From Bacteroidaceae bacterium (lineage in GTDB: Bacteria; Bacteroidota; Bacteroidia; Bacteroidales; Bacteroidaceae): a stretch of 55,621 bases of DNA. The stretch's first letter is position 1. Each line of letters opens with the position of its first letter. Made by a program: the position numbers and the translations under genes. The notes beneath the pieces were generated by a model, which searched no databases, was not told the origin of the DNA, and saw only the letters and a list, made by a program, of their open reading frames with translations. The DNA lies in the NCBI GenBank assembly GCA_017466325.1, contig JAFTUK010000027.1, forward strand, positions 1 through 55,621, in the 5' to 3' direction. This document shows, piece by piece, positions 1 through 55,621 of the stretch.

Positions 1-346
1 ATTTCCATTTAATGTTATGCCCGTGTAAGGAGTCTTGCATCAAGGGGGAGAGTAGGGGACAGGCAATGGCGACTTGATTTGTGCGCTGTGCGCATCTGGC
101 TGATTCATAGCGCTATATGTATGTTTTATACATGCGCGGAGCGGATGATTGAGGGGTGTCGGTGCTGGCATCGTGTCATCTGTGTTCAACTGCTGTATTG
201 TCTGTTGCTGTATGTCTCTTGCTGTCTCCCTCTGCGTCACAACGGCAAGGCACAGACAATATGGCAGCATACGGCCCAGCAAACGTCCTGTGTTGGTGTA
301 AGGAATTATTGCTATGCGTTTGCGTACTATGAACGGAAGAAAGAAT
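1..346. other. No gene recognised at left edge
   Basis: This stretch has open frames on both strands, but their translations look random (rich in Cys, His and Arg, with no signal peptide or motif) and they overlap each other. I see no tRNA, no promoter box and no repeat shared with the rest of the window. It probably lies downstream of the leftward operon that ends near position 360. Confidence 0.5.
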
Positions 347-373
347 GGACACGTCCCGGTTAAAGGCGTGTCC
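347..373 (-). terminator. Hairpin at the 3' end of the leftward small-protein operon
   Basis: GGACACG (347-353) pairs with CGTGTCC (367-373) across a 13-nt loop. The stem overlaps the stop codon of the last gene of the minus-strand operon. Only a weak T-rich tail follows on the minus strand, so this is a possible rather than a strong terminator. Confidence 0.4.
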
Positions 374-554
374 TTTCTCTGAATTCATCTATGATGTCTG
401 ATGTCTTCTCCGTACTGATGTCGGGGAAATGCTTTGCCAGTATCTCTTTGAGTGCCTCTTCGGCGCGTTTGCGCATTTGCATTCTTCCCGTTGCAAGTCC
501 GCTATGGAAAGGTGTGTGAGGCAGCAGTGCGCGATTGAAGTTTCCGTCGCTCAT
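360..554 (-). CDS. Small hypothetical protein, 64 aa
   Basis: This is a short basic protein, starting MSDGNFNR and ending EFRERTRL, with a predicted amphipathic helical second half. I do not recognise a domain. It is the last gene of a four-gene minus-strand set (YtxH protein, holin-like protein, 86-aa protein, this one), separated by 40 nt from the gene before it. Coding is supported by the tight same-strand arrangement and a plausible residue composition. The neighbours suggest an accessory to a small envelope-stress membrane protein operon, but that is inference only. Confidence 0.6.
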   Translation of the reverse strand: MSDGNFNRALLPHTPFHSGLATGRMQMRKRAEEALKEILAKHFPDISTEKTSDIIDEFRERTRL

Positions 555-594
555 CTTTTATAAAAATATAAGCAAGGTGCTCTGCTTGTGAAGA

Positions 595-855
595 TTATTT
601 CCTGAATGCGGAGCGAAAACCGCGCACAATCTTAAGTCCCAGACTGATGCCCTGCCAGAGATTGAAGGCGTTGCGTGCTATCTGCATGGCAAAGTCCATC
701 CTGTTTGTAGCGCGTGGCAACGGAGATATAGCAATACTAAAGGCTTTGTTCAAATCCAGTTGGAGCTTGTTGAGTTCTGCCCTTTTGGACGCTCTCTTCT
801 GCTGTATGGCCAGAAAAACATCCTGCTGGCTCAGGATTTCCTGTGCAGTGGTCAT
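595..855 (-). CDS. Hypothetical protein, 86 aa, next to holin-like protein
   Basis: The 86-aa protein is mostly helical. The first half is charged and coiled-coil-like (IQQKRASKRAELNKLQLDL), and the second half is moderately hydrophobic and ends in a basic patch (RGFRSAFRK). Its start codon overlaps the stop of the upstream holin-like gene by four bases, so the two are almost certainly co-translated. I do not recognise a family. Such proteins often accompany YtxH and holin-superfamily genes in Bacteroidales, and a role at the inner face of the membrane is a reasonable guess. Confidence 0.65.
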   Translation of the reverse strand: MTTAQEILSQQDVFLAIQQKRASKRAELNKLQLDLNKAFSIAISPLPRATNRMDFAMQIARNAFNLWQGISLGLKIVRGFRSAFRK

Positions 856-1223
856 TGTTGGGGAGTTGAGGGAGTGTTATCTACGGTCTGGTCGGCATCA
901 AGGAAAATACGGACCATAAGCCGTGCTATGGGTTGCAGTACCCATTGCTTGCGCATGAACCAGAAAATGATGGCAATAAGCAGTATGCTGCCTGCGAGTG
1001 CTCCGAAACCGATAATGGCGGAATCGGTCACTTCGTTGATCCAGAAAGCAAGGGCAAAACTGGCAAGCAGCAGTGCGATACCTCCCAGAATAAGCAGAAT
1101 CAATGCCGTGGTAGCAGCAAAGAACAATCGTGTCATGCTCTCTGCTGCCCCCAGGGCAATGTTTTCCCTTTGCTTTTGGATATACTCCTTGATAAGGAGG
1201 AAAAGTTCTTTGAATTCTTCCAA
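852..1223 (-). CDS. Phage holin-superfamily-like (Holin-X type) membrane protein
   Basis: The 123-aa protein has two clear membrane helices: around residues 33-60 (FFAATTALILLILGGIALLL) and 68-90 (IIGFGALAGSILLIAIIFW). An N-terminal charged helix precedes them, and the C-terminus is short and acidic. This layout matches the Holin-X/phage-holin superfamily of small membrane proteins common in Bacteroidota chromosomes next to YtxH proteins; these are not usually prophage genes. It lies 34 nt downstream of the YtxH gene and overlaps the next gene by 4 nt. Its cellular role is unknown, with envelope stress the usual guess. No lysis genes are nearby. Confidence 0.7.
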   Translation of the reverse strand: MEEFKELFLLIKEYIQKQRENIALGAAESMTRLFFAATTALILLILGGIALLLASFALAFWINEVTDSAIIGFGALAGSILLIAIIFWFMRKQWVLQPIARLMVRIFLDADQTVDNTPSTPQQ

Positions 1224-1257
1224 AGCTTAAATGGAATTATTTGTTGGAAACGTTGGG

Positions 1258-1467
1258 TTATTCAGCAGCGCCCAGACCCAGGTCTTCAGCGATGTCGCTG
1301 GCCAAGTCTTCCATTTCTTTTCTGCTCAGCTTGATACCGCGCTTCTTGAGGTTTTCTACAATCATGGCTCTTGTGTCGGAACCCTTCTCGGGAGCAAACA
1401 GGATACCACAAGCTGCACCAACAGCAGCACCGCCGATAAAGGCAAGTAAGTAATTAACGGCTTTCAT
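1258..1467 (-). CDS. YtxH domain-containing protein
   Basis: The 69-aa protein begins with a single glycine- and alanine-rich membrane helix (residues 5-25, YLLAFIGGAAVGAACGILFA). The PEKGSDTR motif that typifies YtxH proteins follows, then a charged helix ending in an acidic tail. Length and order match the YtxH family, small membrane-anchored proteins often linked to general stress. It is the first gene of the minus-strand operon and has a Bacteroidota -7 box about 90 nt upstream. The exact function is not known. Confidence 0.85.
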   Translation of the reverse strand: MKAVNYLLAFIGGAAVGAACGILFAPEKGSDTRAMIVENLKKRGIKLSRKEMEDLASDIAEDLGLGAAE

Positions 1468-1552
1468 AATCTTGTTCTTTTGATTAGGTGTTAGTATTAT
1501 TTTGTTGTTTCTCGCAACCCCCTAATGGTGTTTTACGGAATTGTTTTCTACG

Positions 1553-1560
1553 CAAATATA
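1553..1560 (-). promoter_or_regulatory. -7 box for YtxH operon (TATATTTG on minus strand)
   Basis: The plus-strand octamer CAAATATA reads TATATTTG on the minus strand and matches the Bacteroidota -7 consensus TAnnTTTG. Transcription would start near 1546 and give a leader of about 80 nt to the YtxH start at 1467. No clear -33 box was seen. Confidence 0.55.
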
Positions 1561-1677
1561 GGAAAATTATTTTAAATATGGCCATATTCCTCTCCTTTTT
1601 AGTTGGTTTTAACTAAATTTCTGCTTAAGGATAGCATTATTAGCAGTTGGCTGCGGTATTCTTTCGTTAAAATGTCG

Positions 1678-1685
1678 TATCTTTG
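1678..1685 (+). promoter_or_regulatory. -7 box TATCTTTG for SPOR-ruvX-def operon
   Basis: This is a perfect TAnnTTTG match about 57 nt upstream of the SPOR lipoprotein start codon. The predicted transcription start is near 1692. A -33 TTTG is not evident at the usual distance. Confidence 0.6.
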
Positions 1686-1741
1686 CGCTCGTAAAAATGC
1701 TATTAACCATAATATACGTTATATAAAAGGCAAAATATTGT

Positions 1742-2257
1742 ATGAAGAAAAATGTTATGATGGGCTTTGCCCTGATTGTGGCTTTAGGTATGAGTTCATG
1801 CAAGAGTGGAGAGAGCGCTTACAAAAAGGCTTATGAAAAGGCTCAGGCACAGCAGTCTGAGGCTACAACTATTACTCCAGTGAACACTTCTACTTCAGAG
1901 CAGGTGACTGAGGTTGCCGTTACCCCTGTTGAGACCGTAACTCCTGTTAAGACCGAGACCGTAACTCCTGTTACAGACTATAGCAATGTGACTGTCCGCA
2001 CGGAGGATGTGACTTTGGTGAACGGTACCGGTTTGAAGGCTTATAGCGTTGTAGTAGGTAGTTTTAACATACAGGCCAATGCCGTATCACTGCAGAATAA
2101 ACTTAACGGTCAGGGTTACCAGGCACAAGTAGTGAAGAGTCCTTCAAACATGTATCGTGTAATTCTTAGCACACATAACGATAAGGTTTCTGCAGCTCAG
2201 AGCCGCGACAAGGTCCGTGCAACATACACCGATGCCTGGTTGCTTTATCAGAAGTAA
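1742..2257 (+). CDS. SPOR domain-containing lipoprotein
   Basis: The 171-aa protein has a lipoprotein signal peptide with lipobox ALGMSSC (Cys20). A low-complexity linker rich in Thr, Val and Pro follows (about residues 40-85, with repeated VTPVETVTPV-like units). The C-terminal SPOR domain (about 95-170) contains YSVVVGSFN and ends AWLLYQK. SPOR domains bind denuded peptidoglycan at septa, so this is probably a periplasmic-side, outer-membrane-anchored protein involved in division or the cell wall. It ends 3 nt before ruvX and heads the operon. Confidence 0.88.
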   Translation: MKKNVMMGFALIVALGMSSCKSGESAYKKAYEKAQAQQSEATTITPVNTSTSEQVTEVAVTPVETVTPVKTETVTPVTDYSNVTVRTEDVTLVNGTGLKAYSVVVGSFNIQANAVSLQNKLNGQGYQAQVVKSPSNMYRVILSTHNDKVSAAQSRDKVRATYTDAWLLYQK

Positions 2258-2260
2258 CCA

Positions 2261-2674
2261 ATGGCTCGTGTTCTGAGTATAGATTATGGCAAACGACGCA
2301 CTGGATTGGCCGTGACTGATCCTTGTCAGATTATTGCAAACGGACTGACAACGGTAGAAACGTCCTCCTTGATGAAGTTCCTCCAGGACTACGTGTCCAG
2401 AGAGCAGGTAGAGAGGTTTGTCGTCGGTTTGCCAAAACAGACAAATGGCCTGGACAGCGAGAATCTTCCTCGTGTCCATGCTTTTGTGAAGAAGTTGGGT
2501 GTGATGTTCCCTGATATTCCCGTAGAATGGTGGGACGAACGCTACACCAGTGTTATGGCACATCAGGTGATGCTTGACAGTGGTATTGGGCGCAAGGCCA
2601 GACAAAACAAGGCTTTAGTGGATGAGATTAGCGCAACCATCATTTTGCAAGGATGGATGGAAAGGCGCAGATAG
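2261..2674 (+). CDS. ruvX: Holliday junction resolvase-like protein RuvX/YqgF
   Basis: The 137-aa protein has a standard RNase-H-like fold. The first catalytic Asp is in the opening strand (LSIDYGKRRTG, Asp8), followed by the FVVGLPKQTNG segment and the WWDERYTSVMA motif, and then an Asp/Glu-containing end (KALVDEISATIIL). YqgF/RuvX is a near-universal nuclease implicated in pre-16S rRNA 5' end maturation and possibly junction resolution. Length is normal for the family. The 3-nt gap after the SPOR gene and 19 nt to def indicate one transcript. Confidence 0.93.
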   Translation: MARVLSIDYGKRRTGLAVTDPCQIIANGLTTVETSSLMKFLQDYVSREQVERFVVGLPKQTNGLDSENLPRVHAFVKKLGVMFPDIPVEWWDERYTSVMAHQVMLDSGIGRKARQNKALVDEISATIILQGWMERRR

Positions 2675-2693
2675 TTAAAGACGTGAAACAATT

Positions 2694-3254
2694 ATGATAC
2701 TACCAATATATACATACGGACAACCGGTCCTGCGTAAGGAGGCCGATGAGGTAACTCCGGATTATCCCAACCTGAAGGAGACCATTCAGGACATGTGGGA
2801 CACTTTGGAGAGAAGTCATGGAGTGGGGCTTGCCGCACCGCAGGTCGGCCTCTCAATCCGCTTGGCTATAATAGATCTGGATTGCATAAGTGATGATGAA
2901 CCTCAGTATGCCGGCTATAAGCGCACCTTCATCAATCCGTATATCGAGGAGATAGACGATACTGAGATGGAGACGCAGGAGGAAGGCTGTTTGTCCTTGC
3001 CCGGTCTGTCGGAAAAGGTAACACGTCCTACGAGAATACGTGTCACTTATCAAGACGAAAATTTCCAGGAGCACGACGAATGGGTTGATGGTTTCCTGGC
3101 ACGAGTCATGCAACATGAGTTTGACCATCTCGACGGCGTTGTATATACCGACCATCTGAAAGGGCTGCGCAGGCAGTTGATGGCTCCCAAGTTGAAGCAG
3201 TTGTTGAAAGGTATTTTTCGTGCCGACTACAAGGTAAAGCCTTTAAGAAAGTGA
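2694..3254 (+). CDS. def: Peptide deformylase
   Basis: The 186-aa enzyme removes the formyl group from the N-terminal Met of new proteins. All three deformylase motifs are present: GVGLAAPQV (residues 43-51), EGCLS (97-101, metal ligand Cys99) and QHEFDHLDG (metal ligands His141 and His145, catalytic Glu142). It lies immediately after ruvX on the same strand. A dispersed palindromic repeat follows its stop codon and separates it from the TPR gene. Confidence 0.97.
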   Translation: MILPIYTYGQPVLRKEADEVTPDYPNLKETIQDMWDTLERSHGVGLAAPQVGLSIRLAIIDLDCISDDEPQYAGYKRTFINPYIEEIDDTEMETQEEGCLSLPGLSEKVTRPTRIRVTYQDENFQEHDEWVDGFLARVMQHEFDHLDGVVYTDHLKGLRRQLMAPKLKQLLKGIFRADYKVKPLRK

Positions 3255-3257
3255 TAT

Positions 3258-3425
3258 TAAACCCAAATCGGTCATTAGACTGTTACGCGCTAATGACGCT
3301 ATCTTTTTGTCATCTGTTTCGTTGCTTCTCGGTTACAATGGAACCCCATTGCGCCCTCAAAGCGACAAAACATCTGTTCAAAAACAAAGCGATTATCATC
3401 ATAACGCTAATGACCGATTTGGGTT
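3258..3425. repeat. Dispersed palindromic repeat (CAAATCGGTCATTAG family), copy 1
   Basis: The arm ACCCAAATCGGTCATTAG begins at 3261. Its exact inverse CTAATGACCGATTTGGGT lies at 3407-3424, with about 128 bp between them. An extra inverse fragment, CTAATGACG, at 3290-3298 could form a short hairpin with the left arm. The right half (inverse of 3396-3420) shares the string CGGTCATTAGCGTTATGATG with the copy at 30.46 kb. The repeat fills the gap between def and the TPR gene and may act as a transcription boundary. Other copies are at 30.46, 37.15 and 39.72 kb. Confidence 0.8.
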
Positions 3426-3442
3426 AAACTGATATGATGTAG

Positions 3443-5377
3443 ATGAAGCGTCTGGTGTCGTTTTTGCTGTTTCTGGTAATCCTCCAAGTACAGGCCTTTT
3501 CCCAAATCAATGCCAATAGGGTGATGCTCATGGGGCGTAATGCCTTGTATTACGAGGATTATGTCCTGGCAATTCAGCGCTTCAATTCTGTTATCTCGGC
3601 CAAACCCTATCTTGCCGAACCGTATTTCTATCGCGGTTTGGCCAAGTTCTATCTTGAAGACTATGCCGGTGCAGAGGCGGATTGTTCTCTGGCATTGGAC
3701 AGACGCCCCTATAATGCACAGTATTATACTCTGCGTGGTCTTTGCCGTGTGAACATGGAACGGTATGACTTGGCTGTTGAGGACTATCATGCCGCTCTCC
3801 ACCAGAATCCGATGGAGAGGAACAACTGGCACAATATGGTGTTATGCTATATGGAACTGGAGCAGTATGAGCGTGCGGATTCGGCTTTGGATAGCATGAT
3901 GGCGTTGTGGCCCCGCGAGTCGGTGCAATGCACCATGAAAGCTCAGGTATCTTTGGCATTGAAGGATACGCTGCTTGCCGAGGAATGGGTGGATAGTGCC
4001 CTCGTGTTGGACAACTATGACGGAGGGGCATGGAGTATGAAGGCTGCCATGCTTGCAAAGCGTGAAGAGTACAAGGATGCCGAGATGGCTCTCGACAGGG
4101 CTATAATGCAGAAACCGCGTATACCAGTTTTGTACATTAACAGGGCATTGGCACGTTTCCAGCAGAATAACATCCGTGGCGCCATGTCTGACTATGACCA
4201 GGCCATAGAGATTGATGCAGGTAACTATGTCGCTCATTACAACCGTGGATTGTTGCGTGCTCAGGTTGGAGACGATAATCGTGCGATAGATGATTTCAAT
4301 TATGTCCTGCAACTGGAACCCGACAATATGATTGCCTTGTACAATAGGGCGGTGCTCCTGGACAGAACCGGCGACTATCGTGGCGCTATACGTGATATCA
4401 GTACGGTAATAGATGCTTATCCGCAATTCTGGACAGGCTATCGCCAGCGTGCCTCCATTCTACGCAAGATAGGAGATGTTTATGGTGCGGAACGTGATGA
4501 GTTTCGTGTGCTTAAGGCAGAGATGGAGGTCCGTGCAGGAACATATAAGGTTCAAAAGACAACACGAAAGAAAGAAGAGCGTAACATAGAGGACTACAAC
4601 AAACTTGTTGTTGACGAGGAGCAGACGGATATCGACAAGTATGCCAGCGAGTTCCGCGGAAGGGTCCAGAACAGGCAAACCGACCTCAAACCACTGCCCA
4701 TGTATGTACTGGGTTTCTATCGCAAGGACCATCCTACACGTCGCTATCAGCCTTATAGCAAGAGTGTGGAGGAATTCTCCAAGTCTAACAAACTTGAACA
4801 GGCGTTGTTGGTGTGCAGTGAAGAGATTTCTTTGGACAGTACTCATATTGCATTGCATCAGGAGCGTATAGTCAGTGATATTGTTCTTGGTCATGACTGC
4901 CAGCTTGTTCTTGATCATTATATAGTGCGCGATTTTGAGTCCTCAATGTCTGTATTGGATTCTATCATAGTGTCAGTTCCCAATGTCAGTCCCCTGTATC
5001 ATTTCCTCCGTGCACAGGTACGTACTTCGCAAATAGAGGCCCAGCCTATGAACGAGAGCGAACAGCGTCTCCGTTATCTTGAGATACTGCAGGATTTGAA
5101 GTATTGCGCTGCGTCTCTGCCGGATTTCCCATACGCTTCCTATAATTTGGGCAATACCTGCATGAAACTGAAGGATTATGGCACAGCGGTAGATGCATAT
5201 TCCGAGGCGATAAACAGAGATGCTGATATGCCGGAAGCATATTACAATCGTGGCGTGGCATACATCCTTATGGGTAAAACAGAAGAGGGACTTGCCGATC
5301 TTTCTCGGGCAGGAGAGTTGGGGTTGTATCAGGCTTACAATCTCATAAAAAAGCATTCCAAGAACAGGGGACACTAG
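3443..5377 (+). CDS. Exported tetratricopeptide (TPR) repeat protein
   Basis: The 644-aa protein has a signal peptide (MKRLVSFLLFLVILQVQAFS, cleavage near residue 21). It carries a long N-terminal TPR block (about residues 30-370) of repeated 34-residue units with the W-L-G-Y-A-F-A-P pattern, for example AEPYFYRGLAKFYLEDYAGA and VAHYNRGLLRAQVGDDNRAI. A lower-complexity linker lies at 370-440, and two more TPRs occur near the C-terminus (ASYNLGNTCMKLKDY, EAYYNRGVAYILMGK). TPR arrays are protein-interaction scaffolds, and this one is probably periplasmic. A TPR gene downstream of def is a common Bacteroidales arrangement; thrS, often next, is absent here. Confidence 0.88.
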   Translation: MKRLVSFLLFLVILQVQAFSQINANRVMLMGRNALYYEDYVLAIQRFNSVISAKPYLAEPYFYRGLAKFYLEDYAGAEADCSLALDRRPYNAQYYTLRGLCRVNMERYDLAVEDYHAALHQNPMERNNWHNMVLCYMELEQYERADSALDSMMALWPRESVQCTMKAQVSLALKDTLLAEEWVDSALVLDNYDGGAWSMKAAMLAKREEYKDAEMALDRAIMQKPRIPVLYINRALARFQQNNIRGAMSDYDQAIEIDAGNYVAHYNRGLLRAQVGDDNRAIDDFNYVLQLEPDNMIALYNRAVLLDRTGDYRGAIRDISTVIDAYPQFWTGYRQRASILRKIGDVYGAERDEFRVLKAEMEVRAGTYKVQKTTRKKEERNIEDYNKLVVDEEQTDIDKYASEFRGRVQNRQTDLKPLPMYVLGFYRKDHPTRRYQPYSKSVEEFSKSNKLEQALLVCSEEISLDSTHIALHQERIVSDIVLGHDCQLVLDHYIVRDFESSMSVLDSIIVSVPNVSPLYHFLRAQVRTSQIEAQPMNESEQRLRYLEILQDLKYCAASLPDFPYASYNLGNTCMKLKDYGTAVDAYSEAINRDADMPEAYYNRGVAYILMGKTEEGLADLSRAGELGLYQAYNLIKKHSKNRGH

Positions 5378-5588
5378 TATTATACTGCAAAAACGTGGAT
5401 TCTTAATGCTTCAGGTCTTGGATCATTTGCTTGGTCCGGGATTCAGAAAAATGTCCCTGGAAGTGCAAATACTTTCAGGGGCATATATTTGTTAATGTGC
5501 TTGCATGTGGGCATAGGTGGTATTTCTCCGGTACGGAACGGTCGGTTTCTCCCTAAGATTTGCCATTGGCCTGGTGGAGGCCTCGTTC

Positions 5589-5669
5589 GTCCTCGGTGGC
5601 GGTAAAATGAATCGCCAGTGGCGGTGAACTTTATCGCCGAGGGCGGCTCATTTTACCGCCACCGAGGAC
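5589..5669. repeat. Tandem palindrome array D (three 22-23 bp units)
   Basis: Three units with arms TGGCGGT/(A)TCGCC follow each other with a period of 22-23 bp, starting at 5597, 5619 and about 5642. The outermost sequences form a perfect 22-bp inverted repeat (5589-5610 with 5648-5669). The array lies between the convergent TPR and TonB-receptor genes. The preceding 210 bp (5378-5588) contain a small hairpin (TGTCCCTGGAAGTGC...) but no gene. Its geometry (about 7-nt arms, 2-nt centre, 7-nt spacer) matches the arrays at 16.1, 24.2 and 34.5 kb. Confidence 0.75.
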
Positions 5670-5720
5670 CGGATGAGGGGGCAGTAGGGGCATACTGTAT
5701 GGCGCCGGTATATTTCCCGT

Positions 5721-8099
5721 TTAGAACTCTACGTTCACCCGGAAGTTCACCATGCGGCCGGTCAGGTAGTTGGGCACTGCATACTGGTCGTTCTTCACAT
5801 CGGTCACCCAGTAGTATCCGCTCACGTTGTCGAAACCGAAGATGTTCAGGCAGTCTAGTCCTAACCAGATGTTGCGTATCGGGTTCTTGCGAAGGTGGCG
5901 GTCTTCGTTGTCGAGGGCGCGGAAGTTCAGACCAACGTCCACACGTTTGTATGCAGAGGAACGATAGACGTGCTCCTCCAGTCCCGTGTGTGGTGCGCCG
6001 AAGGGCAAGCCTCCTGCAAAGCAGGCCTTGAGGTTCATCTTCCACCGTGTGGTGTTGGGGAAATAGTCGGAGAAGAACATGTTCAGCGACCATGTCTGGT
6101 CGGTAGGTTGCGGTATGCTTTTCCCGTTGAGGTTCATGCGTGCGCGCATTAAAGAAAAGGTAAGCCACGAGTCAGTGCCCGGCACGAACTCTCCGTATAG
6201 TTTGAAGTCCACGCCCATCACGTTGCCTGTGGCGCAGTTGCGTCCGTAGTAGACAATCTTTGTGTTGTCTACCGTATAGGGGTTCAGGCGGTCCTGGGCC
6301 TTGTAATACAGTTCCGTGGAGAAAAGGAAAGGACGCTTGCCCAGTTTGAAACGATATTCGTAGCCGGCAATTATCTGGAAGGAACGTTGCGACTGGATGT
6401 TTTTGTTCAACTGTACGATGGTGGTGGCACCGTTGCTTACGGTATCTCGCAACTCTTTGTAGAATGGTCGCTGGTAGTAGAGTCCCGTTGCCAGACGCAA
6501 TGTCATGTTGTCGTGATTTTTTGGTATGAAGTTCAGGCTTGCACGAGGTGAGCAGAGCCATTCTCCGTTCCACGACCAATAGGACAGACGCAGACCATAG
6601 TTAAGGCTGAAGATGCCTTTGGCGGTTTCCCGTCTCCATGTGTCCTGGGCATACATTTCCAGGTGGTTGGATGATATGCTGTTTTCGCTTCGCAGGTTGT
6701 AGATTATTTCCAGTGCTTCTGGGTTGTGTGGCATGGAATAACCGGAACTGTCGCGGTATTCCCATTCGCGCGAACGTTCTCTTACGCTTTCGTGCCTGAA
6801 ACCTAATCCCGCTTCAAGATGGTGTCCCTTGTGCTTGTATTCATACGCCAGTTTCAGGCTGTGCTGGCTGCTGTTGAGCATGTTTCTGGCATGCTCCATG
6901 TATGTGCCCACGGCAAGTTCTGTGGCGGTGCTGGTGTTGGAAAGCCAGTATTGTCCCTGTATGTCGTATGTTTCCCTCTCCTGTGTGCTAAAGGCGGTGT
7001 AGTTCAGTGAGATAGAGTGGTTCTTGCCGATTTTCCTTTTTACACGTGCCGTGCCATAGAATGTCTGGAACAGGTCCTGTTCCCAACCGTCGAAATACAC
7101 CTTGAAATTGTGTATGTTCTCCATGGTGCCGAAACTCGTTTCGCGTGTGGCAGGGGTAAACTTGTAGTTGTTGTGCGAGATGTAACCGATTACGTCCACA
7201 GTCCAGTCCTTGGCCGGATTCCAAGACATGAATGCCTGGTAGTCAACGAAGTTTGGCGAGTATTCCGCTTCTGTTTCCAAAGCCCCCAGCATGTATGAGT
7301 TGGTCTTGTATCGCAGACTATGGGAAAAGGATACTTTTTTGTTGCCCCATCCCATGTAGGCCGAGGCTCCAAGCAGCGATGCGGAAAGGTCGCCTTCCCA
7401 TTTGGTGGGTTTGCGGTATTCTATGTCCAGAACGGAAGACATCTTGTCAGTATATTTTGCTTCAAATCCACCGGAACTGAAACGTATCTTGTCCACCATG
7501 AAAGGGTTGATGACAGACAGACCCTCCTGTTCTCCGCTGCGGATAAGCAGAGGGCGGTACACCTCTCCGCCGTTTATGTACACACAGTTCTCGTCGAACG
7601 AACCGCCACGCACGTTGTATTGGGACGACAGTTCGTTGTGCTGGGACACTCCGGCCTGTGTGGCAACAAGGTCTTCCACTGCATTTCCTGTGGTGCTGGG
7701 CATGCGCTTGATTTCCTCGGTGTTAAGTTCCTGCGTCTGTCCCATCTGTCTGCGCAGTTCCTTTATCTCCACCTCGCCCATGTCCACGGAATTGTCGTAC
7801 ATTACTATGTTCAGGGTCAGCTGTCCTTTGGGATTCCTCAGCACTCTCTGCCTGGTGCGGTAACCCATCATCTTGTAAGAAATCACCACAGAGTCAGCAG
7901 TATTGAAGGTGAGGCTGTATTTGCCGTCCAAATCGGCAGTAGTGCCGGCCGCCTGGCCCTCCACCTTGATAATGCACAGGCTTACGGGTTCGTTCTTTTC
8001 GTCAATGACCCGTCCTTTCAGGCTCACTTTGGTCGAGTCGGCAGCATGGGCGACAAAGGGAAATAAAAGAATTATGAAGTATAGTAATATCCGTTTCAT
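5721..8099 (-). CDS. TonB-dependent receptor with carboxypeptidase-like N-terminal domain
   Basis: The outer-membrane active transporter has 792 aa from the chosen start. That start gives a clean signal peptide (MKRILLYFIILLFPFVAHA); a longer frame back to 8183 adds a charged segment that would bury it. A CarboxypepD_reg-like beta-sandwich follows (about 25-110, SLKGRVIDEKNEPVSLCIIK), then the plug (about 130-240, with NVRGGSFDENCVYINGGEVY) and a 22-strand barrel ending in the aromatic signature VNFRVNVEF. No SusD partner is adjacent, so this is not a classic PUL pair, and its substrate cannot be told from sequence. Energy would come from TonB-ExbBD encoded elsewhere. Confidence 0.9.
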   Translation of the reverse strand: MKRILLYFIILLFPFVAHAADSTKVSLKGRVIDEKNEPVSLCIIKVEGQAAGTTADLDGKYSLTFNTADSVVISYKMMGYRTRQRVLRNPKGQLTLNIVMYDNSVDMGEVEIKELRRQMGQTQELNTEEIKRMPSTTGNAVEDLVATQAGVSQHNELSSQYNVRGGSFDENCVYINGGEVYRPLLIRSGEQEGLSVINPFMVDKIRFSSGGFEAKYTDKMSSVLDIEYRKPTKWEGDLSASLLGASAYMGWGNKKVSFSHSLRYKTNSYMLGALETEAEYSPNFVDYQAFMSWNPAKDWTVDVIGYISHNNYKFTPATRETSFGTMENIHNFKVYFDGWEQDLFQTFYGTARVKRKIGKNHSISLNYTAFSTQERETYDIQGQYWLSNTSTATELAVGTYMEHARNMLNSSQHSLKLAYEYKHKGHHLEAGLGFRHESVRERSREWEYRDSSGYSMPHNPEALEIIYNLRSENSISSNHLEMYAQDTWRRETAKGIFSLNYGLRLSYWSWNGEWLCSPRASLNFIPKNHDNMTLRLATGLYYQRPFYKELRDTVSNGATTIVQLNKNIQSQRSFQIIAGYEYRFKLGKRPFLFSTELYYKAQDRLNPYTVDNTKIVYYGRNCATGNVMGVDFKLYGEFVPGTDSWLTFSLMRARMNLNGKSIPQPTDQTWSLNMFFSDYFPNTTRWKMNLKACFAGGLPFGAPHTGLEEHVYRSSAYKRVDVGLNFRALDNEDRHLRKNPIRNIWLGLDCLNIFGFDNVSGYYWVTDVKNDQYAVPNYLTGRMVNFRVNVEF

Positions 8100-8202
8100 G
8101 CTTTTATAACGTAAAAATAGCCGCGTTTCTTGTTCGCAACGGCATATTTTTTTCTCTGACCGTATAGTCTGGGATTCTCTCACTCGGAAAATACAAAAGA
8201 TT

Positions 8203-8234
8203 TTTGGTTTTTCTCTCGTTTATTCGTATCTTTG
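8203..8234 (+). promoter_or_regulatory. Promoter for nitroreductase operon: TTTG-N20-TATCTTTG
   Basis: TTTG at 8203-8206 and TATCTTTG at 8227-8234 are separated by exactly 20 bp, as in two other promoters here (16.7 and 21.5 kb). The predicted start of transcription is near 8241, 16 nt before the nitroreductase ATG. The -7 box is directly followed by a minus-strand -7 box at 8239-8246. Confidence 0.75.
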
Positions 8235-8238
8235 TCCG

Positions 8239-8246
8239 CAAATATA
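8239..8246 (-). promoter_or_regulatory. Possible -7 box for the TonB receptor (TATATTTG, minus)
   Basis: CAAATATA on the plus strand gives TATATTTG on the minus strand. Transcription would begin near 8232 and leave a 5' untranslated leader of about 130 nt before the receptor start at 8099. It lies only 4 bp from the rightward -7 box, so the two promoters would compete for polymerase. No -33 box was found. Confidence 0.4.
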
Positions 8247-8256
8247 CATATAAAGA

Positions 8257-8787
8257 ATGGAACATTTTTCTGAATTGGCCAAAAATCGCCGTTCGCACAG
8301 GAAATTCACTCAGGAGAAGTTGGGCGAGGAAGAAATACAGACCTTGTTGGATGCTGCCCTGATGGCACCTACCAGCAAGGGACTTCACAGTTATTCGTTT
8401 TGTGTGGTCGAGAATCCGGAACTGCTTGCCCTCCTGTCCCAATGCAAGGCCATGGGCAGCCAGTTTGTGGCAGAATCGGTGTGTGCCATAGTGGTAATGG
8501 CAGAACCGGAAATCAGCGATGTGTGGATTGAGGATGCCTCCACAGCCGCTATGTCCGTGCTGTACCAGGCGGAAGACCTCGGGTTGGGAGCATGCTGGGT
8601 GCAGGTACGCGAAAGAAAGGATGCTGAGGGACGGGACAGCGAGGGAATAGTGCGTGAAATACTTTCCTTGCCAGATGAAAAACGCATTGTTTGCCTGATT
8701 GCCTTGGGGCATAAGGGCATGGAGCGCAAGGGACAGAACATGGAAAGGATAGAAACCCTGAAGCAGGAAAAGGTGATACGCCTGTAA
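8257..8787 (+). CDS. Nitroreductase family protein
   Basis: The 176-aa FMN-dependent oxidoreductase carries the family opening ELAKNRRSHRKFT (FMN phosphate-binding RRSxRxF) and the APTSKGLHSYSF segment. The central GLGACWVQVRER motif and the end region LPDEKRIVCLIALGH are also typical. It probably works as a homodimer with NAD(P)H and FMN in the cytoplasm; the substrate is unknown. It leads a set of closely spaced plus-strand genes (24 nt to the DUF2520 gene) and has its own strong promoter. Confidence 0.9.
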   Translation: MEHFSELAKNRRSHRKFTQEKLGEEEIQTLLDAALMAPTSKGLHSYSFCVVENPELLALLSQCKAMGSQFVAESVCAIVVMAEPEISDVWIEDASTAAMSVLYQAEDLGLGACWVQVRERKDAEGRDSEGIVREILSLPDEKRIVCLIALGHKGMERKGQNMERIETLKQEKVIRL

Positions 8788-8811
8788 CCCCCAGACAGAA
8801 CGTAGTACGGG

Positions 8812-9534
8812 ATGAAGATAGCAATAATAGGAAAGGGCAGGGTAGCCACCCATCTTACTCAGGCACTGGCTTCCGCAGGGCATGATATTGTAATGTGCGG
8901 AGGCAGGAAACGTATCCAGGCAGTCCCAACCGATGCCGAAGTGGTGATATTGTCCATAAAGGATGACGCCATAGCCCGTGTGGCATCGGAGTTTGCCAAC
9001 AGCAATGCCCTGATTCTGCATACATCGGGAAGCGTTTCCATCGATGCCATACCTTCGGAACACCGTGGAGTGATGTATCCTATGCAGACCTTCTCCATGG
9101 AGAGGGCCGTGGACTTCAGGCATATTCCGCTTTTCCTTGAAGCATCGTCGGAGGAAGACATGAATACCCTGAGCCGTCTGGCCGCTTCAATATCCGATAC
9201 GCAGATGCCTATGAGCAGCGGGCAGCGCAAGACCCTGCACCTTGCTGCGGTTCTGTGTTGCAACTTCGTGAACCACCTGTTTGAATTGTCCCATGACGTT
9301 ATGGCAGAGCAAGGCATACCCTTCAAGATACTGTTTCCCTTGATAGAGGAAACCTTTGCCAAGATACATACGATGACACCGCACGAGGCGCAGACAGGAC
9401 CTGCATTGCGATGGGACGAGAATGTCATGCAATGGCACATGGCCATGCTGCACGATCCGAGGCATAGGGAGATTTACCGCCTGCTGAGCGAATCGATACG
9501 CGTTACGCATACAAGGAAGAAATGTAAGCAATGA
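8812..9534 (+). CDS. Rossmann-fold/DUF2520 domain oxidoreductase-like protein
   Basis: The 240-aa protein has an N-terminal NAD(P)-binding Rossmann domain ([20 protein letters not shown], the GxGxxA-type loop). The C-terminal all-helical DUF2520 domain (about 125-235) contains [17 protein letters not shown]. The architecture resembles ProC- and F420-dependent reductases, but no substrate is known. The ATGA overlap with the next gene (KdsC-like) indicates translational coupling. The DUF2520-KdsC-Maf order is a recurring Bacteroidales cluster. Confidence 0.85.
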
Positions 9535-10049
9535 TAAACTACGACCTAAGTAAAATCAAACTTCTGGCCTTTGACATAGATGGCGTGCTGAGCGCCTCTA
9601 CCATACCGGTCGACGAAGACGGACAGCCCATACGCAGTGCCAACGTCAAGGACGGCTATGCCATTCAACTGGCTTTGAAGCAGGGGTTGCCGATAGCCAT
9701 AATAACAGGCGGCAGGCACGAGGCCGTAAGGCGCAGGTACGAGGGTCTGGGGTGTCAGGATGTCCACCTGGGTTGCAGCATGAAGATAGAAACCTATGAG
9801 GCACTTCTGGGGAAATACGGGCTGAAGGACGAGAATGTCCTGTACATGGGCGACGACATACCGGATTACGAGGTGATGAAGCGATGCGGATGCCCATGCT
9901 GTCCCAAGGATGCCGCACCGGAGATATGCGAAATATCGCTTTATATAAGCCATTGTCCCGGAGGAATGGGATGTGGCAGGGACGTGATAGAACAAGTCCT
10001 GAAAGCCCAAGGGAAATGGATGGCCGACCGCATGGCTTTCGGATGGTAA
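9531..10049 (+). CDS. KdsC-type HAD phosphatase
   Basis: The 172-aa haloacid-dehalogenase phosphatase has no cap domain. Motif I is [10 protein letters not shown] (nucleophile and acid Asp pair), motif II is the Thr in AIITGGRH, and motif III/IV is [14 protein letters not shown]. This matches 3-deoxy-D-manno-octulosonate-8-phosphate phosphatase, which makes Kdo for lipid A core, although the same fold serves nonulosonate phosphatases. A Cys-rich stretch ([11 protein letters not shown]) follows motif IV. The four-base overlap with the preceding gene shows coupling. The assignment as KdsC is likely but not proven from sequence alone. Confidence 0.82.
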
Positions 10050-10084
10050 AAGGATGAAACAAACATACGAGAACAAGATATAAT

Positions 10085-10681
10085 ATGAAGATAGTACTTG
10101 CATCTAACTCCCCCCGTCGCAGGGAACTCCTTGGCGCACTGGAGGTGGATTTTGAAGTCAGGACATTGGATGGGATAGAGGAGAGTTATCCTCAAGGACT
10201 TACTATGACAGGCATTCCGGAGCACATATCCAGTCAGAAGGCTATGGCATACGCTCTTGCCGATGATGAGTTGTTGATTACGGCCGATACCATCGTGTAT
10301 CTTGATGGAGAGGTTTTGGGCAAGCCTGCCAATGCAAAGGAGGCCTGTGCAATGTTGCGCAAACTTTCCGGCAAGACGCATCAGGTGATAACCGGAGTAA
10401 CCCTGCGAACCGTTGACCGTTCGCACACTTTCTCTTGCGTTACCGAGGTTACATTCGCACAACTCGCAGAAGAGCAGATAAAGCATTACGTTGATAACTA
10501 CGCTCCCTTTGACAAGGCTGGTGCTTACGGTATACAGGAATGGATAGGCTATGTTGGCGTAACAAAGATCAACGGTTCATACTATAATGTGATGGGATTG
10601 CCAGTTCAGCGCCTCAATCAGGAACTGACTGCCTTTATGAATAACGAGACAAATTCTTTCCTGGACAGTTTCATATATTGA
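10085..10681 (+). CDS. maf: Maf family nucleotide pyrophosphatase
   Basis: The 198-aa protein opens with the Maf signature ILASNSPRRRELL. The ADTIVYLDGEVLGKPANA segment (catalytic Asp) and FDKAGAYGIQEW (QG-type substrate loop) follow, then INGSYYNVMGLPV. Maf proteins hydrolyse non-canonical or pyrimidine nucleoside triphosphates such as dTTP and UTP and help sanitise the nucleotide pool; overexpression blocks septation in Bacillus. It lies 35 nt after the KdsC-like gene in the same transcription unit. Confidence 0.93.
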   Translation: MKIVLASNSPRRRELLGALEVDFEVRTLDGIEESYPQGLTMTGIPEHISSQKAMAYALADDELLITADTIVYLDGEVLGKPANAKEACAMLRKLSGKTHQVITGVTLRTVDRSHTFSCVTEVTFAQLAEEQIKHYVDNYAPFDKAGAYGIQEWIGYVGVTKINGSYYNVMGLPVQRLNQELTAFMNNETNSFLDSFIY

Positions 10682-10729
10682 GACGTATGGGGATAATGCA
10701 AACTTAAACAAATAACAATACAACCTATT

Positions 10730-11359
10730 ATGAAAAATAAGATAATAATCCTGCTTGTTTCTCTGCTTGCCTTCGTTTTTACAGGGTGTTCGGAAAATAA
10801 TGACGGTCCTGAGGTTACTCCTCCAAGTTGGAAAGGCTTTAATTATGTAGTCAAGAAAGTCGTACCTGACGGACAGACTGGTGAAAACGAACAGATCGAA
10901 CGCGGTACTGTAGAGCCGGGAGATGAGATAAAGGTATATGCCGTAAGGAAAAATAAGGGCGCAAACATCGGTCAGATTTCCGGAAACATCTATGTGCGCT
11001 ATACAATATCCCCAGAAAAGGGTGATGTCATATCCGGAACATTGGACAAACCGGTAACGTCACTGGCAAATAGTTCGTACACAGGATGGGAGGACCCCTA
11101 TGCAACTTTTGCATTGCCTTCCATTGATCAGCCTTATGATTATTTCAAGGTGGAAGTGGCATGTCAGTTCTACTTCAAGGCGTTCGGTAACCAGAACTCT
11201 ATGGTTGACTATAGCGATCAGACCTCTCATGAAGAACCATATATCGGCAGCATCTTCACAGATCTTGCCAATTTCCATCCCATGAACGGTGGCTCTGCCA
11301 ATTCAGGACAGGCAGGTGGAGACCTTAAATATCACACGATTCGTCTATACAGGAAATAA
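10730..11359 (+). CDS. Hypothetical lipoprotein, 209 aa
   Basis: A lipoprotein signal peptide with lipobox VFTGC (Cys20) is followed by an acidic spacer. The mature domain is mixed beta, about 170 residues, with segments such as FNYVVKKVVPDGQTGENEQI and EIKVYAVRKNKGANIG. No family is recognised. It starts 49 nt after maf and stops 2 nt before the serine deaminase gene, so it is probably in the same transcript although functionally unrelated. It is likely on the outer membrane or surface. Confidence 0.75.
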   Translation: MKNKIIILLVSLLAFVFTGCSENNDGPEVTPPSWKGFNYVVKKVVPDGQTGENEQIERGTVEPGDEIKVYAVRKNKGANIGQISGNIYVRYTISPEKGDVISGTLDKPVTSLANSSYTGWEDPYATFALPSIDQPYDYFKVEVACQFYFKAFGNQNSMVDYSDQTSHEEPYIGSIFTDLANFHPMNGGSANSGQAGGDLKYHTIRLYRK

Positions 11360-11361
11360 CT

Positions 11362-12570
11362 ATGAAAAGCATTAGAGAAATATACCGTATCGGTATCGGT
11401 CCTTCCAGCAGCCATACTATGGGACCAAGAAAGGCCGCAGAACTTTATTTGGAGAAGCACCCAGAGGCTGCCGCTTTCCGTGTTACCCTTTACGGCTCCC
11501 TTTCCGCAACAGGCAAGGGACACATGACAGACCATGCCATATTGGATGTGTTGGGCAATGACAAGACGGAAATAATATGGTCAAAGGATTTTCTTGACTT
11601 TCATCCTAACGGCATGAAGTTTGAATGCAAAAACACTTCCGACGAGGCAGATTTCTCTGATGCATGGACAGTGTTCAGCGTAGGTGGAGGCGCATTGGCG
11701 GAGGAAGGGCAAAGCAGCATTGAACTGCCTGAAATCTATGCAATGAATACCATGACAGAGATCCTTCAGTATTGCGAATGGTCTGGCAAAGGCTATTGGG
11801 AATATGTGGAGGAATGTGAAGGGCCCGGCATATGGGACTACCTGCGTGAAGTATGGCATACCATGCGCGATGCCGTAGAACGCGGTCTTGATGCAGAAGG
11901 TGTCTTGCCCGGTCCCTTGAATCTTCGTCGCAAGGCATACTCGTATCACGTCAAGGCTACCGGATACAACGCTAATCTCCGTACACGTGGACTTGTATTC
12001 TCGTATGCTTTGGCTGTCAGCGAGGAGAACGCCTCCGGAGGCAAGATAGTTACTGCACCTACGTGTGGTTCGTGTGGTGTGGTACCTGGCGTCCTGTATC
12101 ACCTGTGGAAGAGTCGTGACTTTTCCGAGCAGCGTATCCTTAAGGCTCTTGCCACTGCCGCCCTTTTCGGTAATGTCGTCAAGACGAATGCCTCCATTTC
12201 CGGTGCAGAGGTAGGCTGTCAGGGCGAGGTAGGTGTGGCGTGTGCCATGGCTTCCGCAGCGGCAAACCAGCTCTTTGGCGGCTCACCTGCACAGATAGAG
12301 TATGCCGCCGAAATGGGTTTGGAACATCATCTGGGCATGACTTGCGACCCTGTTTGCGGCCTGGTGCAGATACCTTGTATCGAACGTAATGCCTATGCCG
12401 CCGCACGTGCTTTGGATGCGAATATCTACAGCAGTTTCACTGATGGTGTCCACCGCGTGTCGTTTGACAAGGTGGTAGACGTGATGAAACAGACAGGTCA
12501 CGACCTGCCCAGCCTCTACAAGGAAACCAGCGAAGGCGGTCTGGCAAAGGACTACCGGCAGATGTCCTGA
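11362..12570 (+). CDS. sdaA: L-serine ammonia-lyase, iron-sulfur dependent, single chain
   Basis: The 402-aa enzyme deaminates L-serine to pyruvate and ammonia using a [4Fe-4S] cluster. The N-terminal beta domain (IGIGPSSSHTMGPRKAAE) and the alpha catalytic domain are fused, as in SdaA. Cluster-binding cysteines are visible in APTCGSCGVVPG and in CDPVCGLVQIPCIERN. Length fits the fused form. The cluster is oxygen-sensitive, consistent with an anaerobe. The start lies 2 nt after the lipoprotein stop. Confidence 0.95.
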   Translation: MKSIREIYRIGIGPSSSHTMGPRKAAELYLEKHPEAAAFRVTLYGSLSATGKGHMTDHAILDVLGNDKTEIIWSKDFLDFHPNGMKFECKNTSDEADFSDAWTVFSVGGGALAEEGQSSIELPEIYAMNTMTEILQYCEWSGKGYWEYVEECEGPGIWDYLREVWHTMRDAVERGLDAEGVLPGPLNLRRKAYSYHVKATGYNANLRTRGLVFSYALAVSEENASGGKIVTAPTCGSCGVVPGVLYHLWKSRDFSEQRILKALATAALFGNVVKTNASISGAEVGCQGEVGVACAMASAAANQLFGGSPAQIEYAAEMGLEHHLGMTCDPVCGLVQIPCIERNAYAAARALDANIYSSFTDGVHRVSFDKVVDVMKQTGHDLPSLYKETSEGGLAKDYRQMS

Positions 12571-12642
12571 GTTGGTGCGCCCGTTTGATGAAGCGAGATA
12601 ATTTTTATAGCTAACATAACAAATCAGTTAAGATAAGCACAA

Positions 12643-13467
12643 ATGAAACAAGAAGCATTGATAGAAAGTATTCTTGACCTGAATTCAACCAATGTATGGA
12701 AGGTTAGTGAGCAGGATATCAAGAAGGCTTGGGAAGCAGAGAAACAGGAGGGCAATTTTTCTGCCAGTGAAGAGAAATTGCTGAATATAATACGTCTGAG
12801 TTTTGAAGTTGTTCACTACAATACGTCTGATCCACGCGAGAAGGCGAAGTATGAAAACGGAGAATGGACAACATTTCAACATTGTAGCGAAAAGAAGGGC
12901 TGGGTGGCCATACGCAAGAAATACATAACCCGTCTGTCTGACCTGAGTTATGAAAATATCCGCCATATAACGGTTGCAACACTTTTGGAACTTATCGACC
13001 GCAATTTCGGCGGCGGATGGGACAGCATTGCTCTGAGCCTTAAGGATATTATTTTGAGCGGTTTTGAAATCAGCACTACAACATTGCCAGCAAGTCGCAT
13101 CCATGCTCCTGGCGGAACTTTGGAGAGAAAGGTGGCCCAAGGATTTGAGGTGCTTGAGATAGAAAAGGGTACATGGGTAGAGGCTATTTTTGCAAAGAAG
13201 AAGGAACCTGTGGCCAAGATACGTATGAATGAGGATAGGTACGATGAAGATGGCAATTTGCGCAGATCTCCAAGCAAGATGTCTGACGACGATGAGGACT
13301 TGCCAGAAGAAACCGAACAGGGATTGGATGATGAGGAGGATAACGACCTCGGAGACGATCAGATGGACGAAATGTATTACAGCAGCATATCCGAGGGAGT
13401 GAAGAACCGCGAGGATCAGGACGATGACGAGTTTTCCGGACTTTCCATTGAGGAAGGCGAGGAGTAA
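12643..13467 (+). CDS. Conserved-looking hypothetical protein with acidic tail, 274 aa
   Basis: I do not recognise this protein. It has no signal peptide or membrane helix and should be cytoplasmic. Residues 1-195 look globular (for example LNIIRLSFEVVHYNTSDPRE, RKYITRLSDLSYENI and PASRIHAPGGTLERKVAQGF). The last 80 residues are strongly acidic with runs of Asp and Glu (DDDEDLPEE, DDEEDNDLGDD), which suggests a disordered tail that mimics nucleic acid or binds a basic partner. It sits alone on the plus strand between sdaA and the TamL gene, with a 72-nt AT-rich upstream gap. Confidence 0.75.
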   Translation: MKQEALIESILDLNSTNVWKVSEQDIKKAWEAEKQEGNFSASEEKLLNIIRLSFEVVHYNTSDPREKAKYENGEWTTFQHCSEKKGWVAIRKKYITRLSDLSYENIRHITVATLLELIDRNFGGGWDSIALSLKDIILSGFEISTTTLPASRIHAPGGTLERKVAQGFEVLEIEKGTWVEAIFAKKKEPVAKIRMNEDRYDEDGNLRRSPSKMSDDDEDLPEETEQGLDDEEDNDLGDDQMDEMYYSSISEGVKNREDQDDDEFSGLSIEEGEE

Positions 13468-13537
13468 TAAGTCTTCTGTGAGCATTTACACACTTTAAAA
13501 AGTCAGAATTATAAGAGTAGGGGAACGATATTCCGGC

Positions 13538-15781
13538 ATGAAGCAATTAGGAATCCTTTTTGGACTCCTAATGCTTCTTTCTGCATGTAGCAGCAAGAAG
13601 TATCTTGCAGAAGGGGAGTATCTTTTGGATCGCGTGGACATATCCACGGATACAACAATCCGTCTGAATACTTCCATGCTATCCGGTTATGTCCGCCAAC
13701 AGCCAAATTCCAGATGGGTGTCTTTGGTTAAGTTGCCATTAGGCATTTATCTGATGTCCAATCCAGGAAGCAATAGTGCCTTCAGTAAGTTCGTCCGGAA
13801 GATGGGCGAGGCTCCTGTTGTTTATGATACAGTGCTTTCCGAGCGAAGCAGGCAGCGCATTCAGGATGCCATGTTCAATATGGGCTATCTGCATGCCAAG
13901 GTGTCTACACACGAACGGTTTTCCGGCCATAAGGTTAAGGTGAACTATAGCATCCATCCCGGAAAACGCTACTCTGTGGAAAGCATAGACGTGCTTGTCC
14001 GGGATACGGCCATCGCAAAGGAGGTAGAGAAAATTGCAGATGCTTCTTGTCTCAAAGTGGGTATGCCATTTGATGCGAATCTCCTTAATATGGAACGTTC
14101 GCGTATTACCAGACATCTGGCGGATAACGGCTATTACGCCTTCAATCGTGATTATATACATTTTGAGGTGGATACAGCCGAAGGTTCCAATCAGGTTCGT
14201 ATGAAAATGCTGGTTGAGGACTATATAGATCCGATAGACAAGACTGTACGCCCTCATCAGGTTTATAGGTTCGGTGATATAAAATTCGAATATGACCGAA
14301 GTACAGGTTCCCCTATCTGGTTCAGAAAGTCGCTTTTGAATAATGCCAGCAGTTTGGCTTCCGGAGAACTGTATCGCGAGTCCGATGTAAGCGATACATA
14401 TGGCCGTATGAACAGGCTTGGAGCTGTGGCAGCAACAAATGTACGGTTGGAGCCCAATGTGCAGGATAGTTCTCTTTTGGATGCTAACATTGTTATAACT
14501 CCTGCCCGTTTGAACAGCATTTCACTTGGACTTGACGGAACAAACACTGCCGGCGATCTTGGAGCGGCGGCAAACTTCACATATCAGAACAGAAACGTAT
14601 TCCACGGCTCAGAGGTCTTCTCGCTTAAGGCACGTATGGCTTTTGAGGCGATAAGGGGACTGAAGGGATATGCAGACCAGAATTATTTTGAGTATGGTGT
14701 TGAAGCAGGTCTGCAGTTCCCTGATTTCGTGTTTCCGTTTGCTTCTCGAGAATATAAGCGTAGATCAAAGGCAACCAGTGAGTTGAACCTGATGTATGCC
14801 AGCCAGGACCGTCCAGAATTTCATCGGCGTGTGCTCACATCTGCATGGAGGTACCGATGGACGGGAACCAATGTGCGGCATCAGCATAGGTTTGATATGG
14901 TGGACATAAACTATGTGTTTATGCCATGGATCAGTGATACTTTTTATGATACCTACATAAAGAATCCTGAGAGCCGCAATGCCATTATAGCATATAATTA
15001 CAAGAACCTTTTTATAGTTAAATTGGGTTATCAGTATCAATATTCAAGTGTTGGCGTCGCAACTCCTTTGGGTATTTACGGCAAGGACGCATACACGCTA
15101 CGTCTCGGTGTAGAGGCGGCAGGCAACTTGCTTCATGGTATATGCAGTTGGGCCGACACAAAGGTTAATGAGGACGGTCAGCGTACACTGTTCAATATTG
15201 CCTATGCACAATATGCCAAGTTCGATTTTGATGTCAGCAAGAGCATACGTTTTTCCAATCGTACAAGTCTGGCGTTGCACTTTGCCCTTGGTGTGGCATA
15301 TCCCTATGGCAACAGCGACATCCTGCCTTACGAAAAGCGTTATTTCAGTGGTGGTGCCAATAGCGTGCGTGGATGGAGTGTCCGTAGCCTTGGACCTGGT
15401 TCATTCATAGGTAATGACGGCAATATAGACTTCATCAACCAGACGGGTGATGTAAAGTTGGATATGAGTGCTGAATTGCGAATGCACCTGTTTTGGAAAT
15501 TTGACGGCGCCCTGTTTGTCGATGCAGGAAATATTTGGACACTTCGTGACTATAAGGAACAACCCGGGGGGCAGTTCCGCTGGGATACCTGCTGGGAGCA
15601 GATAGCGGTGGCTTATGGCTTGGGTATAAGATTGAACCTCAGTTATTTCCTTCTGCGTTTCGACGCAGGCATGAAGGCCATAAATCCTGCCTATAAAGAT
15701 AGTGAACGCCATTATCCCATTGTTAATCCAAATTTTAAGCGCGACTTCGCATTCCATTTCGCCGTTGGATTGCCATTCTGA
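13538..15781 (+). CDS. BamA/TamA-family outer membrane lipoprotein (TamL)
   Basis: The 747-aa Omp85 protein has a lipoprotein signal peptide (lipobox LLSAC, Cys17); Bacteroidota replace TamA with the lipidated TamL. The N-terminal region (about 25-360) holds POTRA-like repeats (YSVESIDVLVRDTA, YRFGDIKFEYDRSTG). The C-terminal 16-strand barrel (about 365-747) contains the conserved RGWSVRSLGPG loop (VRGF/RGW motif) and ends in the aromatic strand FAFHFAVGLPF. It is expected to insert or transport envelope components together with a TamB partner that is not in the window. A strong hairpin follows the stop. Confidence 0.92.
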   Translation: MKQLGILFGLLMLLSACSSKKYLAEGEYLLDRVDISTDTTIRLNTSMLSGYVRQQPNSRWVSLVKLPLGIYLMSNPGSNSAFSKFVRKMGEAPVVYDTVLSERSRQRIQDAMFNMGYLHAKVSTHERFSGHKVKVNYSIHPGKRYSVESIDVLVRDTAIAKEVEKIADASCLKVGMPFDANLLNMERSRITRHLADNGYYAFNRDYIHFEVDTAEGSNQVRMKMLVEDYIDPIDKTVRPHQVYRFGDIKFEYDRSTGSPIWFRKSLLNNASSLASGELYRESDVSDTYGRMNRLGAVAATNVRLEPNVQDSSLLDANIVITPARLNSISLGLDGTNTAGDLGAAANFTYQNRNVFHGSEVFSLKARMAFEAIRGLKGYADQNYFEYGVEAGLQFPDFVFPFASREYKRRSKATSELNLMYASQDRPEFHRRVLTSAWRYRWTGTNVRHQHRFDMVDINYVFMPWISDTFYDTYIKNPESRNAIIAYNYKNLFIVKLGYQYQYSSVGVATPLGIYGKDAYTLRLGVEAAGNLLHGICSWADTKVNEDGQRTLFNIAYAQYAKFDFDVSKSIRFSNRTSLALHFALGVAYPYGNSDILPYEKRYFSGGANSVRGWSVRSLGPGSFIGNDGNIDFINQTGDVKLDMSAELRMHLFWKFDGALFVDAGNIWTLRDYKEQPGGQFRWDTCWEQIAVAYGLGIRLNLSYFLLRFDAGMKAINPAYKDSERHYPIVNPNFKRDFAFHFAVGLPF

Positions 15782-15829
15782 AGGCATAGGAGGAGACTGC
15801 TGAACCTGCACAGACTGTTCTTGAAGCAC

Positions 15830-15880
15830 GTTTATAGCATACAGGCCGCCAAAAAACTTGGCGACCTGTATGCTATAAAC
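15830..15880. terminator. Strong hairpin between TamL gene and tRNA-Trp
   Basis: GTTTATAGCATACAGG (15830-15845) is perfectly complementary to CCTGTATGCTATAAAC (15865-15880). Inside it a second stem forms, CGCCAA with TTGGCG. The combined 22-bp stem sits between two genes that converge on it and probably acts as a bidirectional terminator, although neither strand has a long U-tract. Confidence 0.7.
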
Positions 15881-15906
15881 TAATGTTTCTGAATATAAAT
15901 GAAAAG

Positions 15907-15979
15907 CACGGGAAGAGAGGCTCGAACTCCCGACACCTGGTTTTGGAGACCAGTGCTCTACCGACTGAGCTATTCCCGT
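15907..15979 (-). tRNA. tRNA-Trp (anticodon CCA)
   Basis: On the minus strand a complete cloverleaf is visible. The acceptor ACGGGAA pairs with TTCCCGT, the D-arm has AGCTCAGTCGGTAGAGC, and the anticodon stem CTGGT/ACCAG encloses CTCCAAA, giving anticodon CCA (complement at 15944-15946). The T-arm GGGAG/CTCTC carries TTCGAGC, with one G-T-type pair. The discriminator base is G, as expected for tryptophan. The 3' CCA is not encoded. Length is 73 nt. Confidence 0.96.
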
Positions 15980-15992
15980 GTGTTTCCAAGTG

Positions 15993-16000
15993 CAAAGGTA
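15993..16000 (-). promoter_or_regulatory. -7 box for tRNA-Trp (TACCTTTG, minus)
   Basis: The plus-strand CAAAGGTA gives TACCTTTG on the minus strand, a TAnnTTTG match. It lies 13 nt upstream of the tRNA 5' end, so the primary transcript would start very close to the mature end. Confidence 0.6.
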
Positions 16001-16098
16001 AGCATTTATTTTGGAATAACGGGCTTTTTCTGGAGTTTTTTGTGTCGGTGCACTGTTTTTGATGTGTTGCCGAGGTATAGATATGGGTTGAACGGTAA

Positions 16099-16164
16099 AG
16101 TGTTGTTGCATCAACACTCCAGTGTTGCTACGTCAACACTGTGGTGTTGTCGCTACAACACTGC
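16099..16164. repeat. Tandem palindrome array A (three 22-bp units)
   Basis: Units start at 16099, 16121 and 16143. Each is AGTGTTG, a 6-nt spacer, CAACACT and 2 nt (the third has GGTGTTG and ACAACACT). Read in the other register, CAACACT-NN-AGTGTTG palindromes repeat every 22 bp. The last unit overlaps the stop codon (16153) of the leftward DUF6078-like gene, so the array forms that gene's 3' end. As RNA it would fold into three 7-bp hairpins separated by 2 nt. Confidence 0.8.
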
Positions 16165-16580
16165 CTTGACCTTCTGTTCTCCCCAGTGTGTTCTTTCTTC
16201 TATGCTGTCAAAGACGAGTGGAGTTTCTATTCCCAGTTCTGAGGCAATCCTTGTTATCGTTTCTTGAATCTCCGGAGTCATCAGGAATTCTCCGCGTCTG
16301 TAGCGGTAGTAATTGTAAAGTCCGAACTGTTCCACCAGCATGCTCCGCAGTTCTTCGGCCTTTGCTCTCGGCAAGGTTCTCATCAGTTTTACAAACCCTC
16401 GGGCATATACAGCCGGTGTACTGTCGGTATAGCATGGACACTGCTCTGTACCACCGTTTTCGTCTATCCACCTATGGTCATAGAAATAGGCCTGTTTTAC
16501 AACCGGGTGTTCCATGTATGCAGACAGTTCATGCGTCTCGGGCAATCTTTACGCGAGCAGAATGTAAACTGCTTGGGCAT
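16153..16580 (-). pseudogene. DUF6078-like protein gene, disrupted by a frameshift
   Basis: Two minus-strand frames together give one protein homologous to the intact copy at 34.57-35.01 kb. The first frame starts with ATG at 16580 and encodes MPKQFTFCSRKDCPRRMNCL before a stop at 16497-16499. The second frame, readable from about 16545 to the stop at 16153, encodes the rest (TEQCPCYTDSTPAVYARGF... to SIEERTHWGEQKVKAVL). The paralogue has the same order: C-x4-DCP-x4-CL, then C, C, TPVVYAKGF and a C-terminal helical part. Joining the frames needs a single -1 shift between about 16545 and 16497, which could be a real mutation or an assembly error. A TATCTTTG promoter upstream supports the 16580 start. 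The family name is from memory and its function is unknown. Confidence 0.75.
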
Positions 16581-16638
16581 GTCTTTAAAATCTATCATTG
16601 GTCAGTGCGTGTGCTAAAATGTTGGTATGTTTCTCATG

Positions 16639-16646
16639 CAAAGATA
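16639..16646 (-). promoter_or_regulatory. -7 box TATCTTTG for the DUF6078-like gene (minus)
   Basis: The plus-strand CAAAGATA is TATCTTTG on the minus strand. Transcription from about 16632 would reach the ATG at 16580 after roughly 50 nt, which supports that start over the later TTG at 16545. Confidence 0.6.
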
Positions 16647-16686
16647 TGACTATTTCCTCTAAAATCCCGCTTTTCTTTTCTGATTG

Positions 16687-16718
16687 TTTGGTACTTGCAT
16701 AATATATCCTTATCTTTG
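16687..16718 (+). promoter_or_regulatory. Promoter TTTG-N20-TATCTTTG
   Basis: TTTG (16687-16690) and TATCTTTG (16711-16718) have the 20-bp spacing seen in two other promoters in this window. Transcription would start near 16725, about 45 nt before the ATG at 16770 that begins the out-of-frame signal peptide. Confidence 0.75.
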
Positions 16719-16769
16719 TGATACATCCACGTTGGATGTGCTTACTCGTCAATGTTTATAATAAAGAAT

Positions 16770-16841
16770 ATGAAAGCGGTATTTAAAGCAGTGGCTACGG
16801 TATTTATGCTTCTGGCATTTGTGGCAATGGTATGTGTGTAG
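16770..16841 (+). other. Signal-peptide leader out of frame with the downstream protein
   Basis: ATG at 16770 starts MKAVFKAVATVFMLLAFVAM and ends VCV at a TAG (16839-16841). This is a typical export signal with a basic start and a hydrophobic core. The long downstream frame (from 16832) is shifted by one base and lacks its own signal. The frames cross in the alternating TGTGTGTAG tract, so loss of one base there would have separated signal and mature protein. Confidence 0.7.
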
Positions 16842-18295
16842 AAATTCCTGTTAAGACCGGAGTGTCAGTAGATGGCAGAGTTGCGCCTGCCGAAGATGAG
16901 GACTTGGGTATGAAGGCAATTTTGCAGATGGTCCAATCTGTAAATTCAACATGTCCTATTGATATCGGTAATGGCGTTATGTTGGATAGCATGAGTTATG
17001 CCAATGGGGTGGTGAAATATAATTATCTCGTGTCGGCGGCATCTTATGCAACAATCAGCAGGAATGTTTCTTTAAAGGAATCCGTTTTCCTTAACCTTAA
17101 GAGTAGCGAATCATTTAAGAGCACGGCAGAATTGTTATATTCAACGGAAACAAAACTTGCTTATTGTTATTATACAAAGGACAACAAGAAAGTGGAGGTA
17201 CTCTTATCGTTGGAAGATTTAAAGGGCATTTTTGCTCCTTCTGGTGAGGTGAACGAACTTCAGGATAAAATAACGGTTCTCCAAAATCTTGCAAAAACGG
17301 AGGCGTCATCTTGTCCTGTGGATATGAAGAATGGAATGGTTATTACAAATGTTGTATATGAGGACAAGAAGTATAAGTATACCTATATGGTGGCAGAACA
17401 GGTGTTTGCCGGCCTTGGTCCCGAGACAAAGGAACTGTTGCTAATTGCATTTAAAGGAATGCCTGAATTTAAGAGGCAGGGAAAGTTGTTGGTTGAAACA
17501 GAGTCTACATTATTGTGCCATTTCTTTGTGGGAGACGGTAGGTCTTTTGACGTGGAATTCTCGACCGAAGATATACGGAATATGTTAGCCACTCCTATAA
17601 CCGATACTGATGAATCACAAATTCTGGAAAAACTCAAGAATGATGCTAAGATTGCAAATTCCCAGTGTCCTATAGTATTGCTGGAAGGCAAATTGACATT
17701 AGCAGGTGTAACGTTTGAGAATAAAGCATATAAGTATTCATATCTTGTTTCTGATAATTCCCCGAATCTCATTGTGGATAGCATGGAATTAAAGAATACA
17801 ATTATTGCGGAATTGGCAAATAATCCGTCTTTTTCTCCGTTTGCTCGTATGCTGGTTAAAACCAATTCTGATTTGGTGTATCATTATCAATCCCAAAGCG
17901 GCAAGGTTCGCGATATCGTGTTTGCTCCCCGGGAACTAGACGTGTTCCAGGGAAAGACTCCTTCAAGACTGACCATTGAAATGACGGCTAAGAACCTAAA
18001 TGCCAAGTGTCCCATGAGAAAGCCAGATGGTAGTTTGGTGATTGAAAGTGTCACTTATGAATTGGGCGTTTTTAAGTATGTTGCGTTGCTTCCTGATGAG
18101 ATTATTACCAAGGAAGGTTTTGCGTCATCTATGAAGAATGAGTTTAAGGAATCATTGAGAAACCTAGATTTGCTGGAGCCATTGGTAGATGATAATGCAA
18201 AGATTGTCTATCATTTGCATGGTTCAAAAGGAAATGAGGTTGTTATAGAACTGAGCAATGAAGATTTGAGGGCCGCTTTGGCTGGTAGACAATGA
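16832..18295 (+). CDS. Four-repeat protein with NSxCP motifs; signal peptide frameshifted
   Basis: The 487-aa frame consists of four tandem domains of about 115-120 residues. Each opens with a Cys-Pro motif (NSTCPIDIGNG, ASSCPVDMKNG, NSQCPIVLLEG, NAKCPMRKPDG), followed by a beta-hairpin such as KYKYTYMV and a later L(V/L)x(T/S)xxxLxYHx strand. I do not know the family, and similar domains seem to exist in other Bacteroidales hypothetical proteins. The natural start is probably ATG 16770, which encodes a signal peptide one base out of frame with this region. As sequenced, the protein would not be exported, or translation would rely on the internal ATG at 16832. Confidence 0.75.
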   Translation: MCVEIPVKTGVSVDGRVAPAEDEDLGMKAILQMVQSVNSTCPIDIGNGVMLDSMSYANGVVKYNYLVSAASYATISRNVSLKESVFLNLKSSESFKSTAELLYSTETKLAYCYYTKDNKKVEVLLSLEDLKGIFAPSGEVNELQDKITVLQNLAKTEASSCPVDMKNGMVITNVVYEDKKYKYTYMVAEQVFAGLGPETKELLLIAFKGMPEFKRQGKLLVETESTLLCHFFVGDGRSFDVEFSTEDIRNMLATPITDTDESQILEKLKNDAKIANSQCPIVLLEGKLTLAGVTFENKAYKYSYLVSDNSPNLIVDSMELKNTIIAELANNPSFSPFARMLVKTNSDLVYHYQSQSGKVRDIVFAPRELDVFQGKTPSRLTIEMTAKNLNAKCPMRKPDGSLVIESVTYELGVFKYVALLPDEIITKEGFASSMKNEFKESLRNLDLLEPLVDDNAKIVYHLHGSKGNEVVIELSNEDLRAALAGRQ

Positions 18296-18397
18296 TACAT
18301 GTGTCTTCAATTGTTCGATACCGGTGTTGGGTTTAAGCGGGGGGCGATGTCGGATTAACGTTAGGGGATAACTCACAATAGTAAATTGTTATAATAT

Positions 18398-19447
18398 ATG
18401 CGAAGAGGTAAAAACAAATGTGTTCATGTAGAACTTGATGATGTGAGCGGTACCCTTCCTTCTTCTACAGGTCAACAGGATGCCGGTAAGAAAAATATGA
18501 TGGGCGAGAGCAATAATAAAAAAGCGGCTGGCAAGAAGTTTCCCATTCTTGCAATTGTTGCCGTTCTGTTCCTCGTCCTTGTGCCGATATCCGTTTACTT
18601 CGGTTATGCCGAGTATGTTAGATTGCAAAAGGAAAAGGAACGGGACGGGTTGTTTTGGGATATGCGTGTAAAATTTGACTATCTTAAGAATGACCGTACG
18701 GCTCAATATGTAAGGGTGGGTGATATATCGGTGAGAGATTCGGTATTGGACGTAGAGGTTCTAAGGACCTATTTTTACTTCAAAGGCAATTCCCGATATG
18801 GTGGTTTCGATGCTTTAAAAAAAGTTGCTCGTGATGAGGTGTTATCATTGATTCCCATGAATCCAGAACACTGGACAGATATCATCTCGAAGTTGTGCTC
18901 TTTGCAGATGAATATTCGGTTTATATATAGGACAGGACGGGACAATCTGCAAATCCCGATAGAATTTACTTATCAGGAATTCAAGGAAGTTGCAGAAAAT
19001 ATAGAAATGATGTCAAAGGCCCAAGACATATTTGTCCATAATAAATGCGAAGAGGTGCTTTCCTATGCCAAAATACATTTTAAGAATGATCGTGCTTTCA
19101 AAGTAGATAGCGTTTCATTGGATGAACAGTATGTAAAATTGCACCTTTCGTATTCCTCTGCAGTAGCAAATTTAGGTGAGAGTTTTACGGATTCTACACA
19201 TGTGCCGGCGCATTATCTCGATAAGGTTGGATATTTGGGCAGCATCTTGGACAATATGTTGTTTATATGTGCAGTAGAGAATAAGGGATTTGCATTTGTA
19301 TATTACGACAAAAAGACAAAATCGTCAAAAGTTGTGGCGTGGGATGCAGAAAGGACAGCACCTTATATCAAGTCGTTGGAAAATAGGATAATCTTGGATT
19401 CTCAGCAAGCTAACCGTGTCAAGACGATTGTGCGCAAGCATAAGTAG
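18398..19447 (+). CDS. Hypothetical protein with single membrane anchor, 349 aa
   Basis: A hydrophilic N-terminus of about 47 residues is followed by one membrane helix (about 48-70, FPILAIVAVLFLVLVPISVYFGYA) and a large C-terminal domain of about 275 residues. The orientation is probably N-in with the domain outside the inner membrane. The domain begins with a DISVRDSVLDVEV-like strand and has a repeated helix-strand layout that vaguely recalls the neighbouring four-repeat protein. No family is recognised. The gene starts about 100 nt after that neighbour, so co-expression is likely. The 3' end nearly meets the leftward RelA/SpoT gene (7-nt gap). Confidence 0.75.
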   Translation: MRRGKNKCVHVELDDVSGTLPSSTGQQDAGKKNMMGESNNKKAAGKKFPILAIVAVLFLVLVPISVYFGYAEYVRLQKEKERDGLFWDMRVKFDYLKNDRTAQYVRVGDISVRDSVLDVEVLRTYFYFKGNSRYGGFDALKKVARDEVLSLIPMNPEHWTDIISKLCSLQMNIRFIYRTGRDNLQIPIEFTYQEFKEVAENIEMMSKAQDIFVHNKCEEVLSYAKIHFKNDRAFKVDSVSLDEQYVKLHLSYSSAVANLGESFTDSTHVPAHYLDKVGYLGSILDNMLFICAVENKGFAFVYYDKKTKSSKVVAWDAERTAPYIKSLENRIILDSQQANRVKTIVRKHK

Positions 19448-19454
19448 ATCAGAT

Positions 19455-21416
19455 CTATTTCTCGTACTTTATTTGCCGTACTGACTCGATGCCCGGGATT
19501 TGGCTTATGTGGGCTATGGCGCTTACCATTTCCTCTACACCATGCACCATTATCGTCACCTTGCAATCCACTATGCAGTCCTTTGTGCTGATGCAGAGGG
19601 AATCCATGTTGAGGTGGAGCCTGTCGGCGATTTCCGACGTGAGGTCCATTAGCAGGCGATGTCTGTCCACACCTGTTATGGCCAGTGTGATGGGATAGGT
19701 GAAACCTATGCGGTTTATGGTGATGGAGGTGGGGGAGTGTACCTCTATGGGTGGTGCATCGGCCTTGTCGGCATAATCCACGTTCACCACGTTGTCGCCG
19801 AACTTGCTGGCCATGCGTATGGCCTCGGGGCATGAACGGCGGTGCAGGGTTATGTTTTCGTACTCGGAGGTTTGCGGATGTATTCCCTGCATGCGGATAC
19901 CTATGACCTCGCCACCGGGCAGAGGTTTGCATATCGGGCAACGGCACACTCCGCCACGGATAAGGCGGCGCTCTATGAGGAAGAGTCTCAGATAACGCTT
20001 GGCCAGATACGTCTGGCAATGGTCTATCCAGTCCTTACGTGGCTTGGCGTCTGGCGAGGTGATCAGTTTCACACAATCTCCTCCGTGCAGGACGGTCTTC
20101 ACGCTACACAGGATTCCGTTCACATAGGCATAGTGTGCATGTGCGCCAACCTCGTCGCCCTGCTTGAAGGCATAGTCAATGACGGTGCTGTCCTTGGGCA
20201 GGATGAAACTCTCTCCGCTGGGTGAGAATACCGTTATGTCGTCATAATAGAGGCTGGATGAAATGTGCTCGAGGAAGTATGCCTCGTTGCCTTGTGTGAC
20301 GATATCCTCCAGGACCTTGCGGAAACGTTTCACCCAGTTGCCTATGTTGCTGCCTATCTCGTTGATGCAGCCCACCTGGCTGGCCTTTACCATAGATTCG
20401 GAACATATCTGCACGTCCTCCCACACACCCTCGTCGGACAGGAGCATGAGGCGCAGGCACTGGTAGGAGTTCTCCTTAGGCTGCTCTATCTGGTTGATGA
20501 AACTGCCCGGACGTTCGCGGAAATCGCGCGTGAGCAGGTTGTATATCTTCAGGCAGGTTTCCTTCTCGGTCAGAGGGTCGTCCATGGTGTCCTCCCAGAA
20601 GGTTATGCGCACATAGTAGCGGTTGGGCAGATGCCAGAAGTCCACGTCCTGCTGCTTCATGCGTCGCCAGATGGAGTAGGGGCGTCGCCAGAAAGTCTCC
20701 ACGTTGCACTGGATGCCATGGTCCTTCAGCGTTCCTTTCACATCCTTGCAGAAGCGTTGCAGGCGTTCGCGGTTGTCGGCCTCGTCCTGCTGGAGCCAGC
20801 GCTCTATGTCGCCGTATTCCAGTTCGCAACGGTATTTGAAGGACAGGTTTTCCAGGTCGGACTTCACCTCGAAGAGTCCCAGACGGTTTGCCAGTGGAGC
20901 ATAGAAGCAATCCGTCTCTCCTGCTATCTTCATCTGCTTGTCGGGGCGCATGGATTGCAGGGTGCGCATGTTGTGCAGGCGGTCGCTGATCTTCACCATC
21001 ACGGCTCTGATGTCGTAGTGAAGCGACGCCAGAATCTGCTGATAGTTATCCACTTGCTTGGTGGTCTGGTAGGTTTCCTTCTTCTGCTTCGTAACCACGT
21101 TGACGAGCCCGGCCACATCGTTGCCAAAGCGCTCCCTTATGTCCTCCACGGTATATGGCGTGTCCTCCACCACATCGTGTAGGAAGGCGGTGATGACAGT
21201 GTTGGCATCCAGTTGTAGCTCCTTGGCGGCAATGAGTGCCACGGAAATGGGGTGCAGTATGTACGGTTCGCCCGACTTGCGCTTTTGAGGTGCATGTGCT
21301 TCCTTGGCCAGAAGGTAGGCCTGGCGTACGCGCTCCATGTCCTCCGGAGTTACGCGCGGAGCAATGGCATCAAACACCTGTTGAGCCAGATCGCTGACAA
21401 TCTGTTCGTAATCCAT
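19455..21416 (-). CDS. RelA/SpoT homologue, hydrolase intact, synthetase degenerate
   Basis: The 653-aa long RSH protein has an HD hydrolase domain (about 25-200) that keeps HPISVA (His55), FLHDVVEDT (His80-Asp81) and SDRLHNMRTL. The synthetase-like domain (about 235-385) keeps SIWRRMK but has lost the metal-binding Asp region (LPNRYYVRITF in place of a DLxAxR motif). Its substrate loop is altered to FINQIEQPKENSYQCLRL, and VQICSES replaces EIQIRT. A TGS domain (about 405-465), a small Cys-containing zinc-finger region (CRCPICKPLPGG) and a C-terminal ACT domain follow. I infer that it degrades (p)ppGpp but does not make it. Confidence 0.88.
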   Translation of the reverse strand: MDYEQIVSDLAQQVFDAIAPRVTPEDMERVRQAYLLAKEAHAPQKRKSGEPYILHPISVALIAAKELQLDANTVITAFLHDVVEDTPYTVEDIRERFGNDVAGLVNVVTKQKKETYQTTKQVDNYQQILASLHYDIRAVMVKISDRLHNMRTLQSMRPDKQMKIAGETDCFYAPLANRLGLFEVKSDLENLSFKYRCELEYGDIERWLQQDEADNRERLQRFCKDVKGTLKDHGIQCNVETFWRRPYSIWRRMKQQDVDFWHLPNRYYVRITFWEDTMDDPLTEKETCLKIYNLLTRDFRERPGSFINQIEQPKENSYQCLRLMLLSDEGVWEDVQICSESMVKASQVGCINEIGSNIGNWVKRFRKVLEDIVTQGNEAYFLEHISSSLYYDDITVFSPSGESFILPKDSTVIDYAFKQGDEVGAHAHYAYVNGILCSVKTVLHGGDCVKLITSPDAKPRKDWIDHCQTYLAKRYLRLFLIERRLIRGGVCRCPICKPLPGGEVIGIRMQGIHPQTSEYENITLHRRSCPEAIRMASKFGDNVVNVDYADKADAPPIEVHSPTSITINRIGFTYPITLAITGVDRHRLLMDLTSEIADRLHLNMDSLCISTKDCIVDCKVTIMVHGVEEMVSAIAHISQIPGIESVRQIKYEK

Positions 21417-21466
21417 AGTCGTAGTGGTATATGGGTTAAGTGGCTACTAATTTATGTTTTATTTGA

Positions 21467-21474
21467 CAAAGTTA
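21467..21474 (-). promoter_or_regulatory. -7 box TAACTTTG for the RelA/SpoT gene (minus)
   Basis: The plus-strand CAAAGTTA reads TAACTTTG on the minus strand. A start near 21460 would give a leader of about 45 nt. No -33 box with the usual spacing was seen. Confidence 0.5.
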
Positions 21475-21513
21475 ACCAAAATTACGACAAAGGAAGAATA
21501 AACACTGTTTATT

Positions 21514-21545
21514 TTTGCGTCAATGCCCTTTTTTCTGTATCTTTG
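21514..21545 (+). promoter_or_regulatory. Promoter for fabD: TTTG-N20-TATCTTTG
   Basis: TTTG at 21514-21517 and TATCTTTG at 21538-21545 are separated by 20 bp. Transcription from about 21552 gives a leader of some 77 nt that contains the imperfect hairpin TGGTCCTCCCGAAGACCACCA before the fabD ATG. Confidence 0.75.
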
Positions 21546-21628
21546 TCCGTGATATTTATATTATAAGGTGTGGTCCTCCCGAAGACCACCATTTGTAAGT
21601 CACTAAAATTAAATAAAAACATACGATT

Positions 21629-22519
21629 ATGAAAGCATTTGTATTTCCCGGTCAGGGAGCACAGTTCACTGGTATGGGCAAGGACCTGTACGAGAGCAAT
21701 GAGGTAGCAAAGGAGATGATGGAGAAGGCCAACGAGATACTTGGCTTCCGTCTGACCGACATCATGTTCGAGGGCGATGCCGAGGCATTGAAGCAGACAA
21801 AGGTTACCCAGCCTGCCGTGTTCCTGCACAGTGTGGTAATGGCAAAGTGTATGGGAGATGCCTTCCAGCCTGACATGGTGGGCGGTCATTCCCTTGGCGA
21901 GTTCAGTGCGCTGGTGGCAGCCGGTGCCTTGGATTTTGAGGACGGACTGAAACTTGTCTATGCCCGTGCCCTTGCCATGCAGAAGGCATGCGAGGCCGCT
22001 CCCGGCGGTATGGCAGCCGTATTGCGCCTGTCCGACGAGCAGATCGAGCAGATTTGTGCCGACGTTACTGCCCAGGCAGGCAAGGGTGTGGTGGTAGCCG
22101 CAAACTACAACTGCCCCGGCCAGTTGGTAATCAGCGGTAACAAGGAAGCCGTTGAGGTGGCATGCGAGAAACTTCTCGAAGCCGGTGCACGCCGTGCCCT
22201 GGTGCTGCCCGTAGGCGGTGCTTTCCACAGCCCACTGATGCAGCCTGCCAAGGACGAGTTGGAGGCAGCCATAGCATCCACAGAGTTCCACACTCCCACA
22301 TGCCCCATCTATCAGAACGTTGACGGCAAGGCACATACCAACCCCGAGGAAATCAAGCAGAACCTGATTGCCCAACTGACCGCCAGCGTGCGTTGGACAC
22401 AGGAGGTAGAGGCAATGGTAGAGGCCGGAGCAACGGAGTTCGTGGAGTGCGGTCCCGGTCAGGCTCTGACAGGTATGATAACTAAGATAGCCAAGGGCGC
22501 TACCGTCCTGCACGCATAA
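21629..22519 (+). CDS. fabD: Malonyl-CoA:ACP transacylase FabD
   Basis: The 296-aa enzyme transfers malonyl from CoA to acyl carrier protein for fatty acid synthesis. The N-terminal FPGQGAQ motif (residues 6-12), the nucleophile elbow GGHSLGE (Ser88) and the later GGAFHSPLM (catalytic His) are all present. Length is normal. It has its own promoter and is followed after 18 nt by a GH13 gene. It is not next to other fab genes. Confidence 0.96.
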   Translation: MKAFVFPGQGAQFTGMGKDLYESNEVAKEMMEKANEILGFRLTDIMFEGDAEALKQTKVTQPAVFLHSVVMAKCMGDAFQPDMVGGHSLGEFSALVAAGALDFEDGLKLVYARALAMQKACEAAPGGMAAVLRLSDEQIEQICADVTAQAGKGVVVAANYNCPGQLVISGNKEAVEVACEKLLEAGARRALVLPVGGAFHSPLMQPAKDELEAAIASTEFHTPTCPIYQNVDGKAHTNPEEIKQNLIAQLTASVRWTQEVEAMVEAGATEFVECGPGQALTGMITKIAKGATVLHA

Positions 22520-22537
22520 CGCCAGAACCGTTTTGCC

Positions 22538-24130
22538 ATGAACATATATCAAGTATTTACCCGTTTGTTCGGTGCCAATGTGGAGCATCCCGTTCCGCAT
22601 GGCAGCAAGAGTCAGAACGGATGCGGCACCATGTCGGCCTTTACTGCCAAGGCCTTGGCCGACATCAAGGCCATGGGCGTGACCCACATCTGGTACACAG
22701 GCATCATAGAGCATGCCACGCAAACCGACTATAGCCGTTACGGCATACGCAAGGACCACCCCGAGGTGGTGAAGGGCCGTGCCGGCAGTCCCTATGCCAT
22801 AAAGGACTACTACGACGTGGATCCCGACCTGGCAACCAAGGTGCCCGAGCGCATCAAGGAATGGGAGGCACTCATAGAGCGCACCCACAAGGCCGGGATG
22901 AAGGTCATCCAGGACTTCGTGCCCAACCATGTGGCACGCGAGTACCACTCGGATGCCTGTCCCGAGGGATGCAAGGACCTGGGCGAGGGCGACGATACCT
23001 CGCTCAACTACTCTCCCGAGAACAACTTCTACTACATGGGCGAACCTCTCCATCTGGACAATATCCTGAGCGAAGAGGAGCGTGCCAAGGCCAACCTCTA
23101 CGAGGAGAACCCCGCCAAGGCTACCGGCAACGATGTGTTCTCTGCATGGCCGGGCAGGAACGACTGGTACGAGACGGTAAAACTGAACTATGGTCCCAAT
23201 ACCTATGCCAAGATGCTTCAAATACTGCTCTACTGGGCGGAGAAGGGCGTGGACGGTTTCCGTTGCGACATGGCCGAGATGGTGCCCGTGGAGTTCTGGG
23301 AATGGGTGATACCTCAGGTAAAGGAGCAATACCCCGACATCATCTTCATAGCAGAGGTGTACAACCCTCAGTTGTACCGCGACTACATCTTCCGCGGACA
23401 CTTCGACTACCTTTATGACAAGGTGGGACTTTACGACAAACTCAAGGCCGTATCCGCAGGATGGTGCTCGGCCAAGGAACTGACATCATGCTGGCAGAGC
23501 GTGGAGGACATACAGGACCACATGCTCAACTTCCTGGAGAACCACGACGAGCAGCGCATAGCCAGCGACTTCTTCGCAGGCGATGCCAAGAAGGGCCGTC
23601 CCATGATGCTGGTGAGCACACTGATGAACACCAACCCCATGATGATATACTTCGGCCAGGAACTGGGCGAGAAGGGTATGGACAGCGAGGGTTTCTCTGG
23701 CGAGGACGGACGTACGACCATCTTCGACTACTGGACGGTGGATACCATACGCCGTTGGCGAAACGGCGGAAAGTTCGACGGTGCCCTGCTCACTGACGAG
23801 GAAAAGAAACTGAAGGAGTTCTACACACAGACCCTGCGTCTGGCCGAGGAGGAACCTGCCTTCAGCGAAGGACTCTTCTGGGACCTGATGTACATGAACG
23901 GGCATCTGGACAGACAGTATGCCTTCCTGCGTAGCGACAAGAACAAGACCTACCTGGTGGTGGCCAACTTCTCCGATGAGAACATCACCACAGATATCCG
24001 CATTCCTGCCGATGCCATCCGCTCGCTCACTCCCGAATCGGAGAAGGTGAAGAACAACCTTGCCCACGACATTACCGTGTCTATCAAGGTGAAGGCCTGG
24101 GACGGCATCGTAAAGAAGATAAAGTTGTAG
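22538..24130 (+). CDS. GH13-family alpha-glucan hydrolase (cytoplasmic)
   Basis: The 530-aa protein has no signal peptide. The (beta/alpha)8 catalytic barrel shows all GH13 regions: I DFVPNH, II GFRCDMAEM (nucleophile Asp), III FIAEVY (acid/base Glu) and IV FLENHDE. An all-beta C-terminal domain (about 445-530) follows. It probably acts on intracellular maltodextrin or glycogen; exact specificity is unclear. It is 18 nt downstream of fabD. A tandem palindrome array lies between its stop and manC. Confidence 0.9.
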   Translation: MNIYQVFTRLFGANVEHPVPHGSKSQNGCGTMSAFTAKALADIKAMGVTHIWYTGIIEHATQTDYSRYGIRKDHPEVVKGRAGSPYAIKDYYDVDPDLATKVPERIKEWEALIERTHKAGMKVIQDFVPNHVAREYHSDACPEGCKDLGEGDDTSLNYSPENNFYYMGEPLHLDNILSEEERAKANLYEENPAKATGNDVFSAWPGRNDWYETVKLNYGPNTYAKMLQILLYWAEKGVDGFRCDMAEMVPVEFWEWVIPQVKEQYPDIIFIAEVYNPQLYRDYIFRGHFDYLYDKVGLYDKLKAVSAGWCSAKELTSCWQSVEDIQDHMLNFLENHDEQRIASDFFAGDAKKGRPMMLVSTLMNTNPMMIYFGQELGEKGMDSEGFSGEDGRTTIFDYWTVDTIRRWRNGGKFDGALLTDEEKKLKEFYTQTLRLAEEEPAFSEGLFWDLMYMNGHLDRQYAFLRSDKNKTYLVVANFSDENITTDIRIPADAIRSLTPESEKVKNNLAHDITVSIKVKAWDGIVKKIKL

Positions 24131-24137
24131 GGAAAAC

Positions 24138-24225
24138 GCCTCGTGAGACGACGGCCCTCGCCTCGTGATGCGATGCCCTTCGCCTCGTGATGCGACAACC
24201 TTTGCCTCGTGAGGCGATACACATC
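24138..24225. repeat. Tandem palindrome array B (four 22-bp units)
   Basis: Four units start at 24138, 24160, 24182 and 24204, each beginning GCCTCGTGA and followed by a (G/T)GCGA or GACGA arm. The core palindrome is TCGCCTC-GT-GAGGCGA (7-2-7) with a 6-nt spacer, so the period is 22 bp. It lies 7 bp after the GH13 stop and about 50 bp before manC, inside what is otherwise an operon. There are no unique spacers and no cas genes, so it is not CRISPR. Confidence 0.8.
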
Positions 24226-24277
24226 GCAAGGTATAGCGTAGCCATCTACAACGTATAACATAAAAAGAACACAGATA

Positions 24278-25351
24278 ATGAACAGCGCAAATACAATCAG
24301 CCATTCGCACCTTGTCATCATGGCAGGCGGCATAGGAAGCCGCTTCTGGCCCATGAGCACTCCCGAACGTCCCAAGCAGTTTGTGGATGTATTGGGCACA
24401 GGACGCACATTCATTCAGATGACAGTTGACCGCTTCAAGGGAATCCTGCCTCCGGAGAACGTGTGGGTGGTTACCAGCCAGGCATACAAGGACATCGTTG
24501 CCGAGCAACTTCCCGAGGTGCCTCAGGGCAACATACTTCTGGAGCCTTGCCGCCGCAACACCGCTCCCTGCATAGCCTATGCCGCATGGAGGATAAAGAG
24601 CATTGACCCAAAGGCGACCATCGTGGTAAGCCCTTCCGACCACCTTGTCCTGGACACTCCCGAGTTCCAGCGTGTGGTGAAGAGCGCCATGGACTTTGCC
24701 TCCACCTCGGATGCTATCGTCACCCTGGGCATGAAACCCACCCGACCGGAGACAGGCTACGGCTACATACAGACGGACATGAGTTGTCCTTCTGCCCGCA
24801 ACAAGGAGATATATCGTGTAGATGCCTTCCGCGAGAAGCCCGACCTTGCCACGGCCGAGAAGTACATCCGCAAGCCCAACATGCTATGGAATGCCGGCAT
24901 CTTCATCTGGAACGTCAGCACCATAGTGAATGCCCTCAGGGTGTATGCGCCTGAGATTAACGAGGTGTTCGAAAACCTCTTGCCCCTCTACGGTACGGAC
25001 AAGGAGCAGGATGCCATCAACGAGAACTTCCCCAAGTGCGAGAGTATCTCCGTTGACTATGCCATCCTCGAGAAGTCGGAGGAGATATACTGCTTCCCTG
25101 CCAGTTTCGGTTGGAGCGACCTGGGCACTTGGGGCTCGTTGCGCGAGAACGTAAGCCGCGACAACAACGGAAATGCCGTGATTGGCGACAACGTGCAGAC
25201 TTACGAGACACGCGATTGTGTGATACATTGCAGCGAAGAGCGCCGTGTAGTGGTGCAGGGTCTGGACGGCTACATCGTGGCAGAGAAGGACAATACCCTG
25301 CTGATATGCAAACTCTCGGAGGAGCAGAGGATAAAGCAGTTTTCAGAATAA
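24278..25351 (+). CDS. manC: Mannose-1-phosphate guanylyltransferase
   Basis: The 357-aa nucleotidyltransferase makes GDP-mannose from mannose-1-phosphate and GTP. It shows the signature MAGGIGSRFWPMSTPERPKQ (residues 15-35), the VSPSDHL motif and FREKPDL. The protein has only the pyrophosphorylase domain, without the fused isomerase domain of bifunctional enzymes. It begins the manC-gmd-fcl-fkp GDP-fucose set, with 23 nt to gmd. Confidence 0.93.
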   Translation: MNSANTISHSHLVIMAGGIGSRFWPMSTPERPKQFVDVLGTGRTFIQMTVDRFKGILPPENVWVVTSQAYKDIVAEQLPEVPQGNILLEPCRRNTAPCIAYAAWRIKSIDPKATIVVSPSDHLVLDTPEFQRVVKSAMDFASTSDAIVTLGMKPTRPETGYGYIQTDMSCPSARNKEIYRVDAFREKPDLATAEKYIRKPNMLWNAGIFIWNVSTIVNALRVYAPEINEVFENLLPLYGTDKEQDAINENFPKCESISVDYAILEKSEEIYCFPASFGWSDLGTWGSLRENVSRDNNGNAVIGDNVQTYETRDCVIHCSEERRVVVQGLDGYIVAEKDNTLLICKLSEEQRIKQFSE

Positions 25352-25374
25352 CTAACGGATAGACAAAATATTTT

Positions 25375-26487
25375 ATGGAAAAGAGAAATGTTGCCCTTAT
25401 AACGGGCGTGACAGGACAGGACGGCAGTTATCTGAGCGAGTTCCTTATAGAGAAAGGTTATGAGGTTCATGGTATCATCCGCCGCAGCAGTGTGGATTAC
25501 CGCGAGCGCATCGCTCACTTGGAGGGTCATCCCCAGTTCCACCTCCACTATGGCGATATGGGCGACTCCATGTCACTTGTAAAGGTAATAGCCGACGTAC
25601 GTCCCACTGAGATATACAACCTGGCAGCACAGAGTCATGTACAGGTAAGTTTTGATGCTCCTGAGTTTACGGCCGATGTGGATGCCGTTGGCGTACTCCG
25701 TGTTCTGGAGGCAGTGCGCGCCAACCACTTGGAGAACGAATGCCGCATCTATCAGGCATCCACTTCCGAACTATACGGCAAGGTGGAGGAGGTTCCGCAG
25801 AACGAGAACACGCCCTTCCATCCCTACAGTCCCTATGCCGTGGCAAAACTCTATGGTTTCTGGATTATCAAGGAGTACCGCGAGGCATACAACATGTACT
25901 GCTGCTCGGGCATCCTGTTCAACCACGAGAGCGAGCGCCGTGGCGAGACCTTCGTGACACGCAAGATTACCCTGGCCGCCGCACGTATAGCACAGGGCAA
26001 GCAGGAAAAACTCCTTCTGGGCAACCTCTCCTCTCTTCGCGACTGGGGTTATGCCAAGGACTATGTGGAGTGCATGTGGCTCATCCTCCAGCAGCCCGAA
26101 CCTGAGGACTTCGTCATCGCCACCGGCGTGCAGCACTCTGTGCGCGAGTTCACCTATGCCGCCTTCAAGGCTGCCGGCATTGAACTGAAGTTCGAAGGTG
26201 AGGAGATGGACGAGAAGGGCATCTGCGTGAGCGGTCCTGCCGAACTCGTGGGCAAGACACTTGTGGAGGTAAGCCCCGACTTCTACCGTCCCACCGATGT
26301 GGTCAACCTCTGGGGCGACCCCACCAAGGCCAAGACAAAACTGGGTTGGAACCCTGCCAAGACTACCTTCGAGCAACTTGTATCCATCATGGTCAAGCAC
26401 GACATGGAGAAGGTGGCCGCCGACCACGTGGCCAGCGTGATGCGTACAAACCTGGCAGAGTATCTGGAGAAGGGCCTGGTGAAGTAA
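25375..26487 (+). CDS. gmd: GDP-mannose 4,6-dehydratase
   Basis: The 370-aa extended SDR enzyme converts GDP-mannose to GDP-4-keto-6-deoxymannose. The NADP-binding loop is [14 protein letters not shown] (residues 8-21), [14 protein letters not shown] follows, and the catalytic YxxxK is in [13 protein letters not shown] with the upstream Ser/Thr-Glu of [10 protein letters not shown]. Length fits the family. The order gmd-fcl-fkp gives a complete GDP-L-fucose route. Confidence 0.96.
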
Positions 26488-26521
26488 CCTGTCTGACATT
26501 CTAACCGAACGAGATAGTTAT

Positions 26522-27466
26522 ATGATGGAACAGAATGCCAAGATATACGTTGCCGGACACCGCGGTATGGTGGGTAGCGCCATTGTCCGTGAGTTGCAGA
26601 GACAGGGCTACAACAACATCATCACCCGTACCCATGCCGAACTGGACCTGATAAACCAGGAAGCCGTAAACCGCTTCTTCGAGCAGGAGAAGCCCGAGTA
26701 TGTCTTTCTGGCTGCCGCCAAGGTGGGAGGCATCATTGCCAACCAGACAGCCCTGGCCGACTTCATGTACGAGAACATGATGCTGGAGATGAACGTCATA
26801 CATGCCGCATGGCAGAACGGGTGCAAGAAACTGGAGTTCCTCGGGTCTTCCTGCATCTATCCCCGTATGGCTCCGCAGCCCATGCCCGAATCATGCTTGC
26901 TCACGAGCGAGTTGGAGCAGACAAACGAGGCCTATGCCCTGGCAAAGATCAGCGGATTGAAGTATTGCGAGTACCTGAACCGCCAGTACGGTACCGACTA
27001 CATCTCCGTAATGCCAACCAACCTCTATGGTCCCAACGACAACTACCATCCCACACACTCCCACGTGCTGCCGGCCCTTATCCGCCGCTTCCACGAAGCG
27101 AAGGAACAGGGGCTTGACGAGGTGACGTGCTGGGGCGACGGTTCCCCTCTGCGCGAGTTCCTGTATGTGGACGACCTTGCCAACCTCTGTGTCTTCCTGA
27201 TGAACAACTATAGCGGAAACGAAACCGTCAATGCAGGCACAGGCAAGGAACTGAGCATAAAGGCACTGACAGAACTCGTCGCCAAGGTGGTAGGCTACGA
27301 AGGCCGCATCCTTTGGGATACATCCAAACCGAACGGCACACCGCGCAAACTCCTTGACGTAAGCAAGGCCAAGGCACTCGGATGGACATACCGCACGGAG
27401 TTGGAGGACGGCATCCGCCTCAGTTATCAGGACTTCCTGAGCAATCCCATGAGAGCAGAGAGATAG
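26522..27466 (+). CDS. fcl: GDP-L-fucose synthase
   Basis: The 314-aa SDR enzyme performs the 3,5-epimerisation and 4-reduction that yield GDP-L-fucose. It has the [18 protein letters not shown] loop, the [15 protein letters not shown] motif with the catalytic Ser and Cys, [16 protein letters not shown] (YxxxK), and YGPNDNYHP. Two Met codons open the frame, and the second (26525) is equally possible. It sits between gmd and fkp. Confidence 0.96.
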
Positions 27467-27527
27467 ACATGGCATTTGAGTGCCATGCCTTGTAAAGAAC
27501 AAACATTGGTTATCCTTAGATACTATT

Positions 27528-30365
27528 ATGAAGAAACTATTGTCCCTTCCCCCAAATCTGGTAGAGTGCTTCCATGACGTGGCCGGTGTCAGCCGTGAGG
27601 AATATTTCTGCACCTCTGACCCTGTAGGTGCACGACTTGGCAGCGGAGGCGGAACAAACTGGCTGATGGAAGCCTGCCATCAGGACGAGGCTCCCGAAAA
27701 GACTTTCGAAGAGTGGCTTTCACGCGAGAAGCGCATCTTGTTGCATGCCGGAGGCCAAAGCCGGCGCTTGCCTGGTTATGCCCCCAGTGGCAAGGTGCTT
27801 ACACCCATACCCGTCTTCCGTTGGGCTCGTGGCCAGCGCATAGGTCAGAACCTCTTGCAGTTACAGTTGCCATTGTACCAGCGCATCATGAATGCCGCAC
27901 CTGCCGGGCTCCGTACCCTGATAGCATCGGGCGATGTCTATATCCGTGCAGGCAAGTTGCAACAGATTCCCGATGCCGATGTAGTGTGCTACGGACTTTG
28001 GGTAGATCCCTCCCTGGCCAAGAACCACGGTGTGTTCCTTTCCAAGAGGGAGACGCCCGAGGTGCTTGACTTTGTGCTTCAGAAGCCCTCGGTGGAGAAG
28101 TTGGGAGAGTTGATGCACAGCCACCTGTTCCTTATGGACATAGGCATCTGGTTGCTGTCCGACAAAGCCGTAAACCTGCTCATGAGCAAGAGTACCGGCA
28201 AGGGAGGCGAGATATTGAACTACGACCTCTATAGCGACTTCGGCCAGGCACTCGGCGAGAATCCTACCACCACAGATGCCGAGATCAGCCAGTTGAAGGT
28301 GGCGGTATTGCCTTTGCAGGACGGTGAGTTCTATCACTACGGCACATCGCGCGAGATGATTAGTTCCACCATGGCCATACAGAATCTTGTGTACGACCAG
28401 CGCGCCATCATGCATTTGGGCGTGAAGGCACACCCGAGCATCTTCACCCAGAACTGTTATCACGACATAAAGTTCTCTCCTACGAACCAGAACACGTGGA
28501 TAGAGAACTCGTGGATACCTTCCACTTGGACCTTGACCCACGAGAACATCATCACCGGAGTGCCTCAAAACGATTGGACAATCAGCCTTGTTCCCGGCAT
28601 CTGTGTTGATGTCGTGCCATTGGGCGAAAGCCAGTGGGTTCTGCGCCCCTACGGTTTCAATGATGCTATGCGTGGTGACCTGCGCGACGCCTCTACCGAG
28701 TACCTCGGACGCCCTGTGGGAGAATGGCTCTCAAAGCGTGGCATCTCTGCCGAAGAGGTGGACGGCAACACCGACTTGCAGAACAGCCGTATCTTCCCCG
28801 TGTGTGACAACATTGAGGAGATGGGCCGCCTGCTCCAGTGGATGATATCCGACACCCCTGCCGATATGACGGATGTATGGAGAGCATGCGAACGCCTCTC
28901 CGCCAACGAAATCAGCGACAAGGCCAACCTTCGCCGCCTTCAGAAGCAACGCCTGGAGTTCCGAAAGGCCAACCTTACCGCCCTGGCAAACAACCACAGA
29001 TGCAGTATCTTCTATCAGACTAACCTCGATGATTTGGCTCATGAATTCCATAATCTTCAGGTGCCGGTTCCCGAGTCTCTGCCCGAGACCGAACCTCTGC
29101 TGAAGCGCATCAACGACCACATGTTCCGTTCCCGTCTGTTGGAACTGAACGGACAGGACGGTTCTGAAGCCGGAGCAAAGGCATTCTCCTTGCTTGGCGA
29201 AGGACTGACGGAAGACGTGCTTGCCCACAAGCAGATGCCCCAGTTGGACGTGTACAGCGACCAGATAGTATGGGGTAGAAGTCCCGTCAGGATAGATTTG
29301 GCCGGAGGATGGACAGACACGCCTCCTTACTGCCTCACTTCAGGCGGCAGTGTGGTAAATCTGGCCATAGAGTTGAACGGCCAGCCTCCCCTGCAGGCAT
29401 ACGTAAAACCCTCGGCAGACTACCATGTCGTGCTCCGAAGCATCGACTTGGGCGCTATAGAAATTCTCACCACATGGGAGGAACTGGCAGATTTTGCCAA
29501 GGTAGGCTCTCCCTTCTCCATTCCCAAGGCAGCCCTGGCACTGGCAGGTTTCCTGCCCCAGTTCTGTCAGAAGAAGTACAAGTCTCTTCAGGAGCAGTTG
29601 AAGGACTTCGGATGCGGCATAGAGGTGACTCTGCTCAGTGCAATACCTGCCGGCAGCGGTTTGGGCACAAGTTCCATCCTGGCCGCAACGGTATTGGGGG
29701 CAGTGAGCGACTTCTGCGGATTGGCATGGAGTAAGAACGAGATATGCAACCGCACGCTTGTGCTGGAGCAACTCCTCACCACAGGAGGCGGTTGGCAGGA
29801 CCAGTATGGAGGTGTGCTCCATGGCGTGAAGTTGCTTACCACTCAGGACGGTTTCGAGCAGACACCCGAAATCAGTTGGCTCAGCGACAACCTCTTCACC
29901 GACTCCCAGTATCAGGCATGCCATCTGCTGTACTACACAGGCATAACACGTACCGCCAAGAAGATTCTTGCAGAGATAGTACGTGGCATGTTCCTCTACG
30001 ATACGGAACGCCTGCAACTGCTTGGCGAGATGAAAGAACACGCCCAGGATGTTGCCCAGGCCATTATGCGAGGCAATTACACGCAACTCGGCACACTTGT
30101 AGGCAAGACGTGGTATCAGAACCAACTGTTGGACAGCGGTACCAATCCTCCTGAGGTACAGGCCATCATCGAGAAGGTTCAGGATCTCTGTCTCGGCTTG
30201 AAGTTGCCTGGAGCTGGTGGAGGCGGTTTCCTCTATATGGTAGCAAAGGATCCCACTGCAGCCCTTCGCATCCGCGAGATACTTACAAAGGAACGTCCCA
30301 ACGAGCGTGCCCGTTTCGTGGAAATGAGCATGTCGCGTACCGGTCTTCAGGTATCGCGTAGTTAA
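27528..30365 (+). CDS. fkp: Bifunctional L-fucokinase/fucose-1-phosphate guanylyltransferase (Fkp)
   Basis: The 945-aa protein is close to the length of the Bacteroides enzyme. The N-terminal pyrophosphorylase half (about 60-450) has LHAGGQSRRLPGYAPSGK, and a beta-helix-like middle follows. The C-terminal GHMP kinase half (about 580-945) has the ATP loop PAGSGLGTSS (about 707-717), WGRSPVRIDLAGGWTDTPPY and the terminal GAGGGGFLYM. It salvages free L-fucose to GDP-fucose for surface glycans and glycoproteins. The start at 27528 was chosen because MKKLLSLPPNL fits the family; a frame extending to 27480 adds 16 non-homologous residues. Confidence 0.95.
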   Translation: MKKLLSLPPNLVECFHDVAGVSREEYFCTSDPVGARLGSGGGTNWLMEACHQDEAPEKTFEEWLSREKRILLHAGGQSRRLPGYAPSGKVLTPIPVFRWARGQRIGQNLLQLQLPLYQRIMNAAPAGLRTLIASGDVYIRAGKLQQIPDADVVCYGLWVDPSLAKNHGVFLSKRETPEVLDFVLQKPSVEKLGELMHSHLFLMDIGIWLLSDKAVNLLMSKSTGKGGEILNYDLYSDFGQALGENPTTTDAEISQLKVAVLPLQDGEFYHYGTSREMISSTMAIQNLVYDQRAIMHLGVKAHPSIFTQNCYHDIKFSPTNQNTWIENSWIPSTWTLTHENIITGVPQNDWTISLVPGICVDVVPLGESQWVLRPYGFNDAMRGDLRDASTEYLGRPVGEWLSKRGISAEEVDGNTDLQNSRIFPVCDNIEEMGRLLQWMISDTPADMTDVWRACERLSANEISDKANLRRLQKQRLEFRKANLTALANNHRCSIFYQTNLDDLAHEFHNLQVPVPESLPETEPLLKRINDHMFRSRLLELNGQDGSEAGAKAFSLLGEGLTEDVLAHKQMPQLDVYSDQIVWGRSPVRIDLAGGWTDTPPYCLTSGGSVVNLAIELNGQPPLQAYVKPSADYHVVLRSIDLGAIEILTTWEELADFAKVGSPFSIPKAALALAGFLPQFCQKKYKSLQEQLKDFGCGIEVTLLSAIPAGSGLGTSSILAATVLGAVSDFCGLAWSKNEICNRTLVLEQLLTTGGGWQDQYGGVLHGVKLLTTQDGFEQTPEISWLSDNLFTDSQYQACHLLYYTGITRTAKKILAEIVRGMFLYDTERLQLLGEMKEHAQDVAQAIMRGNYTQLGTLVGKTWYQNQLLDSGTNPPEVQAIIEKVQDLCLGLKLPGAGGGGFLYMVAKDPTAALRIREILTKERPNERARFVEMSMSRTGLQVSRS

Positions 30366-30456
30366 TCGTACAGGGGGGGGTATAACCCAATTAAATGCAG
30401 ATGAATAGGGCTGGTTCCACTTCGTTGGGGCCGGCCCTAAATCAATGTTGCCTCCC

Positions 30457-30501
30457 AGTCGGTCATTAGCGTTATGATGATCCCAAATCGCTCATTAGCG
30501 C
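30457..30501. repeat. Dispersed palindromic repeat family, copy 2 (two direct half-copies)
   Basis: CAGTCGGTCATTAGCG (from 30456) and CCCAAATCGCTCATTAGCG (from 30482) are two half-elements in direct orientation. The string CGGTCATTAGCGTTATGATGAT also occurs inverted at the right side of the copy at 3.4 kb, which shows a common origin rather than chance. Confidence 0.7.
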
Positions 30502-30539
30502 CTAACGGCCTAACGGCCTATTGGCCTATTGGCCTATTT
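30500..30539. repeat. 8-bp tandem repeat, five units
   Basis: The units are GCCTAACG, GCCTAACG, GCCTATTG, GCCTATTG and GCCTATTT. It begins inside the last bases of the dispersed repeat and lies about 240 bp upstream of the GH20 start. Such short units can change number by slippage. Confidence 0.75.
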
Positions 30540-30654
30540 GCTTTGCAGGTAGCATTAGTGCATTATTGTCACGGTATGATGGAAATTTAACTCTGTACAT
30601 CTGTTTCCGGAACACTTTTCATCCGATAAAGGTGGGTTCTTGAAATAAAAACAT

Positions 30655-30662
30655 TAACTTTG
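30655..30662 (+). promoter_or_regulatory. -7 box TAACTTTG for GH20 hexosaminidase
   Basis: The TAnnTTTG match gives a start near 30669 and a 5' leader of about 113 nt. No good -33 box was found, which may mean that an activator or alternative sigma factor is used. Confidence 0.5.
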
Positions 30663-30781
30663 CCATTGTCCGGAAGGATGTGAACCTGTTTGCATGGCTT
30701 TGGGAATGAATGACTCTGCATGTGGAAAAGTCATGACGATAGGAATGAATCGGTAAACTTAAATCTATATTATATATAATT

Positions 30782-33700
30782 ATGAAAAAGCATTTCTTAT
30801 CCCTGCTTTGCGTGTTGCTGGCATCGGTGCATGCAATGGCACAAGGTTTCCCTGCGGTAAGTACCGACCAGGAAACAAGGTGGTACCTGATCCAGTTTAT
30901 GAACGGAGGCAATGCCTTGATGGCTGAAACTGACGGTGCCAACATTACCACAGGTCCGGTCATCGGCAGCAAAGCACAATTGTGGAAGATTACGGGTTCC
31001 GCATCCGACGGGTATGTGTTTACTAACAAACTCGGCTATACCCTCAGCGTGGAATCTGCGGCCAAAAACCAGATGGTGCGTGCCCAGGCCTCTGCTACAG
31101 GCACATGCACATTTGCCATCAACACTACTGCGGTGTCCGAATATTCGGGTGCTTACGAAATCCAACCCAAGACAAACACCGCCATCTCAATGAACCTGTG
31201 GGGCGGACCTGCGGAAAACCGTGGTGTGGGCCTTTGGGACAAGGGCGACAAGAACAATCCGGTGAAGTTCGTGGATGCCGAGAGCCTGGCTAAGATAGAC
31301 AAGACTGCTCTCATTCCATACCCCAACAAGTTGGAACTAAGGGAGGGCACTTTGGCCGTTTCGTCCATTTCCGCCATTGCCTATGCCGGTGCGGAAATGA
31401 AGGAGCATGCCGAGGAGTTTGCCAAACAACTAAGCGTCTCCACGGGCATGACCATAGAAGTAAGGGAAGCGGGCGACGCGCCCTCTGCCGGCGAGATATG
31501 GTTTGGCACCGACGAGGTGCTTGCCAAGGAGGCCTACACCTTGAGTATCACATCCGAGGCTGTCACCATCAGGGCTTCCGAGTTCGGCGGTTGGTTCTAT
31601 GCCTTGCAGACGCTGAAGCAACTCATGCCACGCAATTTCTTTGCCGGAGAAAAGCAAAGCGATGCTGAGGTATGGACCCTGCCTTGCCTGAAAATAGAGG
31701 ACCGTCCGCACTTGGGGCATCGCGGCTACATGCTCGACATTGCCCGCCATTTCTTCAACAAGGAAGAGGTGAAGAAGGTGTTGGACATCATGGCCCTTTA
31801 TAAGATGAACCGTTTCCACTGGCATCTGACCGACGACCAGGGTTGGCGCATACACATCCCCGAGTATCCCAAACTCACCGAAGTGGGTGCCATACGCAAG
31901 GGTTCGTTTGCCAACAATGGCGACGGACAGAAATTCTTTGACGACACCGAGTACGGCCGTGGCATGTTCTACACTCTCGAGGACCTTAGCGAGATTGTCG
32001 CCTATGCCAAGGCTCGCAACATAGAGATCATCCCCGAGGTGGACCTCCCCGGTCACATGGTGGCAGCCGTTGCATCATATCCCGAACTGAGTTGCGACCC
32101 CAGCAAGAAGTATGAGGTACGCATTGACGGCGGCATATCAAAAGATGTTCTCAACGTAGGCGACGACCGTGTAATCGACTTCCTCAAGTGCGTGCTTGGC
32201 CATGTGGCAACCGTTTTTCCCTATGACTACGTCCATATCGGTGGCGACGAGTGCCCCACGGACCAGTGGAAGACCAACCAGATGTGTCTGGATCGTGTGA
32301 AGGAACTGGGGCTTGACGGCGTTCACCAGTTGCAATCATGGCTTGTGGAGGAACTGGGTATCTTCCTTAAGGAAGAGTATGGCAAGGACATCGTCGTGTG
32401 GGACGAACTCCTGCACAACTGGAACGACAACAACAAAACCAAACCTGTCATCATGGCATGGAACGGCATGAACTTCAGTACCCAGGCAGCCAACCGTGGT
32501 TTTAAGTCCATCATCGTGCCCTACCAGTATCTGTATATCGACTTCATGCAGGGAGAGGAGGGCGACCTCTTCGTGGACGAACCCTATCATGGCGGATGGG
32601 GTGTGAACACCGTGGACGAGATATATGGCCTCAATCCCCTGAGCGCCTTGAGCGGCAAGGAGGAATTTGCTCTCGGCGTGCAGTGCAACATGTGGACGGA
32701 GACCTGTAACGACATTGACGAGTTGGAATACTGCCTCCTGCCCCGCATGTTGGCCGTGTCCGAAATTGGATGGCTGCCCACGAACAAGAAGGACTGGACA
32801 TCTTTCTACCTGCGCTTGCAGACACATGACGAAATCTTCGACCACCTGGATTATCAGTATGCCAAGCACTTCATCCAGCCCAAGGATTACACCGGGCAGG
32901 AAAGCACCATCATGGAAGCAGAGGAAATCCTTGCCAAGAGCATACGTGGCGGTGTCGGATACCCCAGTGTAGAGGTGTACGATGCTCTGAAGAATGCGCT
33001 GGAGAGCACCGACGGCCAGGATGTCAGCGCCCTTGCACAGGCAATCAGTGACTACAAGGCGGCCGACATTGTCCAGCCGCAGGAGGGCAAGACCTATCAG
33101 ATTGTCTCTGCTTCCACCTACTACAAACGTCAGTACGAGGGTTCCACCATGTACCAGAAGGATGGCGGAGTGCGTTTCCATTTTACTCCCCAGACAGAAC
33201 CCGAGGAACTCTGGCAGTTCGTACCCACCGATGGCGGTTACCTGCTCAAGAATCTATGCACAGGCAAGTTCGTGAAGATGGGCGCTTACAACACGGCACT
33301 GGAAATGGTGGAGAGTGGCGCTACTCCCATCCGCATGGACAAGGCCACCATCGCCACCAAGAATTTCACATATATCCCTGGTGTGGTCACCCTCTCTGCC
33401 GTAAGTGGCTACAATGCCCAGATGACCGGTCAGGTGAAGCGCTTCAGCGCGGAACTCTCCGGTGATGTCTATGCCAAGGATGAGGCCGCCCTATGCTACA
33501 ACGGTACATGGAAGGTGGTGGAAGTGACCGACTTCAGTGCCCAGTTGAAGGGTCTTGTCAACAAGTGTGAAATCATCCTCCTCACCGCCCAGCCAGGCGA
33601 AATGGGCAATTACACACAGGAGGCTCTCGACTTTGCCGAGCAGAACATCATCCTTCCTGCCCAGAAGGCATTGGAAGAGGGCGTCGTTTCGGAGGAGAAA

Positions 33701-34309
33701 TACAACCAGTTCCTGGACATCTACAACCAGTTCATACAGATGCCCAAGACTTCCATCTCGCAAACCCTGAGCGAAGGCCATTACTATTATATCCGTAACG
33801 TGTGGTTCGGCAGATATGCCAAATACAACACTTCCGACAAGGGCTTGGCTATTTCTTCCACCAAGACCGAGGACGACACCTATCTCTGGCGCATAAAGAA
33901 GAATGCCGACGGCACCGTATTCATATACAGTAAGAAGACACAGACGGCCGCCTATCTTGCCTCCAACGCCGTTGACCAGAAGGTGAAGGTGGGCAAGGAC
34001 TATGCTTGGACACTGGAAGAGCGCACCCTCGACGGCAAGAGCGGCATCTGCATCATAGACGGAAGCAAGAAATACAGTTGGTACACCAACCCCGACGCCT
34101 GGACCTACATACTGATGAAACCCTTCTGGGGAGCATGCACATGGGAGTTCCAGAAAAGCGGTGTGGAGGTTCCCACCGGCATCGGCGACATAGAGGAAAC
34201 GGAAAACGGAAAACGGGAAACGGAAAACTGCTACGACCTGTCCGGACGTCAGGTTCGCAAAGCCGCCAAGGGTGTCTACATCACCAACGGACAGATTGTA
34301 GTGAAGTAA
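30782..34309 (+). CDS. Secreted GH20 beta-N-acetylhexosaminidase, multidomain
   Basis: The 1175-aa protein has a signal peptide (ending HAMAQG). An N-terminal ricin-like beta module (about 35-165) is followed by a GH20b domain (about 175-300). The GH20 barrel (about 308-700) has HRGYMLDIARHFF, NRFHWHLTDDQGWRI, EVDLPGHM and the catalytic pair in HIGGDEC (Asp489-Glu490). Two more ricin-like modules lie at about 775-920 and 990-1130. The C-terminal sorting-type domain ends YDLSGRQVRKAAKGVYITNG. It would release terminal GlcNAc or GalNAc from host glycans outside the cell. The linker before the last domain (about 1136-1150) is encoded by the gaaaacg repeat. Confidence 0.93.
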   Translation: MKKHFLSLLCVLLASVHAMAQGFPAVSTDQETRWYLIQFMNGGNALMAETDGANITTGPVIGSKAQLWKITGSASDGYVFTNKLGYTLSVESAAKNQMVRAQASATGTCTFAINTTAVSEYSGAYEIQPKTNTAISMNLWGGPAENRGVGLWDKGDKNNPVKFVDAESLAKIDKTALIPYPNKLELREGTLAVSSISAIAYAGAEMKEHAEEFAKQLSVSTGMTIEVREAGDAPSAGEIWFGTDEVLAKEAYTLSITSEAVTIRASEFGGWFYALQTLKQLMPRNFFAGEKQSDAEVWTLPCLKIEDRPHLGHRGYMLDIARHFFNKEEVKKVLDIMALYKMNRFHWHLTDDQGWRIHIPEYPKLTEVGAIRKGSFANNGDGQKFFDDTEYGRGMFYTLEDLSEIVAYAKARNIEIIPEVDLPGHMVAAVASYPELSCDPSKKYEVRIDGGISKDVLNVGDDRVIDFLKCVLGHVATVFPYDYVHIGGDECPTDQWKTNQMCLDRVKELGLDGVHQLQSWLVEELGIFLKEEYGKDIVVWDELLHNWNDNNKTKPVIMAWNGMNFSTQAANRGFKSIIVPYQYLYIDFMQGEEGDLFVDEPYHGGWGVNTVDEIYGLNPLSALSGKEEFALGVQCNMWTETCNDIDELEYCLLPRMLAVSEIGWLPTNKKDWTSFYLRLQTHDEIFDHLDYQYAKHFIQPKDYTGQESTIMEAEEILAKSIRGGVGYPSVEVYDALKNALESTDGQDVSALAQAISDYKAADIVQPQEGKTYQIVSASTYYKRQYEGSTMYQKDGGVRFHFTPQTEPEELWQFVPTDGGYLLKNLCTGKFVKMGAYNTALEMVESGATPIRMDKATIATKNFTYIPGVVTLSAVSGYNAQMTGQVKRFSAELSGDVYAKDEAALCYNGTWKVVEVTDFSAQLKGLVNKCEIILLTAQPGEMGNYTQEALDFAEQNIILPAQKALEEGVVSEEKYNQFLDIYNQFIQMPKTSISQTLSEGHYYYIRNVWFGRYAKYNTSDKGLAISSTKTEDDTYLWRIKKNADGTVFIYSKKTQTAAYLASNAVDQKVKVGKDYAWTLEERTLDGKSGICIIDGSKKYSWYTNPDAWTYILMKPFWGACTWEFQKSGVEVPTGIGDIEETENGKRETENCYDLSGRQVRKAAKGVYITNGQIVVK

Positions 34310-34311
34310 AG

Positions 34312-34410
34312 CAATAAGCATCTGCCATCTACGACCTGAGTGGCAGCCGTGTCACCGCTCCAGCAAAGGGCATCTATATTGTGGACGGAAAGAAGCAGGT
34401 TATCCGGTAA
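34312..34410 (+). pseudogene. Orphan C-terminal sorting-domain remnant
   Basis: Just after the GH20 stop, in a different frame, 34324-34410 encodes AIYDLSGSRVTAPAKGIYIV... ending in VIR and a stop. It is a full YDLSGxxV-type C-terminal domain of 28 residues without a start codon or a protein in front. It looks like the original or a replaced tail of the hexosaminidase, stranded when the present tail was acquired. Confidence 0.75.
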
Positions 34411-34432
34411 TTGGAATTGGACTTATTTATGA

Positions 34433-34472
34433 AACGAGAGGATGCTCCTGAATTCAGGGACATCCTCTCGTT
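34433..34472 (+). terminator. Strong hairpin terminator after the GH20 gene
   Basis: AACGAGAGGATG (34433-34444) pairs perfectly with CATCCTCTCGTT (34461-34472), and the loop itself contains the palindrome CCTGAATTCAGG. It probably ends the hexosaminidase transcript, though the downstream U-tract is short. Confidence 0.7.
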
Positions 34473-34504
34473 GTGATATGTGTTGCTCCTCCCGTGTCTT
34501 TGCC

Positions 34505-34573
34505 AGTCCTCATAGTATAAGGACTTGAGTCCTCCTACTACGAGGACTGCAGTCCTCTTACTATGAGGACTCG
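34505..34573. repeat. Tandem palindrome array C (three 23-bp units)
   Basis: Units start at 34505, 34528 and 34551. Each is AGTCCTC, a 7-nt spacer, (G/A)AGGACT and 2 nt. The array ends exactly one base before the stop codon of the leftward DUF6078-like gene at 34574. Geometry is the same as arrays A, B and D (7-nt arms, 2-nt centre), but the arm sequence is unrelated. Confidence 0.82.
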
Positions 34574-35008
34574 TCATTCGTTCCAGTTGAAGGCCTCCAG
34601 ATACGAGTCGAACTTGTACTCGTCCTTGATGCCTAACTGGTGCAGTGTCTCCATTATCAGGTCCTGTTCCTGCAGTGTCAGCAAGGTTTTGCCGTTGCGA
34701 CGCTCAAAATACGGGTTGCGGCCGAACTTTTTCTGCAGTATGTCCAGGAACTTCTGATACTGTTCCTGTGTCATCTTCTTCTGGAAGTTGGTAAATCCCT
34801 TTGCGTAAACCACCGGAGTGTTGTCGCGGAAATATTTGCACCCTTCAGTTTGCGTGCACTTTTCCGGATTTACGATATGCATATATTCCTGACTCTTTAC
34901 CAGGGTGATGAATGCATTGCGCCTGAGGCAACGTTGCGCCAATGGACAATCCGCATGCAGGCATACGGGATAGTGCGATGGAGTAGAGGTATGAATCTTC
35001 TTCGGCAT
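34574..35008 (-). CDS. DUF6078-like family protein (intact copy)
   Basis: The 144-aa cytoplasmic-looking protein has a Cys-rich N-terminus (YPVCLHADCPLAQRCLRR, then EKCTQTEGC), which may bind metal. The TPVVYAKGFTNFQ motif follows, then a helical C-terminal part (YQKFLDILQKKFGRNPYF, LTLQEQDLIMETLHQLG). It is paralogous to the frameshifted gene at 16.2-16.6 kb. The start at 35008 was chosen because a longer frame (to 35038) would begin inside the promoter -7 box, and because MPKKIH matches the MPKQFT start of the paralogue. The family label is from memory and its function is unknown. Its 3' end abuts tandem palindrome array C. Confidence 0.8.
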   Translation of the reverse strand: MPKKIHTSTPSHYPVCLHADCPLAQRCLRRNAFITLVKSQEYMHIVNPEKCTQTEGCKYFRDNTPVVYAKGFTNFQKKMTQEQYQKFLDILQKKFGRNPYFERRNGKTLLTLQEQDLIMETLHQLGIKDEYKFDSYLEAFNWNE

Positions 35009-35035
35009 GGTATTTATATGTATCTTCTGCACCTG

Positions 35036-35043
35036 CAAAGATA
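35036..35043 (-). promoter_or_regulatory. -7 box TATCTTTG for the intact DUF6078-like gene (minus)
   Basis: The plus-strand CAAAGATA gives TATCTTTG on the minus strand, the same octamer as upstream of the paralogue. Transcription from about 35029 leaves a leader of about 20 nt to the ATG at 35008. Confidence 0.65.
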
Positions 35044-35159
35044 TATCATTGTTGCGGATAAAGCAAGCATCCTCTGCTCTTGTTTTGTTTTTCTGAGAAT
35101 ATCTTTGTTGCTAAGGATAAATTTATTTAGTAATTTTTCGTTGTTTTTAAAATAAATTA

Positions 35160-35167
35160 TATATTTG
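35160..35167 (+). promoter_or_regulatory. -7 box TATATTTG for candidate structured RNA
   Basis: This is a TAnnTTTG match. TTTC at 35136-35139 sits at the 20-bp spacing where TTTG is expected. Transcription would start near 35174. Confidence 0.55.
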
Positions 35168-35172
35168 CACAG

Positions 35173-35490
35173 TCATTGCTCTTGCTGAAAGCCTCTGTGG
35201 GCATAGGCGGGCATGATACATATAGATAAAAGGCGTAACTGAACGCTTTGGTTTTGACGTAGTAGAATCTCGCAAATTCAAACGATTAGTCAAACACAAA
35301 GCAACGGGGACGTCTCATGTGATGGTTATATGCAACCCTCATTGCCTATTGTCTTCAAGCAGTGGTTCTATGAGAGTGTTTTATATATTCATCGGCGTGG
35401 GGCTTTCAGCGTTGCTCGTTTCGACTAATCGGGCAATGCGAGAGCCTTACTACGTGGAACGGGCATCAGGACTGGCTCCACGTCTTTTTT
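35173..35490 (+). ncRNA. Candidate structured RNA or long leader, about 318 nt
   Basis: This region lies between a -7 box and a classic intrinsic terminator and has no convincing protein. Near its end a long imperfect hairpin forms from GGCTTTCAGCGTTGCTCG (about 35401-35418) and CGGGCAATGCGAGAGCC (about 35430-35446). The terminator hairpin follows immediately. A short open frame runs through part of it (from about 35319 to 35501), but the frame passes straight through the terminator stem. It could be a free small RNA or an attenuated leader for the secreted-protein cluster that begins at 35667. I do not recognise a known RNA family. Confidence 0.45.
35452..35490 (+). terminator. Intrinsic terminator of candidate RNA
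   Basis: ACGTGGA (35452-35458) pairs with TCCACGT (35477-35483) and is directly followed by CTTTTTT. This is the most canonical rho-independent terminator in the window. Confidence 0.8.
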
Positions 35491-35666
35491 GTATATGTTA
35501 GCAATATGATTTAGGATACGCCTTGTAGGAGCCTTAGGCACAAAGTTTATGGTATGAGTGGATAGTTCGCGTGTTTGGCGCATATCCAAAAACAAGTGTT
35601 AATAGTCTAAAAGGAGTACCCGAAAAGCCGTAAAGTGAGTAGGAAAACTATTAAAAACACATTATT
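35491..35666. other. Leader region before secreted-protein cluster
   Basis: This 176-nt stretch lies between the terminator and the ATG at 35667. It contains short inverse segments (GCGCATATCC near 35580 and GGATAGTTCGCG near 35560; GCCTTGTAGGAGCCTTAGGC near 35521-35540). No gene or clear TAnnTTTG box was seen, so expression of the next gene may depend on read-through of the terminator. Confidence 0.4.
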
Positions 35667-36206
35667 ATGTTTAAGAAAATTTTTATTTGTATGGCATTGT
35701 TGGTGTCAATGCATTCGTTTGGACAGACAGTATCTGGTAGTGAAACACCAATTACAGTAGAAGAACCTCCTAAATATGCAAATTTTAATGCCATGGAGCT
35801 TGGCTATCTTCGTTCTGGTGAGTCAAATGGTGCATACATAGAGTATTTTACTTCTAATCCTTTTAAGGGTGGCAAATCAGCTTTTGGCTTTGATTTTGGT
35901 TTGAAGGGTATGTGGAACTGTTTTTCTTACGGAGATGAAAGTTATCACAGTATTGGTTTTGGTTTATATTTGGGACTCTCGGCACAAATAAAGTTCAGTG
36001 AAAAGTGTGCTTTGATCCCCACAACAGGTTTAATGTTGAATTATGGAATTCCACTGTTTGATGGCGCAGAGAGTGATTTTACATTTGGATGGGACGTTGG
36101 CGGAAGATTGAAATTCAGCGGTGGTTACTTGGGTTATACATGTTCCATTCCTTTCAAAAAGGGAACTGTTGCTTCGCATTTCGTAGGTATAGGCTTTGAC
36201 TTTTAA
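35667..36206 (+). CDS. Secreted hypothetical protein, small beta-barrel-like, 179 aa
   Basis: A signal peptide (MFKKIFICMALLVSMHSFGQ) is followed by about 155 residues with alternating Gly and aromatic strands (FGFDFGLKGMWNCF, SIGFGLYLGLSAQIKF, FTFGWDVGGRLKFSGGYLGY) and a terminal FVGIGFDF. This suggests an 8-stranded outer-membrane beta-barrel of the OmpW/outer-membrane-like type, although the family is not identified. The gene is visibly more AT-rich than the glycosidase genes on either side. A strong terminator follows it. Confidence 0.75.
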   Translation: MFKKIFICMALLVSMHSFGQTVSGSETPITVEEPPKYANFNAMELGYLRSGESNGAYIEYFTSNPFKGGKSAFGFDFGLKGMWNCFSYGDESYHSIGFGLYLGLSAQIKFSEKCALIPTTGLMLNYGIPLFDGAESDFTFGWDVGGRLKFSGGYLGYTCSIPFKKGTVASHFVGIGFDF

Positions 36207-36275
36207 GCGACTTCCGTAATGATAATAAAGGATAGCAGAATATTCTTAATAGGGTAATCAAGAACATTTAAGTCA

Positions 36276-36312
36276 TTACTGTCCGCTAAATAGCAATGTT
36301 AGCGGACAGTAA
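36276..36312 (+). terminator. Hairpin terminator after the 179-aa protein gene
   Basis: TTACTGTCCGCTAA (36276-36289) pairs perfectly with TTAGCGGACAGTAA (36299-36312) across a 9-nt loop. It lies 70 nt after the stop codon. Flanking A/T-rich sequence makes termination on either strand possible. Confidence 0.7.
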
Positions 36313-36391
36313 TAATTAGTTAAATGGCATCTCCATTCGTACATGTTTTGAATATTATCGACAAATTAATACCAATTAAATTAACAGAAGA

Positions 36392-37105
36392 ATGAAAATT
36401 TTAAAATTTTTACACAGAGTATTGGTGCTTCTTTTCATTGGAAGTTCAATGTGTATTCTACAGGCTTGTAGTAATGATGATGAACCAAAACCAGGAAACA
36501 ATGGCAGTGATAACCAGAAAACACTGACCTTGTTTAAGCGTTGGTATTTGACAGACTTCTCTGGTTCAAATGATATGGAGTGGCAATCCTATAATGTTGT
36601 TGACCATCGGGAGTACATGGAGTTTAGCAAGACAGCCCTTTATTGGAATAGTCGCTTGGGAGGCAAAAATTCAACCTATAAATTGACTGGGGCAGTTACT
36701 GGTAGTGTCGGCTCTTCTTTTTATGGCATTAATGTTGTTGATTATGAAGATAGTCGAATGTTTACTGTAAAGAAAATGACAGAAAAACATTTGCTGTTAT
36801 ATGACCAGTACGAAGAAATGTATCGTTCGTTTGTTTCTTCATCTTATGCGAAGTTTTCAGATAATGGAGGAGATGGTAACTCTAATGGCAATGACGATAA
36901 TAATGAAGACGAGGATGAGGATGAAGACGATGGTGAATGGAGGGATTGTTATGCCTGCAATGGTTCAGGTGTATGTTACACTTGTGATGGTGATGGAAGA
37001 GGAGCTCTAATTTATGGCACCGATGAATATCAGGATTGCAAAACCTGTCGTGGTTCTGGTCAGTGTCCTAAGTGTGATGGTTCTGGCCAATATTGGCGCG
37101 ATTGA
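36392..37105 (+). CDS. Lipoprotein with DnaJ-like CxxCxGxG zinc finger
   Basis: The 237-aa protein has a lipoprotein signal (lipobox LQAC, Cys26). A beta-rich domain (about 45-160, for example FKRWYLTDFSGSNDMEW) resembles small Bacteroidales lipocalin-type lipoproteins. An Asn/Asp/Glu-rich hinge (about 165-188) follows. The C-terminal zinc-binding region has four CxxCxGxG repeats: CYACNGSG, CYTCDGDG, CKTCRGSG and CPKCDGSG. Four such repeats are what the DnaJ cysteine-rich domain uses to bind two zinc ions. No J-domain is present. Finding this domain on the outside of the membrane is unusual. Confidence 0.8.
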   Translation: MKILKFLHRVLVLLFIGSSMCILQACSNDDEPKPGNNGSDNQKTLTLFKRWYLTDFSGSNDMEWQSYNVVDHREYMEFSKTALYWNSRLGGKNSTYKLTGAVTGSVGSSFYGINVVDYEDSRMFTVKKMTEKHLLLYDQYEEMYRSFVSSSYAKFSDNGGDGNSNGNDDNNEDEDEDEDDGEWRDCYACNGSGVCYTCDGDGRGALIYGTDEYQDCKTCRGSGQCPKCDGSGQYWRD

Positions 37106-37147
37106 TCAAATCGTATTACGTGTGTCCACTTTGCCTGTTTTGTTTAT

Positions 37148-37191
37148 CCCCAATTGGTCATTAGTTCGAACGACCTAATGACCAATTTGGG
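37148..37191. repeat. Dispersed palindromic repeat family, copy 3
   Basis: CCCAATTGGTCATTAG (37149-37164) and CTAATGACCAATTTGGG (37175-37191) form a hairpin of about 16 bp with a 10-nt loop. The variant has TTGG in place of TCGG in both arms, a compensating pair of changes that keeps the stem. Confidence 0.8.
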
Positions 37192-37367
37192 TTTATATTC
37201 ATCTAAAAGTGCAAAGTTCAATGTTGTTTTGAACTAATAGAATGCAACTAGGAAACAAACTGTCGTCAGAGTAATTTCAGGATGTCAAATAGTTCATAAT
37301 AGTTTCGGGACACCATTGACTTTAGTCTTATCGAATAGCAATATAAAAAATATTAATATACGCATCA

Positions 37368-37964
37368 ATGAATATGTTTATGAAAAAAATTTTTGGTTTG
37401 ATATTGTTTCTATCATATGTAGTTAGCATGAACGCACAGATTTGGTATTATGTAGATGCTGACACAGATATAACCACAGGTGCCTCGTCAAGAGCGCACG
37501 ATGGTCATTTTACGGTAGTTTTAGTTCAAGACTCCTATGGAAATTTATGGATGGAACGTCGTTTTGGCGATAGTAGTTTAAGTGCATTAAATATATTGAA
37601 AGACGCTTTTGCCATTAATCGTAATTTCTATATAGATGCTTTTAATAAGTCAGAACATGGCACAAAGCCAGGTTTCTCTCTGCAAGATAGAGTTGTAGAC
37701 TATAATAGTCCCCGCTCTTATAGTGATAGAAGATTAGGGAGCGTTGGATTAAGGGGTTATTTTAGTTTTGTCAAATTGAAACTTGTTGAAAGACTACAGA
37801 AATGTAACGTGTATGAATATAATCATGGAGCAAGGATGAGATTTGCAATTGGTAATGATTTCAAAACCATTATCGAAGACCCAGATAGGTCTAATCCTAT
37901 TTATTACAAAAGCTATTCCCCCGATTCATTTATTACACATACCAATGCCGATGATTTATTTTAA
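37368..37964 (+). CDS. Secreted hypothetical protein, 198 aa
   Basis: The signal peptide ends near VVSMNAQ. The ATG at 37380 (MKKIFGL) is an equally good start. The mature protein begins IWYYVDADTDITTGASS and contains GHFTVVLVQDSYGNLWMERR. Its N-terminal pattern (Gln, paired Tyr, a Thr/Ser-rich turn, then a Gly-x-Phe strand) resembles that of the next gene's product. No family is recognised. It lies 10 nt before the zinc-finger gene, so the two are almost certainly co-transcribed. Confidence 0.72.
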   Translation: MNMFMKKIFGLILFLSYVVSMNAQIWYYVDADTDITTGASSRAHDGHFTVVLVQDSYGNLWMERRFGDSSLSALNILKDAFAINRNFYIDAFNKSEHGTKPGFSLQDRVVDYNSPRSYSDRRLGSVGLRGYFSFVKLKLVERLQKCNVYEYNHGARMRFAIGNDFKTIIEDPDRSNPIYYKSYSPDSFITHTNADDLF

Positions 37965-37974
37965 TTGAAATTGC

Positions 37975-38631
37975 ATGAAAAGAATTATCGCAAGTCTATT
38001 TTGTCTGCTCGCTGTGGTATTGGTACTGAAAGCTCAGACTTACTATTATAAAATGTACAGTTACACGAGTGGAGGTTCAACTACGACTAATGTAACCGGA
38101 GGACAATTTATCACATTCCAGGGAATTATGTGTATGGAAACCGACATCAAAGGCAATCCTTGCGGAAATGGAACTTTACGGCGTACAGCGCAGAATAAGA
38201 ATATGTACGTAGGAAATTCATACTGGGGACCAAAGACAAAGTTTATCTTCAGTAGTGACCATTCTTCTTTAGAGGTAACAACTCCAGATGGAGAAACATA
38301 CACGTATAAACGTGGTAATGCACCAAAAGGTGTTACAGCATCTTCTTTAATTAAAGGCGGAAGTTCTTCTTATAGTATTGGCGTTTCAGAATCTGTCACG
38401 TCTCCTATAAAATCTTCAAGCTCTTCTTCCTCATCCGGTTCTACGTATAAAAAGAAGGAGCATCCCAAGAAATGTCCAAGATGTCTTGGTAATGGCAGAT
38501 GTCCCAAATGTAGTGGTACGGGAAAATACAACACCTTGCACTCTGGTTATACTCCTTGCCCTTCTTGCAATGGAAGGGGTAAATGTACAATGTGCCATGG
38601 TAAGGGTACTTATGGCAGTGAATGGTATTGA
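37975..38631 (+). CDS. Secreted protein with DnaJ-like CxxCxGxG zinc finger, 218 aa
   Basis: The signal peptide ends VLVLKAQ. The mature N-terminal domain (about 22-125) starts TYYYKMYSYTSGGSTTTN and resembles the preceding gene product. A Ser-rich hinge (about 140-160) follows. The end carries four CxxCxGxG motifs: CPRCLGNG, CPKCSGTG, CPSCNGRG and CTMCHGKG. This is the same build as the lipoprotein at 36.4 kb with a different N-terminal domain, and there is no J-domain. It probably acts in the periplasm or at the surface. A role in redox, metal or protein binding is plausible but unproven. Confidence 0.78.
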   Translation: MKRIIASLFCLLAVVLVLKAQTYYYKMYSYTSGGSTTTNVTGGQFITFQGIMCMETDIKGNPCGNGTLRRTAQNKNMYVGNSYWGPKTKFIFSSDHSSLEVTTPDGETYTYKRGNAPKGVTASSLIKGGSSSYSIGVSESVTSPIKSSSSSSSSGSTYKKKEHPKKCPRCLGNGRCPKCSGTGKYNTLHSGYTPCPSCNGRGKCTMCHGKGTYGSEWY

Positions 38632-38666
38632 TTATCTAATAATTCTCAAATAAACAAGTAATTGTA

Positions 38667-39701
38667 ATGAAAAGGTTCATCTTATCTATGCTAAGTGTAA
38701 TTTCCATATCTGCATTTGCGCAAGATGTGTTGATAAAAAGGAGTGGTGACGAACTTCAAGTAATGGTTTTGAAAATATCTACTACAGAGATTGAATACAA
38801 AAAGTGGGATAATCAAGAAGGGCCGACTTATTGTGTTCCAAAGTCTGAGGTTTTCATGATTAAGTATAAGAATGGTGACAAGGATGTGTTTAAAGAAGAA
38901 ACGTCAAATACATCTAAAGAGACGGAGTCAAACCAATCCGTCAGCGACAATCAAGCGCTTATAGATGGATATAGAAACGAAACGCATACATATTTTTGGT
39001 CGAAACCTACTAAACCGAGCAAGAAAAAGGCCAGGGGGGCAATTGGAACTTTGGGGATTACCTCATCATCCATATTATCTACCAATGATATTGAAATATC
39101 GCTGAGACAAGCAACGGAATCAGAAAGTAATAGATACTGGCTTGATGCAGTGATTGGCGAAAGGTTTGAAATTTCACCTGCAAATGTATTCTGGTCGCAT
39201 CCTGTAAAGTTCGTAATAGAAATATACAATAAGACTTCTCAAAATATTTATATAGATAAAGCCGCCTGCTTTAGACAATCTCAATTAGGCGAAAAAAGAC
39301 CATACTATAATTTTGAAGGAATGGCCGAGTGTCAGAATTTACGTCTAATAGTAATTCCTCCAAAGGGAAGAGCATTGTTGTCAAAGGATGACTATATTAA
39401 GATAGAAGGTTTTAAAGACATTATAACAGGTGCAAGTGAATATATAGAGTTTAATATAAGTGATTTGTGTAAAAAAGAAATACGTCAATATACAGAGGAG
39501 AATAGTCCGGTAAAGTATGACTATACGATTACATATTCACTTTCACCAGATCTTGCCAATAGTTGTCAGGCTAATTTTGGTGTTTATTTAAAAGATGTAA
39601 TGGAGGCATTTAAAGCAACTGGTATTTATTTGAAAACTCTTGACCAATATTTCCAGAAGCGTTCGCCCAAAACAATTGTTGTATGTGATTGGTTTTTATA
39701 A
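38667..39701 (+). CDS. Secreted hypothetical protein, 344 aa
   Basis: The signal peptide (MKRFILSMLSVISISAFAQ) is followed by a short domain (about 20-75, DVLIKRSGDELQVMVLKIST...YCVPKSEVFMIKYKNGD) that recurs at the start of many Bacteroidales secreted proteins. A charged linker (about 80-115) and a beta-rich C-terminal domain (about 165-300, VKFVIEIYNKTSQNIYIDKA) come next. The last domain reads like an immunoglobulin-type fold for envelope attachment. It lies 35 nt after the zinc-finger gene. The family is not known. Confidence 0.75.
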   Translation: MKRFILSMLSVISISAFAQDVLIKRSGDELQVMVLKISTTEIEYKKWDNQEGPTYCVPKSEVFMIKYKNGDKDVFKEETSNTSKETESNQSVSDNQALIDGYRNETHTYFWSKPTKPSKKKARGAIGTLGITSSSILSTNDIEISLRQATESESNRYWLDAVIGERFEISPANVFWSHPVKFVIEIYNKTSQNIYIDKAACFRQSQLGEKRPYYNFEGMAECQNLRLIVIPPKGRALLSKDDYIKIEGFKDIITGASEYIEFNISDLCKKEIRQYTEENSPVKYDYTITYSLSPDLANSCQANFGVYLKDVMEAFKATGIYLKTLDQYFQKRSPKTIVVCDWFL

Positions 39702-39716
39702 ACTTCTTGCTTTAAT

Positions 39717-39760
39717 CCAAATCGGTCATTAGCGTATAACAGTCTAATGGTCGATTTGTG
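39717..39760. repeat. Dispersed palindromic repeat family, copy 4
   Basis: CCAAATCGGTCATTAG (39717-39732) and CTAATGGTCGATTTG (39744-39758) form an imperfect hairpin. The loop TATAACAGT corresponds, inverted, to the ACTGTTAC loop of copy 1. It lies between convergent genes. Confidence 0.78.
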
Positions 39761-39774
39761 TGTTATAGTATCAA

Positions 39775-39810
39775 AAAGAGGATATGCCTGTTTTCTGGCA
39801 CATCCTCTTT
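39775..39810 (-). terminator. Intrinsic terminator of the sialidase fusion gene
   Basis: AAAGAGGAT-a-TGCC (39775-39788) pairs with GGCA-c-ATCCTCTTT (39797-39810). On the minus strand the stem is followed by a run of T (plus-strand A-run 39773-39777). It lies 50 bp beyond the sialidase stop codon. Confidence 0.8.
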
Positions 39811-39859
39811 AATGGTAGGGTAGGGACGCCACTTGTATCAGTGGCAAATACGTCTTGCT

Positions 39860-42800
39860 TTACTTCACTACAATCTTTCCGTTGGTGATGTAGACACCCT
39901 TGTCTGCCTGGCGTACCTGACGGCCAGAGAGGTCGTAGATTTCCGTTTTCCGTTTTCCGTTTTCCGTTTCCTCTATGTCGCCGATGCCTGTTGCGGTGTC
40001 TGTTATGTCTATGCGGAAGAGGTTGCTGTAGTTGTTGCTCCAGCCGATGCTGTTGCCCCATCCGTCGAAGACGCCCGATGCCATGACGATGAGTGAACCG
40101 TCGGTGCTGCCGTTTGAACGCTTGCTTACCAGGTAGTAGGTGCCTTCCTTGGTGGCTGAGGCATCGTTTATGCTCCAGTCGCAATAGGTGGCGTTGTAGG
40201 TGCCAATGGTTCCCTTGTTGCTGTTGTGGCCGCCACTGGAAGCAGCACGCCATATCATGTACTGTTTGGTGTCCTCGTTGTAGAAACTGTACTTTCCGCT
40301 TGCCTCCTTCTTGCAGGTGAACTCAGCCTTGGCTCCCTGCTCTTCGGCTGTGGTGGTGGCCAGGGAGAGGGTGTTGCTTGCGTTGATGTACAGGGCGTAT
40401 TCCGTACCGTTCTGCTGGACGTTGGTCAGTGTCACGGTCTTGCCGTCCCATGGGTCGGCAGGAGCCTCGCTGTTGAGCAGGGCATAGATGTTGTCCACCT
40501 CCTGAGTGGTGGGCTGCTGGCTCAGGGATTCTATGGCGTTGGCCAGTTCTGCCTTTGTGCCCTCGGAGAGTTCGGCATCTGCCACTACGGCAGAGAAGTA
40601 TGCCTGCAGGAATGCACGGCGGTCCACATTGGCCTTATAGGAGTATGCCCCCTCGGTGATGTACTCCACCTCCATAGGCAGGTAGATGTTGTCGAAACCG
40701 TCGAAGTTGTGCTGTCCGGCACCTGTGGGGAAACTGGTGGATACGGGGTTGTCGCGCTTGCCGAAACCGGTCAGTGTCTCCTCGTAGATGAATCCCACTC
40801 GTCCGTCTGCCTGCAGATCCATGGAACTGTATGCCGAGGATGTGGTGCTCACCTGGTGGAAACCGTTCCAGTCCTTGCAGAAGTTGACTACGCTGTTCAT
40901 GTCGGCCATGTCGGTCAGTTCCTTGTAGAAGATGCCCACGTTGGTACGTCCGCTGCCTGTAGGCAGGGATTGCAGGGCCAGGTACATGTCCTTCTGGTCG
41001 TTGTTGCGAACCACGGGGATGATGAGTATTTCACCGTTCGTGCTGTTGCCGCCGGGGGTGAGTCCGGAGCCGGCAAAGGTGCTCTTGGCATCGGTGCTCC
41101 ATGAACCAGTGCCCTCCAGTGTGTTCTCGTAGGTGTAGATGTTGTATATACGTCCGCCACCCACACGGCTTGACAGGATTACGCGTCCGTCGGGCATCTC
41201 CTCGCACTTAGGCTCGTCGCCACCAGGAGCGGGCAGGGCAGAGGCACCGCCCAGAGCCTTCCATGTGCGGCCGAAGTCGTCGGAGTAGATGACACGGTTG
41301 CCATTGGGACGTGCGCACATGGCGGCATAGAGACGGTAGTACTTGTCCTTCTTAACGATGCGGCTCTGGAACACCTTGCCGCCGCCCACGAAGGCGGCCT
41401 GAATGGGGTTGCCCTGGTCGAAGAGGCTGTATATCTGTTCCGTGGCGTTCACGGGTTCCTGCCATGTCTCGCCGTTGTCTGCGCTATGTATCGTGGCAAT
41501 GAGGTTGGGGTTCTGTCTGGTGGTGTTGCCGTTTCCGTAAACGGTACATCCGGCCACGGCAATCACCAGAACTTCATTGCTGGTGCGGTCTGCCACCACG
41601 GCAGGGTCGCCGAAGGCAGTCTCGAAGTAGTTGACCGTTGCCGAGGTCTTTCCGTTGCCCACGGCCACATCCTTCATTTCCGTCCATGTGTCGCCGTTGT
41701 CGTCGCTGGTACGGCACACCACGTCCACCTGTCCGTAGCCGGGGTCAGTGCCGCACACCAGACGTGCCGCCACGGTGATGAGGCGTCCGTTGCTGGCTGT
41801 GCTGATGCCGGGGATGCGGTAGGGCGGGATGACTCCGTCACCCTTGCTGGTGTTGTAGAGATCCTGGCGCTTGGGTTCCTCCATGGTCTGCAGGCCTGTC
41901 ACCTTGATGGTGCCCGCCTCCACGGTGATGGTGCTGGTCTTCAGCACGTTGTCCAGTATGCCTGCCGTCAGGCTCTCCTTGGCGATTTCCTTGTCAGAGA
42001 TGAAGAAACCTCCGTTGAAGGCGGTCTCCTCCTTGCCGTCGTGGGTGTAGGTGACGTATGCATCGGCATTGTCTGCGATGTCTACATTATATATATACTT
42101 GCCCTCGGTGTCTACGGGTTCGAATCTCCAAAGGAGGTCGTCGGCGGTACTTGCGCCTGCTGCCCATGTGGTGATGAAGTCAGTGCCGCCCACCTTGAAG
42201 TTGGCGCCGCCGTTGGTACAGTTCACCGCCTCGGCAAAGTAGTAGTAGCGGTACTCGCCCACATCGCTGGTCTCCTTGATGGTCAGTTCGTTGAATGTGC
42301 CTGCTACGGAACCGCCCCAACTGGCACCTGCCACCATGGGTTGGCCGTCGCCGTTCTTCACGCCCAGTTTGCCGGCACCCTTGTCTGTGATGTGCCAGAT
42401 GCCGTTGTTTGTCTCCACCTTGGAGTTGGACTGAAGGGTGAACTTCATACTGTTGCCCGTGTGCAGGGCGTTGTTGAAGAGGTGCTCTGTGCGTGCCGTA
42501 GCCTTGCTGATGATGCGGTAGTAGCCGGTGCTTACGCCCTCGGGCAGTGTTACCTCCACCTCAAGGCCGTTCAGGAAGTTCTCCAGGTCGTTCACCTTGG
42601 GAGCGCAATCCACACCTGCCACGCTGCTGCTCTGGAAACGCTGCAGGAGGATGTCCAGTATGGCCATCTTCTCGGGGTTGTCCTTGTACTCCTCCTTCAG
42701 GATCATCACCTTCTCGTACTGGTGTATGCCCTCGATGAGGCGCTCGAAGCGCACGCTGGAGCGGTTGCCGGGATAGTAGCAATAGGTGTCGCCCGAACCG

Positions 42801-44881
42801 AACTTGCGGAAGCGGCTGTCCGTCAGCGGATGCTCGTCCCAGTTGATCCATGACCAGTGCAGGTAGCCGTTCAGGTCGTTGGCGGCGGCATACAGGGGCA
42901 GGTATGTTACCTCGGCGGGCAGCGAGTTGGAGTAGATGTTGGGCTCAGCCTCGGCACAACTGGTGTAGACGGTGGTGATGCGGTTCTTGGCCTTGCGGTC
43001 GGCACGCTGTTCGGCGGTGAAGCGCTTGTCCTGTCCCAGTGCCACGCAGAAGTCCTGCAACTTGTCGCTCAGGGATGAGTGGTAGTTTCCGGCCAGGGCC
43101 ATGTTGAAGCCCAGGGCGCTGGCTATGTTGTAGGCGTTGAGCATGTCGGCCTCGGCACGCTCGTCCATGGCAATGTTTGTCTTCTCGAACCAACCCTTCT
43201 CCTGCAGGTGAGCCTTGAAGGCGGTCAGGAAGGCCGTCCACAGTTCGCGGTACTCCTCGGTGCCGGTGGTTGTCTGCAGGAACTTGTATGAAGAGGAAGC
43301 CTCGTCCCAGTAGCGGAACTTCATGTCCCAGGGCACCATGCTGAAGCAGTTGATCTGTCGGTTGATGCCGTACTCGTTGCACAGTTCCACGTACTTGTCA
43401 AAGATGGTATAGTCGTATGCCCATGTGCCGTCGGCCTTCTTGGTGGTTTGCACCATGGGGTCGAAGAGGTCGTGTGTCTGTTCGCCCCAAGGTTCGTAGA
43501 ACATGATGGCGGAAACGGTGCTCTGTCCGGCACGTCCGAGGGCCTTCAGATAGGGGCGCAGGGCCTCAATGTGGCCGTCGCTCCAACGCTCCACGTCGTA
43601 GTAGCGGCTCACGGAGTAGGGTTGTTGCCAGAGGTCCAGGTGGAACTTCTGGTCCTTTACCTCAGGAAGCGAGCGTGTATTCACGTTTACGGTCAGTGCC
43701 AGGGTCTTCAGCACCTCTCCGCCCTCGTTCACCACTTCCAGAGCGGTTTGGTATTCCCCTGCCTCGGCATCGCGTGGTATTTCCAGCGTGCACCATACGG
43801 GGCGTGTCTCCATGGCAGGAACGGCATGGGGCTTGTCCTGGTCAATCACGTCGGGCACCAGCCATGTCTCCAAACCGCTGGGATGGTTGCCGCAAGCCTT
43901 GAAGTCGTCGGTGATGACGTAGTTCACGAAGCGTGCCTCGCCGGCCTTTATGCCGGTCTTTTCGCCACCCTTTGTCCATTCAGTCATGCGTACTGAGAGC
44001 ATGCCCTGGTCCTCCTTGCTGAAGAGCACCGCCTGTATGTTGGCACGCTCGCCCTTCCAGGCATGGATGGTGGCGGCATCCTTCTGCTCCAACTGGGGCA
44101 CATCGTGCAGGGAGTAGTGTTCGTCGCGTGAAGCCCATGAAGCCTGCAAACCCTCGCCAACGGCACTCCATGCCGCCACGTCGGGAGTAGTGCCTACGCG
44201 AGGTTCGGCATAGTCGTTGATGGGATATTTGGTGACGTTCTCCGCCACGCCGTTTATCTTCAGCGTTACGTCGATGATGGACCCGCCGTCGCTGATGAAC
44301 TTGTCGCCGGCACCGCTGGGATCGATACTGTTCCATTGCACCTTGTAGCGCATGCGGTAGGTGCTGCCGTTGGGCAGGTCCTTGGGAACGCGGAATGAAC
44401 CCGGTGCAAGCGTGTTGTCGCCTGCCTGTACTCCGTCGCTGTTCCAACCGGGTGTGGCGTTTTCGCCGGTATGGTTATAGAACGACCAGCACATCAGTTC
44501 GTTGCCCTCGCCCTGGGTGTAGGGGCCTTCGCCCTCCAGATTCACGTCGAATGCCTTGTTGATGTTCCAATCCACATAGACATAGCCGTGCATCCACTGG
44601 CCGTTAATCACTATCTCGGGTGTGACGATGTCCCCGGCCTTCACCTCGAAGACGGTCGCCGTCTTGTCGAAGTAGGCAGGGCACTTTATGGCCGATGCAA
44701 TGCCCGTCAGTTCCTGTCTTTCACTTTGTGTACCCACGATGCTCACGCTCTTGGGGTAGTGCGTGCCGTGATTGATGTTCACATCCGCTCCGTGCGCCAC
44801 GTAGTAGTCGCCCTGAGCCTTCAGTCCCGACCCGAAGCCGAGTGCCATCAGGGCAAGTAGTAGTGTTGCTTTCTTCTTCAT
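39860..44881 (-). CDS. Secreted GH123-like/GH33 sialidase fusion, 1673 aa
   Basis: The signal peptide is MKKKATLLLALMALGFGSGLKAQ. A beta domain (about 25-230) comes first. A GH123/DUF4091-like beta-N-acetylgalactosaminidase region (about 240-765) has its likely catalytic Asp-Glu in NIAMDERAEADM near residue 572. A ricin-like module (about 770-980) follows. The six-blade GH33 sialidase (about 1000-1400) has YRIPGI near 1018 and Asp-boxes SDDNGDTW, SADNGETW and SDDFGRTW. A helical spacer (about 1410-1500), a second ricin-like module (about 1510-1635) and a sorting-type tail (YDLSGRQVRQADKGVYITNG) complete it. I infer removal of sialic acid and then GalNAc from one host glycan. The GH123 assignment is less certain than GH33. 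Confidence 0.85.
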   Translation of the reverse strand: MKKKATLLLALMALGFGSGLKAQGDYYVAHGADVNINHGTHYPKSVSIVGTQSERQELTGIASAIKCPAYFDKTATVFEVKAGDIVTPEIVINGQWMHGYVYVDWNINKAFDVNLEGEGPYTQGEGNELMCWSFYNHTGENATPGWNSDGVQAGDNTLAPGSFRVPKDLPNGSTYRMRYKVQWNSIDPSGAGDKFISDGGSIIDVTLKINGVAENVTKYPINDYAEPRVGTTPDVAAWSAVGEGLQASWASRDEHYSLHDVPQLEQKDAATIHAWKGERANIQAVLFSKEDQGMLSVRMTEWTKGGEKTGIKAGEARFVNYVITDDFKACGNHPSGLETWLVPDVIDQDKPHAVPAMETRPVWCTLEIPRDAEAGEYQTALEVVNEGGEVLKTLALTVNVNTRSLPEVKDQKFHLDLWQQPYSVSRYYDVERWSDGHIEALRPYLKALGRAGQSTVSAIMFYEPWGEQTHDLFDPMVQTTKKADGTWAYDYTIFDKYVELCNEYGINRQINCFSMVPWDMKFRYWDEASSSYKFLQTTTGTEEYRELWTAFLTAFKAHLQEKGWFEKTNIAMDERAEADMLNAYNIASALGFNMALAGNYHSSLSDKLQDFCVALGQDKRFTAEQRADRKAKNRITTVYTSCAEAEPNIYSNSLPAEVTYLPLYAAANDLNGYLHWSWINWDEHPLTDSRFRKFGSGDTYCYYPGNRSSVRFERLIEGIHQYEKVMILKEEYKDNPEKMAILDILLQRFQSSSVAGVDCAPKVNDLENFLNGLEVEVTLPEGVSTGYYRIISKATARTEHLFNNALHTGNSMKFTLQSNSKVETNNGIWHITDKGAGKLGVKNGDGQPMVAGASWGGSVAGTFNELTIKETSDVGEYRYYYFAEAVNCTNGGANFKVGGTDFITTWAAGASTADDLLWRFEPVDTEGKYIYNVDIADNADAYVTYTHDGKEETAFNGGFFISDKEIAKESLTAGILDNVLKTSTITVEAGTIKVTGLQTMEEPKRQDLYNTSKGDGVIPPYRIPGISTASNGRLITVAARLVCGTDPGYGQVDVVCRTSDDNGDTWTEMKDVAVGNGKTSATVNYFETAFGDPAVVADRTSNEVLVIAVAGCTVYGNGNTTRQNPNLIATIHSADNGETWQEPVNATEQIYSLFDQGNPIQAAFVGGGKVFQSRIVKKDKYYRLYAAMCARPNGNRVIYSDDFGRTWKALGGASALPAPGGDEPKCEEMPDGRVILSSRVGGGRIYNIYTYENTLEGTGSWSTDAKSTFAGSGLTPGGNSTNGEILIIPVVRNNDQKDMYLALQSLPTGSGRTNVGIFYKELTDMADMNSVVNFCKDWNGFHQVSTTSSAYSSMDLQADGRVGFIYEETLTGFGKRDNPVSTSFPTGAGQHNFDGFDNIYLPMEVEYITEGAYSYKANVDRRAFLQAYFSAVVADAELSEGTKAELANAIESLSQQPTTQEVDNIYALLNSEAPADPWDGKTVTLTNVQQNGTEYALYINASNTLSLATTTAEEQGAKAEFTCKKEASGKYSFYNEDTKQYMIWRAASSGGHNSNKGTIGTYNATYCDWSINDASATKEGTYYLVSKRSNGSTDGSLIVMASGVFDGWGNSIGWSNNYSNLFRIDITDTATGIGDIEETENGKRKTEIYDLSGRQVRQADKGVYITNGKIVVK

Positions 44882-44921
44882 GTGTGTTAGGTTATGTATT
44901 GTTTATGTGTAGTTTCGTGCA

Positions 44922-44929
44922 CAAATATA
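44922..44929 (-). promoter_or_regulatory. -7 box TATATTTG for the sialidase fusion (minus)
   Basis: The plus-strand CAAATATA is TATATTTG on the minus strand. Transcription from about 44915 leaves a leader of about 34 nt. No -33 box was found. Confidence 0.55.
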
Positions 44930-45067
44930 CAATATTTATTGTAAAGTGCAATGCGGTATCCTGCCAAATGGCATACTCCCGGCGTTTTTGCGATGTTGCT
45001 ACACCCGTGCCCGTTGCCGGGGGACGCAAAAGATGTGGAATGTTATGGTCGTTTGAGAATAAATCAC

Positions 45068-45075
45068 TAAATTTG
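45068..45075 (+). promoter_or_regulatory. -7 box TAAATTTG for the ABC-F gene
   Basis: The TAnnTTTG match lies 32 nt upstream of the GTG start. A start near 45082 would give a very short leader, which makes the in-frame GTG at 45107 plausible as the first codon. Confidence 0.5.
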
Positions 45076-45106
45076 CGCACGGAAATAATGAAAAGAAACA
45101 GACAGA

Positions 45107-47023
45107 GTGATATCAATTGACCAACTTTCGGTGGAGTTCAGTGCCCGTCCGCTCTTCACGGACATCACCTATGTGGTGAACGACAGGGACCGCATAGCCC
45201 TGGTGGGTAAGAACGGAGCAGGCAAGAGCACCATGCTGAAGATAATAGCAGGAGTGGAGCATCCCACCTCGGGAACCGTATCCCTGCCCAAGGGTACCAC
45301 CGTGGGGTATCTGCCTCAGGTGATGGTGTTGTCCGATTCGTGTACCGTGCGCCAGGAGGCCGAGAAGGCCTTTGCCCATCTGCATGAGATAGAGGCGGAC
45401 ATCCTGCGCATGCAGAAGGAGATGGCCGAGCGCGACGACTATGAAAGCGAGGGCTACATGCAGTTGTGCGAGCGTTTCACCCACGAGAGCGAGCGCTTGG
45501 AGATGATGGGAGGAAGCGAGTACATGGGGCGCCTGGAGCGTACCCTGCAGGGACTTGGCTTCCGTCAGGCCGACCTTGACCGCCCCACCAGCGAGTTCTC
45601 GGGAGGTTGGCGCATGCGCATAGAACTGGCAAAGATATTGTTGCAGCACCCCGATGTGTTGTTGCTCGACGAGCCCACCAACCATCTGGACATCGAGTCC
45701 ATACAATGGCTGGAGCAGTTCCTGGCCACCTACTCGGGTGCCGTGATGCTAGTGAGCCACGACCGCGCCTTCATAAACAACGTGACGAACCGCACCATAG
45801 AGATAAGTTGCGGACGCATATATGACTATCGGGTGAAGTACGACGAGTACGTCAGCCTCCGTGCCGAACGCCGCGAGCAGCAACTCCGTGCCTTCGAGAA
45901 CCAGCAGAAGGAGATTGCTGACACGCAGGCCTTCATCGACCGCTTCCGCTATCAGGCAACCAAGGCCATACAGGTTCAGCAACGCATACGCCAACTGGAG
46001 AAGATGATACCCGTGGAGGTGGACGAAGTGGACAACTCGGCCCTGCACCTCAAGTTCACCTGCTCGCAGAGGAGCGGCGACTATCCCGTTATCTGCAACG
46101 AGGCACGCAAGGAGTACGACCACGTTGTCTTCGACCATGTGAACCTCACCATCCGCCGAGGCGAGAAAGTGGCCTTCGTGGGCAAGAACGGCGAGGGAAA
46201 GTCCACTATGGTGAAGTGCATCATGAACGAGATACCCTTCCAGGGCGAAGTGAAGGTTGGCCACAATGTGCAGATAGGCTACTTTGCGCAGAACCAGGCA
46301 CAGATGCTGGACGGCGAACTTACCGTCTTCGATACCATCGACCGTGTGGCCAGGGGCGACATCCGCCTGAAGATACGCGACATACTGGGCGCCTTCATGT
46401 TCGGAGGCGAGGCCTCGGAGAAGAAGGTGAAGTTCCTCTCCGGAGGCGAACGTACCCGTCTGGCCATGATAAAACTCCTGCTGGAACCCGTAAACCTGCT
46501 CATCCTTGACGAGCCCACCAACCATCTCGACCTCAAATCCAAGGACGTGCTAAAGGAGGCCATACGCGACTTCGACGGCACGGTGATAGTGGTGAGCCAC
46601 GACCGTGACTTCCTGGACGGCCTTGTGGAGCGCGTCTACGAGTTCGGCGGTGGCAAAGTGCGCGAACATCTGGGAGGCATATATGACTGGATAAGGAGCA
46701 GACCCACCCCGGCCCTCCCTGCGAGGGAGGGAGATTCGGGTGCTCGGCTTTCTACCACCCTCCCTCGCAGGGAGGGACGGGGTGGGTCTGCAGCCGCTTC
46801 CTACGAAGAGCAGAAAGCCCAAGCCCGTGCCCAGAAGAAGCGTGAAAAGGAACTTGCCGATGCCGAGGCTGCCGTCCTCCAACTGGAAAGCGCCATAGCC
46901 ATACTGGAGGAGCAGATGGCCACCGAAGCAGGTTCGCAGGATATGAGCCTATACGAGAAACATACCAAACTGAAACAACAACTAACCCAAGCCGAAGAGC
47001 GATGGATGGAACTGATGGAGTAG
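45107..47023 (+). CDS. ABC-F family ATPase with inserted repeat-encoded segment
   Basis: The 638-aa soluble duplicated ATPase acts on ribosomes in translation. Domain 1 has Walker A GKNGAGKST and signature FSGGWRMRIELAKILL. The interdomain linker (about 245-315) is charged. Domain 2 has GKNGEGKST, LSGGERTRLAMIKLLL and the Walker B DEPTNHLD. A C-terminal coiled coil (about 565-638, KAQARAQKKREKELADAEAA) ends the protein. Between domain 2 and the coiled coil, residues 532-561 (PTPALPAREGDSGARL and SRREGRGG-like sequence) are encoded by a palindromic C/G-rich repeat. The start is GTG; an upstream ATG (45089) is out of frame. Confidence 0.9.
   Translation: MISIDQLSVEFSARPLFTDITYVVNDRDRIALVGKNGAGKSTMLKIIAGVEHPTSGTVSLPKGTTVGYLPQVMVLSDSCTVRQEAEKAFAHLHEIEADILRMQKEMAERDDYESEGYMQLCERFTHESERLEMMGGSEYMGRLERTLQGLGFRQADLDRPTSEFSGGWRMRIELAKILLQHPDVLLLDEPTNHLDIESIQWLEQFLATYSGAVMLVSHDRAFINNVTNRTIEISCGRIYDYRVKYDEYVSLRAERREQQLRAFENQQKEIADTQAFIDRFRYQATKAIQVQQRIRQLEKMIPVEVDEVDNSALHLKFTCSQRSGDYPVICNEARKEYDHVVFDHVNLTIRRGEKVAFVGKNGEGKSTMVKCIMNEIPFQGEVKVGHNVQIGYFAQNQAQMLDGELTVFDTIDRVARGDIRLKIRDILGAFMFGGEASEKKVKFLSGGERTRLAMIKLLLEPVNLLILDEPTNHLDLKSKDVLKEAIRDFDGTVIVVSHDRDFLDGLVERVYEFGGGKVREHLGGIYDWIRSRPTPALPAREGDSGARLSTTLPRREGRGGSAAASYEEQKAQARAQKKREKELADAEAAVLQLESAIAILEEQMATEAGSQDMSLYEKHTKLKQQLTQAEERWMELME
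46701..46788. repeat. C/G-rich palindromic element inside the ABC-F gene
   Basis: GACCCACCCCGGCCCTCCCT (from 46701) is mirrored by AGGGAGGGACGGGGTGGGTC (to 46788), giving 31-bp arms with few mismatches around a 26-bp centre. The frame stays open through it. The same family occurs in gaps at 47.0, 50.1, 51.5 and 53.7-55.1 kb and inside the U32 gene. Confidence 0.85.
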
Positions 47024-47026
47024 AAA

Positions 47027-47233
47027 GACCCTCCCCCAGCCCCTCCGCAAGGGAGGGGAGTAGTTACATAAGGGGTTGAGGCATTGAAGTAGACTGCTCC
47101 TGACTACTAAAGGTGTATTTGGTTGTTGCCTACATAAACAGGAAGCGAATAGTAGAAATATAAGTATAAACAAAAATAAGACTCTCCAGTAGTATTTACT
47201 CCCCTCCCTTGTGGAGGGGTAAGGGGGAGGGTC
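47027..47233. repeat. 207-bp palindrome-ended C/G-rich element upstream of metA
   Basis: The left end (from 47027) reads GACCCTCCCCCAGCCCCTCC and GCAAGGGAGGGGAGTAGTTAC. The right end (to 47233) is its inverse, ACTCCCCTCCCTTGTGGAGG and GGTAAGGGGGAGGGTC. The 120-bp centre is A/T-rich and has no gene. It fills almost all of the gap between the ABC-F gene and metA, 7 bp before the metA ATG, so the metA leader RNA would contain it. Confidence 0.82.
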
Positions 47234-47240
47234 CTTTATT

Positions 47241-48158
47241 ATGCCACTAACACTACCCGACAAACTGCCCGCCATAGAGTACCTGAAGGAAGAGAACATC
47301 TTTGTACTCGGCGATGAGAGGGCCAGGCATCAGGACATACGCCCCTTGCGTATTGCCATACTGAACCTCATGCCCCTGAAGATAACCACCGAGACGGACC
47401 TGCTCCGCCTCCTGTCCAACACACCCCTGCAGATGGAGATACATCTGATGAAGGTGAAGGCACACACGTCCAAGAACACGCCCATAGAGCACATGCAGGC
47501 TTTCTACCGCGACTTCGAACTGATGAAGCACGAGAAGTTCGACGGCATGATAATAACCGGTGCACCCGTGGAGCATCTCGAGTACGAGGACGTGACCTAC
47601 TGGCAGGAGATGGAGGAAATCTTCGACTGGTGCCGCCACAACGTCACCTCCACCATGTACATCTGCTGGGCGGCACAGGCGGCACTGAGCCACTATTATG
47701 GCGTACCCAAGTATCCCCTGCCCGAGAAGATGTTCGGCATCTTCCCGCAGACACCCCTGAATCCCCGTCTGCCCATCTTCCGTGGTTTCGACGACGTCTT
47801 CAACATGCCCCATAGCCGCCATACCGAGGTGCGCCGCGAGGACATAGAACGTGTGCCGGAACTGCAGATCATAGCGGAAAGTCCCATGAGCGGCGTTTCC
47901 ATGGTGATGGCACGCGGAGGCAGGGAGATATTCGTGACGGGACACAGCGAGTACTCGCCCCTGACACTGGACACCGAGTACCGGCGCGACCTGGGCAAAG
48001 GTCTGCCCATACAGATGCCCTACAACTACTATACCGACAACGATATGGAAAAGGGCGTGCACGTTACTTGGCGAGGACACGGCAACCTGCTCTTCACCAA
48101 CTGGCTCAACTACTACGTCTACCAGGAAACACCATACGACATCAATGCCATCGGATAA
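47241..48158 (+). CDS. metA: Homoserine O-acyltransferase MetA, predicted acetyl-CoA type
   Basis: The 305-aa enzyme activates homoserine in the first committed step of methionine synthesis. Catalytic Cys142 is in MYICWAAQAAL, and the His/Glu pair is in VTGHSEYS. Residue 111 is Glu (TGAPVEHLEYEDV). In characterised MetA proteins Glu111 favours acetyl-CoA and Gly111 favours succinyl-CoA, so this is predicted to be a homoserine O-acetyltransferase despite the name. Its 3' end overlaps the U32 gene start by 14 bp. The leader is made of a palindromic element. Confidence 0.93.
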   Translation: MPLTLPDKLPAIEYLKEENIFVLGDERARHQDIRPLRIAILNLMPLKITTETDLLRLLSNTPLQMEIHLMKVKAHTSKNTPIEHMQAFYRDFELMKHEKFDGMIITGAPVEHLEYEDVTYWQEMEEIFDWCRHNVTSTMYICWAAQAALSHYYGVPKYPLPEKMFGIFPQTPLNPRLPIFRGFDDVFNMPHSRHTEVRREDIERVPELQIIAESPMSGVSMVMARGGREIFVTGHSEYSPLTLDTEYRRDLGKGLPIQMPYNYYTDNDMEKGVHVTWRGHGNLLFTNWLNYYVYQETPYDINAIG

Positions 48159-49959
48159 GATACAGATAGAACTCCTCGCACCGGCACGCGACAAGGAGTG
48201 TGCCTTTGCCGCCATCGACCATGGTGCGGATGCCGTCTACATAGGTGCCGCACGCTTCGGGGCACGTGCCGCGGCTGGCAACTCGGACGAGGACATTGCC
48301 CGGGTGGTGCAATATGCGCGTCCCTTCGGTGTGAAGGTGTACGTTACGCTGAACACCCTGCTCCAGGGCGAGGAGGAACTCCGTGAGGCCCGCGACCTGG
48401 CATGGCGCATGTACCGCATAGGGGTGGATGCCCTCATTGTCCAGGACGAGAGGATAAGGCTCTTGCCCGACATGCCCCCGATACCCCTGCATGCATCCAC
48501 ACAGATGGACAACCGCACGGCAGAGAAGGTGCAGAGGCTCCATGGCGAGGGTTATGAGCAGGTGGTGCTTGCGCGCGAACTCACCATAGAGGAGATTGCC
48601 GACATACACCGCCAGGTGCCCCAGGTGCCGTTGGAGGTGTTCATACACGGTGCCATCTGTGTCAGTTACAACGGCCGGTGCTATGCCTCGGAGGTGTGCT
48701 ACGGACGTAGCGCCAACCGTGGCAAGTGTGCCCAGTTCTGCCGTATGCCCTACGACCTGGAAACCGCCGATGGGGAGAAACTCCTGCAGGGCCGTTATCT
48801 CCTGTCCATGCGCGACATGAACCGCACGGCACATCTGGAGGCTCTGCTCGATGCCGGTGCACGTTCGCTGAAGATAGAGGGCCGCCTGAAGGATGCCGCC
48901 TATGTGAAGAACGTAACGGCATGGTACCGCCAGCACTTGGATGCCATCTTCAAGAGACGGCGTGAGTATTGTGCCGCCTCGCAGGGTAGGGTGGAGTTGT
49001 CCTTTACCCCCAACCCCGAGCGTAGTTTCAACCGTGGCTTTACCGACTACTTCATGCACGGACGCACCTCCGACCTCTGCAATACCGTCACCCCAAAGAG
49101 CACGGGTGAGCGCGTGGGCTTCGTCAAGGAGATACGCCGCGACCACATTGTGGTGGCTGGTACGGCTTCCTTTGCCAACGGCGACGGACTTTGCTACGTC
49201 TCTGGTCCCAAGGGACAGGAGCAACTGGTGGGCTTCCGCATAAACCGTGCCGAGGGCAACCACCTCTATCCCCATCGCATGCCGCAGGGATTGAAGGACG
49301 GCATCACAATATACCGCAATCAGGATCAGGCAATGGAGAGCGTCCTTGCCGGACAGACGGCCGTGCGCCGTTTGCCCCTTGCATGGACGTTGGAGGAAAT
49401 ACCTCAGGGTTTCCGCCTTACGGCAACCGTAGGCACGCATGCCGCATCCCGTGAATATGAGTGCGAGCACCAGGAGGCACGCACCGACCAGTCATCCTCC
49501 ATCCGCGATGTGCTCTCCAAACTTGGCGGCACGATATACGAGGTAACGAACACGGAGATATCCTTCTCTCAACCATGGTTCATCCCCCGTAGCCGTTTGG
49601 CAGAGTGGAGGAGGGAAGTGCTGGCGGTGATGGAAGGAGAGGAACAGACCCTCCCCCTTACCCCTCCACAAGGGAGGGGAGTGGTTACAACCGACTTGTG
49701 CCCACATCAGCAGAACATCATACTCCCTCCCCTTGCGGGAGGGATGGGGAGGGGTCCAGGTCCAGGTCCGGTACCCATTCCCTCCCTTCCCCCCCTGATG
49801 ACCTGCCGCTATTGCATACGCTATCAGTTGGGGCAATGCCTCAAGCGCAATCCCCAAGCGGTGCGGGGTCCCCTGTATCTCCGTGGTGCCGACGGCCGCA
49901 GGTTCCTCTTGCGCTTTGATTGCAAGGCGTGCCAGATGACGGTGGAGGTGAGCGATTAA
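48145..49959 (+). CDS. U32 family peptidase/RlhA-like protein with inserted repeat
   Basis: The 604-aa protein has a U32 core (about 8-330) with ELLAPARDKECAFAAIDHGA, the FIHGAICVSYNGRC signature and iron-sulfur-type cysteines (CYASEVCYGRSANRGKCAQFC). The DUF3656-like region (about 380-490) follows. Near the C-terminus CRYCIRYQLGQC and FDCKACQM supply more cysteines. RlhA-type members hydroxylate 23S rRNA C2501 with prephenate-derived chemistry; that role is inferred. Residues 501-538 (TLPLTPPQGRGVVTTD and ILPPLAGGMGRGP) are encoded by a palindromic repeat inserted in frame, followed by a GPGPGPVPIPSLPP tract. Confidence 0.88.
   Translation: MPSDKIQIELLAPARDKECAFAAIDHGADAVYIGAARFGARAAAGNSDEDIARVVQYARPFGVKVYVTLNTLLQGEEELREARDLAWRMYRIGVDALIVQDERIRLLPDMPPIPLHASTQMDNRTAEKVQRLHGEGYEQVVLARELTIEEIADIHRQVPQVPLEVFIHGAICVSYNGRCYASEVCYGRSANRGKCAQFCRMPYDLETADGEKLLQGRYLLSMRDMNRTAHLEALLDAGARSLKIEGRLKDAAYVKNVTAWYRQHLDAIFKRRREYCAASQGRVELSFTPNPERSFNRGFTDYFMHGRTSDLCNTVTPKSTGERVGFVKEIRRDHIVVAGTASFANGDGLCYVSGPKGQEQLVGFRINRAEGNHLYPHRMPQGLKDGITIYRNQDQAMESVLAGQTAVRRLPLAWTLEEIPQGFRLTATVGTHAASREYECEHQEARTDQSSSIRDVLSKLGGTIYEVTNTEISFSQPWFIPRSRLAEWRREVLAVMEGEEQTLPLTPPQGRGVVTTDLCPHQQNIILPPLAGGMGRGPGPGPVPIPSLPPLMTCRYCIRYQLGQCLKRNPQAVRGPLYLRGADGRRFLLRFDCKACQMTVEVSD
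49647..49756. repeat. C/G-rich palindromic element inside the U32 gene
   Basis: GACCCTCCCCCTTACCCCTC (from 49647) is mirrored at the other end by CTCCCTCCCCTTGCGGGAGG and GATGGGGAGGGGTC (to 49756). The outer sequence is nearly identical to the ends of the 207-bp element at 47.0 kb and to the element at 51.5-51.7 kb. The reading frame is preserved. A short GGTCCA direct repeat follows. Confidence 0.83.
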
Positions 49960-50096
49960 CGGTGAGCGGTGAGCGGATGAGCGATGAACGAAATCCGAAA
50001 AACTCCGAATACTCCGAATACTCCGAAAACTCTGAATACTCAGAATGCATAGAAAACATCTAACCTCCTCCCCCCTAAAGGTGGATTGAGGGGGTC
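49960..50096. repeat. Short tandem repeats and palindromic element half before radA
   Basis: GGTGAGCGGTGAGCGGATGAGC-type hexamer repeats follow the U32 stop. ACTCCGAAT units (about 50007-50045, 9-bp period) come next, then one arm of the C/G-rich element (CCTCCTCCCCCCTAAAGG to GAGGGGGTC, 50063-50096). There is no gene. Similar GTGAGCG repeats recur near 53.52 kb. Confidence 0.65.
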
Positions 50097-50109
50097 TTAA
50101 TATAATAAT

Positions 50110-51516
50110 ATGGCAAAGCAGAAGACCGTATACGTGTGCGACTATTGTGGTCAGGAATCTGTCCGTTGGGTGGGCAAGTGCCCCGCTTGCGGCAGGTGGA
50201 ACACCATGAAGGAGATGCACATCCAGGCAGAGAAACCCCAGTCGGCCATTACGCGCATGGCATTGCAGGCGGCCGGCGAGCAGGAGGGGGCAAACCGACG
50301 CAAGCCTATGCCCCTGTCCGACATCAATGCCACGCAAGAACCTCGCATGGACCTCTTGGACGGCGAACTGAACCGCGTGCTTGGCGGAGGCCTGGTGCCG
50401 GGCAGCCTTGTCCTGCTGGGCGGAGAACCCGGCATAGGCAAGAGCACCCTGGTGTTGCAGACGGTTCTTGCCCTGAAGGACAAGCGCATCCTGTACGTTT
50501 CCGGCGAGGAGAGCGCCAGGCAGATAAAACTCCGTGCCGAGCGCCTGGCACCCGAGACCGGTGGGGAGGAGCGCGACTCCCTGCTTGTCTTCACCGAGAC
50601 ATCCCTGGAACAGATATACCTGCAGATACAGGAGACACGTCCCGACCTCGTGGTCATCGACTCCATACAGACAATCTCCACCGAGGGAGTGGAGTCAAGT
50701 CCGGGTTCGCTCTCCCAGATAAGGGAATGTGCCGCCTCCCTGTTGCGCTATGCCAAGTCGGGAGGTGTCAGCATCCTGCTCATCGGCCACATCACCAAGG
50801 AGGGCTCCCTGGCAGGTCCCAAGGTGCTGGAGCACATCGTGGACACCGTGCTTCAGTTCGAGGGTGACCAGCACTATATGTACCGTATCCTCAGAAGCAT
50901 AAAGAACCGCTTCGGAAGCACCTCCGAACTGGGCATCTACGAGATGAGGCATGACGGCCTCCGCCAGGTGACCAACCCCTCCGAACTGCTCCTTTCCGAC
51001 AATCGCGAAGGACTCTCCGGTGTGGCCATAGCCTCCGCCATAGAGGGCGTACGCCCCTTCCTCATAGAGACCCAGGCACTCGTCTCCACCGCCGCCTACG
51101 GCACGGCACAACGTAGTACCATAGGTTTCGACGGCAAGCGCCTGAACATGCTCCTTGCCATTCTGGAGAAACGTGTGGGGTTCAAGTTGGCACAGAAGGA
51201 CGTCTTCCTGAACATAGCCGGAGGTCTGCGCGTCACCGACCCTGCCCTCGACCTCAGTGTCATAGCCGCCGTGCTTTCCAGCAATGTGGACACCCCCATA
51301 GACACCGGTGTCTGCATGGCAGGCGAGGTGGGATTGAGTGGCGAGATACGTCCCGTCAGCCGTATAGAGCAGCGCATCAGCGAGGCGCAACGCCTTGGCT
51401 TCACCCGCATACTCATACCTTATAATAATATGTCCTCCCTGGACAAGAAGAACTACACCATAGAAATAGTACCCGTGCGCCGCGTGGCAGAAGCGGTAAG
51501 GGAACTGTTCGGGTGA
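50110..51516 (+). CDS. radA: DNA repair protein RadA
   Basis: The 468-aa RecA-like branch-migration helicase opens with a C4 zinc finger (Cys10, Cys13, Cys24, Cys27 in YVCDYCGQ and KCPACGRW). Walker A is GGEPGIGKST (about 104-113), followed by the RadA-specific KNRFGSTSELGIYEM motif. The C-terminal Lon-protease-like domain (about 300-468) has lost the catalytic Ser-Lys dyad, as in all RadA. Length is normal. It is flanked on both sides by palindromic repeats, which may separate it from its neighbours. Confidence 0.96.
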   Translation: MAKQKTVYVCDYCGQESVRWVGKCPACGRWNTMKEMHIQAEKPQSAITRMALQAAGEQEGANRRKPMPLSDINATQEPRMDLLDGELNRVLGGGLVPGSLVLLGGEPGIGKSTLVLQTVLALKDKRILYVSGEESARQIKLRAERLAPETGGEERDSLLVFTETSLEQIYLQIQETRPDLVVIDSIQTISTEGVESSPGSLSQIRECAASLLRYAKSGGVSILLIGHITKEGSLAGPKVLEHIVDTVLQFEGDQHYMYRILRSIKNRFGSTSELGIYEMRHDGLRQVTNPSELLLSDNREGLSGVAIASAIEGVRPFLIETQALVSTAAYGTAQRSTIGFDGKRLNMLLAILEKRVGFKLAQKDVFLNIAGGLRVTDPALDLSVIAAVLSSNVDTPIDTGVCMAGEVGLSGEIRPVSRIEQRISEAQRLGFTRILIPYNNMSSLDKKNYTIEIVPVRRVAEAVRELFG

Positions 51517-51518
51517 GG

Positions 51519-51717
51519 GGGGACCCACCAACGGACCCCTCCCCAGCCCTCCCGCAAGGGGAGGGAGTGGTTACAACAGACAATGAATATTAACCTTTAA
51601 TAAAATCCTCATTCCCCAGTGAACATCGTTCAACGTTCAACTATTAAAGGGGAGGGGTCCCCTTATTCCCCAGTACTATATACTCCCCTCCCTTGTGGAG
51701 GGGTAAGGGGGAGGGTC
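51519..51717. repeat. C/G-rich palindrome-ended element before the FAD protein
   Basis: The left side has GGACCCACC (51521) and GGACCCCTCCCCAGCCCTCC (51533). The right end is TACTCCCCTCCCTTGTGGAG and GGTAAGGGGGAGGGTC (to 51717), with an internal partial copy GGGGAGGGGTCCCC near 51650. The right end is identical to that of the element before metA. It sits 12 bp before the FAD protein ATG and happens to be open in that frame, so gene callers may start too early. Confidence 0.82.
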
Positions 51718-51729
51718 TTTCTCTTAACT

Positions 51730-53364
51730 ATGATACACGAATTCCAACTCCGCATCTCCCCCCGCGAGGCATACGACGAACGCGGGATACTTTCCTACCT
51801 GCAACGCGAGAAGGGCATCAGGGCCGATGCCGTGCAGGTGCTCAAACGCAGTATTGATGCACGCCAGCGTACCATCTTCGTGAACCTCACGGTGCGTGCC
51901 TTCGTGGGCGAGAAGCCTCAGGACAAACTCTTTGACCCCATATATTATCCCGACGTCAGCGAGGCCGAGGCGGTCATCGTGGTGGGTGCAGGTCCCGGTG
52001 GATTGTTTGCCGCACTGCGCCTCATAGAACTTGGACTTCGCCCCATAGTGGTGGAGAGGGGCAAGGACGTGCGCGAGCGCAAGAAGGACATTGCACGCAT
52101 ACGTTCCGAACAATGCGTTGATGCCGAGAGCAACTACTCCTTCGGCGAGGGAGGTGCCGGGGCATATAGCGACGGCAAACTCTACACCCGAAGCAAGAAG
52201 CGCGGCGATTGCGACAAGATCCTGCGTGTCTTCGTACAACATGGCGCCAACCCCAACATCCTTGTTGATGCACATCCGCATATAGGTACGGATTGCCTGC
52301 CCCGTGTCATCGAGAACATGCGCAAGACCATCCTTTCGCGTGGCGGCGAGGTGCACTTCCAGACGAAGATGACCTCCCTGATTGTGGAGAACGACCAAGT
52401 GCGTGGCATACGTTGCGGCGAGCGCGAGTTCCTCGCTTCCTCCGTGATACTTGCCACGGGACATTCCGCACGCGACGTCTACCGCTATCTGCACTCCGAG
52501 CACATAGAGATGGAGGCCAAGGGGCTTGCCATCGGTGTGCGTCTGGAGCACCCCTCGCACCTCATCGACCAGATACAGTATCATTCCAAGGAGGGCCGTG
52601 GCAAGTGGCTCCCTGCCGCCGAATACAGCATGGTGCGCCAGGCAGAGGGACGTGGCGTGTATAGTTTCTGCATGTGCCCCGGCGGTGTGGTGGTTCCTGC
52701 CGCCAGCGGTCCCGAGCAGATAGTGGTCAACGGCATGAGCCCCTCCAACCGCGGCGGCCGTTGGAGCAACTCCGGCATGGTGGTGGAGATACGTCCCGAG
52801 GACATCATGCCGGCATCCCTGCTCACCACGTCCGAGGCCAAGCGCACGGACATCATAGCGCTGGAAACCTCCGACCTGAACCTCTCTCCCTCCGACATGC
52901 AAGACGACATCCTACGCCCCCTCCTCCTTCAGGAACAGTTGGAGAGGATGTGCTGGCTCCAGGGCAACCGCCGGCAGACGGCCCCCTCCCAGCGCATGGC
53001 CGACTTTGTCAACAACCGCCTCAGTGCCGACCTCAACGAAAGCACCTATGCCCCCGGCCTCATAGCCAGCCCCCTGCACTTCTGGATGCCCAAGTTCATT
53101 ACCACACGCCTGCAGGAGGGATTCAAGGCCTTCGGCCGTGCCTACCATGGTTTCCTCACCAACGAGGCCAACATGATAGCCATTGAAACCCGCACCTCCG
53201 CCCCCGTGCGCATCCTGCGCCAGAGGGAGACCCTCCAGCATGTCCGCATCCGTGGTCTCTTCCCCTGCGGCGAGGGAGCCGGATATGCCGGCGGTATCGT
53301 CTCGGCAGGTGTGGACGGCGAACGTTGTGCCGAAATGGCGGCTGAGAAGACGGGTAGCGAGTAG
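51730..53364 (+). CDS. FAD-dependent dehydrogenase/oxidoreductase (COG2509 type)
   Basis: The 544-aa flavoprotein has an N-terminal alpha/beta domain (about 1-75) and the FAD Rossmann motif IVVGAGPGGLFAALRL (about 82-97) with VVERGKDVRERKKDI. A second FAD contact is at SSVILATGHSARDVY, and the terminal GEGAGYAGGIVSAGVDG closes the isoalloxazine pocket. Substrate and partner are unknown. The start at 51730 (MIHEFQLRIS) was chosen because the upstream 37 codons (from 51619) are encoded by the palindromic element and have no relation to the family. Confidence 0.9.
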   Translation: MIHEFQLRISPREAYDERGILSYLQREKGIRADAVQVLKRSIDARQRTIFVNLTVRAFVGEKPQDKLFDPIYYPDVSEAEAVIVVGAGPGGLFAALRLIELGLRPIVVERGKDVRERKKDIARIRSEQCVDAESNYSFGEGGAGAYSDGKLYTRSKKRGDCDKILRVFVQHGANPNILVDAHPHIGTDCLPRVIENMRKTILSRGGEVHFQTKMTSLIVENDQVRGIRCGEREFLASSVILATGHSARDVYRYLHSEHIEMEAKGLAIGVRLEHPSHLIDQIQYHSKEGRGKWLPAAEYSMVRQAEGRGVYSFCMCPGGVVVPAASGPEQIVVNGMSPSNRGGRWSNSGMVVEIRPEDIMPASLLTTSEAKRTDIIALETSDLNLSPSDMQDDILRPLLLQEQLERMCWLQGNRRQTAPSQRMADFVNNRLSADLNESTYAPGLIASPLHFWMPKFITTRLQEGFKAFGRAYHGFLTNEANMIAIETRTSAPVRILRQRETLQHVRIRGLFPCGEGAGYAGGIVSAGVDGERCAEMAAEKTGSE

Positions 53365-53425
53365 AGAGAGAGGCACCGTCCGTTAACTGACGGGACGCTG
53401 TTGCGATAAATTTCACAGATATAAC

Positions 53426-53469
53426 ACCAAGGCACAGGAACCTGTTTCACTCAGGTCCTGTGCCTTGGT
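53426..53469. terminator. Strong hairpin after the FAD protein gene
   Basis: ACCAAGGCACAGGA (53426-53439) is complementary to TCCTGTGCCTTGGT (53456-53469), with ACCTG/CAGGT continuing the stem inward. It is a likely terminator for the plus-strand operon that ends at 53364, and possibly for the leftward HU unit too. Confidence 0.75.
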
Positions 53470-53859
53470 AACGGAAAAGGGAAAAGGGAAAAGGGAAAAC
53501 GGAAAGGTTAAAGGTTAAGGGTGAGCGGGTGAGAGGATGGGTGGTGAGCGGTAGGGACGCTGCGTGCAGCGTCCGCAGTTTCCGTTTTGACTTTGTCGAA
53601 TCTGCTTCCGCTCGGCAATTCAAACATGTTTGATTGCTCTCGCTTACTCGCAGATTTCCGTTTTCACATTTCAGTGTTTAGGTTTCAGTTTTCAGTTTAC
53701 ATCATACCCCCTCCCCCTACGGGTACTCCCCCTGTCTCAGGGGGAGATAGTGGCAACAGCGTTCCTTGCCGCTTTGTCCACCTAAGATAGGGGGACGAGG
53801 AGCGAAGCGACGGAGGGGGTATGACAGATTTCCGATTTCCGTTTTCCGTTTTCCGTTCG
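53470..53859. repeat. Repeat-dense intergenic region
   Basis: There is no gene. It has a seven-base GGGAAAA-type tandem (53473-53507), a GTGAGCG repeat patch (about 53520-53550), the palindrome GGACGCTGCGTGCAGCGTCC (about 53554-53573) and TTTCAGTTTTCAGTTT repeats near 53680. A C/G-rich palindromic element with ends CATACCCCCTCC/GGAGGGGGTATG follows (about 53702-53824), then TTTCCGTTTTCCGTTTTCCG just beyond the HU stop codon. The last motif is the same repeat that encodes linkers in the GH20 and sialidase genes. Confidence 0.7.
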
Positions 53860-54375
53860 TCAGTCTCCCAGGTCGGTTCCGCCCTCGTCGTCTCCGCCGG
53901 AGGGAGTGTCATTGTCGGGAGGGGTGGTGGCCAACTGGTTCAGCAGTTCCTTTTCGGCCTTGCGGGCCTCGGCCTGAGCCTTGCGGGTGCCCACGTACTC
54001 GAAGGAGGCTTCGTTCAGCAGGTCCTTGAACTCGCTGGAGGGTTCCCAGCGCACCTTCACCCTCTTGATGAGTGCGGTGCTGAAGGACTCGGCATTGTCT
54101 GCACTGTCGGCAATGAGCGAGACGGAGAATGCGCCCAGGTCGCCCAACTGCACTTTGTTGCCAAGGAGCAACTGTTCGCGTATGCATGAGGTCAGTTGTG
54201 TGGCCACGGCCATCACGTCGCCCTTGTCATACTTGCTGGAGTGACTGGACATGTGCTTTGCCATGTCCGAGAGGTTCATTACTTCGCGGAATTGCGCTAC
54301 TGGATAGGTTTTGTTTCCCTGTTCGGGTTCGCCCGGCTGTATCTGGCGCAGGGCAAGAGAATAAGGTATTGACAT
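53860..54375 (-). CDS. HU family (HU-HIG type) DNA-binding protein
   Basis: The 171-aa protein belongs to the Bacteroidales HU-HIG group. An N-terminal extension (SIPYSLALRQIQPGEPEQGNKTYP) is followed by an HU-like core (about 30-120) containing LTSCIREQLLLGNKVQLGDLGAFSVSLIA. The C-terminal tail (about 150-171) is acidic, Asp- and Gly-rich. Such genes commonly pair with a smalltalk peptide and often an amidase; here the smalltalk gene lies upstream and no amidase is seen. It is probably nucleoid- or element-associated, with an unclear role. Confidence 0.88.
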   Translation of the reverse strand: MSIPYSLALRQIQPGEPEQGNKTYPVAQFREVMNLSDMAKHMSSHSSKYDKGDVMAVATQLTSCIREQLLLGNKVQLGDLGAFSVSLIADSADNAESFSTALIKRVKVRWEPSSEFKDLLNEASFEYVGTRKAQAEARKAEKELLNQLATTPPDNDTPSGGDDEGGTDLGD

Positions 54376-54388
54376 AGTGGTTTTAGAG

Positions 54389-54708
54389 GACCCACAGACC
54401 CCCTCTGCCTTTCAGACATCTCCCCCTCTATGGGGAGAAGGGCTGGCGCGATGTTTCCTGCACGCTGGCAGAGGTTGGTGGGATTTTGTTAAAGGTTAAT
54501 GGATTAAAGATTAAAGATTAGAGGTTAGAGGATGGAAACAGACCCCTTCTGCCTTTCAGGCATCTCCCCCTCTATGGGGAGAAGGCTGGCGCGGTGCTTG
54601 CGGTTGTAACTTACTCTACCCCTAAGATAGGGGTAGTACCCCGCAGGGGGGAGGGGGTATGTAATTCTCCCCATAGAGGGGGAGATGCCCAAAGGGCAGA
54701 GGGGGTCT
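54389..54708. repeat. Palindromic repeats between HU and smalltalk genes
   Basis: There are several related blocks: AGACCCCCTCTGCCTTTCAG with CATCTCCCCCTCTATGGGGA (54398 on), a near copy from 54541, and inverse copies to 54706 (TCCCCATAGAGGGGGAGATG, CAGAGGGGGTC). Between them is an A/T-rich tract GGGATTTTGTTAAAGGTTAA (from about 54480) that recurs at 54977. There is no gene in this stretch. Confidence 0.75.
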
Positions 54709-54813
54709 TTACATGCAACTCGCCGTGCCAAACGTAGTTGCAATTGCCGTGAGGATGGTGATTACGATGTTGAGGATTTTACCCCAGGTGCTGTTGTTGT
54801 TGAATGTTCCCAT
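54709..54813 (-). CDS. Smalltalk protein, 34 aa
   Basis: The tiny protein begins MGTFNNNSTWGKILN and continues as a single hydrophobic helix ending TTFGTASCM. It matches my memory of the smalltalk family, peptides of about 30-35 residues encoded next to HU-HIG genes in Bacteroidales, which have an S/TxW start, an ILTAIAT core and a (T/V)(A/S)SC(M/I) end. Here it is encoded upstream of the HU gene on the same strand, with 330 bp of repeats between. It is too short for usual gene-calling cut-offs. It probably resides in the membrane; its function is unknown. Confidence 0.82.
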   Translation of the reverse strand: MGTFNNNSTWGKILNIVITILTAIATTFGTASCM

Positions 54814-54825
54814 AGTTTAGTTAGA

Positions 54826-55096
54826 GGACCCACCCTACCTGTCCGCGCGTCGCAATGGGGATTGCTCCCCTCACAAGGTACTGATTGACATTCAGTCAAT
54901 CCTCTAAAGACCTTGTTCGCCCTGTATGGAGGGGACAAGGCTCGCGCGATGCCTGTGCAACAAGAGAGGATGAGTGGGATTTTGTTAAATGGTTAATAGA
55001 TTAGAAGTTAAAGGTTATAGGTGTGGCCACGAGTCGGTAGTAACTGACTCTCCCCCTGATACAGGGGCGAGTACCCCGCAGGGGGGGAGGGGGTGG
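54826..55096. repeat. Palindromic repeats upstream of smalltalk
   Basis: AGAGGACCCACCCTACC (54833 on) starts a second copy of the block seen before HU. It is followed by GCGCGATGCCTGTGCAACAA, GGGATTTTGTTAAATGGTTA (54977 on) and CTCCCCCTGATACAGGGG with CCCCGCAGGGGGGGAGGGGG (to about 55094). Order and spacing mirror the block at 54.39-54.66 kb, which indicates a segmental duplication. There is no gene. Confidence 0.72.
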
Positions 55097-55394
55097 ATAG
55101 TTTTCCGTCTTTTTCTGTTTGCAAATATACTGCACAAATTTTGCGCTTTGCGAGATAGAGCGAGATAGCGTGAGATAGAGCAAGATAATGTGCACCGAAG
55201 GCACATTTATATCTGAAAACGTCTTCGTCATCCGTTCCCATCGCGCCAGCCGTCGCGACGAAGTCTGCGACAGATTCTGTGGATTCTAATTCCTGTATGA
55301 TAGCACATATTCTGCTCATTTCTTAGGAATAATTCTGTGGGTTCTGTGGATTCCTTTAGATTTGCGAAGAAAAAGAAAGGTAAGCAAAAAGTGC
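55097..55394. other. Non-coding stretch with short degenerate repeats
   Basis: It holds GAGATAG-type repeats (55152-55186) and two copies of an ATTCTGTGG(A/G)TTCT motif (about 55273 and 55332). A minus-strand -7 box TATATTTG (plus-strand CAAATATA 55122-55129) may drive smalltalk-HU. A leftward open frame from 55319 exists but runs into the palindromic repeat, and I do not accept it as a gene. Confidence 0.5.
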
Positions 55395-55402
55395 TATCTT
55401 TG
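55395..55402 (+). promoter_or_regulatory. -7 box TATCTTTG for right-edge RNA/gene
   Basis: This is a perfect copy of the strongest -7 box in the window. The predicted start, 55408-55410, coincides with the first base of the terminal stem of the structured RNA. No TTTG was found at the 20-bp spacing. Confidence 0.65.
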
Positions 55403-55408
55403 CAAAAA

Positions 55409-55567
55409 GTTAACCAAAGGAGAGAGGTGAACTATTGTGTCATCTAGCTAATGAACTATAACACAGAAACAGTCCTCTTCTCCTTTCCGTTGAACGGAAG
55501 AGCCAACTATATTTGTAGATTCATAGATCTAATAAAGGATGTAGTTAGTTCAACTCCTGGTTAACCA
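55409..55567 (+). ncRNA. Candidate structured RNA with paired 5' and 3' ends
   Basis: The two ends pair in three blocks: GTTAACCA (55409-55416) with TGGTTAAC (55558-55565), GGAG (55419-55422) with CTCC (55554-55557), and TGAACTA (55428-55434) with TAGTTCA (55546-55552). Inside are hairpins TTCCGT-TGA-ACGGAA (55485-55499) and TAGAT-6-ATCTA (55516-55531), plus a weaker TTGTGT/ACACAG pairing. The predicted transcription start fits the 5' end. It may be a free RNA, an mRNA leader, or the guide RNA of a mobile element whose gene starts at 55594. Confidence 0.5.
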
Positions 55568-55593
55568 ATTGTTCGTTTAATCGGTACAAAGGT

Positions 55594-55621
55594 ATGAAAA
55601 AAGATCATTACATCGGTGTAG
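55594..55621 (+). CDS. First codons of a truncated gene at the window edge
   Basis: ATG at 55594 starts MKKDHYIGV, cut by the end of the window. The tenth codon begins with G, which allows Asp. A short (H/Y)YIGVD-type start is seen both in IS110-family recombinases (YIGIDVSK) and in ROK or actin-like ATPases (IGVDLGGT), so the identity cannot be decided here. It follows the structured RNA candidate by about 27 nt. Confidence 0.45.

Follow-up and report, generated by a model that had tools for sequence, protein, structure and literature searches.

The window, that is, the whole stretch of 55,621 nucleotides analysed from contig JAFTUK010000027.1 of a Bacteroidaceae bacterium, contains four tandem arrays of palindromes (Table 1; also designated below by the positions 5589, 16099, 24138 and 34505), all of them located at the 3′ ends of genes. 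Their period is 22 bp in arrays 5589, 16099 and 24138 and 23 bp in array 34505, and the loosest of the four is array 5589, with 7-nt loops and 3-nt linkers within an 81-bp near-palindrome placed between convergent genes. Array 16099 runs over the stop codon of a gene on the minus strand, array 24138 begins 6–7 nt past the stop codon at 24130, flanked by a GH13-like gene on one side and a mannose-1-phosphate guanylyltransferase-like gene on the other, and array 34505 ends beside the minus-strand stop codon at 34574. DUF6078 genes adjoin two of the four arrays (16099 and 34505); no such gene directly adjoins array 24138, and no DUF6078 partner was found for array 5589. Each array is a member of a separate dispersed family: that of array 1 was scored at 40 places in the genome, window included, out of 67 first-look candidates, with 81–99% identity on the better strand, and that of array 3 occupies 5 places.

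Table 1. Palindrome arrays and DUF6078 genes located in the window
Feature	Position	Strand	Description
Array 1	5589..5669	.	81-bp palindromic element; three 22-bp units GGCGGT-N7-ACCGCC; flanked by GTCCTCGGT and ACCGAGGAC
Array 2	16099..16162	.	Three units AGTGTTG-N6-CAACACT, period exactly 22 bp; core TGTTG-N6-CAACA
Array 3	24137..24217	.	About four 22-bp units of the CGCCTCGTGAGGCGA type
Array 4	34505..34571	.	Three units AGTCCTC-N-TA-N-TA-N-GAGGACT, period 23 bp
DUF6078 (PF19555) gene	16153..16545	-	Pfam E 3.2e-19; stop codon within array 2; lacks conservation of the family's N-terminal cysteines
DUF6078 (PF19555) gene	34574..35038	-	Pfam E 6.5e-31; array 4 starts 2 nt past the stop codon

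A previous sequence-only reading had described these four arrays, all of which are present in the sequence, and its claims of a constant geometry with changing sequence, of a 3′-end location and of an above-chance frequency were all borne out. With arms of 7 nt, at least 6 of 7 pairs and three successive units, three of the four arrays were found (5589 being missed) and none appeared in 20 dinucleotide shuffles of the window, while arms of 6 with at least 5 of 6 pairs recovered all four. At a looser setting of 5/7 pairs, shuffles averaged 4.05 matches, none with a unit identity above 0.5. A wider scan of 1.47 Mb, comprising the window and loci of 80 relatives, gave 32 arrays of at least three near-palindromes versus 1 in one shuffle, and the period was exactly 22 in 22 of those 32. 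An E. coli control (50 kb) held no 22-bp repeat and one palindrome array, of period 18. That reading knew of no named element with this form, and none emerged from our literature and family searches: titles and abstracts retrieved included none on fixed-period palindrome arrays, and Rfam gave no family at gathering score. Viral contigs held no match for three array patterns.

Half-sites alternate in orientation along the arrays, and in the best-resolved families their spacing is near-exact despite variable loops, the interval between neighbouring half-sites being 11 bp in 79 of 85 cases over 16 distinct TGTTG arrays. The AGTCCTC-type pattern occurs at 25 sites in the genome and its reversal at none; 24 of these sites belong to arrays spaced at 23 or 46 bp. 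As a pattern count in the genome, TGTTG-N6-CAACA reaches 79 sites versus 9, and among the 50 sites listed 43 belong to 14 arrays with 22- or 44-bp spacing; in P. veroralis, TATACA-N4-TGTATA reaches 69 versus 0, and of the 50 listed sites 47 fall into 11 arrays with 22-bp spacing. The loops are variable but reverse-complement symmetric (N-TA-N-TA-N; N-Y-R-Y-R-N), the symmetry expected of a site that a dimer occupies on duplex DNA. Members of the 34505 and 16099 families have their arms and spacing in common and little else, the loops being near random at N positions and no flank being common to a whole family. Dyad-symmetric sites at helical phasing, as in an operator array, are present, and the arrays look like cooperative rows of protein-binding sites with dyad symmetry, set at intervals of two helical turns.

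The sequence-only reading had also considered selection on RNA shape, in the form of strings of 7-bp hairpins. An RNA-level element of this kind, either a hairpin string or one long hairpin stabilising or terminating transcripts in 3′ UTRs, is in line with the folding of all four arrays far better than shuffles (z −13.7 for array 1, then −6.2, −4.8 and −8.3), with the enrichment of arrays in convergent gene gaps (35 observed, 18 expected; divergent gaps are depleted) and with compensatory changes in one P. veroralis family, TTATACA, where 6 double changes were observed versus 1.0 expected; locus L159 is a further exception, with arm changes that preserve pairing. Against it, arms behaved, in most of the families tested, as half-sites that vary independently, without covariation beyond independence in families 34505, 5589, 16099 and two of P. 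veroralis (double changes observed/expected if independent, in five families: 1/1.7, 1/7.0, 9/7.8, 0/0.2 and 6/6.2), and G-T was not in excess on the transcribed strand among non-Watson–Crick cells (36 G-T, 31 A-C). Each of the four arrays folds as a single long hairpin, not as three in a row. In a test for one long hairpin, first and last loops were not complementary in the 34505 family (6/24 positions), and complementarity was marginal for family 16099 (P 0.05 with 16 distinct arrays; P 0.03 when two loci were counted twice). Since arms are mostly independent, G-U strand bias is lacking and each array folds as one long hairpin, the hairpin reading is not supported; hairpins, moreover, do not need strict 22-bp spacing and Rfam offers no family at gathering score. 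We regard an RNA element as very improbable.

The association with DUF6078 extends well outside the window. In ten further DUF6078 loci chosen by protein similarity alone (Parabacteroides, Bacteroides, Treponema and gut contigs), a 22-bp array lies behind the gene in all ten, and the same arrangement was found for 2/2 genes in P. veroralis and 0/1 in Segatella copri. An automated test placed an array within 250 bp downstream of 13 of 16 DUF6078 genes and upstream of none, against base rates, at slightly different settings, of 30/305, 17/209, 41/273, 46/797 and 2/283 for any gene in five sets; locus L273 stood outside this test and was read separately, and the reading frame at L004 represents a C-terminal remnant. 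Related DUF6078 proteins have related half-sites: in a nearest-protein test none of 20,000 permutations reached the observed value (n = 15), and the Mantel correlation of protein and half-site was 0.27 (P 0.008, n = 15). The L188 half-site, and in some half-sites the seventh letter, were settled only after the tree was made; with automatically extracted half-sites, the correspondence gave P 0.0005. Ten scanned proteins, nine of them array neighbours at other loci, had no common family except DUF6078. One query retrieved 268 relatives of DUF6078; no match over cut-off was found in NCBIfam or PADLOC, PDB sequences gave a best E of 0.47, viral contigs held no relative, and no paper naming DUF6078 was found in the literature search. 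Structure searches returned, among the best matches, all weak, several lambda-repressor-like HTH proteins. DUF6078 is the likely partner protein of the arrays, as a DNA-binding factor; a copying enzyme, which the sequence-only reading had put forward, may also play a part. A Treponema plasmid carries a second DUF6078-like place.

In samples of Prevotella-like Bacteroidaceae, intergenic tandem repeats with a period of at least 10 most often have a period of 22 bp (100/278 versus 0/29 outside), and their sequences are unrelated. Locus L244, which reads as N, was set aside, and the order-level stretches were short (258 kb). Single arrays occupy an upstream position at some genes, and one array-bearing gap of P. 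jejuni is longer than its P. denticola counterpart. Predominance of this period in palindromic and non-palindromic repeats alike, together with harmonics at 44 and 66, would suit a mutational ruler, in which replication slippage or template switching favours 22-bp units and no binding protein is involved. Such a ruler leaves both the DUF6078 adjacency and the match between protein and half-site unexplained, and hardly any sites stand outside arrays with conserved half-sites. Variable columns are, in addition, clustered in 22-bp arrays (z 5.85, 37 arrays), versus z 0.87 in 8 arrays of 21 or 23 bp and 1.23 in 7 arrays of 10–19 bp, and we give this explanation little credence. The arrays might instead be mobile DNA, minisatellite or MITE-like, that spreads through transposition or copying and keeps its form by descent only, with DUF6078 as hitch-hiking cargo or favoured neighbour. 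The high identity within the 5589 family speaks for it, as do 10–15 bp of flank common, by eye, to some TGTTG arrays (L252/L255 and L251/L253) and the 23-nt minisatellite BrickBuilt of P. gingivalis, which lies within a MITE (PMC4596501). Checked for terminal inverted repeats as in a MITE, the 5589 element is near-palindromic from end to end. However, inspection by eye showed no target duplication flanking 12 copies from the 5589 family, unrelated repeat sequences with period 22 recur in many species, and simple descent would not give families like 34505 and 16099, whose loops are near random. Orthologous sites downstream of TamL yielded no empty site, because gene order beyond TamL is not shared by the relatives that were inspected. 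On balance, spread as mobile DNA appears an unlikely explanation.

Several known systems resemble the arrays in part. CRISPR repeats alternate with unique spacers of ~20–50 nt, and the variable parts are here only ~2–10 nt; type III toxin–antitoxin systems carry an RNA repeat array in front of the toxin gene, and the arrays here lie downstream of DUF6078 genes, with 0/16 upstream. Lambda OR and the operators of restriction-controller C proteins consist of two or three dyad-symmetric sites about two turns apart, bound by cooperative dimers of a small HTH protein. Unlike these, the present arrays are behind genes and not in promoters, as seen in the convergent enrichment, divergent depletion and lack of upstream arrays at the 16 DUF6078 genes, and the three families that were counted have 25–79 sites in each genome; an HTH fold is, for DUF6078, only hinted at. 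REP palindromes pair with RAYT (Y1) transposases. As in that pairing, the arrays are short intergenic palindromes in high copy, in species-specific families, with one copy beside a protein gene; unlike it, they show strict 22/23-bp phasing and have DUF6078 as partner protein. Y1_Tnp (PF01797) gave 0 matches in the genome of the window (a draft, 88% complete) and matches only near the cut-off in 3 of 12 congeners, and no GTAG or CGTC tag appears in the site logos of four families. REP/BIME elements are described as short intergenic palindromes of many copies in species-specific families (PMC3733652). BrickBuilt of Porphyromonas gingivalis, from the same order of bacteria, is likewise an intergenic tandem repeat of nearly equal period, 23 nt, with conserved and non-conserved sites within the unit; it differs in being a single sequence family with leader and tail, and the string 'palindrom' is absent from the text of its report (PMC4596501). 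PINSR of Prevotella intermedia is also intergenic, of high copy and restricted to a Prevotella lineage, with a 188-bp unit and, unlike the arrays, no 22-bp periodicity in what is available of its description (PMC4755523). By analogy, the DUF6078/array pair is best read as akin to the operator arrays of phages or to RAYT/REP pairs, yet as being neither.

Together with the adjacency of gene and array, the ~22-bp spacing, the alternating and mostly independently varying half-sites and their tracking of protein relatedness, all documented at the sequence level, the data suggest an undescribed partnership between a DNA-binding protein, DUF6078, and its repeats in Prevotella-related gut and oral bacteria. 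Our main reading, to which we assign a probability of roughly 0.6, is a two-part module composed of a small DUF6078 protein gene and of tandem dyad-symmetric sites right behind it, with same-family copies at other intergenic places; the protein would bind both its own adjacent array and the dispersed copies. DUF6078 dimers might cooperate in a row on one DNA face, two turns per dimer, probably contacting DNA through the C-terminal domain. Every paralog would have its own specificity, and protein and array would therefore change together while geometry stays constant. A broader proposal, to which we lend slightly less than even odds, is that DUF6078 forms a large undescribed family of sequence-specific array binders with fast-changing specificity, each paralog owning one 22-bp array family seeded beside its gene and dispersed genome-wide, so that protein and target co-evolve with the two-turn filament geometry held; Bacteroidales would then possess a new system, selfish or genome-organising in nature, that has been carried into Treponema as well. 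Rather doubtful is a function of bound arrays as roadblocks or insulators at gene ends, with the adjacent array letting DUF6078 control its own gene.

A puzzling repeat pattern thereby becomes a testable protein–DNA pairing, and DUF6078, a family without known function, acquires a predicted target, legible in the DNA that follows each of its genes. If true, the pairing would provide a natural series of co-evolved DNA-binding specificities, would account for a leading class among the intergenic tandem repeats of Prevotella-like bacteria and would give the REP/RAYT type of architecture a second, unrelated representative.

The palindrome arrays are best read as arrays of dimer-binding sites, two turns apart and paired with genes of DUF6078 (PF19555), an uncharacterised protein family. 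The 2.59-Mb draft genome that contains the window (as contig C18) is 88% complete; the closest named relatives of the window's TamL protein come from uncultured Bacteroidaceae/Prevotellaceae of rumen and gut, with 66-79% identity for loci L040-L050. The four arrays of the sequence-only reading, named here by their start positions (5589, 16099, 24138 and 34505), were all recovered with arms of 6 and all lie at gene 3' ends, as proposed. When arms of 7 with no fewer than 6/7 pairs were required, the scan recovered three of them and none in 20 dinucleotide shuffles, which places the arrays above chance.

The array geometry is general beyond the window. In 1.47 Mb, comprising the window and 80 relatives' loci (of 91 collected), 32 arrays of at least three near-palindromes were detected versus one in a shuffle, and 22 of the 32 had period 22 with periods of 16-44 allowed. 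A wider survey (periods 14-69) found this period in 13/21 arrays of an own-genome sample chosen around 5589 copies, 6/15 in congeners, 19/33 in 400 kb of Prevotella veroralis, 3/4 in P. denticola and 21/34 in Bacteroidaceae loci, versus 0/8 in the three non-Bacteroidaceae sets; three shuffles per set gave a mean of 0 arrays, except 1.0 in the order set. Likewise, Tandem Repeats Finder (period of at least 10) returned a 22-bp unit in 100 of 278 intergenic repeats from five Bacteroidaceae samples (85/237 without the own sample) and in 0/29 outside the family (Fisher P = 1e-5); 31 of these 100 repeats were strongly palindromic. Constant geometry with changing sequence is real and general. Among 20-kb samples of other Bacteroidaceae genera (20 stretches, one all N and two from the own genus), few had 22-bp repeats and palindromic arrays were rare. 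A CCTAGG palindrome array of the own genome (L129:16753) has period 20 and does not fit the 22-bp rule.

Arrays with periods of 20-24, located relative to simple open-frame predictions, were intergenic in 77/85 cases, with 35 in convergent gaps (18 expected by length) and five in divergent ones (16 expected); the overlap of locus L070 with L198 and L199 makes four P. veroralis arrays appear twice in these counts. Each window array is a member of a separate dispersed family. Counting the window, BLAST placed 34505 at nine positions in the own genome, 24138 at five, 16099 at nine and the 5589 element at 40 (40 of 67 candidates scored). Since neither the 5589 nor the 34505 family was matched anywhere in 24 congeners or in 16 further genomes of the order, both count as species-specific within this sampling.

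The best-supported view of the units is that they are duplex DNA sites and not RNA hairpins. The consensus of the 34505 family is AGTCCTC-N-TA-N-TA-N-GAGGACT, with TA steps invariant in 28 units and the three N positions at no more than 0.2 bits; the corresponding consensus in the 16099 family reads TGTTG-N-Y-R-Y-R-N-CAACA, where nine of the ten core positions never vary and the remaining one is conserved in 49/50. By these patterns the loops are reverse-complement symmetric. The sites are almost entirely confined to arrays: 24/25 for AGTCCTC (spacing 23 or 46 bp), 43 of the 50 listed for TGTTG (22 or 44 bp; 79 sites in total versus nine for a control pattern) and 47 of the 50 listed for P. 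veroralis TATACA (22 bp; 69 versus 0). In 16 distinct TGTTG arrays, 79/85 half-site intervals measured 11 bp, with alternating orientation. Variable columns were clustered in 37 period-22 arrays (z = 5.85); the comparison classes, of only eight and seven arrays, gave z = 0.87 and 1.23. Selection on RNA shape, as strings of 7-bp hairpins, had been envisaged, but each of the four window arrays is predicted to fold as a single long hairpin, and in five families changes in one arm are independent of those in the other (double changes observed/expected 1/1.7, 1/7.0, 9/7.8, 0/0.2 and 6/6.2), the P. veroralis TTATACA family being the exception (6/1.0). Nor was there a wobble bias on the transcribed strand, with 36 G-T versus 31 A-C cells.

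Several further repeats were noticed. By eye, some P. veroralis arrays (L191:7774, L199:4193, L207:230) form the centre of bigger, imperfect palindromes that extend over ~300 bp and whose long flanks are complementary, a CTTATAGGAAKAYGATA-type flank is common to different arm families (L194:16370, L198:7885, L201:16233), and a 23-bp TTTAAGTTAAAGTACGATTGA-type repeat adjoins several arrays. TTATACA-CGTT-TGTATAA and TTGGACA-CGTT-TGTCCAA arrays (L196:12218, L194:16370, L214:16738) can have the loop and similar linkers in common while their arms differ; the latter type is present in both P. veroralis and P. denticola. AAACGGA/TTTCCGT heptanucleotide tandem repeats occur in the window at 34197-34228, 39940-39969 and 53829-53857.

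Beyond the two in the window, DUF6078 genes were collected by running the family profile against all loci. As an independent test, DUF6078 proteins served as the sole queries of plasmid and phage collections, and one locus was taken from each of 10 records.

DUF6078 genes and the arrays associated with them
Locus	Source	Gene	Array
window	own genome	DUF6078, 34574-35038	34505, adjoins stop codon
window	own genome	second DUF6078, 16153-16545	16099, overlaps stop codon
L004	own genome	DUF6078 C-terminal remnant	AGTCCTC, 2 nt past stop
L015	own genome	DUF6078; 3' part = L263	
L190	P. veroralis	DUF6078	TTATACA, ~115 bp past stop
L188	P. veroralis	DUF6078	22-bp repeat, ~63 bp past stop
L264	plasmid/phage collections	DUF6078	AGTACT, behind gene
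L265	plasmid/phage collections	DUF6078	GTGNCA, behind gene
L266	plasmid/phage collections	DUF6078	AGTTTC, behind gene
L267	plasmid/phage collections	DUF6078	GTTTC, overlaps stop; starts inside gene
L268	plasmid/phage collections	DUF6078	AGTTTCC, behind gene
L269	plasmid/phage collections	DUF6078	AGTTTCC, behind gene
L270	plasmid/phage collections	DUF6078	TTTGCCA, behind gene
L271	plasmid/phage collections	DUF6078	GTTTC, behind gene
L272	plasmid/phage collections	DUF6078	GTACCC-type, behind gene
L273	plasmid/phage collections	partial DUF6078	GTTTC, ~233 bp behind gene

A 22-bp array lay behind the gene in 10/10 loci of the independent test. Automated scoring of 16 DUF6078 genes placed an array within 250 bp downstream in 13 and upstream in none; the misses were L267 (array beginning in the gene), L263 (units visible by eye) and the Segatella copri gene of L117, where an array was looked for and none was found. 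Base rates of a downstream array behind any gene are 0.7-15%; at 15%, the eight automated positives among nine scored plasmid/phage genes would have a probability of ~2e-6.

Half-sites, recorded before the DUF6078 tree was built except for L188, change together with the protein at the level of sequence comparison. Closest proteins had 5.33 half-site letters in common versus 3.93 in permutations (n = 15), a value reached by 0/20,000 permutations; with program-extracted half-sites this test gave P = 0.0005, and Mantel correlations were 0.27 (P = 0.008, n = 15) and 0.22 (P = 0.10, n = 11). For example, AGTTTCC occurs with both the L268 and L269 proteins (48% identity), TGCCA with both L265 and L270 (56%), and GTTTC is common to L267, L271 and L273.

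Sequence comparison shows the adjacency, spacing and co-variation of DUF6078 genes and arrays; how the pairing would work in binding, dispersal and purpose we infer. The L267 record is a plasmid of Treponema saccharophilum, beyond Bacteroidota, and the presence of both gene and array there suggests that the two move together.
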